A stretch of DNA of 64,000 nt, from assembly GCA_964035545.1 (NCBI GenBank), contig OZ037768.1:1849501-1913500 (forward strand), in the 5' to 3' direction. A program made the translations under genes and the position numbers. The stretch comes from Bugula neritina. Its lineage: Eukaryota; Bryozoa; Gymnolaemata; Cheilostomatida; Bugulidae. This document shows, one piece after another, positions 1-64,000 of this stretch (positions within the stretch are counted from its first letter, which is position 1; each line of letters begins with the position of its first letter). The notes below the pieces were generated by a model. It saw nothing but the letters and a program-made list of their open reading frames with translations. It was not told where the DNA came from and ran no database searches.

Positions 1-2591
1 AACAATGTTGATATGAAATGTTCGATAAAGTCTAAATGACCGGAGTTGAGCTTAGTCATTGCTTGACTTGACTTGAATCGTACGGTCACTCGATTTACCA
101 TACCGATGCTCATTTATAGGCAGCAATGCATCGGAAGTCTCACAAATGATGCTAAACTAATAAGCCATTAACCTAAATGGAGTAATCAGTTTTGTGTGTT
201 TTGGTTTCTATAAGGTGAGATATGAAGCAATACTTGCACTACGACTGAAGAGTGAGATTTTTAGAATAAGTCTATGTAAATAAATTGGTAAATATATTTC
301 AAACTGCAAGAGTTGGTTATGAAGTTGAATGTAAGCTCAAGATTTAGTATACTAATATTGTAACCCTAACTGTAAGTGTACACTTTATAGTAGGTTGAAC
401 TGCCAAGTTAAATACTTATGGTAATGCTAATAGTTAAAGCTTATTTTAGCACTTTTCAGTTCTTATGGTGATATTTAATTTTAAAGTATTGCTAAGTCTA
501 ATAGTAATTCATAGTTAAAAGCATGATAATGACAATCACCATGACCATGAATCATGATCAATAAAAATCATTTTCAAACATTAAAAAGCTAAATTATACT
601 AAATAAAAATATATTTCAACATTAAACATTAATAATTACTATTGGTATTTTACTATTTATTCATTATATTTAATATAACTATTACCATAAAATTGAATAA
701 CATTATTATGCTATCATGATGACTGATGAGTATTATAACTATTACAAAGAATAGATTTAGTATTATTATTAAATTATTAATAAAAACTAAAACTAAAAGG
801 TCTATTTATGAGATTCAAACCTAATCTTATTCTTAAGTAATAATTAATATTACTATTAGTATTAGTATTGGTATTAGTGTTACTAAAACTAAGAGTAATA
901 GCCTCTAATTTAGGCCACCTTTAAGTTTATGTTGAGTTTATCAGCATGTTCATGTTGCTTTGTAAAACTAAAAGTAAAAATTAATGTAAAATATAAATGC
1001 ATTAAAACATTATCATTAATATTAAGATTATAAAATTAAATTATAATTATTTAATGTTAGACAAGACAGTGTGAGACCCAGTGTGAGTGTCCTTTGGCTT
1101 TGCAATGAAATTTAAATTTAAATTTAAATTGAATGCAATTGCATAATAATTAAATAAGTAAAAAAATCAAAATAAATAATTAAACGCCATGAGCCGTAGT
1201 CATAATTATAGTGATACTCATACTCATACTGACAGTGGGTGATTCAAAATCAATGTTATTATAAATATTTTAATAAAATATTCTAACTGGAAGTACAAAA
1301 TTAGTCTGAGATGTTGCAATAATGGATTGACTAGTTTAAGCTAGTTCAACGCTCAGCAGGCAAAATTTAATTAGTATAATATCATCAAAATTGAGTGCTT
1401 GTATTGTATAGCATCGGCACCAGACACGCCTAAAATGACGGTATTAGCGACTTGAACAAAACTGTTTCTATTCTAGTGCCAACAAAAAAGTTCTATGGAA
1501 GAAAATTTGCAACCCAAAATCAAATACAATAGTTTTTCAAATATTTTTAATTGCTTCCCAGTGCTTGTTTTTACCAATACTGTTATAAGTGTTGCATACA
1601 GTTAATTTGAATTAGTTGAATATTTATTTTACCAATGTATTTATATATTAATATGCTTATTCTCAACATGAAAAAATAATAACTTCAACTTGTCTAAAAC
1701 TAAAAGTAAAAGTAAATTGAAGCTTTAACTTTAAGTTTAACTTTACTCTTTCGTCTTTAGTCTTTAGGTTTGCAGTTTCACTGAAACTGTTTGAGTTTGA
1801 GTTACTTTTGCTCCACTTACAGTTACACTAATACTTGTCAATTAAGAGTGAGACCATCACCATGTCTATACCTATGGCTATGGTAATCCTAATACTAATA
1901 GTAGCTAATAGTAATAGTTATAGTTATACTTATAGTTTTACAATTACTTATACTTAGTCTTATAGGCTTAGTTAGAGTAACAGTAGGTGTAACTATAATC
2001 TATCTTCATATTGACATTGGACCATAAGGCTAATATCAATATGAAAATGTTAATACGTTTACATTGTGATTGTAAGATTGAAATAAGAAAATAATAGCAA
2101 AATTTTATTAATGTCAAAAAAGGTAAATGTGATGTATTTTGTCGTTAGAATAAAATACTCATACTGATGCTGGAGAAATTGAACTCTGCTGGTGGAAATA
2201 ATGTTTAGACTTGAGAGCAAACAACTAGGCTAAACAGAGTAATACTAATATAGATATATGCTTTCATCAATACCTACTGTACCAGAAACACAATGATTAA
2301 TTACATATATGTAGAGTAAGTTCTACAAAGGGTGACAATATTTAATTTTCTAAAGCTTAGGTTAGTGTGCTGTAGTACTGATAATCCGTCTTAGTTCAAA
2401 CAGTTGTTAGTATTAGTATAAATACTATTTATATCACTGTTTAGCAAATAGTACCATATGAAACAGAATATTCACTATGACTAAATTGTAGGTTTCGTGT
2501 GAGCTTGTTGTTAGCATTAAATTATTGCATTATTGTTTTGACTGTCTAGTTCCTATTTTGTTTCAGGCCTGACTAGTGTAGTAATAATAAT
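1..2591. other. AT-rich intergenic region upstream of MOGS
   Basis: I see no gene here. The stretch is very AT-rich and full of degenerate short words such as ACTATTAGTATT, CTAAAACTAAAAGT and TGATACTCATACTCATACT (from 1212). It resembles the tracts at 33840-35050 and 58500-59300. The last 25 bases before the MOGS start follow a good 3' splice site (TTGTTTCAG ending near 2566), so the first MOGS coding exon probably has a 5'-UTR intron and the promoter lies further upstream in this tract. Confidence 0.6.
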
Positions 2592-5500
2592 ATGGCCAGA
2601 AAAGATGGGGTCAGACGAAGGACGGCCCACCAAAATGCACCCCGTGAAGAGCACACTGAGGAAGACTCTGAAGAAGCTTATCATATTGATAAACTGGCAA
2701 TCAGCCTATTCATACTAGTTCCATTAGTTGTCACTATTTTCATTGGTTAGTTTTATGAAAATACACTTTTATTTCTAATTTTGGACAATTTCATACGTGG
2801 AAAGGTCAACACTGTGTTTGACTTCTGTAAACTCAAGATTCATTTAGTGATTGTCCTTACATTCTGCTTTAGGTTATTTCTATTATCAAAATATGATGCA
2901 GCTCATGATCATTAGACAGAGCAGTGCCCCGATGGTGATCACCAATGAGCGAGCATCCGACATGGGTAGGTTTTGGGGAACCTATAGACCAGGAGTTTAC
3001 TTTGGTACAAAAACCCGTAGTGCGAATTCTCCAGTCACTGGGCTGATGTGGTTCCAACAAAACTTACCTCATGAGCCGAAGATTAGACATTGGTGCGAGC
3101 AGGTTCGTTTTCCTCAATTGAACATTTAGATGTTTGTCGGGTGCTTTGTTTCTAAACACATAGCGATGGACTATAAAAAATAGGGTTTATTCTTTTCCTG
3201 TCACTCAGTTTTTTTTTTGGTTTATAAGCTTGAAAAATATCATGAATTTTCTTCCTTCAACTGTTTATCTTGATGGAGTACTATTGGAAACTACATGGAC
3301 TTTTGTTGCATATAATATGTAGGGAGATAAACTTAGCAAATATGGATGGCTAAAGCACAACGGCAATGACTATGGTGTACAAGAGCTGTACGATGGAAAT
3401 ATCAAACTTACGACTGAATATGTTAAAAGGCTTGGTGGGAAAAATGGAGGAGATTGGTCAGCTAGAATCACGGCAACAAACAATGATGTAGAGTTCCATT
3501 CTGTCACTATTCATGATATACACCCATCCATAAGTTTAAGTTTAACTTGATTTTGAACAGTTAATGGTTTCTAGCTTCTCTCAAAGTAATGAATCGTGTG
3601 ATATTTTATTCCGTTCAGGCCAACCAGCCGCTACCCGCTAAAGTGTCGTTAATGTATTACTTGGTAACTGATGGACCCAGCAATGTCGTGCCCAACATAC
3701 GCAAGTCTCAACATTTAAGGTCACTTGAAGGTGAAGACAGCGAACTGGGAAGTTATAAGATGAGTTTCAGTGCTGAAGGCTCAGATCTTGCCTACAGCCA
3801 TATGGTCTCTTATACACCTGGTTTTGAACATATTGAAACTGTGCTGAAATATGGTCTAGAGATCAAGCGCAATAAAGGTGAGACAACTACGCGAATAACA
3901 AGTCAAGCTAAGGCTATAGACTTAATGAGTTACTTTTAAAACTGTGTTGTTCACTCGTCACTTATAAAAGCTATAGTTTCTTTTTTGATAGGTAAATGTG
4001 CAAAGTTATTTTCTTGACTTGCCAATGTGGGTCCCGACCCAAAGCCTTATTGTAGCTGTGAATGCACCCTCAGACTAATATGCTGTAATGTGTAAACTAG
4101 TTAGTTGTGTGTAGAACTAATATGCTGTGATGTGTAAACTAGTTTGTTGTGTGTAGAACTAATATGCTGTGATGTGTAAACTAGTTTGTTGTGTGTAGAA
4201 CTAATATGCTGTGATGTGTAAACTAGTTAGTTGTGTGTAGAACTAATATGCTGTGATGTGTAAACTAGTTTGTTGTGTGTAGAACTAATATGCTGTGATG
4301 TGTAAACTAGTTAGTTGTGTGTAGAACTAATATGCTGTGATGTGTAAACTAGTTGGTTGTGTGTAGAACTAATATGCTGTGATGTGTAAACTAGTTAGTT
4401 GTGTGTAGAACTAATATGCTGTGATGTGTAAACTAGTTAGTTGTGTGTAGAACTAATATGCTGTGATGTGTAAACTAGTTAGTTGTGTGTAGAACTAATA
4501 TGCTGTGATGTGTAAACTAGTTAGTTGTGTGTAGAACTAATATGCTGTGATGTGTAAACTAGTTAGTTGTGTGTAGAACTAATATGCTGTGATGTGTAAA
4601 CTAGTTTGTTGTGTGTAGAACTAATATGCTGTGATGTGTAAACTAGTTAGTTGTGTGTAGAACTAATATGCTGTGATGTGTAAACTAGTTAGTTGTGTTT
4701 GTAGGAGACTATGTTGGTCTGAAAGGTAGGCTGGTGCCTATGGACTCCCCTGGACCCAACATGTACGTCTACCAGGTTACCGGGCATCTCCCACTCACTC
4801 TCGAGGTATTCAGTCCAAAGCCTCTGTGTCTTACATGATTTGTATTCATACAGTAGCAGGTGATCGACTTCATATGAAACTAATTGTATATTTTAGTTAT
4901 GCTGTGTTCAGGTCTTAAGTTACGACTCTAACTAGACTTCGTTGGTAGTCTTTTGTGATTTTCTCTGTGATATATAATAGTTTTATTTTCAAAGTCATTA
5001 TGCATATAATTGGAGGTTGTGTTACCATGACCTGGGAATTTTGAATTTAGTTAGTTTATGAGTTGAAATTGTTTTGTAAAGCATTCAACTTTTTGTATAT
5101 TTTTATTTTTAATCGTGGAAGTTTATAAGTTGTAGTAATATTATATTTGGAAAGCGCTGTTGCTTTCCGGGTTTGAACTAGCACAGTACAATAGATTTTC
5201 TCTCGATTACCACTATTTGTTTCTTGTTAGAAAACTCACTTTTCTTACCCTTAAGCAAGCTATCGCACTATTCATGTTGTAATAAAGTTGACTCATGACT
5301 CATCCCAGGTGGTCTTTGAGTCAGGCAGCGTATCTGACAGACCAGAGTCTCTCCAAGGAGCTGCTCTTGAGGCGGAGTTGGCAAAAAGAAGTCAAGAATT
5401 CGATACCAAGTTTGAAGAAATTTTTAAACTAAAAGAAAAAGGATATTCTGCAGAAAAAATCAGCTTCGCTCAAGCTGCAATGAGCAACATGTTGGGTGAA

Positions 5501-8440
5501 TTATTAAATATTGCTTCAAGTCAGTTGCGGATTTTGAAAGTCTTAGAAATAATATTCAAGTGTCTAATATAATGATATGGTGCTCATTGGACTGCTATGG
5601 CACATTAATAACCAATCAATAATGGTTAAAATAAAATAATTAACAAATAGTAATTTATTATATAGATATTTTTAAATAATTGGTTTACTATTTAATAAAT
5701 TGTGTTAACTCATTTCAATAATGCAAAATAAGGAGAGCATTTTATTTTTAAAAGAGCCGAAGATTCCCTGTAAATGGTTGATATCACAGAATGCTCCACT
5801 CTTCTACAGGTGGTATAGGATTCTTCTTTGGCTCCTCTAAAGTACAGTCGAGGTACAACGAAAAGCCAATAGATTCCTGGGATGTGGCCTTGTTCACAGC
5901 AGTTCCTTCTAGATCTTTCTTTCCAAGAGGCTTCCTCTGGGATGAAGGTTTCCACAACATGTTGATAAAGGAGTGGGATGAGACGCTGTCCATGGAGATT
6001 ATTGGTCACTGGATGGATTTGATGAACTCAGATGGGTAAGGTAATGCTGACGTATGCTGCCGCTGTCATGGTGAGGTCTGCAGATGAAAATGATGTCTAC
6101 GCACGTGATACATGAACTCTTGTGTTTTCCTGTCTCCAGGTTGATGTGGTTCGTGTGAACCAATCAATTCCTACTAACTGACTTAACTTTGCTAACCACA
6201 GCTGATGCGTGTGTTGAAGGAGAATTTATGACCAAAATAATTTGTTAAAGTCATACTTCACTAGTACATGTACATACTTCACTAGTATATGTACATACCC
6301 CACTAGTACATGTACATACTTCACTAGTACATGTACATACCTCACTAGTACATGTACATACCTCACTAGTACATGTACATACCTCACTAGTACATGTACA
6401 TACCTCACTATTACATGTACATATGTATAATACTGTATATGTACAGGTGGATACCTCGTGAGCAGATCCTAGGGGGTGAGGCTAGAGCCAAGGTACCCGA
6501 CGAGTTTGTAGTACAGCGGGATGAGAACGCCAACCCCCCAACCTTCTTCCTGCCTCTCGAGTCTATCATCGAGGTAAACTCAGGCTCTACTCGTGTGTGT
6601 AACGCTTAGTTAGGCTTGTGGCTGCTTATTATACTTACTAGGTATATACAGCTCTACTGAGTTAATACTAATAGTAAAATAGTTATCAATTTTTATAACT
6701 CATCAGTTTCCCTGTAGAAACATAGTCAAAATGATGTACAAAATATTAGCTGCACAGCTTGTGGTATGTTGTTACATGTAGACCAATATATGAACAGCTA
6801 CTAGCATTGATGTGGTTGAATATAAGCAGAATTTCATTATGGAGTTATCTTGCATTATGTGAAGACAACTCTTAATATGATCAATTGTGAGCAGCTGACT
6901 ATTTTCTATTTTTGTAGTCACTGATAAGAGAAAACAGCACTTCATCCCAGGAATACCTGCAGCATCTTTACCCTAGACTAAGGACCTGGTATAATTGGTA
7001 CAATAAGACGCAGGCCGGTCAGCTACCAACCACCTATAGGTACACTTTCTCTTGCTACAATCCTGCCTGCTGTGTAAGGTTCCTAGTGACAATACCTAAA
7101 CCCTGCCAGTGGCTATGATATGATATAGGTGGAACCACATAATACATGAGTATGTTGTTCTCGTAGGTGGAAAGGAAGAAATCCTGATGCCATCAAGGAG
7201 ATTAACCCTAAGACCTTGACCTCAGGTCTAGATGATTACCCCCGAGCTTCACATCCTACTAGCGTAGAGCGCCATCTTGATTTGAGGTGCTGGATGGCTC
7301 TGGCCTCAAAGGTGTATTTACATGACCTATATACTCTTTATACATCACCTATATACTCTTTATACATCACCTATATACTCTTTATACATCACCTATATAC
7401 TCTTTATACATCACCTTTATACTCTTTATACATTACCTATATACTCTTTATACATCACCTATATACTCTATACATCACCTATATACTCTTTATACATAAC
7501 CTATATACTCTTTATACATGATCTATATAATCTTTATACATGACGTATGTACACTTCACCAATAATTCAGTAAATTTGACTCTGAAACTGTGCACATTCC
7601 TAGTGTAGACCTGTCTAGTATAATACAGTTATGTGAGTTTCTGGTAACTTCTGACTTCTGATATGCAGTGAAAGGAGTGAAAGTTTGTGTCTCAATGTTA
7701 TGCCGAGTTATATGATATCACAGGTGATGGCAAACATAGCTAGGAGTCTGAATGAAGAGTGGAAGAGCTACCAGCTCACCTACGAGGCATTGTCAGACAA
7801 CTCCTTGCTCAACGACCTTCACTGGTCCGAGTCACACAGACGTTACGCCGACTACGGTCTGCACACCGACTCCACAAAACTAAAGCGACCCCCACCTCCA
7901 CAGCACCTGCAGCCCGGGCAACCCGTACCACACAGAGACTTGGAGCGGGTGGTCACTAAATCACCCGCAGAGAAGCTGGTTACGTCTTACTATGGCTATG
8001 TTTCACTCTTTCCACTGCTGACGCAGATTCTTGAACCTGGCAGCGACCAGTTGGGACAGATCTTGGATCAGATGAAGGACGAGAAGCTGCTGTGGACTCC
8101 GTTTGGTTTGCGATCTCTGAGTAAGAGTTCTCCCCTCTACCAGAAACACAACACGGAGCACGACCCCCCGTACTGGCGGGGTGCCGTATGGATGAACATA
8201 AACTACATGGCTGTTAGGGCTTTGTATCACTACAGTCTAACGGCCGGACCTCATCAACAGCTGGCCGCCAGTCTACACAGAGAGCTGCGAGACAATCTCA
8301 TCAACAATGTGGAGAAAGAATATAGAAGGACAGGTTTCATATGGGAGCAGTATGATGATAGAACCGGCGAAGGCAAGGGTTGTCACCCCTTTACTGGCTG
8401 GTCTGCATTGGTCACTGTAATGATGGCCGACAAGTACTAA
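2592..8440 (+). CDS. MOGS: Mannosyl-oligosaccharide glucosidase (glucosidase I, GH63)
   Basis: The enzyme removes the terminal alpha-1,2 glucose from Glc3Man9GlcNAc2 on new glycoproteins in the ER. Eleven exons join in frame: 2592-2745, 2873-3102, 3323-3487, 3619-3877, 4705-4805, 5309-5495, 5810-6035, 6447-6573, 6918-7039, 7167-7311, 7724-8440, giving 810 aa (human about 837). A short basic/acidic cytosolic tail precedes one membrane segment at residues 35-55, so it is a type II ER protein. Family motifs are intact: [11 protein letters not shown] (about 404-414), GLDDYPR (544-550, general-acid region), ERHLDLRCW (558-566) and GFIWEQYDD (776-784, E780 the likely base). These assignments come from GH63 family knowledge. 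The ATG at 2592 is the first in frame after a 3' splice site. Introns 4, 7 and 10 carry minisatellites that lie close to splice sites. Confidence 0.95.
4074..4697 (+). repeat. 42-bp minisatellite, MOGS intron 4
   Basis: About 15 near-identical 42-bp units, each containing GTTAGTTGTGTGTAGAACTA. The array runs straight into the real acceptor of exon 5, which reads GTTAGTTGTGTTTGTAG/GAG. Each unit therefore carries a copy of the 3' splice-site region. Confidence 0.95.
6251..6424 (+). repeat. 21-bp minisatellite, MOGS intron 7
   Basis: About eight units of 21 bp with the core CACTAGTACATGTACATAC. The core contains the perfect palindrome GTACATGTAC. The array ends about 20 bp before the acceptor of exon 8 (TATATGTACAG/GTGG), which resembles the unit. 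Confidence 0.93.
7320..7545 (+). repeat. 22-bp minisatellite, MOGS intron 10
   Basis: About ten units of 22 bp with the core CCTATATACTCTTTATACAT. The array begins within about 10 bp of the exon 10 donor at 7311/7312. Confidence 0.93.
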
Positions 8441-9455
8441 AGACTAGAATACTAACTAATTCAATACTCTTTCCAATAGTTCTGTATTAGAACTAGTTAG
8501 TGCAATGCAGACTTATTGCTAGGTGTATATTGCTCCATGCACTATGTTTATGCTAAAAGCTAGTTAGATATATTGCATTCACACTGCTGGCAATGAAGTT
8601 GTGATCTCAAACTTGAGAGAACTGCATACATATAAGCATTTGTACAAAGTGGAATATTTTATTATTTTATAAAGATTTTAAAAAAGTTCCTCGCTGATGA
8701 CTTAGTAACAAAATCCCACTGTCATTCTATTGGTTTACTAACATTTTTTGTGTGATTGCTTGGAATAATTGTAGACTTTGAAAGCCAAAATCTGATGATT
8801 GTGTAATTTCCTAGTCAATGCCTTGTATTCTTATAACTTCATGTACTTGTTATTAGCTGTGTACAGTGTTGTTTCATACTGAGCTGACACTTGAATAAAT
8901 ACTTTTTATGCAATGAAAATACCACCAATAGCATTTTTGTAATATTCATAATCAAATTTTATTATCAGCATGTTGGTAAACGTTTCGGGTAGAGGCCCAG
9001 AAGTCGGCTGCTTCAACTGTAATTCCCATATAAATTAATTCGTACAACTTTACAACAAAGATAAGCTAACTTGTGTGTAGTAGTTGTCATTTCATTGACC
9101 AAGTTGGTGTAATTAAAACGGAGTTGCGCCTCCTTGCTAATTTTTGTTCCGATACATCTTATTTAAAGAATTGGCGGTCAAGTATATCAGTGCAATAATT
9201 TTTTTCATGAAATACTTAGAACTTTTTTAAGTTCAAAAATATTTTTTTACATATTAATAATATTTTATTTAGTTTTTTCATAATATTGGTTTTGCGACTA
9301 TTCAAAATTCTGTGGCCCGATAATCTCAATTGTACAATCGCGAGTATACTGTATAGTGATTGAAAAAGTTAGCTCTTGATTAATTGCTCTGTATTTACGC
9401 GTAGTTATGGACGTGTATCACATTTTCACGGTTTGCAAGTAATTTACCTAAAACA
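8441..9455. other. MOGS 3' UTR and MOGS-CAPS intergenic region
   Basis: About 1 kb of AT-rich DNA between two genes on the same strand. The first ~470 bp is the probable MOGS 3' UTR, ending after the AATAAA at 8894. The remainder should hold the CAPS promoter and 5' UTR. I see no TATA box, gene or tandem repeat, and it lacks the degenerate triplet vocabulary found upstream of the other genes. Confidence 0.55.
8894..8899 (+). terminator. Polyadenylation signal, MOGS
   Basis: Canonical AATAAA 454 bp after the MOGS stop codon. It is the first canonical hexamer downstream of the stop that I noticed. Confidence 0.5.
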
Positions 9456-10562
9456 ATGTCGTTACATTCTTCAAGCAGCGATGACAATGATGACTTTTAT
9501 GATTATCAAGATGAAATTCTCAGGACACCAATCGTTGAACGCACACCCAGTGAATTTTCAGGACGCAGAGATTTTGTGGACTCTCACAGTCACTCACCTT
9601 CGGCGTCAAACCAAAATCATCTAAGCAGCAGCCCCTATCATCAAAGCACAGGATATGCATATCGTCAACGAGGCTCAACTAAAAGTAATCACAGTGGTAG
9701 TAGTGGTAGTCCAGCAAGCACTAGTAGAGCTCCTAGTTTTGAAAATACAAAGCAGGCGTTTGCTGGCTCTTCACTTGATACGGTCAGTATTGGTAGTGTC
9801 GGTGGTTTAAGTGTGCCACCTTCTAGTTATGACGCTCGGTCTTACGATGGTCTGAGCCTCCACAGCACACCTAGACATGACAGACCTCATAGTCTACGAG
9901 GAATTGGTGATAGAAGTCCTCTGCCTCTCAGACGAGGCGGGAGTCCAACTTCTAGTGTGATCAGTGATCGAGAAAGAGAGGATATCGAGCAAATCAATGT
10001 TGAAGAAGTAGAAAAGAGAAGGCGAATTCAAATCTATGTTTTTGTATTGAGGTGTATTGCTTTTCCTTTCAATGCAAAGCAGAAACCTCCTCAACATGAC
10101 ATGCAAAAACGTCAGGCCAAAATTAGCAAGCAGGAATTAACCAAAATTAAAGAAAATTTCCATGCGTTTCTATCTGGTGAAATGCAAATAATGGCAGATG
10201 AGGCTTTTAAAAATGCTGTTCAAAGCTATTATGAAGTGTTTTTGAAAAGTGAGAGGGTGACAAGTATGGTTCGTAGTGGTGCTTGCTCTGCAAATGACTT
10301 CCGGGAAGTGTTCAAAAATAATATTGAAAAGCGAGTTCGTTGCCTGCCAGAAATAGATGGCTTGGCAAAAGAGACAGTCTTAAGCAATTGGATGACAAAG
10401 TTTGATTTGATATATCGAGGAAATGATGGTGATCAAAGGAGCCAAAGAACATCAACAACTACTAATGAACTTATACTTAGCAAGGAACAACTGTACGAAA
10501 TGTTTCAAAACATTTTTAATATAAAGAACTATGATCACTTGATATTATTTAATGCCCTACAG
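9456..10562 (+). other. CADPS: CAPS exon 1: N-terminal low-complexity and conserved N-region
   Basis: A single 369-codon exon. Residues 1 to about 175 are Ser/Asp/Arg-rich with no recognisable fold. From about 180 ([18 protein letters not shown]) onward it follows the CAPS family closely: [19 protein letters not shown] and LPEIDGL are all present, ending at a GTAAGA donor. The ATG is preceded by AACA, a reasonable animal start context, and in-frame stops lie upstream. Confidence 0.9.
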
Positions 10563-13500
10563 GTAAGACAGTAACTTCATACTGGAAATAATAGTTAGTT
10601 ATCATGTTTGCTGTATGTTGGAATTTTGGAAGCCTTGTGTGATCGAAGACAGAATTGTTGCCGAAACTGGATTTCAAACTCCTGCCCTTATTGGCATACA
10701 ATCTAAAATGAACTCTACTTACATTGTCATTATGTAGTCTGACCTTGCTACCTCTGCAATTTTACATATTCTTTAAAAAACTGTTTGTGTTTTTTATGTT
10801 TGCAATGTACTAGTAAACTCCATAATTTACTAATTGGTTTGGTTTGCATTTTCTCAAAAACATTTCAAACAAAGCTAAAAATTCAAGATTCTAAATCTCG
10901 CTTCAAGGATTGAGTCTTAAACTTTCATAAAATAATTTTGAAAGTTTGATTCCCTGTTTTACTAACATTAGAGTAATTAAGTTTTCACCTTGATGTGTTT
11001 TATTCTAATAGCATAGTTTTAGGCACTTTTTTACAAAAAAATATATATATACAGAAGTGAGACAACATACCAGAATTAACAACTTTTGGGCGCTGGGGAG
11101 TCATTAAATTTCTTTTTTCTGATGTCCATAACTCAAGTTTCTTGAAAAGCTGTACAGAAATTAGTTTTAAATTGGATTTATATACAGTATATTATGTGCT
11201 GACATTAACTTAGACTACTGTAGTAATTGGGAAACCAGACTTTAATTACAAACTTGATTGCCTGTACTGACTAAATCTAATAACCTTATCACTGACTACC
11301 CCCCATAGAACCCCTCTACTATCTTATCTCCAACCTCAAAGAATTCAATACTTCTATTGTTCGGAAAGTTCAAGTGCTATAGGGATTTGTGAAATTACAT
11401 TACGTAAACTTCCCTGTTTGCTAATATTTAAGCAAATTATTTGCTTTGCAAAATTTAAATTTTAAAATTTGGAGCTGCTTATTAAACAGCAGTTTATGTT
11501 TTTTGCCCTCAACTTTGGATCAAACTGTGGCACAGCAAACTTCACACCCTGGTCTGTGAGTCAGCATAGCACTTGTACTTTGGGGTGATATAGGCAGGGC
11601 AGCTACTAGACCACCCACATTAAAACAGCACAACTTTGAAGATCATTGCTTTCTTTGTGAATCAGCTGAGATATGGGTTTAGTTGCAGTGCATTAGTAGG
11701 TCAACGTACCTGCAGGTTTAATGAGTGTCCCATTCAATTTTAATGAGGGCTTTTACCATCATTGCTTCAAAAACAATACCAACAAAAAGAATCCAATTTA
11801 CATCAATATAATGCTAATTTCACTTGTTATAATTATAATCGTTGATGTCTTCGCAGGCGTTTCAATGAAAAATACAATAGTTTCTTCAAGGTTGAAACCA
11901 CTTTAGCAGAATAAGATATTTATTGAGAGATTTGTTGTGTTGGTAAAGAATGTCATAATTATGTTGAGTATGCACTGAGCAGGGGATGCCTTTGAATCAA
12001 GCCTAATACTTGTTTCTTGTTAGACATCAATTAATGGTACAAAGCTGTAATTTCAGGGTCAGGACAGCTAATGAAATTATAACCTTTCGCATTTGCAAGG
12101 TCATTTCAGCTCTTAGTTTAGTAGTACCTGCAGTCCATTAAATAGACTATTGATTTATGCTGCTGTGTTTTACAGTTGGACAATCCGGATGAACAGGCAG
12201 CGCAGGTACGGCGGGAATTGACAAGTCGGCAGCAGCAGATCGACTCTGGAGGGTTTAAAATGGTAGGCGTTGCTGCCATATGATGTCCTGGATATGTTAT
12301 ATATAATATCATCAATATATTGCATATAACTTCATTATATTATATATCATATACATTACAACACAATATGTTATATAATACATGTCTATGTACAGCGTAT
12401 ACCATGTCTACTACTCTACACTCAATAGCCATACTTTTGGATTATAAAATCTCATCATTGCAGGCTGTATGTAAGGAAATAAAAATACTGTTCCACAAAA
12501 TTTCCTTATATATTCTAGTATTAATATATATTAACTGGTTTTGCAAATAATATTTCTAAATGATGCTTATATTTCTTATTTCCTGTGAATTAAATTATGC
12601 ATCATTATATCTTTCCACTAGTTGAAAGTTTAAGTTTGTACTGAACTAACTTATGAACTTTCTAAGCGCAATCCATGTGTATGGTATCATGTATTGGGCT
12701 CTAGTAACTTTACTTGTCCTTTACTTGTGGATAGTGCAACCTCATTGTTTCAACAAGTTTATTTGGTATTTGTCCCCTCCAGTTTTGTTGGTTTGTTTGT
12801 GATGCAGAAACCATGGAAACCACGTTTTATCGTCAAGGAAATGGAGCCAATCAACATTGACGAGCTCAACACTCAGATCCTGCAGCTGAAGTCCAATCTG
12901 GAGAGTGTACCAGTAAAGGGCGGTACTATACCTAAACACACAAAGAAACCAAGGTGGGGGCCCCTCCCTCCCTTTACAGATCTGTTAGCTAAGAACTCGG
13001 TTACTGTTATGATCTTTTGATTAGTTTAGACTTTCTGGGGAAAACTTTTAGTTGTGGAATAACTATTGAAGAAGAAAGATTTCTTGTTTTATTGGAACCA
13101 AATTGTGGATCCCAACTTTTTTAAAAATTGTTCAATACAGACTGAGGAATTTTATAGTTGCTGATATTTGTTGAAAGTATTGAGTAATTTCACTTGCTCA
13201 TCTGTTATTATAATTGTGTTGCGAAGTTGATGTACTATTGATTTATTTGCTGTAATATCACAAAACTGTGTAGCTCTCTGACACTACGAGGTTGTGTAAC
13301 ATCTGCTCGAAATTGGTTCGCACTCAATGTCAATGTGAATGATCTTTTTCACCCATGTAATTATTCTGTCCATGTATTGAGTTTAGAGTGTTGATAATAC
13401 AGAGTAGGTCTGTTGATGATACAGAGTAGGTGTGTTGATAATACAGAGTAGGTGTGTTCATAATACAGAGTAGGTGTGTTCATAATACAGAGTAGGTGTG

Positions 13501-16500
13501 TTCATAATACAGAGTAGGTGTGTTCATAATACAGAGTAGGTGTGTTGTAGCGAGTCAAGTTAACAACTGATGTTATTTTTCAGCCGCCAGTCCAATACGC
13601 TGCCGAAGATTGATGTGGCAGAGGAAGGTGATCAACATTTGAGTAAGATGGACGTAGTTCTGTCCTTCGGTATTGAGGTATGTTCCACAATTTTCTGCAG
13701 TTCTAAACCCCATTCCCCGAGTCTTTCTGCAAACGTGTTATGTTTTTTATCAGAGCAGTAGACAAGCACTTTAACAACTTCCTCCCGTACATCCTAATGA
13801 GACGGTCACAGTAGTCACAGTATCTCTCCCCTACATTAATTATGACAAAGACAAGCTGTCTTAAAGCAGAGGTTGTGTTCAATCGGTTGCTAAAGTAGTG
13901 GAATCGCACAGCGCAATGTTAACCTTCTCAGTGTCTTACTTCGATACGTTAAAATAATTATATACTTCAATGAACATATTTTTATGGAAATTGTTTGAAT
14001 GATCCTGTTTTGAAAGTTTTTTATGGCTCAACAATAGTATGAAGATTACAATTTCATTTAGTGACACATGTGTGTTACTGACACATAGTGTGTTGCTGAC
14101 ACATAGTGTGTTGCTGACACATGTGTGTTACTGACACATAGTATGTTACTGACACATAGTATGTTGCTGACACATAGTGTATTGCTGACACATAGTATGC
14201 TGCTGACACATGTGTGTTACTGACACATAGTATGTTACTGACACGTGGTGTATTACTAACACATAGTGTATTACTGACACATAGTATGTTACTGACACAT
14301 AGTGTATTACTGACACATAGTATGTTACTGACACATAGTGTATTGCTGACACATAGTATGCTGCTGACACATGTGTGTTACTGATACATAGTATGTTACT
14401 GACACGTGGTGTATGTTGCATAAATTTTGCTCTCTTGTATCTTAAGGTGAAGATAATTGACTTGAAAGGACTGAAGATGCCTGGAAACAAAAATATATAC
14501 TGCACAATGGAGATGGATGGACTCAAACTACAGACAGGTTCGGTGGTGAAAATATTGTTATCTGTTGTATACATTGTTTACTGTATATACTATCTACTGT
14601 ATATTATGTTATGTGTACTGTATATACTATATACTCTGTAAACTATGTTCTGTATATACTATCTACTATATATTATGTTATGTGTACTGTATATACTATC
14701 TACTGTATATTATGTTATGTGTACTGTATATACTATCTGCTATATAATATACTATGTACTGTATGTGCTGTGTGTACTGTACTGTATATACTATCTACTA
14801 TATAAGATACTATGTACTGTATATACTATCTACTATATAAGATACTATGTACTGTATGTGATGTGTGTACTGTACTGCATATACTAGATATACTAGCATC
14901 CACTCCTATCCCCTGGGATTACTCTCTTGTCATTTACTAAACACACATGTATGCCGTCACTCTATTTTATCCCCTGGTTAAAGTGAAATAACAATTGCCT
15001 GGTGTTTCACGGAATAGTCACTGTGGCACGTGAACTCACGCTGCCTAACGCTCACTCTCTTAGACTCTCTTAAAATTCTCATCTCAATAATTAATAAAAC
15101 TCTTGCAAATTTTTGCTGCAATTCAACTCCCAGAGCAAGATATTGTAATTCACAATAATTGCGTTGTATCGATTGTTGAAATTGTCTCGTATATCTTACT
15201 ACTACGTGAAATATTAATGATTGCAAGTTTAGCTAAAGGCATTCAAATTGTAATATTTCATTAAAATTTAAGCTTGCAGTTCCTGATTGGATATTATTGA
15301 AAATATAATCACCTAACTCCGATGTCTATGCCCCCCCCCCCCCCATTAGTATATGTGAAATAGACATCTATGGTTGTTGATATCTAGTAAATTCGAGGTT
15401 AAGGAATAACACAAGTTATAAACTATCTCTAAATATAAATAAAACAACTGAAGCCAGCCCTTCTGGCCGTTAGAAAATACCTCTACCCACTCATTCGAAA
15501 TTTGCATTTGTTCTTGAATATAGTCAGTTTCATTTAGACCTGAACTATTAATAGCACATGTAGATATGTTTCATTTAGACCTGAACTATTAATAGCACAT
15601 GTAGATGTTTCATTTAGACCTGAACTAATAATATCACATGTAGATATGTTTCATGGCAGGTCTTACTCCGGTCTCCAAACCATTCTGGAGCACGCAAGGC
15701 GACTTCACCACCACTCAACCCCTGCCAAACATAAAAATCAAACTGTACATGGAAAACAGCAGTATCATTAGCATAGATGACAAAGAACTTGCTAAGGTTG
15801 GCGTTTCTTTATTTAATTCTGTGATCTGATTGAGAAATTCACTGACCAGTATGATGTTGTTTCACAACCTTATCTGTATTATTGCTTTATTACTTGTTGT
15901 ATTACTGTATAGTATACCGTATTACTTGTTGTATTACTGTATAATACACCATATTACTTGTTGTATTAGTGTATAGTATACGGTATTACTTACTATATTA
16001 CTATATAGTATACGGTATTACTCGTTGTATTACTGTATAGTATACCGTATTACTCGTTGTATTACTGTATAGTATACGGTATTACTTGTTGTATTACTGT
16101 ATAGTATATGGTATTACTCGCTAGTGTATTGTGATAGACTAGAATCACTTAGCTCTAGGCACTATCCCACATGCTTACATGTGCCAATTGATTATTGGAG
16201 GTTTGAGAAGCGCTAGAGTATGGATTAGAGACTTGTGTATAACATTAGTCTCCTTTTGGCAAAGTTTTCTTCTCATTTATCTCATTTATCTCATTAGCTA
16301 TTTTGGTCATGTGTTAGTGGAAATCTGGGTAATTTCATCAACCCTTGGGCAACTCTGTAATATTCCCCACTATCAGCACATGGATATTGTACACACCACA
16401 TGGATATTGTACACAGGAGAACATTCCAGATGGAATTTTTAAATGCATGGAGGGATTTTTCTGTTGCTGTTTGGCACCTAGATATTGAATCATTTTAGAA

Positions 16501-19500
16501 ATTGAGGTTGGATGTTTTCCAATACCGAATTTCCCTGAAATAGAAAAGTAATTTTACAAAGGTGCTGCTATACTGTTTCTACAGTTTTTTTAATTTAATC
16601 TACTTTGAGGCTCATTATCTTCAGCTTTCATTTCATTTTCTCTTTTCATGAACCAATAAGCATCTGATAATGTTGAGCTTAGCTGATTGGGTCTTAGCAT
16701 AATATGGTGCCCCAAGTCATACACCGAATGTATATAATGTATTAGAAGCAACAATTTCAAACCTGAAAATAATGGAAGCAGTGCAAACAGTACATACAAA
16801 CTGAGTACTCATTAGTATCTTGTATGACGCAGATAACGCTGAAACCGACAGCCACCAGCTCCAAGAATGCCCAGCTCTACACACTCACGACAACGGATAA
16901 GAAGATTCAGGAGCAACTGCAACTCAGAGTTGAAGTAAAAATGGAGAAACCTCAAAACATGAAGTACTGTGGGTGAGTCATAGTGTTTAGCCTGAAATCC
17001 TAGTAGTAGTTTTAGTACTTAGTTTTTAGCCTTAGTTCTAATTAATAATAAAATTGATGAGGCCGTCCCACATTAGATAGAAGACTCTATGGCTATGTTG
17101 AATATACTGTAATATATTACTTTACTGTACGATGTGGTCCAACAGCTTGCAGCTAGTAAAGTCTCATCAGTGGAGAGTTATGCAGTAAAGGCAGGTGAAT
17201 ATGTCACACGTTTAGCATACATGATCTTGTGTGCAATATGCTGGTTGGGCTACACTATTAGCTGTAAGTAGGGTGGATGTCACACCACCTGTTCGCGGCA
17301 GCATCTGGCAGCAGCTGTCACTGGCTGACCACATCTGGTACTTTATATTCGGCATACAAATTTCATCTGGGGTTGATTTCCTTATGGTGCATGCTGCTTC
17401 TAACAGCAATGTGGCTTTTAAATAAACTGCAGTCCAGCTCCGTCCGTCTTCCTTCTGTATTTCATATGATGACTTTGGAAAGAGACTTTGACAACCATTA
17501 AGCTCTTTTTGATTTCTCTGACAACAATTTCTGAATGAGTTGAAATGCTGACTCTGCTGGAATGCTGCCGTAGAACACTGGAGCTGTAAGACAACAGCTG
17601 CGGCTCTCCGGTGTCCAACAAACTGGACTACTGAATGCTTGTTTGTGAAAATTTATATTGATTTGTATTGCATTGGCACAAATATTTTCTGCATGATGTA
17701 TTATGCGCATAAAATACTACACATGTGGTATATAAACTAGGTTAATAGTTGCAATGTGGTGCTACAATTGCTCAGGGGAAATCTGCTCTAGCTCTTTATA
17801 GCTTGTGAATACTATACTAACACTGGTGTGTGTGACTTGTAAGTACTATACTAACACTGGTGTGTGTGACTTGTGAGTACTATACTAACACTGGTGTGTG
17901 TGTGACTTGTGAGTACTATACTAACACTGGTGTGTGTGACTTGTAAGTACTATACTAACACTGGTGTGTGTGACTTGTGAGTACTATACTAACACTGGTG
18001 TGTGTGACTTGTGAGTACTATACTAACACTGGTGTGTATGACTTGTAAGTACTATACTAACACTGGTGTGTGTGACTTGTGAGTACTATACTAACACTGG
18101 TGTGTGTGACTTGTGAGTACTATACTAACACTGGTGTGTGTGACTTGTGAGTACTATACTAACACTAGTGTGTGTGTGACTTGTGAGTACTATACTAACA
18201 CTGGTGTGTGTGACTTGTGAGTACTATACTAACACTGGTGTGTGTGACTTGTGAGTACTATACTAACACTAGTGTGTGTGACTTGTGAGTACTATACTAA
18301 CACTGGTGTGTGTGACTTGTGAGTACTATACTAACACTGGTGTGTGTGACTTGTGAGTACTATACTAACACTAGTGTGTGTGACTTGTGAGTACTATACT
18401 AACACTGGTGTGTGTGACTTGTTAATACTATACTAACACTGGTGTGTGTGACTTGTGAGTACTATACTAACACTAGTGTGTGTGACTTGTGAGTACTATA
18501 CTAACACTGGTGTGTGTGACTTGTTAATACTATACTAACACTGGTGTGTGTGACTTGTGAGTACTATACTAACACTAGTGTGTGTGACTTGTGAGTACTA
18601 TACTAACACTGGTGTGTGTGACTTGTGAGTACTATACTAACACTGGTGTGTGTGACTTGTGAGTACTATACTAACACTAGTGTGTGTGACTTGTGAGTAC
18701 TATACTAACACTGGTGTGTGTGACTTGTTAATACTATACTAACACTGGTGTGTGTGACTTGTGAGTACTATACTAACACTAGTGTGTGTGACTTGTGAGT
18801 ACTATACTAACACTGGTGTGTGTGACTTGTGAGTACTATACTAACACTGGTGTGTGTGACTTGTGAGTACTATACTAACACTGGTGTGTGTGACTTGTGA
18901 ATACTATACTAACACTGGTGTGTGTGACTTGTGAGTACTATACTAACACTAGTGTGTGTGACTTGTGAGTACTATACTAACACTGGTGTGTGTGACTTGT
19001 TAATACTATACTAACACTGGTGTGTGTGACTTGTGAGTACTATACTAACACTGGTGTGTGTGACTTGTGAGTACTATACTAACACTGGTGTGTGTGACTT
19101 GTGAGTACTATACTAACACTGGTGTGTGTGACTTGTGAATACTATACTAACACTGGTGTGTGTGACTTGTGAGTACTATACTAACACTGGTGTGTGTGTG
19201 ACTTGTGAGTACTATACTAACACTAGTGTGTGTGACTAAGAGTACTATACTAACACTGGTGTGTGTGACTTGTGAGTACTATACTAACACTGGTGTGTGT
19301 GACTTGTGAGTACTATACTAACACTGGTGTGTGTGACTTGTGAGTACTATACTAACACTAGTGTGTGTGACTTGTGAGTACTATACTAACACTGGTGTGT
19401 GTGACTAAGAGCGGTATGTTCATGTTACAATAGCACATCTTTATGCTACTACAATACCAACTTGTTTCTCACTGAGCCAGTCGCGTCTACATGTCAGTGT

Positions 19501-22500
19501 TGTTTACAGCTACCTGTATGCGGCTGGCAAAAAGATTTGGCGGACATTGAAGAAGAGGTACTTTGTGTTGGTGCAAGTCTCGCAGTACACGTTCACCGTC
19601 TGCAGTTACCGGGAGAGGAAGACCGAGCCTACGGAGATGCTGCACCTGAAGGGCTTTACTGTTGACTACAGTGAAGCACATCCTGGTAAGTGTGCTACTA
19701 CACCTGTACATCTGGTAAGTGTGCTACTGCATCTGTACATCTGGTAAGTGTGCTACTGCATATGTACATCTGGTAAGTGTGCTGCTGCATATGCATATTT
19801 GGTGAGTGTGCTACTGCATATGCATATTTGGTGAGTGTGCTACTGCATCTTTACATCTGGTAAGTGTGCTACTGCATATGCATATTTGGTGAGTGTGCTA
19901 CTGCATCTGTACATCTGGTAGGTTACTGCACAGCATGTAAAAAACTTTTAGATAATAATAATTTGGAAAATTATATTATATGAAAAAGGCACAATATGGT
20001 TGCTGTTACAGTTACCACAATTAAAGTCATGAGTGTTTCTAGGTGCCAACAGTAATGGGTTAAAAAATCGAACTGATTGCTATTTGGTTTCTAAGAAGAG
20101 CTATAGAGTTCGCTGTAAGATTAGTTAGTATAATAAATAAATAGACATTGCATAGCTTATACCAGCACTTCTTCATACCAATTATAAGGCAAGTGCTTTG
20201 TCAATAGAGTTGAGTGAGTCAAGTCAATATTCAAATGACATATCAACGCCTGCAAGTGTTAACCATAATTCCTTTACATAAAAAGATATAATGGTATGTA
20301 TCTTTTTACACAATTCAATGGGTATACTTCAAGTGTACATTATCCTATGACTTACAATAGCATGCTACAATGTAGTAAGATTATGGATCATAATATCCTA
20401 ATAGTTTCACCACCATTTCCTTGGATTACTGTATAACACCACCACATATAAGGTTTCCTATATGAGATGTTACTCTACTGCATTCATTAAGTCCTTTCCT
20501 CATTATATGAAGAAGTTGCAGGTATATGCATTTGGTGTTATATTATACAGTGAAATGTAGAGGACATGTTATTGCAGACATGGACTGTAATGGGGCTCAG
20601 TATTATTTCAACGCTGTGAAAGAAGGTGACAGCGTGACCTTTGCTACAGACGACATGTACGAGAGGTATAACTGGGTGCAGGCGCTATGCAGAGCTACTG
20701 GGCAGTCCCACAAGCCCACCCCTCCCGTCATCACAACCACGGCTAATGGGGGCAACACCCCTAATCTACCTAACCTGCCCAAAGGTCAAGGAGGTGGGTC
20801 TCTAGGTCAGGCAGGAAGTAGTTTGTGTCTGCTGGCGGCGCTTACCTTGTCTACTTTATAATTAGAGGACAACTCCTGACATGCCGAGTGAATTTTCTTT
20901 TATTTCAATAATTTAATTGCAAATTTGTGCTCGTTGCAATAACTTGCATATGTGGTTCGTAAAAAATTCTTTTAGAATTTACACATTTATTCAAAGCTTG
21001 CTAGGTTAATATTTTTCAAAAATTTATTAACTATTTGATTACTAATTTCATGTTACACAGTTTTCCCCATAAAAATGTTAGCAATAGCAATAAACATGGT
21101 AGTTTTATTATCTGGCTGGAAATTCATTCCTTTTTTCCGTGAAAAAGGAAAAATTGAGACAACCATCATATGAAAGTTATGCATATTTTACTTCCTTATA
21201 CTTTTCAATTGTTTTGAAGTCATGCTAAGTTTGAAACTGCAATATTTGTGTATTTTTATTTCTACTAAACACGTCATACTGATTATTTTAGTGCTATCTC
21301 ATTGTTTACTTGTGTTGTTAATAATATATTCTAGAAATAGTGTGTGTTTTGAGAGAAATGTGGGGTATTAAGTAATAACACCTCTTCAATGTTTTCACTC
21401 TTTACATACACTATGCTGAGTCATACAAGGTCAGGAATGGTTACTGTATGCGTATGCTGGTATTAGATGTGATATACTTTCCAATACTTGCCTCTACTTA
21501 ACCTGTATTAATGCTGGTCTACTTAGTAGCTTCAGTTTGGGAATAACTGGGGTTCTGGTTCAGACTAATGCCCAATAAAGTAAAGAAATTCAGTCAGTCC
21601 GACAACTTTGTGTTGTAATAATTGTGATTCACTGTGAAACTAAGGAGAATTAGAATGGTTGCAGCGATCGATTAGTTTGTGCTCTTCCGATAAGTTAGTA
21701 ACCAGTAAGTCTACATTCTGCTCTCGTGTTTCAGAGATAGACAGGGCGAGGAAACACGGCTTGGATGAGTATGTCTCGGCTGATCCATGTGAGTTTAACC
21801 ACGCCGAGCTGTTCCAGTCTCTGCAGAGCCTCACTCTGGAGTACAGAATGAACGACGCATACACTTGTCTGGTAGGTGCCTGTGGTGTCTGTATATTAGT
21901 GTAGATTAGTATATAGTAGTGTGTGTAGTAGTATGTAGTAGTATATGTAGTATTTATAAGTATATAGTATGTAGGAATATATGGTAGTATATAGTATGTA
22001 GGAATATATGAGTATATAGTATGTAGGAATATATAAGTATATAGTATGTAGGAATATATAAGTATATAGTATATAGGAATATATAAGTTTATATAGTATG
22101 TAGGAATATGTCGTAGTATAAGTGATTTGATTTGCATCATCTCTGCTATTTAGGGCTGGTTTAGTCCCGGCCAGAGCTTCATTCTGGACGAGTACGCTGC
22201 CAGGTACTGTGTGCGGGGCTGCCACCGCTACCTCTCTTACATGTCTGACTTGCTGGACAAGGCCGAGAACGGACTGATGATAGACCCGAATATTATTCAC
22301 TACAGCTTTGCCTTCTGCGCCGCTCACGTCCACGGAAACAAGTAAGACCAGTTATACAACAAGCTACTCTATTGCTTTATTGTAATGTGCACTCGTTTAT
22401 CATTCAGTTAGAATCTTCTCAGATTTGGCCTAATGTCATTGGTGAGACAACTCTCGAGTAGCCATGACAACTGACGGACTAATGTAATATTTACAGCTTG

Positions 22501-25500
22501 TGTAAATTGTTATATTGTTACAATTCAATGTATTTCAGAGCTGACCTTGACTTAGATGCTGATGTCGTCACGTTTTTATGTGACGGCTTAGAGTAAGTCA
22601 TCCCCCCTGAATATATCTGAAGGTGTTACCCCTTTACACTCATAATGAGTAAAATGAGTTAGAGATCAAATTCACTGTAAATGTTGTATTGGGTGTAATA
22701 AATGAACTCTATGTTGTTTCGGGTATGATTCTTTTACCTTCTGATTCAGTGCACAAGTACTCGGCAGCCACCATATTAGAACTTATTCTTTTTTCACGTA
22801 TCTCAAACGCCATGACCACTATGAAATTTTTTTTACCCTGTTATCATATAAAACTATCTAAATACACCACCTGCTCCCCTCCCTCTTTACACTCCTTGGA
22901 TTGTCTAATGCTCAGCGAGAATCCTGATAGTTTTTGTATGGAATTTCAGGCCGGATGGACTCGGCACCATAACTGTGGCAGAAAAGCAGAAGTTTGATGA
23001 AATCAAATCGAGACTGAGAGCTCTACTAGAACATCAAATCACGCATTTTAGGTAACCAAAAAGTGCTTTGTTGTGTAACAAATACCTGGTATATCTGTGT
23101 TTTCATGTAACTTTAATCTTTTCCAAAGTCTCTTAAGTGGAGTTTTTTTATTGAACTTTGTTTTCGTATTTTAGATATTGCTTTCCATTTGGTCGACCAG
23201 ATGGAGCACTCAAGTCAACATTGTCTTTGCTAGAAAAGGTTTGGCATGTTTAATTTTTTTTTGAAGCCATTAACGATAATTAGAGCACATTTACATGTAT
23301 GAGATAAACGCAACTGTATATGTTTACTATGCTGTAAAATTATTGATTAAATTGTTAAGTAGGTGTATTTTTCAATTGTCTCCATTGTTTGTGATAATTT
23401 ACATCTAAACGAAAGTTTGCATATCAGTATTATTTTAATATTTTATATATACAAAGTATCAGATTAACAACAAGCTCATTAGGAATATATACACATTGAG
23501 CAAATATTAATTAAAGTTAAAACACTTCAGTTTACAAAACAATTTGCAAAATGATCAATAATAATTTAGCTGCGATATAGTTAATGTGAATATGATTGGG
23601 TGAACTCTTCCATTTTCAATTGAAATTGTATGCTCTACTCTTTTACTATTCATTTAATTGACTCAGTAATTCATCCGACACATTGACTCATTTCACTAAT
23701 GAACTGCCTGAATAGTCTACGAGTCCCTCAGTTACTCTCTCAGTCACTCTCTTACTCACTCTCTTACTCAGTCATTTTAACTCACTTACTCAGACGCTCT
23801 CAGTCACCCACTCTCTCTCAGTTATTCAATCACTCAGTCACTCACTTGCTCATTAAGTACTTCAGTCATTCTCTCACTCACTCTTTTACTCGGTCACTCT
23901 CAGTCGCTCTCTCACTCACTCTTAATCAGTCACTCTCTCACTCAGTTATCTACTCAATAGTTCCTACTCTCTCTCTCTCTCACTCAGTCAACTCACCCAA
24001 GTACTAAGTTTTATATTTATTCACATCTTTTAGCTCTACATATTAAACTGACAAATCTTCATACCCTAGTCTGTTCATAGTTTGTATTTTCTAATGCGTT
24101 TCTGCTTTATTGGGTTTCTGCCAGACACTGACTGTAGTTCCATAGTTTATTTTGCTAAATTTAGCTATAATTATTGTGCGACCTCTTGATATATGCAGAG
24201 TACTAAAAGGGTAAGCCATTAGTGGCAACTTTCTAATACATCTAATCTTGACTTGTATCTAAAACAAGTAATTATAAAGCTGCACATGTAGCAATTACTT
24301 AATAATTATATGTTTAAATGGCATAATTCCATGTAGTTATATATAACTTCTCTGTTTTAGTTAATATATATGTTATATTAATAACTTCTCGTTCATATCT
24401 CTTTGCGGTTAGGTGCTAATGAAGGAACTGACTTCCAATATGTCTGTAGAGGAAGTTCGTAGCGTTATCACCAAATGTCTCAAAGATGCGGCCCTCGTTA
24501 ATTACACAAGAATTTCAGAGTTTGCCAAGATTGAAGGTATGATGGTGTGTATGTTTCGTGTTGTGGCTACATTAAACACTGTCATGTATTAGTTTTCATC
24601 TTAACATGTAAATATTTCCTGGTTTGATTAGTTACATATAATAATTCCAGCGGTTCAAGCATATGGGTATTTGTATCACGTTTTTGCCTTTTAAGGTAAT
24701 GTGTGATAAGTAATGGCAGGTCAAACTGTCACTTCCCAGTTTTCAAGAAATAATTGAGAAAACAACTCCAAAGTTTAAATATTTTTGCACTTTTAATTTG
24801 ATTAAAGTTGTAATTTAAATACTTGCATTTGAGTTAGTTTAGGAATATTAAACAGAGTAGCAAAGCAAATGTTGAAAATAAATCATAGAAGCTAACTGTC
24901 CTTATTACTTCTCATAGCGAATGTGGATGCGCATGACGAAACAGTGTTTAACATTGAGCAAATGCCGACACTCCAATACTCTCATCTCATATCTCGTAAG
25001 ATAGTCTGTATCATCTGCTTGTAACGGAGCACGTGATTGGTTGAAGTATCTCCCTATAGCAACAGTGTCCTCATCTTGTATATCTAGTTATTTCACTGCA
25101 CGTGTGAACCTTGGGTGGGCTGTATTCTCTGTGGTAGGATTAGTCTGTCTGTTTGTCTACCTGTTCTTGACTTGCACAAAATATAAGTTAGCCTTAGACC
25201 TGGCTGACTCAATATTGGGTGGGTGTCAACCTGCCTCTGTGCCTTCCTTCCAGATCCCAGTCCATCAAGTACTCGTAGTACTGCAGAAAGGCTGGTGAAA
25301 CAGCACTGTGTCCTGTGTTAATTATGTATATATTGTTAGGGAGAAAGCAGTTTGGTTTTGTTTTGTTGGTGTGTCTGCGTAGTGTATTTAGAAAGGTGGA
25401 GGTCTCATACACACTCTGCATGTGTTTGCATACAGTACACTGAAGTTTGTCAGGATTCAACTATTTTATATTCAGTTGTTTTCAATGTTGATGTGCTAGG

Positions 25501-28500
25501 TCTATATCTGAACTCAAACTGTGATACTGTAGTCCCATTTCAATAAAGGTTCATGTGTAGTTTGTTTTTCCTATGCATATTGTGAGTGTTACAATTATTG
25601 ATATATAAGATGTAAATAGTTTGGCTACTTCTCTGATGTTTGTAATAATAAAGTGTGTTGTTGGGTAACAGAGGCAGCGCATAAGGACCCTGCTGACAGA
25701 CTGGAGGATATCATACACTTAGCTGGTCTCTGTATAGAAGTGCTACAGCAGAATGAAGAGCATCACGCAGAGGTCAGTCTAGTGCAGTGTATTATAGTTG
25801 TGTTATAATACTGTATTATAGTTGTATTATAATACTGTATTACAGTATAACACAGTTGTAATACAATAATATAGTACAACTGTATTACAGTAGTATTGTA
25901 TTAATGTGTTGCACTAGTATTACTGTAATATATCCCAATTACTTTTGTTGAAATGGAATTATCTTCCCATTTTTAATTCTAGGAATCTAGTATATACCAA
26001 TAGTAAAGTAGATAGGCAGCTTTTATACATGTTGCCTAGTTTAAGTGTGAAGTGGGTGAAACTTTAGGAGCAAAATTTTGCATTAATTATAGAATTTTAG
26101 TAATTTTTTAATCCAAGTATTTCTACTGTTTCCATTAATATTCTATGAAATATCCAAACTGTTGAACTTCAGGAAATATTGGAAAACATTTTCATGCCTT
26201 CAATTATTATTTTAATCATGTTGCAGCTGTGGTGGGTGCCTAGCATATATATTAATACTATATCTGCATGCTTCTCACACCCAACAGGTTATTTGTATCT
26301 ACAGATATTTACCAACTTTTACCTCTTGCCTGTTTCTAAATTTGTATCGTATATAAAAGATATTTTGTGATTTTTCTCAAGATTTGTAAGAGTCAGGTAA
26401 TATGGCGGTTGTGCACGGTGAAGTTCCACGCTGGATACACTTGTTTTGTATGAGCTGGTTTTGTTTATCTGTCAGCCAATGCCCCGCATGTTGACTTCTA
26501 AACTGTAAAACGTGATATTATAGGCTGCAATTTGAATTGTCGAAGTAAGAATTGACCTTCGAATCAAATTCTCACACATATTAACTTTAAGTTGCTTTCG
26601 AAATGCAGCGTATAATTATAAATGTGAAGGCTTCAGTAGGTGGGGCTGTGTAGATATGCAGAGCGGCTGAACCTTCTGTTATCTTATAGTAAACATATAG
26701 TATGATGTAACAATTCATACTACAGTCTATATAGTATGATGTAACAATTCATACTACAATATGTGTAATGAAGATAATATAGTGCAATGTTAAGCTGTGT
26801 GCAGTGAGGTTAGAATCCTTCAAAAAATCCCCCCCCCTGCCCGCAGAGTCTTAGCAAGCTCACTGCCAATCTTCTTCTACTTAGTTAAGGTGCTAAGGCT
26901 ATTTTCTATTTCACATTGCTGTGTTATAAATGGTACAAGGATTGATGGCTTATTGCAGGCAAAAATGTTTTGATGTACTCATTCTTCCTGTAATCACATA
27001 TTTTCTTATTCGTAGTAATTTTGTTGGTAAATTTTTCATGAAATATACTAAGTTTTGCCACTCTTGTTATAAACCCAGCTTGTTCATGCGTCTCCTTTTT
27101 TATTAGTCTTTATTTATTACTGAGTGCGTGACTTGTTTTACACTAGGAATGCCGAGAGGTAAGTATAGACAAGTCGCACTGCTGTCTCCCTCTACTCATG
27201 CACTACTATTCCAGCCTTCCTATACAAGTATATAGGCTGTAGTTTTGTGTAAAGCAATTTGGGTTGCTGCTTCGTGACCTTGTGTTAACTGAGACTTCTG
27301 TGTCAGCTTACTGGGTGTGCACTCAAATGGTTTGGATTTGATTTGATTGTCACACCTATTTATATTGTCTATTGCACTATGGTTATTCATCATCCAATCA
27401 TTTCAGTAGTTGCTGCACAATGGCTGACCTATAATCTACAACCGCTACAAACAATTTATTCTTGGTTAAAGTTCAATTCTCTCAATTTAAAAATTTTTTG
27501 CACCAAGTATCTATTGTTGAATTGAATTTGCCCTTACACCTGGTGCGTTGGCAATTTTCCTGCAAACTAGTAACTAACCGCCATCCTAATTTGGATAACT
27601 CTAGCAGCTAGCTCATCAAATACATTCTACAACTCTTTCACTTGACTTACTTAGCTGCTTAAGCGAGTTTTACTTAACTGATTGATGTAGGAATAGTTAA
27701 CTTTTACTGCATATTTTCTTTTGTCAACTGTTGCAGATGCACTCTATCTTTTGTTGCAGGCGTTCACATGGTTTGCAGACGTGCTTCTTGAACACAACGA
27801 GATGTTCTGGTCACTCTTCACTGTGGATATGGACGCCTGTCTAGAAACTCAGCACCCGGAGAACTGGGAAATTTTTTCTCTTTTTAGTCTATTGAACAGT
27901 TACCTTTTAACCGACAGTGAGTTTAGCTATTATGGCCGTAGCATGTGTTATACTCGTATGTTTGTTGATACTGCAATAAGAACAAGCACACTCAAAGCAT
28001 GGTAGTTCAAAAATATCTGTTGTTATTAAACATTAGCTAAATAATTTTTGAGTTTGAATATATATTATGTGCTTAAATATGACACAATTTTCTTCATTTT
28101 TCTTGTTTGCTTTTATATTTGTTGATATTACAGAGAACTTGGTTCACGGGGAGTTTCATAAACACTTGAAGGATATATTCGCACCTCAGGTGGTGAGATA
28201 TGTTGACCTCATGCAGTCCTCCATCGCCCAATCTGTTCACAAAGGTGAGCGTCTCTTATACCTTCCAATTCTCTTTCTGTATACACTTGCCTTCCTCTAG
28301 CTCTTGCTTTTTGAAGAGTTGTTATTTTTAGCACCAAAGGGTTGAGATACTATAAATAACTCATAGCAGTCAATGTGAAAATATAAAAAAAAGGTTGAAT
28401 AGTATACAAAAGTTAAAATGAATGTTTTCTTGTTAAACATCAGTTTCTTCACAGCTCACCTTTGGAGACAGATACCTGTATTGTTCAAGTCAATGAGTCG

Positions 28501-31500
28501 ACAGTAGACACTGTCAGTTACTCATTAGACACTGTCAGTCACTCAGTAGACACTGTCAGTCACTCAGTAGACACTGTCAGTCACTCAGTAGACACTGTCA
28601 GTCACTCAGTAGACGCTGTCAGCCACTCAGTAGACACTCTCAGCCACTCAGTAGACACTGTCAGCCACTCAGCAGACCCTCTCAGTCACTCAATTTATTC
28701 TGCAGGATTCACTTCCAAAGAGAAATGGGAGCCGAAGGGCGCTGGCTGTGTCACTTCTGATGATGTGTTGTGGAAGTTAGATGCTCTGCAGACGTTCATT
28801 AAAGAGTTGCAATGGCCGGACGATGTGTTTGCTGAGCACCTGGAAGGCAGACTGAAACTGATGGCCAGTGATATGATGGAGGCCATGGGTAACAGGTGTG
28901 TAAACAATCCACTGTGGCTCCTCTCTAAATACCGTAATTATAGTTATTTTAACTACTTGTGTTGTTCATTTTAAAGTTTTTACTTTAAGCAAGCTCAGAT
29001 CAGTATGAAATGTGGTCGTTGATTCTTTATAGGCTACTTTTGGTCTCTGGTGTGTAAACAATAGTTGTACACTTCCTAAGTTCGTCTTTGCATGTTTTTC
29101 ATGCATTTCATAACATTTCAGGACAATAAGTGCATTTGGAGGTATGTTGAATAGATGTAGTAAAGGTCTTGACTTTGTTGTCCCATCTGAAATCTGTGTG
29201 ATGGTGAACACACTGTCAGACTGCAAGGCTCAGGTAGGTGGCTTTCAACAATATGTTATGGTCTTCGTTTTATATGTAATGGTCTTCGTTTAATATATTA
29301 CGGTCTTTGTTTTATATATTATGGTCTTTGTTTTATATTTTATGGTCTTTGTTTTATATGTTATGGTCTTTGTTTTATATTTTATGGTCTTTGTTTTATA
29401 TGTTATGGTCTTTGTTTTATATGTTATGGTCTTTGTTTTATATGTTATGGTCTTTGTTTTATATGTTATGGTCTTTGTTTTATATTATGTTCTGGTCGTT
29501 GGCACATAGGAGACAGATTTATCTCAAATAATGAAATCTAAATTGTGGTAGTATATAGATTACTTGGTTGCATTTATGTATAAAATAGTCAGATCTAATG
29601 TCTCAGCTTTCAGATGTGTAGTATACTGTAACTAGCAGACGTATAGTATGCTGTAATTAGCAGACGTATAGTATACTGTAACTAGCAGACGTATAGTATA
29701 CTGTAACTTGCAGACGTATAGTATACTGTAACTAGCAGACGTATAGTATACTGTAACTAGCAGACGTATAGTATGTGCAACTAGCAGACGTATAGTATGT
29801 GTACCTTGTAGGCACTGAAGCTGTGCATAATGGCTGGGGAGTCAACGCACCGCTATCACATACACATAGAGGAGTATCTCGAGAGCGCCATCAAACACAT
29901 ACTGGACTCGCTGTTGGAGAGGTTCTTACTTGTCCTTGACATTACGCTGCAGAAACTGAAGAGATATGATGAGGGCTCATTTCTCAAGTCAATACTCACA
30001 CTCACTGTTAGTATCTAGTACTCACTGTTAGTATCTAGTACTCACTGTTAGTATCTAGTACTCACTATTAGTATCTAGTATTCAATGTTAGTATGTAGTA
30101 TTCACTGTTAGTATCTAGTACTCACTGTTAGTATCTAGTACTCACTGTTAGTATCTAGTACTCACTGTTAGTATCTAGTACTCACTGTTAATATCTAGTA
30201 CTCACTGTTAGTATCTAGTACTCACTGTTAGTATCTAGTGCTCACTGTTAGTATCTAGTGCTCACTGTTAGTATCTAGTGCTCACTGTTAGTATCTAGTA
30301 CTCACCGTTAGTATCTAGTACTCACTGTTAGTATCTAGTACTCACTGTTAGTATCTAGTACTCACTGTTAGTATCTAGTACTCACTGTTAGTATCTAGCA
30401 CTCACTGTTAATATCTAGTACTCACTATTAGTATCTAGTATTCAATGTTAGTATGTAGTATTCACTGTTAGTATTTAGTACTCACTGTTAGTATCTAGTA
30501 CTCACTGTTAGTATCTAGTACTCACTGTTAATATTTAGTACTCACTGTTAGTATCTAGTGCTCACTGTTAGTATCTAGTGCTCACTGTTAGTATCTAGTG
30601 CTCACTGTTAGTATCTAGTGCTCACTGTTAGTATCTAGTGCTCACTGTTAGTATCTAGTACTCACTGTTAGTATCTAGTACTCACTGTTAGTATCTAGTA
30701 CTCACTGTTAGTATCTAGTACTCACTGTTAGTATCTAGTACTCACTGTTAGTATCTAGTGCTCACTGTTAGTATCTAGTGCTCACTGTTAGTATCTAGTA
30801 CTCACTGTTAGTATCTAGTACTCACTGTTAGTATCTAGTACTCACTACTCAGTTCATATAATTGTATTAACTTATCCTTGCAACTTAGTAACTTAATTTT
30901 AGAAGCCGACGAATGAACTTGGCCAAGAGTACATTATATTTGTGTTTGGAAATATGGATATGATATGCAACAAGATAACCGATGACGGATATTTTGGTAA
31001 TACTTTACTGGAGGTAAGTAAATGGGCGAATTTCTCTCTTATACAAATACAAGTCTTATCAACTCTCTACACTGAACAGTTTTCACATTATGTTGATAAA
31101 ATTTAGATTTTGAACTGTAGTCTATGGAAAATAGTAAAATATATTATTGAAAAACAAATTTGAATTGAATATTGTTTAATGGGTTTTTTTGGAAATATGC
31201 TTTTATTTATTGTATTTATTGGGCAGTTTGGTTTCTTTTTGAGCCTATTTCTACCGGCCACATGAGTTGATCGTTTGGTGATGGTTTATTAACTTAAGTG
31301 AAGGGGTCTTATGACGTAATATTAAATAAGTAGAACATTTGGTATGTTTTGGAAATGTTGTGTATTGTAGGTGTGGTATGGACAGCAGGTTGATATTATA
31401 CACAAGTGGCTGGCAGAACGAGTGGAGATGACTCTACATCCGTATCAACTTACCTGTCTAATACACATTATCAAGGTAAGGCAACTTCTGAGATCTACTA

Positions 31501-32224
31501 ATAAATCTACTACCCACTATGAGTGGTTATGTCATTTATTGTTATATTATATACTGTTATATTATATCTTGTTACGAATTATGCTGTTATATTGTATACT
31601 GTTATATTATATACTATTACATAATATGCTATTATATTATACATTGTTATATTATACATTGTTATATTATATATTGTTATATTGTATTGTTATATTTTAC
31701 ATTGTTATATTATATATTGTTATATTATATTGTTATATTATACATTGTTATATTATACATTGTTATATTATATGTTGTTATATTATATTGCTATATTATA
31801 TATTGTTATATATTGTTTTATTGTATGTTGTAGCGACTACGCCATGACTTTGAGTTACAGGGAACTCTTTGTGAAGAGATCTCTAATTCTGCCTACGATG
31901 CTATATGCAAGCGGTTAAGTGTAAGTAGAATCTAGAGATACTTGTGCTCTTCACTCGCATTTTGTATAGCTTCATCTGCCGTATTCAATGTTATTCCTGA
32001 ATAGAAAACAAAACCTGTTGAATTAAAAATCTTAATATTCGTCTTTAGTTTTCTAATCATCAAATCTTTATGATCTTTACTCTAACTAAGTTTCTACCAG
32101 CACTTCATATCTTCTGTTTGTTAGTCACGTGTTGATATTTTAGGTGGAAGAGACGAGTCAAGCTGTGAATGAAAGTCGACCAGCTAGAACTTTAGCCAGC
32201 CTTTCTGTGGACTTGGATACCTGA
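9456..32224 (+). CDS. CADPS: Calcium-dependent secretion activator (CAPS)
   Basis: CAPS primes dense-core vesicles for Ca2+-triggered exocytosis, binding PI(4,5)P2 and SNAREs at the plasma membrane. I place 26 exons: 9456-10562, 12176-12262, 12808-12953, 13584-13677, 14447-14537, 15660-15796, 16833-16972, 19510-19685, 20578-20793, 21735-21871, 22154-22341, 22539-22592, 22950-23051, 23175-23238, 24413-24536, 24918-24995, 25672-25772, 27760-27916, 28134-28244, 28706-28895, 29122-29233, 29812-30006, 30903-31013, 31371-31475, 31834-31920, 32144-32224. They join in phase to 1396 aa (human 1353). Order: Ser-rich disordered N-terminus, conserved CAPS N-region, C2-like domain, PH domain (about 600-705), then the MUN/MHD1 region to about 1370. 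The acidic C-terminal tail of vertebrate CAPS1 is absent. The exon 9 donor (20793 versus an in-frame site at 20784) is the least certain junction. Confidence 0.94.
10563..12175 (+). other. CAPS intron 1
   Basis: A 1.6 kb intron without tandem arrays apart from a short A/AT run near 11030-11050. I see no conserved coding signal; a 61-codon open frame at 11721 matches nothing I recognise. Confidence 0.7.
13388..13546 (+). repeat. 22-bp minisatellite, CAPS intron 3
   Basis: About seven units of 22 bp with the core GTGTTCATAATACAGAGTAG, ending about 35 bp before the exon 4 acceptor. Confidence 0.92.
14061..14414 (+). repeat. 18-bp minisatellite, CAPS intron 4
   Basis: About 19 units of 18 bp around TGACACATAGTATGTTAC, with variants carrying ACACATGTGTGT. 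It ends about 32 bp before the exon 5 acceptor. The 18-bp period keeps the minus strand open for 142 codons, which I regard as spurious. Confidence 0.93.
14562..14890 (+). repeat. TA/TG-rich minisatellite, CAPS intron 5
   Basis: Irregular units of roughly 35-40 bp built from ACTGTATATACTATCTAC and TATGTTATGTG. The array starts about 25 bp after the exon 5 donor at 14537/14538. Three overlapping open frames here are repeat artefacts. Confidence 0.88.
15331..15344 (+). repeat. Poly-C tract
   Basis: A run of 14 C in CAPS intron 5. Confidence 0.9.
15527..15654 (+). repeat. 41-bp triplication before CAPS exon 6
   Basis: Three copies of a roughly 41-bp unit (GTTTCATTTAGACCTGAACT then TATTAATAGCACATGTAGAT). 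The final truncated copy, TAGATATGTTTCAT, continues directly into the acceptor GGCAG of exon 6. Confidence 0.92.
15891..16120 (+). repeat. 32-bp minisatellite, CAPS intron 6
   Basis: About seven units of 32 bp around TTGTATTACTGTATAGTATA, starting about 95 bp after the exon 6 donor. Confidence 0.92.
16973..17801 (+). other. CAPS intron 7, unique part
   Basis: The first 830 bp of the 2.5 kb intron 7, before the long minisatellite. Several short open frames on both strands match nothing I recognise. Confidence 0.6.
17802..19407 (+). repeat. 34-bp minisatellite, CAPS intron 7
   Basis: About 47 units of 34 bp. Each contains ACTTGTGAGTACTATACTAA followed by CACTGGTGTGTGTG. Variants (GTAAGT, GTTAAT, ACTAGTG) recur in blocks, which suggests higher-order duplication, especially between 18280 and 19020. 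Each unit holds a 5' splice-like TTGTGAGTACT and a perfect branch-point-like TACTAAC. Confidence 0.97.
19510..20793 (+). other. CADPS: CAPS exons 8-9: PH domain
   Basis: Exons 19510-19685 and 20578-20793 encode about residues 600-731. The PH core is clear: [49 protein letters not shown] and [15 protein letters not shown]. In the family this domain binds acidic phospholipids, notably PI(4,5)P2. The following linker is Pro/Asn/Gly-rich. The donor of exon 8 is the first of nine periodic donor copies. Confidence 0.9.
19686..19925 (+). repeat. 29-bp donor-containing minisatellite, CAPS intron 8
   Basis: Nine GT donors at an exact 29-bp period (19686, 19715, 19744, 19773, 19802, 19831, 19860, 19889, 19918). 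Each is preceded by CATCTG or CATATTTG, echoing the exon end CATCCTG. The unit is CTGGTAAGTGTGCTACTGCA plus 9 bp. Confidence 0.96.
21893..22125 (+). repeat. 25-bp minisatellite, CAPS intron 10
   Basis: About eight AT-rich units (TATAGTATGTAGGAATATAT) filling most of a 282-bp intron, from about 20 bp after the donor at 21871 to about 30 bp before the acceptor at 22153. Confidence 0.92.
22539..22592 (+). other. CADPS: CAPS exon 12: symmetrical 54-nt candidate cassette exon
   Basis: This exon has good TATTTCAG and GTAAGT sites and is exactly 18 codons, entering and leaving in phase 2. Its peptide ([17 protein letters not shown]) has no counterpart in vertebrate CAPS as I know it. It sits between HVHGN and PDGLGT, which are contiguous in human CAPS, and skipping it restores the conserved junction exactly. 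Confidence 0.65.
23239..24412 (+). other. CAPS intron 14
   Basis: A 1.2 kb intron. From about 23660 to 24000 it has a degenerate TC-rich stretch of CTCA/CAGT words; the rest is unremarkable and AT-rich. Confidence 0.7.
23700..24000 (+). repeat. Degenerate CTCA/CAGT simple sequence
   Basis: Imperfect, pyrimidine-rich run of CACTCTCTCACTCAGTCACT-like words with no fixed period. A 102-codon open frame across it is a composition artefact. Confidence 0.85.
25795..25930 (+). repeat. TATTATAGT-rich imperfect repeat, CAPS intron 17
   Basis: Irregular alternation of GTATTATAGTTGTATTATA and its complement, starting about 22 bp after the exon 17 donor and capable of folding back on itself. Confidence 0.8.
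26698..26756 (+). repeat. Duplicated 25-bp hairpin
   Basis: Two identical 25-bp segments, 34 bp apart. Each has TAGTATGA and TCATACTA as perfect 8-bp inverted arms around a 9-nt loop. Confidence 0.8.
28498..28700 (+). repeat. 21-bp minisatellite before CAPS exon 20
   Basis: About nine units of 21 bp (CAGTAGACACTGTCAGTCACT), ending right at the polypyrimidine/acceptor of exon 20. The period is a multiple of 3 and the frame of exon 20 is open through the array. Confidence 0.94.
29253..29488 (+). repeat. 21-bp minisatellite, CAPS intron 21
   Basis: About eleven units of 21 bp (ATGGTCTTTGTTTTATATGTT), starting 20 bp after the exon 21 donor. Confidence 0.94.
29611..29801 (+). repeat. 25-bp minisatellite, CAPS intron 21
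   Basis: About eight units (ACTAGCAGACGTATAGTATA plus CTGTA), ending 10 bp before the exon 22 acceptor. With the preceding array it brackets intron 21 on both sides. Confidence 0.94.
30001..30846 (+). repeat. 20-bp donor-containing minisatellite, CAPS intron 22
   Basis: About 42 units of CTCACTGTTAGTATCTAGTA. The first unit starts inside exon 22: its last 6 coding bases are CTCACT and the donor is GTTAGT at 30007. Every unit repeats this exon end and donor. The unit also contains an in-frame TAG just after the donor. Confidence 0.97.
31533..31832 (+). repeat. 15-bp AT-rich minisatellite, CAPS intron 24
   Basis: Irregular units of about 15 bp (GTTATATTATATATT) ending at the TTGTAG acceptor of exon 25. 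Confidence 0.92.
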
Positions 32225-33165
32225 TGTCTCTGTAGACCTAAACACTTACCTGTAGACTTACAGACCTGAACACTTACCTTTAGACATACAATACCTGCAG
32301 GCATACACACATAACACCTAGACATGTTAACACACATTTATAGACTTTTAGATATTTATATTAGACACACCTCCTTTTATACTCAGACATGGAGAGAGAA
32401 AGTTTGAAATATATCTGTGATTGACATTACTTTCTAAAATTCTTTTATTCGATCATACATATTTTATGCTCTACCAATTCTCAAAATATTATATTTGCAT
32501 TTTCGGTGTATTTATTTATGTTTTGGTTATAAACTTGTACAGAAAATAAGTGTGTATGATTGACGTATCAAATTACTGCTAAACCAAATCTGCGTGAATG
32601 GTGTTTGTGATTGCTTTGCGAGTAGACATAGATTATTCCATGATTTTATATAATTATTTGCTGCTTAATTTATTGCTATTTATATCCCAAATGAACTGCA
32701 CCAGCTAAATACGCTACTTTCCATTATTTATTAGATCATGATGTCAATTCTAAATTTTTTATTTTTTATGTTGTTAAATTTCTATAAAGGTTGGTCAATC
32801 ACTGATAAGTATATTATTTTTGTTCTATTTTTGGCTTCAAGTCTTGAGTAGTCGAGCTATGTTGATTATCAAGTTATGTCACTGTATAATCTCTCTGAAT
32901 CTAGTCATGCATCAAATACTGCTTAGCTGTCAACTTTTATTTTTTGCAGTCATGTGATTATTGCTTTTTATTTCTACAATATTTTAACTTTGATTTTTAT
33001 TTAAACTTTTTAAATTTTAGTTACAAAGGTGCTTTCGGTTTATGTGAAAGTACATATAAATTATTATTTATTAGTTTACTTTTAGTAAACTAGTGGCAAT
33101 ATTTTGTAGTTTATCTACACTACATTTCCCTATTATCTGCACACTAATATATACGTGTAAATTCT

Positions 33166-33171
33166 AATAAA
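33166..33171 (+). terminator. Candidate polyadenylation signal, CAPS
   Basis: AATAAA about 940 bp after the CAPS stop codon. Other AT-rich hexamers lie nearby, so the real site is uncertain. Confidence 0.3.
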
Positions 33172-33483
33172 TCAATTATGTTGCTACTAGCAAGGATACA
33201 GCCACTTTATTGTCATGCTTCCACAATTTTAGAATGATTATTAGTCACATGAATGAATGGAACTTTTATTATTGCCAGTAATTTATTTTTGCACTGACCT
33301 TTTTAGCTTGGAAACTAACTCGTCAAATTTATATCACTATAGTCTGCATTCGATTAATCGACCAGCAAACTATATAATTACACTAGGTATTTATTCATAA
33401 TTATAGCATCTAGGGAATGCTTGCAACCAGTGTCGTATGTCATGTCATTCAGGAACACCGTGCAATTTTTGCTATATATGGTT

Positions 33484-33511
33484 ACACACACGCGCGCGCG
33501 CGCGCACACAC
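33484..33511. repeat. Alternating purine-pyrimidine tract (CA/CG)
   Basis: 28 bp of uninterrupted alternation: CA repeats, then about ten CG steps, then CA repeats. It is the longest CpG run in the window. Confidence 0.9.
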
Positions 33512-35085
33512 TGTCTAATAGTTGAACTGACGTTGAACTTACCAAATTTGATCTTGGGCAGCAGGTAACATTCATTTAGAGTTGTTTTCTCGTGAGTTAT
33601 AGCTAGACTATTCTAAAGTTTATATACTAAACAGAGTAGGTGGACTTTTCTTCGGGTAGATTTTTGAAGAATAAAAACCTGCCGTGTATAATTCTGGACC
33701 ATCCAAATTAGTTACTTTTCCTGTTAATCCAATGTTGTACTTTGCTACTGTCACACTCACTGAATGCATACACTTACAGTAGTGGGTGACTGAATATATT
33801 AATCTCAATTAGTTTAAATATTTTAATGTTTTATTTGATATGGTCTATGGGTGACCTTGGTAAATATTTTAAATAACATTAATAACCATGAATATTGAAT
33901 TGTTACACTTATTAAAAGTAAAACTAAATCTATTACTATTAGTATTAGTATAACTCTAAGTATAAGTATTTCTAAAAGTAAATGCCAGAACTATTACTAT
34001 TACTATTAGTATTACTATAACTATTAGTAACACTAATAGTAATAGTAATAATTCTGACATTTAGATTACTATTACTATGACATAATGATTATGATGACAC
34101 TGTGACTGTCAATGTCTGATTGTGATTAAAAAAACTTCAAGTTTATAACTTACTCACTCTAAATTTAAGTGATTATCAAAAGCCCTTATCAAGTTTTCTT
34201 TTATAATTTCAACTGTTACTATTAGTATTAGTATTGGTATTACTATTTCAGTATTTGTTCATTGAGATGAAAGTTTCTGGAAAAATTGATATAAAACCTA
34301 ATTACTAATACTAATAGTTATAGTAATAGTAATTATTTATTATTAATTTTAGTTTGTAATTTGAATTACTAGTGATCATACTCATTGGCTTGGACAAAGT
34401 GATACTCGTACTGATATTGAGGCTTTTACTTTTAGCTTTACAATTACATTTACTGTACTGGTACTGCTACTACTACTGCTAATGCTACTAGTACTACTAC
34501 TAGTACTACTACTACTATCTGTCAGCGCCTATTAGTACTATAGTACTGATAGTGATGCTAACTGTCAACAGTCGCATCTGTGGACCAAGAGTTAGGGTGG
34601 AATTTAGACTTTGAGTTTAATTTTAGGTCTTTTCACAGTCTCGGTGTGTGGCTAAATATTATTACCAATTTAATTAATAATTAGAGCTATCATTATTATT
34701 GTTTTATATAATATGCTTATGTACTATATAAGTATAAAGAGTCATAGACTCATGGTAATTGCACGGCTAAGGTAAAGTTAACTTGCTAAATCATGAATTT
34801 CAATAACTAAAATCTAAAATTGGAAGTTATTATCGCTTCGTTGTTTATATATAATAATTGTAATCATAATACCTGTGAATATTACTATTAGCATTACACA
34901 TAGTCTAACTTTTACTATAATAGCCATATTAATATTAATGTTCATTTTGATAACAAGCGATCGTAGACACACATTGTTAAATGCGCAATAGTAAACAAGT
35001 ATTTAAATTCATTATTATACTTATAGTGATAGCCAACGAGTCATGCATTGATAAATGGTGGATTTAATGTCTGCTGAGAATTAAG

Positions 35086-36972
35086 ATGGCGGAATTTAGC
35101 AGACGTCCACGTTATGTGCAACAGAGCTCAATCATATCTAGTCGTTACAACAGGAGAAGTAAGTGAAGCTAAAAAACAATTAATAATATAATTCAAATTG
35201 TACTATTTATACTAATAGTAATTAAATTTAATTTTATCTGCAAGTCTATTATCCTGTTTACATTTGCTTTGTTGATAATTGCAGGTGGTAAATGATAACT
35301 ACTAGGTCAGTGGTGTTTGTTATTGAAATAATAAGTAGACCTATATTTTATTGGAGTATATCTATGACTATTTTACGGTGACTTGTTGATAAGTAACCAA
35401 ATTATGTCGAAACACTGTTTGCTAAATTTTCAATTCAAACATAATAATTAATGCTTCCACCTCTTTAATATATTTTTAACACGTTTAGTTTGTATTATAT
35501 TTCCACAATGACTATTTGTTGCTAACCACAAAATAAGCTTATTTAATAAATTAGAAACAATATTTATATTTATATTGAGTCAGTTTTGTCTTTTCCAGTT
35601 ACTGTTTGATATTACAGCTTTATTGATCACATGATCACAACATGCTTTTATTTTTACTCAATTTTTATCTTGGTTGTTGCAGGAAAGTCTACAGTAGATG
35701 AAGAAGTTGTAGAGTTGAGTCCAGAAAAAGGTAAAGCTGCTTCCCATGGTGCCATGCTGATTTGATAAATCTCCTTTAATAGTTTAGAATAATGCCAAAA
35801 CTCAGTAACCTTAGCAAGATCTGAATGACCTTTGAACCCGGCCCCCTTGTAGGACATATCAGCATATAGTTTACTGCGTAGGTACTCTTTTAGCTCGTAC
35901 TCAGGTAGACTGCCGTACTCAGGTAGACTCTCGTGCTCAGGTAGACTCTCGTACTCAGGTAGACTCTCGTACTCAATGTAGACCCTTGTACTCAGGTAGA
36001 CCCTTGTACTCAGGTAGACCCTTGTACTCAGGTAGATTCTCTTACTCAGGTACTGAGAAGTTGAGAAAATATTCTCTCTACTATTTACTGAAAATACATT
36101 ATTTCAATTTGTTTATTTTAACTCCTGTTATAAACATGTGGTTTGCTCAGTATCATTTTCTTATGCCAGTGATTTCTTGTTTTAAATATGCATACTTTCT
36201 GTTATTATTAAATTATATATTATATTTTATACTAGTACTACCCTCTAGCGTGGCACATCTACGTCAACTAATTTTTCAAGTTACATAATATAAGACATTA
36301 TGATATTTTCTCGATATAAAATATTTGTTACGAGATTTATCAGTGCTTGTGAGCTACTCAATAGATAGAAGTCTGAAGGCAATGTTAATCTTAGCTACTA
36401 TATAATATGTGTGTGCGTGTGTTTGTCTCAGCTGGTATATTTATTGCTTAACATACTTTACAGTTTATTTTATGATCCCTTTTTATATAGTCTAACACTA
36501 ACCTCCTTATTATTGGCTCTTTCCTTCACTGTATGATGAGACATCTTGCAATATATAGTAGAATATATGGTAGGATTACATGATCTCTACTACTATTCTA
36601 TTATCTGACCATATGGCTACCTTCCTATCTCTCACTGATATAGAGATCAAACATATCCTTCATACCTTATCAGATTAACAGATGAGCATTTCTATATTCA
36701 TAAGTTTATTTTCTTGGCAAATAGTATGTCATGATTTGGATGATCTATTGGGGGACCGTAGTGCCTAGTGCTAGTTATAGTGCCAGTACTAGTGCTAATA
36801 CTACTGCTACTACTACTACTACTGCTACTACTACTACTTCTACTACTACTACCACTACCACTACTACTACTACTACTACTAGTACTACTACTACTACTAC
36901 TAGTACTACTACTACCACTACCACTACTACTACTAGTACTACTACTACTACTACTACTGCTACTACTGCTAT

Positions 36973-37010
<38 letters not shown>

Positions 37011-37032
37011 GTACTAGTATTACTACTACTAG

Positions 37033-37075
<43 letters not shown>

Positions 37076-37076
37076 G

Positions 37077-37126
<50 letters not shown>

Positions 37127-40100
37127 GCTATTACTACTACTGCTGCTGCTGTTGTTGCTGCTGCCGCTGCTGCTACTACTACTACTACTAGTACTACTAG
37201 TACTACTACTACTACTACTAGCTAGCTACTACTACTATGAGCAGAGTGTTAATAATAGTACTATTACTAATAATAGTACTAATGTTAAATGTACTAGTAC
37301 TAGTATTATGCTCAGATCATTTCACAGTTTGGAATATATTTTATTACGTGAAGGTCTACTAATAAACCAGGTTCTATGTTATGGTATCATCTTGTTGTAA
37401 AACATGTGTTGTAACCTGTATATAATTCATAGCTCGACAATAGTCTAAACTGTAATGGGGAAATGTGTCATAACCTGCGTGCTGTCACCTCATGGCTATT
37501 GGTTTGTTTTACATACAGCTTTACAAATTTTTTGTTTGTAAAAATTATAAAATTTCTAATACACAGTTGTATGTTTTGTCCCTATTTTTGCAGATTGAAG
37601 CTTTCCTGGTATGTTTTGAGCAGTCAAACTTATATATTCATAAGTTTTGTATTCTTTTGCTGTTTACCATTATTTGGGTAGAAGCCAATTGAAATTCTAA
37701 TAAATTATAATAGCTGCGTAAAAGAAATTTTTGACACCAATAGATAAACAAGATTGATTAGAACCCTGTATTGAGTTTATCATTCAGATTCGTATGTGTT
37801 GAGTAACTCTGTTGTATCCCTGAAACAACAGGCAACTTCCATTTGTATGAGAAGTCGTATATTAAGTCACGTATCATCAACTCAAGTTTTAGTAACGCAA
37901 GTCCTATCAATACAGGTCTCATTTATCCAAGTATTTTCAAGTCTTATTCAAGTATTGTCAAGTTATATTCAAGTAATATCCTAATTTTTTTTGTATCTTT
38001 TGTATATATTTGTTGTGTAGGTGCTGCTGAGAATATTAAAGAAATTTTTACCCATTTGGCGAGAGACGATTGCGTAAACAAAGTCAGGAAAGTTGCCTAT
38101 TTAAATGCTTTTGTCAAATATTACAAAGAGCTGCCAGAAGATGCTGACACAGGCTACACTGATTACTATTATATGCTGTGGTGAGTTTGCAGGTACATGT
38201 GTACTGAGGGTGTACAGGTACATGTGTACTGAGGGTGTACAGGTACATGTGTACTGAGGGTGTACAGGTACATGTGTACTGTTAGTGTATAGGTACATGT
38301 GTACTGTTAGTGTACAGGTACATGTGTACTCAAAGTGTGTTGTACAGGTGCATGTGTACTCAGAGTGTACAGGTACATGTGTACTCAGAGTGTGTTGTAC
38401 AGGTACATGTGTACTGAGGGTGTACAGGTACATGTGTACTCAGAGTGTGTTGTACAGCTGCATGTGTACTCAGAGTGTGTTGTACAGGTGCATGTGTACT
38501 CAGAGTGTGTTGTACAGATCTTTATGTTCAGTGTCTGCTTACACTAATCACCAGTTTTACTTCATCAGTCTGGTGTGTTTTTTGTAATACAAGCTGGCGC
38601 AAGAAATTTTAAAATTATTTTATATGTTTATACTTCAATAGCTGCCATTGAGAAACCGCAGGTAGCCAATATTTCCAGGGGATGATTATAGATTGCTAAG
38701 CATGATGACACGCGCACACATATGATATTAACAGTTTTTGACATTCTATGAAACAAATTTTTACATGTTCTGTTTCAGTCTCAGGAGTTGTGCTCTCCAC
38801 AGATACTCAGTGATTCGAGCCGCTGCCTTCAGATGCCTGCGCTATTTCATCAACTCAGTCACTAAGGCTAAGCTATTCTTCGAGCTGAAAGTTGACTGGT
38901 GTTTAGCGAGGTGGCCTTATCATTTATATTTGATTCATATTTAAATTGCATAAGTTATATTTTGGTGTTGACAACACTACTCTTCATTCTCTACACTCTA
39001 CAGTGTATTTTCTCATGTATTATTCACTTGAGGTATTTCACCATCAGGGTCGGTAATACTTATAGATTAATCCTGTTGCATGACGTGGTGTTATCTTACT
39101 GCACAGTGATGTCTAGGCACATGGGAGTTGTTTCACCCTCGGCTCCCATCTCTGATGACTTTGGCTATTGTTTCAGATCCTTAGACCTGCACTCTGCATA
39201 CGATATAGAAAGAACTCAGGCTATTCGACTCTGCAGACATATTGTCCAGTTGAGTCCTGACGTTGTTCAGCCCTCAATAGTGATGCCTTTCATTGCGTTT
39301 GCCAATGACAGCTCTAAGGTTAATGAAAGGCTGGTTTTGCTAGCTCTGGAGTTCCTGTGCGAGCTCGGTGAGAGTTATTTCCTTTTCGCGAGGTCTCAAT
39401 AACTATGACTTGCACGTTTTCAGTGACTTATACATGTTTGATATCATGTTTCTTATCTCAAAAATTAGTCACTTTTTTTTAATCTCTAATTTTAATTTAA
39501 TATTTTTTCATCTAACAATCCTCTACCTCATGAAACACTCATTTATTTTTCATGAATGTCAATGCCCAAATTTTAGCAAAGTATCTGTTTTACACTTTAT
39601 AACAATTACTTCAATTTAAATGTTTTGTATTTATAAATTAAGCCTTTGCAGCTCGATCCACTAATAACTCGTAACTCGTGACTTCCTCATATGCACATTC
39701 GACTACAACGATGACTTATTTTATTCTCTTCAGCATACAAGAACTCGGCTCTCCTCGGAAGCTGTGGAGGTGTGCAGGTAATACTTCAGTACATCATGCA
39801 GTGCCAAGACAATGAGAGGGTCAATGAAGCTCTACTGCAGACGATAATGTTTGTGCTAAATACTCCCTTGTCTCGAAGTAGATGCCTTCCATCATGTAAT
39901 GTAGATGTGAGAATCTATTACATAGTCTCTATACTGTAACATCTCTGTGTTTGCACCCCCCCCCCATCTCTCCAGTGACACCTCCAATGTCTTATTAGCA
40001 CCTCCCATCTCTAAAGTAACACCTGTCCATGTGTGTCACCAGTCTATTAGCCTGTGGCACATCTCTATGTCACACCTTTACGTTACATCTATATCACACC

Positions 40101-40519
40101 TCTATACAAAAGAAGCTCATTCAAAAACCTGAGGCTTGCTGCTTTCAACCAACAAAGTATTTTCTATACTATAAAAGTGAACTTTACAAGGTAGCAAAGC
40201 AAAATACGGAACACAGAAATCAAACTATTATCTAGTATTTCTAGAAGCATTCGTAAAACACTTTCATCAAAGAGTTTATTTCCCAACCCAATTGTTTTCT
40301 TGCTAAGTAGATTTAATAAATGGCCAGCTCTCTAATGATAATATATAAAACAGTGGTAGATGATGGAATATCTTTATTCTGCTTATTACATAATCACTGG
40401 TTACACTCATTGGTTTAGCAGTTGAAGCATTTGCTAGTTTGTCATCTTATGCAATGCATCTATTATATTATATTATATCACATAGTATTATATTGTATTA
40501 TATATATATATATATATAG

Positions 40520-40571
<52 letters not shown>

Positions 40572-43500
40572 TTATATCATATCGTATAGTATTATATTGC
40601 ATTCTATAATGTCGCACTGTATTACATCGTATTATATCGTATAGTATTATATCATATCGTATTATGTCGTATAATCTAATGTTCTAGCTACTCCTGGCTC
40701 CATTCACGGACAGTCACTACAAACATATTCATGACAGCAATGACAACACCTCAGAAAGGTGGGTATAAACTACTCTTTCTTGTCACTGCTTAGTTTTGAG
40801 GGGAAACAGACCCTTTCTAACGTATCAACATTCCTTTAGTATATTCTCACAGGTGAAACTTTGAGAAATTTCCTGCTCTGAGTAGAAATATTTGGCTTGT
40901 CTAAGCAGTCTGATAATCAATCAATTTACTTGCCAAGTTTCATAAATCACCTGTTCCAATAAACCACTCAATATTCATATATTATATTATTCATATATTA
41001 TATTCATATATTCACATGTAATTGCAGTTTTACATCTTTTGGATATTATTTAATTGCGCAATTCATAATAGCAATTTGTAACACAGTGCTAGTATTGTAA
41101 CAACTATATGGTAGCTATCCAATGATTGGCCTGGTCTATAGTAACTGTCCAATGATTGGCAGGGCGGAGCAGAAGGCAACAAGGCTCCAAGAAGAAAGAC
41201 TGCTGCGGTGTAAATCTTGTTCCCGAGCCTTGCTCTCTGCGCTACACACGTGGCCCGGTCTAGTCACCCTCTGCAACCCTCACAACACGGCCATTTCCTC
41301 TTTAGTCAACGCCATTCACCTCTCCTCTTCCGAAACACAGAAAATCATTCTTCAACTTATTTACAACATCTTCCATCTGCGACTTCCAATGAGCACAACA
41401 GACTTCCAGGAAGCTTTATACAGCTGTGGTGAGTAACTCTATATAGCTGTGGTAAGTAACTCTATATAGCTGTGGTAAGTAACTCTATATAGCTGTGGTA
41501 AGTAACTCTATATAGCTGTGGTAAGTAACTCTATATAGCTGTGGTAAGTAACTCTATATAGCTGTGGTAAGTAACTCTATATAGCTGTGGTAAGTAACTC
41601 TATATAGCTGTGGTAAGTAACTCTATATAGCTGTGGTAAGTAACTCTATATAGCTGTGGTAAGTAACTCTATATAGCTGTGGTAAGTAACTCTATATAGC
41701 TGTGGTAAGTAACTCTATATAGCTGTGGTAAGTAACTCTATATAGCTGTGGTAAGTAACTCTATATAGCTGTGGTAAGTAACTCTATATAGCTGTGGTAA
41801 GTAACTCTATATAGCTGTGGTAAGTAACTCTATATAGCTGTGGTAAGTAACTCTATATAGCTATGGTAAGTAACTCTATATAGCTGTGGTAAGTAACTCT
41901 ATATAGCTGTGGTAAGTAACTCTATATAGCTGTGGTAAGTAACTCTATATAGCTGTGGTAAGTAACTCTATATAGCTGTGGTAAGTTTGTTTATATTCTA
42001 GTCTCTATGGTAACCAAGGTCATTTTTATAGCCTTAGCTCTCTGCATTTGAGTCTAGGGTTTGAGATCTAATTGTTGCGAATCGGTTTGTGATAAAAGTT
42101 TGTATTTTTCAAACACAGAATTTAGTTATATTTACTACTATTACGCTGACCCTATTCTTACTCGGATATGCAGTGTTAACTCAATGCTGTGATGTTTTAC
42201 TTTGTTGAGTTGTACCGACATATCTATACACTAAGCTCCCTGTAAATAGCCCGTGTCCCACACATTTTCCTCTGCAGATCCATGCGCACCTGACCGTTCT
42301 TGGACGTTACAAGAAGGGTTTGTGGCTGCGGAGTGTCTCAGTCTGTACAAAGAAAGCTGTAGCCGACCCAACCTCATAGATAGCCACTTGGCCCTCCTTC
42401 TCTCCACATTCCTCTCCTACGGTGTACTCGAGGTATCTGTTGATACGTCTTACGGGATTCTAATATTTTTCGTAATAGTGAATTGCTTTTTATGTTGGAG
42501 TTGCTTTATAAATCAGGATTTCTATTAAAATTTAATTAATAAACAATTCACCTTTTTATTATCGTACATACATAAAAATAAACTTTTAATGTAACCAAAA
42601 CCTAGTCAACATCAATATTACTCTACAAATGCAAGCATTATTTTTATCTGTCTGCTGTCATTAAGCTTCTATGAAGTCTTTAAACTGGGCATAGCAAAAT
42701 GTATGTTGCTTATATACAAAATGGGAAGCTGCAAGTTGCATCATGTTGTATCTTTATGGTATTACCGTGGCACATTAACGAGATTTGTTGTTGTTGTTGA
42801 CAGGCTCTGTGTAGCGTAGTCATCCAGCATGACCAGACCAACTCTATCTGGGCCACCATTCTTCTCGGAGAACTCCTTCATTTGGTAAGCTTTACGTGTT
42901 GAGTGTAGTGGCCACGCCCATTACTCTGTTGAGGGGTGCAGCGGATCAGTTAATTCTCTAGTACGAAACAGCAGATTGGTCAGTTCTTTAGTAGGGAGCA
43001 GCACTCCTATTAGTTTGTATACTCATTTTGAGTACTGATTTCAGAGCTACTCCCTGCTGCCGTGGTGTGACAGCGAGCAGACCCATTACCTCCCTGACTT
43101 GGTCCTCGCTGCCAACTGTAGCACATACACAAGAGCACAGAGGATGTGAGTATAGGATAGCTCTACGCCTGCTGTATACCTCCTATATACCTGCTACATA
43201 CCTGCTGTATACCTCCTATATACCTGCTAATACCTCTTATGTGCCTGCTATATACCTCCTATATAACTTAGGTTTCTCTGTTTTAGGCAAGCTCACCAAG
43301 CTGTGATGTATTTAGACAGACTTCACTCTTTGAAGAAAAGAGGGAGAATTGCATTCTCTCTTAACTTGGAACTTCTCATCTCTTTCATTCCCGAACCCGA
43401 GTCTCAAACATTGCCTGGTTTTCACAAACACAAATCTACAAAAAATAGGCTGGAGCCCCATCTACCGCAGGTAGTCTCCCAGTCTAACCGCCTTGTTAAC

Positions 43501-46244
43501 TCGACAGGCTATTCCTACAGGGTTGATGAGAAGTCTGCATGTGTTAGTGTAAATGTAAAGTGACCATTGGCTACCAGACATATATGGTCAATTAAGATAT
43601 TGTCAATGTGTTGAGTTTACCGCAGGGTTTAGTCAGGGATGGGGGTTCAGGTAATAAAAGTAGCTGACATCACCTGTGTTGTTTTCGTTGCTTGACCTCT
43701 AGCAGGGAATATCTACTGTGTATGTTGATATGCTGAAGGGAATATCTACTGTGTATGTTGATATGCTGAAGGAGAATGAGGAGATGGTGCTACAGCTGAT
43801 CCGGGAAAGTTACGTTCTGGTAGAGTTGAACCCACTTCAGTGGAGCTGGCAGACAATCCAAACAGTTCTCAAAAATCATGTTGCAGTTCTGAAGAGGGTT
43901 GAAGATTTCACCCTGCACAGGTATAGTTTGAGAATTTACCTTTATACAGGTATGTGTTGAGAATTTACTTTTGTACAAGAGTGTTTTGAAAATTTCAGCT
44001 TTGCACAGGTATGTGTTAAAAATTTCACCTTTGCATAGGTATTGTTGATTTTAAATTAAAGATTTATAAAGTATTAGTGTGTTAGCTTGTCACAAATTTC
44101 TTCAGGTATTTGCTGTAATATTGATTAAATAAAGTTTTGGTAGATTGAATAATGTTAAGTTCTTGTCTGACTATTAATATGCCAAAGTGTTACATAATAA
44201 TAGGGTTGCTCTTAGTTTGTTTAGGTGTTGCCACGGTGAGTCGGTTATAACAGGAAGTGTATATTTTGCTGCAGGTTTTTGGCCAAACTGCTGCATTTCT
44301 ACAATCCAAGTGGAGACAATGGCTTCTGTACAATCACGTTATCTGACGACAAGGCCAGACTCTACACCTCTATCGGTCTGCTGCTCATTGAGAAGATAAT
44401 TCTCATCAATGCAGACGAGTCTAACAGGCATCTTAAATCTCTACTACTTGATATCTGTCACTGCCTCTCCGAGGTTTGTCCTTGACATTGTAGACTAGTT
44501 AGTCTCTGATTGGGGAATTGAACTTGAGTTGAAAACCCGCACATTGTATTTGAGCGTAACATTATTTATTTTAAAATTTGGTACAAAAAATACAAAATGT
44601 AGTTTGTCACAAGATTATCGGTGGTAAAGATTTAGTAAGGGCTGTTTTTGGTGCCATTACAGCTTTTGTACACGTTGACCACATGTGTGAGAGCTTAATA
44701 AATTCACATTTTGTAGCCATTGTTCTTGTGAGTGTTTGTTTGGGTTGGCTATGAAGTCTGCCTCAAACCTGTGAGCAACTTGGGTTTGGGGCTTTAAATA
44801 TGGTGCTGGGGCAGTTATAGCCAGATGTGTTCCCTGACGTCCCTCTAGTTCTGCTGGAACTTGATCCCAACCTGTGTCATGCTAAGTCAGTGTCTCTAAA
44901 CACCCACCACTTCTTTCTACGATAGGCTAATGATAATGATTAACTGTTTAGTTACGGCAGGAAGTTCCCGTACAGGAAGCTAAGCTCGGTCTCAACTATA
45001 TTTACACGTACTGCTGTCAGAATTACTTCCTGTTTATTGGCAAGCTGTCGCAGCTGTCAGAGGGACTGCAGCTGTTAGAAGCCACGGGTATAATGCAGCA
45101 GTGAGTTCAACTCTCTATAAATATCATCTGCTAGCTGTGTGTATTTATATGTTGTGAGACAAGTACAGTCTGAGTAACTGTGTTGGATGAGTTCTCAGAC
45201 TAGTTTGGTTGCCTAGGTTACTGGACCTGGTAACTATTACTGGACAAGATGTCTATGTAAAGCTGACCGTGTCGAGTCTGGATTACACTAAAGAAGGGCT
45301 ATGCAGGATTATCCTATCAAAAGCTCTTACAGCTACGTCTGAGGTGCAGTATATAGTATAGAATATACATGTAGTATAGAATATAGTGTAGTGTAGTATA
45401 TCATATAATGTATGACATACTCTAGAGTCTAGCAGTATACTGTGACATTGTAATAATATATTGTGATGCACTATATATATTATAGATCATTGATATACTG
45501 TATTATACAGTGATGCACTGTGTACTAGTATTAGTGCTATGATATGCTACTGTGTACAATAGTACTGTACTATCAGTATGTTAACTTATGACACCCCTTA
45601 TAGAGTGCCCGTCTCTACACCGCCGATTTCATGAGAGCGCTGCTACGACTCGGCGTTCCCTTCTTCAGCAACTGGTGCATGGAGTTACTCATCAAACAGC
45701 TCTATGACCAGAGCAAGAATGTCTCCATGAGATCTCTCAGTGTTATCAACGAGGCTTGTGAGAATCAGGTGTGACCTCGTGTATCTCTATTTGTGTATCT
45801 CTCCCTCCCTCTCCCTCTCTTCCTCTACCCCTCTCCCCCTCCCTCTATCCCTCTCCCTCCCTCTCCCCCTCTCTCTCTCTCTCCCTCCCTCTCTCTCCCT
45901 CTCTCTCTCCCTCTCCCTCCCTCTCTCTCCCTCCCTCTATCTCTCTCCCTCCCTCTCTCTCTCTCCCTCTCCCTCCCTCTCCCTCCCTTTATCCCTCTCC
46001 CTCCCTCTCCCTCCCTTTATCCCTCTCCCTCCCTCTCCCTCCCTTTATCCCTCTCCCTCCCTTTATCCCTCTCCCTCCCTCTCCCTCCCTCTATCCCTCT
46101 CCCTCCCTTTATCCCTCTCCCTCCCTCTCCCCCTCCCTCTATCCCTCTCCCTCCCTTTATCCCTCTCCCTCCCTCTCCCTCCCTCTCTCCCCCTCTCTCT
46201 CCCACTCTCACTCTCTCCCTCCCTCCCTCTCTCTCTCTCTCTCT

Positions 46245-46281
<37 letters not shown>

Positions 46282-49200
46282 TCTCCCTCCCTCCCTCTCT
46301 CTCTCTCTCTCTAAATCTCTCTCTCTAAATCTCTCTCTCTCTAAATCTCTTTCTCAATTTTTCTCTGTATATCTTTTACCTTGTCATAGTGTTGATGTAA
46401 ATTACTAGCTTTAAGGAAACCCAATGCATGCTGTTGAGTTTATTTTGCTTCATGCTGTGTTTAGGCCAACTTGCTTTCACTGATAGCTATCAGACCGTCA
46501 ATCCTTCACCTGGGCGAGATGGGGGCTCTGCTGGTAACCCGATATCTCTCTCTCCAGGAAGGCTACAAGTTCCTTAGTCAATCAAGTTATATTACCAATG
46601 AGCTAGATAGATGGCACGAGGTGGGTTCCGTCACATCACGAAATCTCAGCTGCATTGACAGGCGCTCTTCTACCTACAGAAGTTAACAGAACAGTGTCTG
46701 CACCATGCAGTACAAAGATTTTTTGTTTTCATTTCACTTCTAAAACTATTAAATATTGTATAAGTTTTGCTTTACAACTTTGTGCACTGTCGACTATTAA
46801 ATCTGCTGTTCATTTAGCCCGTGATAAAGTGGCTATAGCATGGTGGGGGTGTAGTAAAAATCACCCCACATTCTTTATGCTTGTGTAGTAAGAAGTCTAC
46901 ACTACTAGGATATTGGTACACTAGTGTAGAGCCGGTAGTACTGTGTAATACATGTCATGTCAAGATACTGTGTGATACATGTCATGTCAGGATACTGTGT
47001 TATACATGTCATGTCATGTCAGGATACTGTGTGATACATGTCATGTCATGTCAGGATACTGTGTAATACATGTCATGTCAGGATACTGTGTGATACATGT
47101 CATGTCATGTCAGGATACTGTGTGATACATGTCATGTCAGGATACTGTGTAATACATGTCATGTCAGGATACTGTGTAATACATGTCATGTCAGGATACT
47201 GTGTAATACATGTCATGTCAGGATACTGTGTGATACATGTCATGTCAGGATACTGTGTGATACATGTCATGTCAGGATACTGTGTAATACATGTCATGTC
47301 AGGATACTGTGTTATACATGTCATGTACACCTCTTTTCTTATTCAGAGTTTCAACCTTCAGTATGCTGATATAGTAGATGAACAGTTAGCCGAAAGCCTC
47401 TCTAGCTACGAGAAAAGCTTCGACGACGAAGTGCAAAGACGAAGTAGTGCAGTCAGGTGTGTATTAGCCAATCACCTTCAAAAGTGTGTGTATTTATCCA
47501 ATTAGGTTTAACTTTACATATTCATCCGCAGTACATATCAAACTTAGTCATTTATAGCATTTTATTTTCAATCAATTTGTGTAAAAATCAAACAGCTTAC
47601 AATTCGACCCTTGTGCTTTTCATGAAAACGTGTGTGTTTCAGTGTTATGTAAGAAGTTGGTTTGAGGTTGTCTCCACATTGAGACGTAAAGATAATAGAC
47701 AATGGTTAGTTACTAGTACTAGTACTAGTTACACGTGGTGCTGTTTTAGACGACTTGGAAAGAGTGTGTACATACCGCCCCATCTCTACGGGCAACTTGT
47801 GCAGCACAGTGAGGGTGCAGAGACAGTAGCAAACCTACCATACTTATCGGAATATTTTGACATCATTAGATGTCATTGCTTTACTAATGAAGACTTAGAC
47901 ATCAAGCGGTGCAAAGCTGCCTTCTGGGTGGCTGTAAGTAATAGCTACTCATATACATGCTAATATTGCCTATTGATAATGATTAGCAAATAGGCGAGGA
48001 AAGTGCATATCACTTCATACCTAAAAACTAAACATCATTTTTAAAAGTCATTTTAATTAATAGTCGGTCTATCTGTTGCTACTTTAAGCTTTCTTCATCT
48101 TTTAATGTAAATGTTCATTGATATCAGTCCTTCTGCAAGATATCTAAGTTGCAGACACTCTGATGTAGTATAATTCTTCAACCAAATTGCGAGAAACCAT
48201 AAGAATTACAGCAATGATTTAGGCATGTAGTTTGCGAGACAATGTAGTTTGGGTTTTTACAAGCTTAGGTGTTGCACGTGTAAGGTTTGGTTCCTCTTCT
48301 AATCATGTGTAGCATTTGCAGTCTGTTGTTATAACACAGAACTGTAGCAACATTCTTAGCTGAGCTATTTCTTTGTGACTATGGTAACTATGTAGCCATG
48401 GCAATTATGTAGCCATGGTAACTATGTAACCATGGTAACTATGTAGCCATGGTAACTAACTATGTAACTGTGGTAATTATGTAGCAGTGGTAACTGTGTA
48501 TTCATAGTAACTATGTAACCGTGGTAACTATGTAATCATGGTAACTGCCTTTCAGGGACACGTCGGCTCTTCAATATACGGTTTAGAGCTGCTGAGTAAA
48601 CAGGAAGTTATCTACTCTTTGATACAGATTGCTCAAAGCAGTCCAGTTCTCACTCTAAGGGGGTAAGTTAATCACAGGCTATACTCCGTGCACCCAGGTC
48701 AGCAGTCTGATTATATAATAGGTGTGTCTTTATGTAATTTGAAGTTCCCAATAGTCAACTGGTGATCTTTTATACAACAGAAACTAAGAGTTGTCTTCTC
48801 TGACTGAATTTTAGTGTTTCTTTTTCCAGTATTCTAGTAAATGTCATTTGTGTAATGCCCAGTTAGCTGTCTACAGCTTGCAAGTTTATTTCTCAACTAT
48901 CATAGATCTCAATAAAGTTCTCATTGTTTATGCAGGGCAGCGTTCTATGCACTCGGTCTGATAGCCACCACTCATGCTGGCGTGAACCGTCTGGCAGAGC
49001 TGGGCTGGAGGTCTGTACTCAGTGCCAGATCAGATGACTGGCCTCTACTCAGTGATCAGCTGCTATACTGTGACCCAGATACTGTGAGAGAAATTAGGTC
49101 AATGTCTCAGACTAGCTCTGTTAGTCATAGTAGTAGCAGTGGCAAGTATGTTGATTATACCTTGTATTATAGTATAGCATGTTGATTATACCTTGTATTA

Positions 49201-52200
49201 TAGTATAGCATGTTGATTATACCTTGCATTATAGTATAGCATGTTGATTATACCTTGTATTATAGTATAGTGTGTTGATTATACCTTGTATTATAGTATA
49301 GCATGTTGATTATACCTTGTATTATAGTATAGCATGTTGATTATACCTTGTATTATAGTATAGCATGTTGATTATACCTTGTATTATAGTATAGCATGTT
49401 GATTATACCTTGTATTATAGTATAGCATGTTGATTATACCTTGTATTATAGTATAGCATGTTGATTATACCTTGTATTATAGTATAGCATGTTGATTATA
49501 CCTTGTATTATAGTATAGCATGTTGGTTATACCTTGTATTATAGTATAGCATGTTGATTATACCTTGTATTATAGTATAGTGTGTTGATTATACTATAAT
49601 AATCATATATTACCAGTATATTACGTAGTATTACACTAACAGCGTATACTATTGATATTATAGTAATATCTAATAATTGCAGCCCATCAGATGCTACTGA
49701 TACAAGCAGCTCTCGCTTTGACCTTGAGGATGGCATGAGGTCACAGACTAGTACTGAAGAAATTCATTTCCCTACGAAACGAGATGACAGAGTTAGTTTT
49801 ACCGACTTTCTAATTATATAGCTGTAGTTTCATCACAAGTTGTGGTTCTAGTCATGCCTTTTCTACCATCTCTAGTGTCTTTACGGGAGATCTATATTCT
49901 CTATATCTACTATAGTCTCTATATCTACTGTTTGCTGTTTTTAGAGCTCGTTTGTTGACGAGATGCTGCCCTCAGTGAAAGCCGGCAAGTCGTATAGTAC
50001 CAGCGAGTTGGCCAAGTCCAAGACGTCCACCACGTATCACCGGCGCACCTCATCCGACTCGTACGGCGCGTGGAACACTGGCAATGTGTCTCCTATAGTC
50101 ATCGAGGTAAGATAACTTCCCTTCTATAGTCATTAAGGTGGAATAGTTTAGATCAGTATTTATTGCTAAAGAGCTAAAAGTATGTTATAGAGTATTATAT
50201 CAGAGTTTACTTGTTTTAGTTACAAAGCAGGAAACAAATTACCATTGCAGGCTTGAAGTCATAGTATTTCCGTTATCTGCTCGAAACATTTTCATAATTT
50301 TAACTTTAGGATTCTGTTGGTCATTATTTTTCCTTAGTAGTTGGATTTGTAATAAGCAAGGGTGTAGTTGTCCATGCCCAGTGTTGTGTGGCAGGTGTTA
50401 GCATGTATATATATAACAGGTATAAAGGTTGACTCAAGTAATAATATTATTAAAATGTTAGCATGTGGTCAGGAATATAAAAGGAAATGTTTTTCTAATC
50501 TCCAGGATGATCATTTCTCCACCAACAACTCAGTGTTAGCTGGTCGAGACACTGGGAACATAGTCAACGGCGCTAGTGATGTTGCTGAGACTATCAGCGC
50601 GGCCTTGACCCAAATTGCATCGCCATCCAAGTCTGCCATCAAACACAAGGCTAGCAAGTCGCTGATCGACATGGGGACAGAGCCTCTCACCACTAAGTCA
50701 AGGTCACTGAGTTGGCGGAGTGATGTGCGGGAGTCAGTAGCGCCCTCTACTGTCACGGTGACTCCCGTCAAGCAGAGTCAGTACACCGAGTCATTCAGCA
50801 GTCAGATCAGCTCTGCTGACTCGGCCATATCCCGCACCTCCATATCACCGATAGACACGGACCGAGCTTCCCTCCCTCGGTACACCATGTCGCTGCCACG
50901 GCAGCGCAAAGGGAAGTCTGTGAAAAAGATGAGATTCTCTAGTCTGCAGAATCCTTCAACTAAATATGATAGTTTGCCAAGAGTGAGTATAACAGGGCAC
51001 TATATTGTCTATATTCTGTAGATGTAGACAGTTGTCTATAATCCGTAGATGTAGACAGTTGTCTATATTCTGTAGATATAGACAGTTGTCTATATTCTGT
51101 AGATATAGACAGTTGTCTATATTCTGTAGATATAGACAGTTGTCTATAATCTGTAGGTGTAGGCAGTTGCCTATAATCTGTAGATGTAGACTGTTGTCTA
51201 TATTCTGTAGATGTAGACAGTTGTCTAAAGATTGTTAACATTTTGCTATAAATGCTACACAAAGTGTATCATAAGATATTAGATGTAGTGTACGTATCAA
51301 CGTGTCAGCAAGCATGTTATGTAGTACGAATATGTCAACAGGGGTATCAACAGGGGGTGTACGTTGATCTATACTATGTGCCAACAGGGGTGTATATTGA
51401 TCTATACTATGTGTCAACAGGGGGTTTACATAGCTCACATGGATGAGTTAGGTCAGGCAGCAGTACGTGCCATGAGAAGACAAGCCTCGAATGTGTCGTC
51501 TACTGACTCCCACTCCGTCTCTTCGCTCAGTAATTCTCCTGCCATTAAAAGTTCTTCCAAATCTAGCAAAGTTATCAGGTGTGTTGGCTTCAAATAACTA
51601 AATAATATGTTGATAAAAACAACTATTACGGTTTTAAATAGTAAAGTTTAGGAATAATTGGTGTGTGAAAAGTGTTTTATTATAACAATCATATTGATTA
51701 TTAAAATTATATAGTGTTATAGTAAAACGTGCAGCTTTATGAGAGTTATTCTCTCGTTTCCCCATGTTGCTGGTATTCCCTTACAGGACGTTAAGTGCTC
51801 AAGGTGATAAAGAGTTTCTATCAGATGTATGCAAATTATCCGATATTGAACAGCCTATGAAATTCTCTGACAGATATATGGGACTAGCCCTGCCATTGGA
51901 TGTTCTGGGTTTGTTTGAGGTTAGTACTCCCAGTACACTCTGTAGTACTCCCAGTACACTCTGTAGTAGTCACAGTACACTCTGTAGTACTCCCAGTACA
52001 CTCTGTAGTAGTCACAGTACACTCTGTAGTACTCCCAGTACACTCTGTAGTAGTCACAGTGCATTCTGTAGTAGTCACAGCACATACTGTAGTAGTCGCA
52101 GTGCATTCTGTAGTAGTCACAGTATATTCTGTAGTACTCACAGTACACTCTGTAGTAGTCCCAGTACACTCTGTAGTACTCACAGTACACTCTGTAGTAG

Positions 52201-53998
52201 TCACAGTACACTCTGTAGTAGTCACAGTACACTCTGTAGTACTCACGGTACACTCTGTAGTAGTCACAGTACACTCTGTAGTAGTCACAGTACACTCTGT
52301 AGTACTCACAGTACACTCTGTAGTAGTCACAGTACACTCTGTAGTACTCCCAGTACACTCTGTAGTACTCACAGTACACTCTGTAGTAGTCACAGTACAC
52401 TCTGTAGTACTCACAGTACACTCTGTAGTAGTCACGGTACATGTTGTAGTACTCACAGTACATGTTGTAGTACTCACAGTACACTCTGTAGTAGTCACAG
52501 TGCATTCTGTAGTAGTCACAGCACATACTGTAGTAGTCACAGTGCATTCTGTAGTAGTCACAGCACATACTGTAGTAGTCGCAGTGCATTCTGTAGTAGT
52601 CGCAGTTCAAATTATAAAGTTCTGCAAAATAATTTCATGGCTACTATAAGACATTCTTCAAGTTAATAATAGATTGAGTTTCAGTAAAGTTGCTGTACCA
52701 TGAGACATAACTCCCTGTTATTATGTCTCTCTCCATCAGCTAATCGGCTCAGCCAATGAGGACGAGGATTTTACTGGGAGTGATGGTGAAGTCGTTAAAA
52801 TGGTGAATGACTTGAAGCCAATTAGCAAAGGGGTTGAGGGGTTGGAGCTTCATTCCACCACTAACTGCCTACGGTGTGTGTCAGCGGAACCCGGCAGCAA
52901 AGAAACCGGCAGCTCTTGGAACCAGAAGTTCGACTCGTCAACATTTATTACTCATAGTGAAGGTATGCCTGTGTGCATCATGTGTGAAGGTATACCTGTG
53001 TGCAGCTTGTGTGAAGGTATACCTGTATGTATCATGTGTGGAGGTATACCTGTATGCATCATGTGTGAAGGTATACCTGTATGCATCATGTGTGAAGGTA
53101 TACCTGTGTGCAGCTTGTGTGAAGGTATACTTGTGTGTATCATGTGTGAAGTTATACCTGTGTGCATCATGTGTGAAGGTATACCTGTATGCATCTTGGT
53201 TTTAGCGGTTCATTGGCTCATAAAGCATCCAATTATCTGGAGGTGTATTTAATATATCTATTTTTTGCAACTGGTTGTTAATGAAGCATTTAATAAAATG
53301 AGGTGTTTTAGTTTTTTATAAGGATAAAATGGTGTGAAAACTGAATGGTAGAAATACAGCCCTCACTCCAATCACATATTCAGACGGTATATGATGATGT
53401 GTACGTTTCAAGTACATATTCTTGTCTTTCTGTAGTGACAGAAAAGCCGCCTGTCAAACAATCGCTTCTAAGGAAAGAATGCATCAAATTCATCACGACC
53501 ATTTGCAGCTCTATCGGTGTGAATGCGGCAGAAGAAGGTTTATTAAGGTGCGTCACCTCACCCCTTCCTCCTTTTCAGTCTCTTAGCCTGTGTTATGCTA
53601 GTAGTTTAGCCTGTGCTACTCACAATCATGGTGTTTGATAGGCTGAAAGAGCAGTTCCCCGACTTATTCAATGATCTCTGTCTCTACTCAGAAGTGTGTG
53701 CCATCCTCTCCAACTACAGCTTCCACCTTCCGGCTCGCAAATTCATCCAGGAACTTTTCCAGGAGACTAAGTTTGACGAGGTGAGACCCGAGTGTAAAAG
53801 TGCCGCCAAATTTATTCCCCAGTTTGTTTGTGTCTCTGAATTACTTATATTTATCCCCTTGTCTTTTCATTGATTTCCTTGTAAATAGTTGCTTATAACG
53901 CTTATGTTTGTTTTCCGCAGATACACTCTGGAGTTATTACCTCTCTGCAGATTGATACTAGCCAATCATGTTGTGATAAACACGGAGTCAGTAGCTAA
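35086..53998 (+). CDS. RICTOR: Rictor, scaffold subunit of mTORC2
   Basis: Rictor is the defining scaffold of mTOR complex 2, which phosphorylates AKT, SGK and PKC. I place 31 exons: 35086-35158, 35683-35730, 38021-38180, 38779-38910, 39177-39367, 39734-39906, 40688-40758, 41163-41428, 42278-42432, 42804-42884, 43045-43145, 43287-43470, 43706-43920, 44275-44473, 44952-45100, 45217-45343, 45604-45768, 46465-46620, 47347-47456, 47750-47933, 48556-48662, 48936-49145, 49683-49791, 49945-50106, 50506-50982, 51421-51578, 51787-51919, 52740-52962, 53436-53547, 53642-53780, 53921-53998. They join in phase to 1615 aa (human 1708). The N-terminal two thirds and the last 200 residues follow human Rictor; the Ser-rich middle is poorly conserved. 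The acceptors of exons 13 and 26 are ambiguous because they are duplicated. Confidence 0.93.
35881..36051 (+). repeat. 18-bp minisatellite, RICTOR intron 2
   Basis: About nine units of TCGTACTCAGGTAGACTC with CAG/GTAGAC steps, starting 150 bp after the exon 2 donor. Confidence 0.92.
36785..37222 (+). repeat. (TAC)n microsatellite, about 440 bp
   Basis: Nearly pure TAC/CTA triplets with a GCTGTTGTTGCTGCTGC island near 37140. Two long frames (poly-Thr and poly-Leu) are open across it; these are artefacts of a triplet repeat lacking stop codons in those frames. Confidence 0.96.
38181..38520 (+). repeat. 25-bp minisatellite with AG/GT steps, RICTOR intron 3
   Basis: About 13 units around GTACAGGTACATGTGTACT, beginning 10 bp after the exon 3 donor (TGTG/GTGAGTTTGCAG/GTACAT). 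Most units contain CAG/GTACAT, a 3' site fused to a 5' site. Later units carry CTCAGAGTGTGTT variants. Confidence 0.94.
40456..40680 (+). repeat. (AT)n and ATTATATCGTAT repeat, RICTOR intron 6
   Basis: Nearly pure AT dinucleotides from about 40497 to 40568, flanked by imperfect ATTATATCGTATAGT units, running up to the TTCTAG acceptor of exon 7. Confidence 0.93.
41421..41983 (+). repeat. 23-bp donor-containing minisatellite, RICTOR intron 8
   Basis: About 24 almost identical units of TAGCTGTGGTAAGTAACTCT plus ATA. The exon 8 end is CAGCTGTG and its donor GTGAGTAACTCTATA, so the array starts with the last 8 coding bases. Downstream copies carry GTAAGT, closer to consensus than the real GTGAGT. 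Confidence 0.97.
43165..43265 (+). repeat. CTATATACCTGC imperfect repeat, RICTOR intron 11
   Basis: Short imperfect units of about 11 bp (TATACCTGCTA, TATACCTCCTA) filling a 141-bp intron from about 25 bp after its donor. Confidence 0.85.
43706..43771 (+). repeat. RICTOR: Exact 33-bp tandem duplication in RICTOR exon 13
   Basis: GGAATATCTACTGTGTATGT plus 13 bp is repeated twice, encoding GISTVYVDMLK twice in frame. Both copies are preceded by AG (AGCAG, then CTGAAG), so the second start could also serve as an acceptor. Confidence 0.93.
43906..44042 (+). repeat. About 30-bp donor-containing minisatellite, RICTOR intron 13
   Basis: Four further imperfect copies of the exon 13 end and donor. 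GT sites lie at 43921 (real), 43950, 43981, 44009 and 44039, preceded by CTGCACAG, TTATACAG, TGTACAAGA, TTGCACAG and TTGCATAG, each followed by GTATGTGTTGARAATTT-like sequence. Confidence 0.9.
45790..46350 (+). repeat. CT-rich polypyrimidine tract, RICTOR intron 17
   Basis: About 560 bp that is almost pure C/T on the plus strand, with CTCCCTCC, CTCTCTCT and CCTTTATCCC blocks, starting about 20 bp after the exon 17 donor. Long Ser/Pro/Leu frames here are artefacts. Confidence 0.96.
46945..47330 (+). repeat. 27/32-bp minisatellite, RICTOR intron 18
   Basis: About 14 units of CATGTCAGGATACTGTGTAA plus TACATGT; a few carry an extra CATGT, giving 32 bp. It ends about 16 bp before the exon 19 acceptor. 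Confidence 0.95.
48375..48548 (+). repeat. GGTAACTATGTA repeat, RICTOR intron 20
   Basis: Imperfect units of about 15-18 bp (ATGTAGCCATGGTAACT) ending 8 bp before the exon 21 acceptor. CCATGG is palindromic. Confidence 0.9.
49146..49597 (+). repeat. 31-bp minisatellite from the RICTOR exon 22 donor
   Basis: About 14.5 units of ATGTTGATTATACCTTGTAT plus TATAGTATAGC. It starts exactly at the donor: exon GGCAA then GTATGTTGATTATACC. In the copies the donor is changed to GCATGT or GTGTGT. Confidence 0.95.
51010..51228 (+). repeat. 27-bp hairpin-forming minisatellite, RICTOR intron 25
   Basis: About eight units, each with GTCTATAT, TCTGTAG, ATATAGAC: an 8-bp perfect stem and 7-nt loop in the best copies. 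It starts about 25 bp after the exon 25 donor. Confidence 0.94.
51323..51420 (+). repeat. 33/34-bp acceptor-containing repeat before RICTOR exon 26
   Basis: AG acceptors at 51341, 51353, 51387 and 51420, each in CAACAG/GGG context. The last two intervals are 34 and 33 bp and hold GTGTATATTGATCTATACTA. The last AG is the chosen acceptor. Confidence 0.88.
51920..52612 (+). repeat. 21-bp minisatellite, RICTOR intron 27
   Basis: About 33 units of AGTACTCACAGTACACTCTG plus T, beginning 4 bp after the exon 27 donor (GAG/GTTAGTACTCCC). No stop codon occurs in several frames on both strands. The exon 27 frame continues through the whole array to a stop at 52664-52666. Confidence 0.96.
52740..53998 (+). 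other. RICTOR: RICTOR exons 28-31: conserved C-terminus
   Basis: Encodes about residues 1433-1615. NCLRCVSAEPG, LLRKECIKFITTICSS, LKEQFPDLFNDLCLYSEVC and FHLPARKFIQELFQE align with the last ~170 residues of human Rictor. In exon 28 a CLRC pair and a nearby His recall the zinc-binding C-terminal part proposed for human Rictor (inference). Confidence 0.88.
52954..53200 (+). repeat. 27-bp donor-containing minisatellite, RICTOR intron 28
   Basis: Nine units of GTATACCTGTGTGCATCATG plus TGTGAAG. GT donors lie at 52963 (real), 52990, 53017, 53044, 53071, 53098, 53125 and 53179; the copy at 53152 has lost its GT. The period is a multiple of 3 and the exon frame stays open (GIPVCIMCE per unit). Confidence 0.95.
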
Positions 53999-54041
53999 AC
54001 TTCTCCGTATCGCTGACTGCTGGCTCTACTAGTCCAACGAC

Positions 54042-54141
54042 TTGTTGGTCGTTAGTCGTCGGTGACTGTTTTATATATACTAGTTGTCAGTCGTCAGTGA
54101 CTGTTTTATATATACTAGTTGTTAGTCTTCAGTGACTGTTA
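54042..54141 (+). repeat. Three 37-bp copies in the RICTOR 3' UTR
   Basis: Units of GTCAGTGACTGTTTTATATA plus TACTAGTTGTYAGTC, about 45 bp after the stop codon. This is the only clear minisatellite I found that is outside an intron and in a likely UTR. Confidence 0.85.
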
Positions 54142-54918
54142 TTTCTGTGATTTGATGATTTACTTGATGCCTACATCACATATAATGTCTGATTGACTGT
54201 ACCATGCTGCTTTCTAAGAGGCCACGCTCATCACACTATATTCTTATGCTATTATTATATGTATATTATTACGCTACTATATATACTATCGCTATGATTA
54301 TGTATATTCATATACCAACAATCCGTCTCTGATTCACCTCGACACAAGGACACGTATCCCAGTGCCTTTAGTAGACATCCTCCAAGATAGCTTCCTCAGT
54401 CAGTTATTGGCTCTAGTTACTTATGTACATTCAGGCATAGTTTTCACATTATATTCCTGCTGTAAATACATACTGAAGTTATCTCCTCACTTTAAGTAAC
54501 TTCAGTATGTGTGTCATTTATCTACAGACTACATTTAAATTACAATTCTTGCTACTTCACAGCAGTCTTTCATACGATTGTTTGACCAATAAGGAATTAG
54601 GTTTGAAAGGTGCTGGAGTGTCACTCACTTCTGTGTGCTCAGCACCAACTAGTGGTAACTGATATCCAACCTGGTGCTCATTATTGCCCTTATTTAAATG
54701 ATGTACATTTTGTTTTTACCCATTAAATCGTTTTTGTGTAAGTTAAATATGTAATCAGTTGCAATGCATCTGTTGTGTTCCTGTCTTGAAAATTTAATTA
54801 TCTAGTCCATGTTGAAAGTTTGATAAAATATTTATTTTGTATCAAAAATTTTATAATTTCTTGTAGTTAATATTTTTTACTTGATAATATATATAATTGA
54901 GAATTTATAGAATAGTGT

Positions 54919-54924
54919 AATAAA
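54919..54924 (+). terminator. Candidate polyadenylation signal, RICTOR
   Basis: AATAAA about 920 bp after the RICTOR stop; a second one is at 54948. An ATTAAA near 54722 is an alternative. Confidence 0.35.
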
Positions 54925-55232
54925 ATGTTCAAATAGAAAAATATAAAAATAAATTAGTATGTATTATGCCAGACAATACATTTTGTTGCAGTGTACAAAG
55001 CTAAGCATTCCTATGATTGCTATTAGAGATTTCAGTAAACTACGACCTGACAGAAATCGTTCAGTCACTCTTTCTGCCAAAGCCATATTATAAAAATAGT
55101 TTTGGCTGACTAAATATAAATATTGTACGAGTATAAATCTGTGGCAGTGTGTATGGCATATTAGCTTCTCTAAAAATATAGTTTATCTAATGAGTATGTG
55201 GTGTGTTTGGAGTTGTCCCGCTTACAACAGTC

Positions 55233-58174
55233 TCAGCTGCTCAGTGCAACAAGACGGAGATTAGGCTGACTCTTAGTTACATGTGTAGACTGTGTTTCTG
55301 TAGGTGATCTAGGGGTGGGTAGAGGTGAGACCCCACCCTCAACATGTTCGTCTGCACTACTGTCACCGTTTAAAAACCTTTCTATTAATTTATTTACAAT
55401 AGTTGGCTGTTCCATCATGATCATGTGACTAGCCTCATCAACATAGTACAGCTCTGAAGTCATCAATGTCTGAAAAATGTGTAAGAGTTGCTTTAAAGGC
55501 TATGATTCAGAGTGATTTATGTTTTCATTAGCTTCAGTAAAGGTTGATCAACTGGGCATGTTTGTACGACTACATATATACAATATAAACGATACTGTAA
55601 AAATCATTTGGTTATTCAGAGAAAGTACATTTTTTCAGCTAGTTAGTTTTTATTATATCTTTAAAAAGATTTAAAACCTACCAAAAATTGTTAGCTGATA
55701 TTAATAATTTATCCCATCAACATATTTTTAACAATGTATGCTAATATTATTATAGGTCTATTTTTGGCTGCACAATTTATGTAGCAAAAACATCCACGGA
55801 TGTGTGACTAGATCTCGCATCGATATATTGCAGTATGGAGTAAGTATTCAAATAAAGTCACCTGATGCATTTGAAGGGTTGCTGACGCTGCCTCAAGTTG
55901 GTCATCAACGCCGTGTAGGAGGAGAGTTGGCTGAGAAATTTTGCTGTGAAATTCCTCATTCCCAGCCTCCCACCGCTGGCCTTTCATTGTGTATCTGAAA
56001 TATGTGCTATAGCTTTTTAGTCTGTAATTCATGCTAACATTCTATCAACTCGACGTTATATTTCATCTTCATTCTAACATTTCATGTGATCACTTGTTTA
56101 TTTCAAATGTTTTAAATACGCATAGATTTTTCATTGTAAAAATACTTTTTTTATATTTGTTCCAAGACAGTAGCAAAACACTACCTCTAGTGTTATCTAT
56201 AGTATATAGATGTTTAACTGAACTAAATCTACATAAAAAACCTATTTACATCCCATGATATTATCAGCATCTACTGACTGCTGTTCACATAATTATCTGC
56301 AATTTCATTTTTTTAAAAACCTATTTACAAAATAAGCTCCGTGTAACAGTATCAAATAGATTTCAATACAGTTCAAATAGTCTTAAAATCGTTCTATGTT
56401 ACCGTAAAACATATGGTGGAACATCAAATGCTTTTTCCTTATTGGGCAGATTTTTATTTTTTCTGTGAAACGCATTCCTAAAATAAAGCAATGAGAGTTT
56501 ATGAAATGGTATATGCCACACATCTGGGCTATTTATTGTCAAATTTTGTCTTTATAGATCAGCAACCTTTGACATTAGAAGCTGTTAGTCAGCAGTAGTA
56601 TAGTACACTTTAAGTATCAGCTCAGAAACTACATGTATTACACACTTACTTATAGAATAGTCTGCTCAGTGCTGGTCTCAAACATGACAAGAAGAAGGAG
56701 GGGAGAGAGAGGACCCCTGCTTGAGGTCCTAAAGCCACAGGAGCTCCCCCACTTATTAGCACCAGTTTTGATATCTTGTCTTGTCTTTGAGAAGCAAGAT
56801 AGGCGGCAAACGATGTTCTAAATATAACAAAACGAATTACAGTATGACAAGGTCTGTATTACAATATTACAAAGTATGTATTATATAATATACAAAGTAT
56901 GTACAAATATAATATATATTGGGATAAGTTGACCCTAGCAAGCGTTTACCTATTTATTGCCATACATTTAAAGCACAGAAATTTAGCAGTTATACATGTA
57001 TATAGGTAGATTATATATATGAATGTATCTATAAATGTATATCTACATATTGTTACTTTATATAGATATACTTATATATGACCCAAGGCTCAAAAATAGT
57101 TAGTTTCATATTATCAAAACTTGTTTAATCAATTTTTTTAAAAAGTTTGCTTTGAATAAAGTTTTTATCAACAAAGTAAAATTTCCAACTCACCCATAGG
57201 AATGCCCGACAATCACATTGATGTCTTTACACATCTGGTCAAACACGTCAAGACAATGTTTCCTCATGCTCTCAAAGGTGTACAAACTACACTTATTAGG
57301 AGCACTACTGAATCCATGACCTATTAAATCAGGGGCTATGACATGGTACCCCCTCTTGGAGAAATATTGCAGCTGAGAGCCCCAAACATCACTGCTGCCA
57401 CCCACACCGTGTATAAATATTAGAGCTTTGCTGTCAGAACTTCCTGACGTCTCATGATTAGGCTCCAAGCAGCGAACTCTTAACTTTACATCTTCCTCTG
57501 TAGTTATCTTTAAATAGTGAGTAATATTTTACTATCACAGCAGCAATGTGTAGTAGTATTTTGTGTATCGAAAATAATTTAAAGATTTGCATACAAAGCA
57601 ATCTTTTGACTATTAAATTTTATATCTTACTATAAATTTATTTGTGTACTGCAATAATTTAAAAATTTTACCTTTAAAATCATGCTGTTATAAACATATT
57701 TGAACAGCATACTCTTAAGTGTTGGAGTTTAACACCAATGTTAGTATTGGCAGAGTGCAACAATTTTAAGCTTCTAATTAGTTTAGAGCAGTCTAAATTC
57801 TACTAAAATTTTATACAACCAAGCAACTTTTTAAAGAAAACAATAAAAGTTAGTGTAGTGTGACATGGTTATCACTCTCAACAAACTTAACAAACCCTCA
57901 CTAGTTTTACTAGTACCCATACTAGAAGCAATTTAAAGAGCAATAAATTTAATGCAGAATCACAAAATAACATAAACTATTGACCTTTTGCAGTTACTGC
58001 TATTTAATACTTAATTTTAATTTTGAAAAAAAAACAATCACAAATATACACAACAAAAAGTACGAAAATTTATGAGTACTCAAGTCTCAACCATCAACAA
58101 GCAAAACATACCCACTGTGTTTCTTTGTCATTGTGATCGTTAGGAGATATCTTATTTAGTTTGGAAGTTGTCAT
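55233..58174 (-). CDS. ABHD8: ABHD8-type alpha/beta hydrolase
   Basis: Six minus-strand exons join in frame: 58174-58112, 57507-57194, 56817-56650, 56477-56403, 55994-55862, 55469-55233, giving 329 aa. The fold is clear: oxyanion motif FIHGVGG (52-58), APDLIGHGFSSAP (79-91), nucleophile elbow GHSYG (122-126, Ser124), acid in HGVDDQ (Asp237 or 238) and DEASHMIMME with His266. The GxSxG context, SSAP, SGGAP and the C-terminal strand order match vertebrate ABHD8, not ABHD4/5. Human ABHD8 is about 439 aa; the missing length is its low-complexity N-terminus, here only about 50 residues. The substrate is unknown. The first exon (21 codons, ATG at 58174) rests on splice sites and phase only and is the weakest part. 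Confidence 0.85.
57508..58111 (-). other. ABHD8 intron 1
   Basis: A 604-bp AT-rich intron with GTATGT donor and TTTAAAG acceptor, both in phase 0. The acceptor has a weak pyrimidine tract. No repeat or gene seen. Confidence 0.55.
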
Positions 58175-60037
58175 GTCAAACTTCACATGACTTTTGAAAG
58201 TTTGAATAATATTATACGCTTTTTAGTCCTATACTTGAGTCTAGAACATGATAATATTACTGTACTTTTATAATCATGAATAATTTAAATATGATGAACT
58301 ACAACTTCACTTTTATCATTTCCTTTGTTTATTGGTTACTCTGGTACAAACAACCTCCTGTACTTCTACGAAAAAGTTTTATATTTTGGAGTTATTTTCT
58401 CCAAAACAGCGCGTTTTCTCATGAAACCTTCCTTCTTTGAATTTGCATTGAGAACCTACGATTTCAAAAAAAGTAGATTCGGCTAGTGATACCCCTTGTC
58501 ATACTAATACTCACACCAGTAGTCAATGAACTGGAAAATTTTTAGTTCAGTGCTAGTAGTGGCATAAATAGACGAAAATGTTTAACTTTATAACCAATGA
58601 ATACGTTTATACAGCATGAGCATAAGCTTGATGATTGTCGCTCTGAAAATGAAAGTGAATGCATTTGATTTTATACACTTACACTTAGTCTTACAGTTAC
58701 CGCTTAGTCTTACAGCATAGCCAATGCCATAACATCAACTATTAGCATGATAATGATGATCATGATAGTCGCTCTAACTACTAGTACTAGCAGTACTAGT
58801 ACTAGTAGTGACTACTGGTACTAGACCTAGTACTACTACTAGTGCTGTACACTACTACTACTAGTATTACTATTACTATTAGTATTACGGTATTAGTATT
58901 ACGTTTGACTTTGTGTTTTACTTTTTAGTTCAACTCGTGATCCTAAACATAGTCATAATGATAATCATAAAGACTTAAAAGTTAATCATGATGATACTCG
59001 TACTCATAGTATTAGTCATACTTACTATCACTATGAGTATCAGTGTGACTATCACTCATTCGCTCTCAGCTTCAATCTGTTGTTTCAAATATTAGCATAA
59101 CCGTAACGTGGACTATCACCATCACTATGGTCTATGACTATGTCTTAGACTTAGTCTCTCACTATCACTATTGGTCTTGGTATTACTTATCAGTAATGAG
59201 TATTAGCATTAGATTAGCTGGTTCTTCTCATTTATTATTTTAATTCTTTGGCTCTTTGACTTTATTACACCTATCCTTATAGTTATAGTAATTTTCAGAC
59301 TTTTAAAAATACGAGATTAAGTACCTATATATAAAATGCATGAACTGAAAAAAATGAATGTCTTTAGAGCTGATAGCCTAACTCCTAAGCTCGGCTAATG
59401 ATTGAAATGCACCACTTTTATTATTATTTTTTATGAAAACTAAAAATATCTGCTGAATGTCTGATTAGTATGCTGCTATTTATAGTACAATGTCATAATT
59501 TCTGAAAACTGCTTTTATATCAAAAATTTCATTCATTCATCTATATGTGAGTTATTTTTAATAGTGTTGTAATAGTATTTTACTATTTAAAATTAGTAAT
59601 CAAAAATATTTCATATGTCTCAGCTGAGCTATCAGCAGCTCCTTTGCGTAATTATGGTCACATGTATAGTCATCCTAGTGTCCTGTAAACTAGCTCTACA
59701 TCTTCCCATATTAATTATTTTCAATTTCACAAGAAAAGCTTAAATCCTTTATCCAATCCAGGGATCTATTAATAAACCAACATTAATTAAATCACTTAGC
59801 AAATGCATGTAGACCTTCACTCAATTATGTTTAATCTCAGTGAAAGTTGTTGATGTGCCTGTGGCCAGTTGATTGGTTCTGCTTATGAAATATATTGATA
59901 ACCTATTTGCTGGGCTAGTTGTCTAGGTGTGAGTTGGTAGTTGGGCATGTCAATAGTGGAGCCAGTTGGAACTAGTAGCAAGACTAGTTGACTGAATTTA
60001 CTGTATATGCTGTTTACAGGGTCGATAGCTCCACACA
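58175..60037. other. ABHD8-LSM7 divergent intergenic region
   Basis: 1.9 kb between divergent genes, holding both promoters. Between about 58500 and 59300 it has the degenerate ACT/ATT/AGT and TGATACTCGTACTCATAG (from 58992) vocabulary seen at 1-2100 and 33840-35050. Just before the LSM7 start there is an acceptor-like TGTTTACAG, so LSM7 may have a 5'-UTR intron. Confidence 0.6.
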
Positions 60038-60373
60038 ATGTCACAGCCATCTAAAGACCTTGGCTCCGGCTCTCAAGCTAAGCCAAAAAAAGAGAGTATT
60101 TTAGATTTATCCAAGTACATTGATAGAGCTATAAGGGTGAAGTTCACTGGTGGCAGGGAAGTCAGTGGTGTACTGAAGGGGTTTGACCCTCTAGTAAACC
60201 TGGTATTGGATGGATGCATCGAATATGTGCGAGATCCTGATGATAACTTCAAGTTAACAGATGACGAGAGACAGTTGGGACTGGTTGTGTGCCGTGGTAC
60301 AAGTGTTGTGCTCATATGCCCTCATGATGGCATGGAGTCTATCGCTAATCCTTTCATACAGACTGCTGATTAG
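60038..60373 (+). CDS. LSM7: U6 snRNA-associated Sm-like protein LSm7
   Basis: LSm7 is one subunit of two heptameric rings: LSm2-8, which binds the 3' end of U6 snRNA in the nucleus, and LSm1-7, which works in mRNA decapping in the cytoplasm. The 111-aa product (human 103) is encoded by a single exon. The Sm1 motif runs about 30-63 (IRVKFTGGREVSGVLKGFD then NLVLDG) and Sm2 about 80-95 (LGLVVCRGTSVVLICP). The pattern KKESILDLSKYID, shared with human LSm7, separates it from other LSm proteins. The first ~16 residues are a variable Ser/Gly-rich extension. No intron interrupts the coding region, unlike every other gene here. Confidence 0.97.
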   Translation: MSQPSKDLGSGSQAKPKKESILDLSKYIDRAIRVKFTGGREVSGVLKGFDPLVNLVLDGCIEYVRDPDDNFKLTDDERQLGLVVCRGTSVVLICPHDGMESIANPFIQTAD

Positions 60374-60782
60374 ACAAGATCAAATTGATCTTTAAACAAG
60401 CTTTTAGTCTGTTTTGTACATATTTTTTGTTACTTTCTTGTATATATTTGACAACTAATACATTATATACGAGTAAATCATAAAATGACTATTAATGTTG
60501 CTGTTTAGTTTTCTGATCAATGGGTCTGTTGCTAAACCATACTATTGACAAGTCAAACAGAGCTATATTTTTATTTCAAATAATTTTTTGGGGAAAGCAT
60601 GTATTCATGCCTTTTAGGTCAAAGCTTAAAAAATGTTGTAGAACTAATAGACCATGTAAAACTCAGCCAATCAGCGAAGTGTACCAGGTCAATGTCTTAC
60701 CATTGTAACTGATATAAAATTCTGCAAGTTCAATTGCAAAATGCATGCTTCTAAAAGCTAGTTGTGCAACTTTTGTTTCATG
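60374..60782. other. LSM7 3' region before the inverted repeat
   Basis: LSM7 3' UTR and flank; no canonical AATAAA seen close by. At 60677-60691 lies AAGTGTACCAGGTCA, the exact inverse of 60889-60903, so the mobile element may extend into this stretch. Its true left end cannot be fixed because the right end lies beyond the window. Confidence 0.5.
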
Positions 60783-61520
60783 CATTATTTAATTTCATAT
60801 CTTAAATTGATGACTCTTGAAATGATTTTTTAAAATGTCTAAATTAAGTGTTTATAAAACGCAATTAAAAATTGCATGTCTAGAAAAATGACCTGGTACA
60901 CTTTTGCAACTTAAGGCCAATTATTACATAACTGCCAGCTTAGTAGTTATTTGTTGTTGCAGCTTGAATGGGTTATTGTTTAGCATTGGAAGCTTGCAGT
61001 AAACATCTGTGAATTTGGTACATGACTTTGATTGGCTGGTTTTTGAATGGCCCTTTAGTATATGCATCTGGATGGCTGGGTAGTGTAGACTCCGCCTACA
61101 TCTAGCTAATGTACAGTAGCCAATCCACAGTAGTATTACAAAATTTCTGTTTAACAAATGAAATATTCTGGTCATTTGTTTTGTACTTTACAATAGTAAA
61201 TATTCTATTCAACTAGAATTTTATTGTATGTAAGCCATGGGAACTACTAAGAGGTTAAATCAACCACCCATGCTGGTAATATTGTTGCTCGCAGTAATAG
61301 CAAGTCCACACCGTATAAATATACACATAAGCTATTATGTGCAGCTTATGAATGCTGAAATGACCCCATTTCTTACTTTCAATTTGAAAAAAATTGTATT
61401 ACATATTCTGCCACTTCTGCACCAGGAACTTGTTTTCCTTTTAAATTTTGAAAATAGTAGTCAGTTTCTATAGCAGTCAACATCCACAACGTAAGCTTTC
61501 AAATAAACTATAAATATATG
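60783..61520 (+). repeat. Left inverted arm
   Basis: Inverse copy of 63253-64000. It contains a 78-codon open frame at 61237 (MGTTKRLNQPPMLVILLLAV) and an 83-codon frame on the minus strand, both repeated in the other arm. The arm also carries a CCAAT-like GATTGGCTGG near 61031. Confidence 0.93.
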
Positions 61521-63160
61521 GTAGCATATTGGCTTTGAAAGCTCAGAGGGATGTTCAGCTTCTCTCTTGTTGGAAAAACTATTAGATTGTTCAGTTCTCT
61601 TGCTAAAATATCTAATGTGTTTTTGAAAGTTTTGCTTGCTAGCAATCTAGAGATATAAAAAAGGTCAGCAAGTATTTGAAACTGTAAACCTTGACGCAGC
61701 TTCATCAAAGCCAATAAAAGTTTATCTTGTCTTGTTAACTTTTTTCTGAGAGTGAGAACTTTCATCTTCAGACATATAAATCTAAATATAGAAAATAAAG
61801 AATGAAAATTAAATTATGATTCAAATTATAATGTATGTGCTAAATAAATTTTGGGCTTAGTTTGTATTCATTCAGCAGTTTTTACCCTCTGGTAAGTAGC
61901 TTCAGTTATATTTTGCAACAACTATGAAGTTCAAGAACTGCTAGCTGAAGGCTTGACCCAATATATCACTATCCAAACAGAATGTAATGTGTGTCAACAT
62001 GTGTTACATAATATTGTAACAGTACATGGTAAGCTAGTTGTATGAATACATGCTTTGAATGAAGTTATGAGTTTAAACAAATAGTGTTGACAAACAATTA
62101 TTACTTCATTTTATAATTATACTATAACTAATTCAAACCCATATTATTTCTAGAATAGCATTTAATAATGTTTGTGAATAAGTGAAACTAGTAACAAGTG
62201 TAAACCATTTTAGTTTTAAACACTGAGTTAGTTTCAGCTAAAAATTAGATTAGGAGGCCACTTTTGATAAGCTTTAAAATAACCAAGGAAAATTTAAGTC
62301 AAAACAATTTACTTTTCCTGGAGAAAGTGAGTCAATTTGTCCACAAATAAAAGACTGCTGCTTGTTTAAATAAAACCCTAAACTAAATAAGTCGAAGCAT
62401 ACAGATGACCACTGTGGTATTTATGAATATCTTACATAAAACAAGATCTTTAATAAAAAATGTATGAATGATGTACTCACACTGCAACAAATTTAATTAA
62501 AATGACAGTTTTACTACACATCAAATTTAATCAATGTAGAAATTTTAGCATAGTGAGACTTGCATTGTTTATTTGTAATAAACCATAGTCTATCTTTGCA
62601 ATAAGAAAATTATAATTTTTACCTTGCTAAAAAATAGTATAGAGAACGTGTAGGTATTCCAGTATAGAATTTAGTTTGCTCATCTGTAGTGGTGAAAGTT
62701 TTAAAAACTTTTACTTTTTCAATAGTTGCTTTTTGTTTAAACGTGGAACTTTTTGAGCCTTTTCTTCCAACTTTTGATTTTCGTCTATCAATAGAATGTG
62801 CAGATCTTTTTTTCTGAGTAGTTGATGATTCTGGTAACTCAGTTACTTCTGATGAAGTCTGACTATGAGGATGGCTGTCAGATGAGTTCTGTTGCTCTAT
62901 ATCAGCTGACTCTGTTGATAACGTTTTCTGTTTGCTTCCTTCACATGTTTCATTAAAACCACTGTTTTTTGTGAGTCTTACATTATATGCTTTAGTGCGT
63001 TGGTAACCCAAATGAAAGGTTGGAGTTGGATTTTGCTCAGTGGACTGACCATCCTTATGATTATGATAGTCTGCTATGCTCTCTGTAATCTACAGCCACC
63101 ATTGGTGACTGATGAAATTTAGAATTTGAAGTAAAAATGTGTTATTTTTACCTGTGCCAT
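61508..63160 (-). pseudogene. Truncated DDE_Tnp_4-type transposase
   Basis: Three minus-strand exons can be joined in phase: 63160-63152 (ATGGCACAG), 63089-62623 and 61781-61508, giving 249 aa. The second holds NPTPTFHLGYQRTK, which resembles the stretch after the THAP zinc finger in this family, then a Ser/Lys linker and FYTGIPTRSLYYFL. The third holds KLTRQDKLLLALMKLRQGLQ and a helix-turn-helix typical of the region before the DDE_Tnp_4 catalytic domain. The frame ends at the left arm (IPLSFQSQYATIYL), exactly where the catalytic domain should begin. Neither the THAP finger nor any DDE residue is present, so it cannot be a functional transposase. The 9-nt first exon is speculative. Confidence 0.65.
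61782..62622. other. Core of the mobile element without coding signal
   Basis: 840 bp of AT-rich DNA that the transposase model treats as an intron. No open frame or repeat of note. Confidence 0.5.
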
Positions 63161-63252
63161 TATATAGAAATGTATATCTAGCTTTTATATAATATTCTTG
63201 TAATTTTTCATCATAGCAAGAACTAAATTACATTGTTTCCACACTAATATTT

Positions 63253-64000
63253 CATATATTTATAGTTTATTTGAAAGCTTACGTTGTTTATTGTGGATGC
63301 AGTTAACTGCTGTAGAAACTGACTACTATTTTCAAAATTTAAAAGGAAAACAAATTCTTGGTGCAGAAGTGGCAGAATATGTAATACAATTTTTTTCAAA
63401 TTGAAAGTAAGAAATGGGGTCATTTCAGCATTCATAAGCTGCACATAATAGCTTATGTGTATATTTATACGGTGTGGACTTGCTATTACTGCGAGCAACA
63501 ATATTACCAGCATGGGTGGTTGATTTAACCTCTTAGTAGTTCCCATGGCTTACATACAATAAAATTCTAGTTGAATAGAATATTTACTATTGTAAAGTAC
63601 AAAACAAATGACCAGAATATTTCATTTGTTAAACAGAAATTTTGTAATACTACTGTGGATTGGCTACTGTACATTAGCTAGATGTAGGCGGAGTCTACAC
63701 TACCCAGCCATCCAGATGCATATACTAAAGGGCCATTCAAAAACCAGCCAATCAAAGTCATGTACCAAATTCACAGATGTTTACTGCAAGCTTCCAATGC
63801 TAAACAATAACCCATTCAAGCTGCAACAACAAATAACTACTAAGCTGGCAGTTATGTAATAATTGGCCTTAAGTTGCAAAAGTGTACCAGGTCATTTTTC
63901 TAGACATGCAATTTTTAATTGCGTTTTATAAACACTTAATTTAGACATTTTGAAAAATCATTTCAAGAGTCATCAATTTAAGATATGAAATTAAATAATG
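63253..64000 (-). repeat. Right inverted arm (truncated by window end)
   Basis: Inverse copy of 60783-61520. Differences include HQEF for HQEL in the shared frame and two inserts totalling 10 bp near 63285-63315. The minus-strand frame is longer here (100 codons) because the inserts remove a stop. Confidence 0.93.

Follow-up and report, generated by a model that had tools for sequence, protein, structure and literature searches.

The window analysed here is a stretch of 64,000 nucleotides from the bryozoan Bugula neritina (C4:1849501-1913500), and the genome searched is an assembly of 215.8 Mb in 295 contigs. Two well-known genes lie on the forward strand of the window. The curated part of CAPS (calcium-dependent secretion activator; 16833..32224, +) has 20 exons and that of RICTOR (35086..53998, +) has 31. 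The CAPS protein contains PH and MUN domains and the RICTOR protein RICTOR_N, RICTOR_M, RasGEF_N_2 and RICTOR_V domains. Both can be aligned to human chains (CAPS1 is chain 7vs3), and their reading frames are open through all 49 introns. Among the 120 matches listed for CAPS the best is from the bryozoan Watersipora subatra (66% identity), and the next with full coverage reaches 57%. Six further CAPS exons are predicted upstream of the curated part, from 9479. Our curated exons 2 and 16 are exons 8 and 22 of the first-pass annotation of this DNA, a numbering that we keep. A third gene at 2592-8400 is predicted and was named MOGS by eye.

Predicted exons come from a simple exon finder trained only on the curated CAPS and RICTOR exons. 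Tested on the genes it was trained on, its confident predictions match 36 of 51 curated exons exactly, and 8 of the 44 confident predictions in the CAPS/RICTOR span mismatch the curated exons. Two self-trained finders were discarded: one trained on long open reading frames reached 2,651 exons, and with the second the number of curated exons recovered fell from 42 to 37 of 51.

At five exons of these genes the exon end and its 5' splice site are repeated in tandem downstream. Tandem arrays were called with TRF, which gives 105 rows in the window. CAPS exon 8 (19510..19685, +), an open coding sequence within the PH domain, ends CATCCTG/GTAAGT (the slash marks the junction) and runs into a 29-bp array of 8.3 copies that repeats the donor (19678..19920, +). 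CAPS exon 22 (29812..30006, +) ends CTCACT/GTTAGT and is followed by 42.3 copies of a 20-bp unit (30000..30846, +). For RICTOR exon 8 (41163..41428, +; AGCTGTG/GTGAGT) the array has 24.8 copies of 23 bp (41417..41986, +), and for RICTOR exon 28 (52740..52962, +; GTGAAG/GTATGC) it has 8.9 copies of 27 bp (52957..53195, +). RICTOR exon 13 (43706..43920, +) has a weak donor, CTGCACAG/GTATAG, and an array of 5.2 copies of 29 bp (43898..44048, +). By the TRF edges the exonic part inside the array measures 8 nt at CAPS 8, 7 at CAPS 22, 12 at RICTOR 8, 23 at RICTOR 13 and 6 at RICTOR 28. An ungapped comparison of suffixes gives 3 nt for CAPS 8, 7 for CAPS 22, 17 for RICTOR 8 and 6 for RICTOR 28, and gave no result for RICTOR 13. 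Since the repeats lie downstream, the exon and the genuine donor are intact and the extra copies are all intronic.

The first-pass annotation had reported these five arrays, and TRF together with the exon ends bears out their positions, approximate periods and copy numbers. It had also described a mirror form with a repeated acceptor at RICTOR exon 26 (51421-51578, +; acceptor CAACAG/GGGG). This array is present, though small: 2.5 copies of 33 bp (51348..51431, +) repeat the acceptor and 11 exonic nt. The decayed array that it saw at MOGS exon 5 (4705-4805, predicted) did not hold up, as neither the TRF list nor inspection of the sequence gives an array after that donor. Two further RICTOR arrays begin 2 nt into the intron, one after exon 22 (48936-49145, +; array 49148..49594, +, 31 bp, 14.4 copies) and one after exon 27 (51787-51919, +; array 51922..52606, +, 21 bp, 32.6 copies). 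The units had been called unrelated, which stands for 17 of the 21 pairs among seven units, whereas four pairs resemble each other at an uncorrected P of 0.01-0.04 in a shuffle test. An introner or dispersed repeat family should have homologous units in different introns, and these comparisons do not place the arrays in such a family.

Two other repeats in these genes deserve mention. RICTOR exon 13 opens, directly after its acceptor, with a 33-bp in-frame tandem duplication (43704-43777) that encodes GISTVYVDMLK twice; what was duplicated could be coding sequence or the acceptor. In a CAPS intron, 829 nt from the donor, lies a 34-bp array of 47 copies (17802-19406), the unit of which contains a donor-like GTGAGT and a branch-point-like TACTAAC.

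Many array copies carry a splice signal that looks usable. The number of later GT sites in the intron that outscore the genuine donor or fall at most 1 bit below it is 4 for CAPS 8, 35 for CAPS 22, 23 for RICTOR 8 and 5 for RICTOR 13 (at least two of the last five are located past the array), and zero for the introns after RICTOR exons 28, 22 and 27. At RICTOR 13 the genuine donor scores 4.4 bits and two copies score 10.6 bits; some array copies there read CAG/GTATGT. The proteins allow four of the junctions to be checked (CAPS 8, CAPS 22, RICTOR 8 and RICTOR 13), RICTOR 28 lying outside the printed alignment. At CAPS 8 the alignment to human CAPS1 is continuous, with a two-residue gap a few residues downstream that no 29-bp unit could produce. 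The RICTOR 8 junction (EALYSC/DPCAP) is free of gaps against human RICTOR. No unit-sized insertion appears at CAPS 8, RICTOR 8 or RICTOR 13, the three array introns covered by the printed alignments to the human chains. At CAPS 22 the junction LTLT/KPT corresponds by eye to LSLTKPT in Watersipora protein P0001. Because the proteins align with those of relatives through the junctions, the exon-proximal donor is presumably the copy in use at all four.

The use of a later donor would have different consequences at different arrays. The period leaves a remainder of 2 when divided by 3, and hence shifts the frame, in four of the five arrays. At RICTOR 28 the four 27-bp units translated contain no stop in the frame of the exon (GMPVCIMCE or GIPVCIMCE-like), so that later donors would add blocks of nine residues.

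We compared array positions with splice junctions in a block of 263 kb, the window plus 200 kb of surrounding sequence, which holds 120 arrays, 206 donors and 211 acceptors (predicted and curated). A junction was counted as anchored if an array edge fell between -40 and +2, and arrays were shuffled through the non-coding parts of gene spans. Anchored donors number 12 of 206 against 2.3-2.5 expected, a value never matched in 2,000 plus 400 shuffles. CAPS and RICTOR contribute 7 of 49 donors against 0.5-0.6 expected, but these genes were picked after the fact. In the held-out genes, that is, outside CAPS and RICTOR, 5 of 157 donors are anchored against 1.8-1.9 expected (P 0.028-0.043). The held-out count is 4 against 1.1 expected with stricter exons (P 0.026) and 5 against 1.3 with arrays of at least 100 bp (P 0.011). 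When at least 5 exonic nt are demanded, 8 cases are found overall against 1.6 expected, and 3 against 1.2 in the held-out genes (P 0.12). Acceptors show no excess over the shuffles of this block (2 of 211 anchored, 2.4 expected). The difference between donors and acceptors (12/206 vs 2/211) has a binomial P of 0.013, and in the held-out genes (5 vs 1) a P of 0.22. Slightly deeper in the intron, 3-20 nt from the junction, edges are distributed symmetrically (12 at donors, 13 at acceptors).

The held-out anchored cases, named by eye, are a paired-like homeobox gene, a ligand-gated channel, a TBC1D2-like gene, a zinc-finger gene (the exon end of which is uncertain) and a low-complexity protein. 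In the homeobox gene a 30-bp donor-anchored array lies within the homeobox (C4, window-relative -67761 to -67311). The gene finder read this array partly as coding (REVSSKHDAY-like), and later donors might therefore insert blocks of ten residues into the homeodomain.

Besides shuffling through gene spans we used a gentler null, in which each array is placed randomly within its own intron and may cross the junction by up to 20 nt. Under this null six arrays cross a donor against 3.2 expected (P 0.09): the curated genes have 5 against 1.4 expected (P 0.01), and the held-out genes show no excess (1 against 1.8). Nearness is clearer. Of 48 introns with a single array, 28 have an edge at most 20 nt from a junction against 17.7 expected (P 0.0002); of 28 held-out ones, 15 do against 10.4 (P 0.023). 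Array edges no closer to junctions than random positions would have counted against the first-pass annotation by its own account; in the 263 kb they are closer. The held-out nearness is split evenly between donors and acceptors (8/28 each, 5.5-5.6 expected each, P 0.15 each), which leaves a donor-specific effect unsupported in these genes under this null. Within 5 nt of a donor, 2 held-out edges show no excess over the 3.3 expected. Edges within 5 nt of an acceptor are rare (1 of 48 against 5.6 expected, P 0.015; held-out 1 against 3.3, P 0.12). The junction effect is firm for nearness and modest for crossing.

The arrays themselves make up 18% of the sequence in the 153 introns of the block. 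The median amount of non-array sequence is 234 nt in array-bearing introns and 360 nt in array-free introns (P 0.014). In 12 of the 153 introns non-array sequence falls below 100 nt, and 10 of these 12 bear arrays. A donor score of at least 7 bits is found in the units of 7 of 54 intronic arrays against 4.2 in shuffles (P 0.075), and in 4 of 44 when those lying no more than 5 nt from a donor are left out (P 0.27). For acceptors, 4 of 54 reach at least 7 bits against 1.3 in shuffles, and at 5 bits or more there are 9 in sense and 8 in antisense against 4.8. Acceptor-like sequence is hence present in units, and a strict filter against acceptors is our reading of the data, not a demonstrated fact.

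The same anatomy recurs on chromosome C1, where we sampled tandem GGTAAGT and AGGTAAGT among the matches listed and took the left flanks of 24 of 26 arrays. An exon was called at an acceptor-plus-content score of at least 10, with donor strength excluded. A predicted coding exon ends near the edge in 11 of the 24 (7/13 for GGTAAGT, 4/11 for AGGTAAGT). With other words on C1 an exon is found at the edge in 4/7 arrays for GTGAGT, 3/8 for GTAAGT without the G and 3/14 for the control TATGGT (one of these three control arrays, L051, contains GTGAGT). The exon call succeeds at 43 of 49 curated donors and at 1 of 150 non-coding GTRAGT sites. At array edges in the 263 kb outside CAPS and RICTOR it gives 26 of 176, against which 11 of 24 is an increase (P 0.0009). 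All donor words together (18/39) differ less clearly from TATGGT (3/14, P 0.094). Selection by a donor word raises the rate under any model, and the result on C1 should therefore be read as recurrence, not enrichment. In four of the 11 cases (L032, L035, L036, L040) the first GTAAGT is precisely where the predicted exon stops. The remaining seven exons stop at another GT at most 15 nt from the edge, and at the GTAAGT when donor strength is counted; hence their exact ends are uncertain.

Ten exon peptides from C1 were given to a Pfam search, of which five matched and five did not. The matches are a caspase (L036), a phosphofructokinase (L078, under the curated cut-off and in a frame that differs from that of the top-scoring exon), two OATPs (L047 and L041, the latter with a score of 7.9 and outside the 11) and a kinase at a GTGAGT array (L073). 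Over the two chromosomes, donor-anchored minisatellites are seen in at least a dozen genes. Other contigs hold five distinct places similar to the RICTOR 8 array (L002-L008). None of these five arrays crosses a donor, the one in L002 beginning 31 nt past it, and an adjacent 31-bp array in L006 begins at a predicted donor. The number of exonic nt common to a later copy (at 80% identity) was obtained in 26 of 29 cases, with no result for L048, L075 and RICTOR 13. It ranges from 0-1 to 29-30, with 0-1 in L036, L040 and L045 and 17-29 in L035, L047, L077, L079 and L031. Such a range would fit a first copy that is held constant while the others diverge from it.

One could argue that donor-like arrays arise from splice junctions in general, and raw word counts seemed decisive at first (24,099 tandem GTAAGT matches against 682 for the reversed word). 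We dropped this argument. Arrays abound in GTA and AGT, so that the reversed word makes a poor control. Against the composition-matched words TATGGT (3,195) and TGGTAT (4,398) GTAAGT is still 5.5-7.5 times commoner, but other counts weaken the argument. A G precedes tandem GTAAGT in 2,516 of the 24,099 matches (10.4%), just as predicted from the composition of those arrays that lie away from donors (10.5-10.7%), and GTAAGT outside arrays and donors has a G in 13%. AG precedes it in 1,682 (7.0%) against 4.8-6.7% predicted. With exonic G and AG barely enriched, a small part at most of the GTAAGT arrays looks donor-derived, and a splice-junction origin of donor-like arrays generally is unsupported. 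The contrast for tandem GTGAGT is weak (20,982 against 12,407 for its reverse), and tandem TTTCAG (93,366 matches genome-wide) is swamped by one satellite. For these reasons raw counts were not taken as proof. Outside the large satellite TTTCAG arrays are rare: over the first 14.69 Mb of C1 six matches are listed, at four places, against 13 GGTAAGT arrays among the matches listed for the first 4.58 Mb. The satellite extends, among the matches listed, over C1:14695200-14704615; its 20-bp unit has the form TTTCAGTATGTTGCAGTATA, and it is perhaps centromeric.

Similar structures have been described elsewhere. In amphioxus, minisatellite-like repeats across the exon-intron boundary, often repeating AG/GT, are called mirages. 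They are said to leave regular splicing undisturbed and are described in the globin genes Gb6 and Gb9 and in Adh3, with repeats in PGBD5 likened to them (PMC3087553, PMC3902484). The five arrays of the window span the boundary in the same way, with 6-23 exonic nt per unit, and four of them (CAPS 8, CAPS 22, RICTOR 8, RICTOR 13) carry many usable-looking splice signals. Amphioxus units are given as 10-72 bp in Adh3 and 150-160 bp in the globins, whereas ours measure about 15-53 bp. Mirages are described at both boundaries in a few genes, whereas the arrays here involve at least a dozen genes and lie for the most part at donors: in the 263 kb, 12 donors and 2 acceptors are anchored, the latter not above chance.

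The human CBS gene has a 31-bp VNTR, c.1444_1467+7(16_21), at the boundary of exon 13 and intron 13 (PMC2630376, PMC5188458). By its notation the unit consists of the last 24 exonic and the first 7 intronic bases, repeated 16-21 times, which is the same anatomy. There, however, a single locus is polymorphic, and it is reported to affect the activity of the enzyme, whereas in B. neritina the anatomy recurs within one genome. A tandem duplication over an intron-exon boundary has also created a new intron (PMC4974935); that was a single duplication, while here expanded arrays lie within introns. The intronic VNTR of ABCA7 affects splicing according to the title of the report, and the likeness, judged by that title, is that of an intronic VNTR (PMC5954066). 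The donor-anchored arrays are best read as having the anatomy of the amphioxus mirages and the CBS VNTR in another phylum. In the literature searched, mostly papers outside subscription, we found no description of donor-anchored minisatellites in bryozoans.

What could produce such arrays? We think, with a probability of roughly 0.6, that they arose in the way minisatellites ordinarily do, were tolerated at donors because the copy next to the exon still works, and are filtered at acceptors. Minisatellites would be born everywhere and purged from coding sequence. A tandem duplication of some 15-55 bp would by chance span a donor, as it would elsewhere in a repeat-rich genome, and slippage or unequal exchange would then enlarge the array. 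If the exon-proximal donor stays in use, array growth would be nearly neutral. Coding constraint would hold the first copy while the intronic copies drift and homogenise, so that of about 30 exonic nt no more than a few might still be recognised. The same duplication at an acceptor would put new AGs and polypyrimidine tracts upstream and would mostly be removed by selection. Tolerance and removal at acceptors would together account for the contrast between donors and acceptors, for units that break the frame and for the shortened exonic stretch. The high frequency of arrays (120 in 263 kb) and the lack of significant enrichment of donor-like motifs in units speak for tolerance, which was the first candidate of the first-pass annotation and the one that fits best. 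The rarity of TTTCAG arrays and the protein alignments without unit-sized insertions point the same way. Pure tolerance, however, predicts crossing at the background rate, but anchored donors are about 5 times as frequent as in shuffles overall and 2.8 times in the held-out genes. The own-intron null removes most of that excess. The RICTOR 13 copies that far outscore the genuine donor also weigh against this account. Candidates for the excess are a birth bias at junctions and a preference of arrays for introns with little other sequence.

A birth bias could be strong enough to be the main cause. Donors would then be hotspots where transcription, the binding of U1 or R-loops promote breakage or slippage near the exon end. 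The excess of anchored donors over shuffles (12/206 vs 2.3), the nearness of edges to junctions, which persists in the held-out genes, and the smaller amount of non-array sequence in array-bearing introns all point in this direction. Yet most GTAAGT arrays are not donor-like, their preceding G following composition; intron-side edges lie as near to acceptors as to donors, unlike what a donor-specific cause would produce; and the held-out numbers are small. It is therefore rather unlikely, in our judgment, that minisatellites in this lineage arise preferentially at junctions, donors in particular, with a few percent of donors carrying expandable donor arrays. If they did, the arrays would provide a standing reservoir of alternative donors, of intron lengthening and of in-frame protein additions, for which RICTOR exon 28 and the paired-like homeobox gene would be examples. 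Donor-anchored arrays exceed shuffles and recur on another chromosome; a symmetrical process at splice junctions is unsupported, as acceptor crossing shows no excess.

It is also possible that nothing happens at junctions at all and that we are looking at a repeat-rich genome through a window chosen after the fact. The window is indeed a local outlier. Tandem GGTAAGT has 30 matches in the 263 kb where the genome average would give 3.1, and these form three arrays, all donor-anchored; the first-pass annotation had thus hit a local cluster. Moreover, crossing within the own intron is not significant overall and shows no held-out excess, and 3 of 14 control-word arrays start at a predicted exon, though L051 carries GTGAGT. 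On the other hand, held-out donors exceed shuffles (P 0.03-0.04), edge proximity is significant overall and in the held-out genes, and on C1 donor-word arrays meet predicted exons more often than array edges in the 263 kb do, an argument that loses force as choosing donor words favours it under any model. Altogether we consider the absence of any junction effect unlikely. Still less credible is intron gain, in which exonic AG/GT tandem duplication made new introns and the array is their interior (the Rogers and amphioxus globin models). Some introns are nearly all array, as the 12 with less than 100 nt of other sequence suggest, and the RICTOR 13 unit has an acceptor-like and a donor-like half (TTTGCACAG/GTATGT). 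However, the seven donor-anchored introns of the window have 56-657 nt of other sequence and an acceptor past the array, which makes such an origin very improbable.

Under the reading that we prefer, tolerance at donors with filtering at acceptors, the arrays are still of general interest. Junction-spanning tandem duplication is one proposed route to new introns, new donors and longer introns, and the published cases that we found concern single genes or a handful. Here a search for a motif is enough to find the arrays, on two chromosomes and also in well-known genes, so that birth bias, tolerance and donor choice could be measured. Natural constructs such as CAPS 22, in which as many as 35 donors of nearly equal strength follow one another, would directly test how the spliceosome chooses the exon-proximal one.

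A last observation concerns the assembly. On small contigs (e.g., C188:3952-4716, C64:2494-3273 and C166:13490-14260) many of the matches to protein kinases contain several TAA and TAG codons and few TGA, whereas most of those listed on the large contigs C1-C8 have no stops. These small contigs probably derive from a co-assembled ciliate in which TAA and TAG are reassigned.
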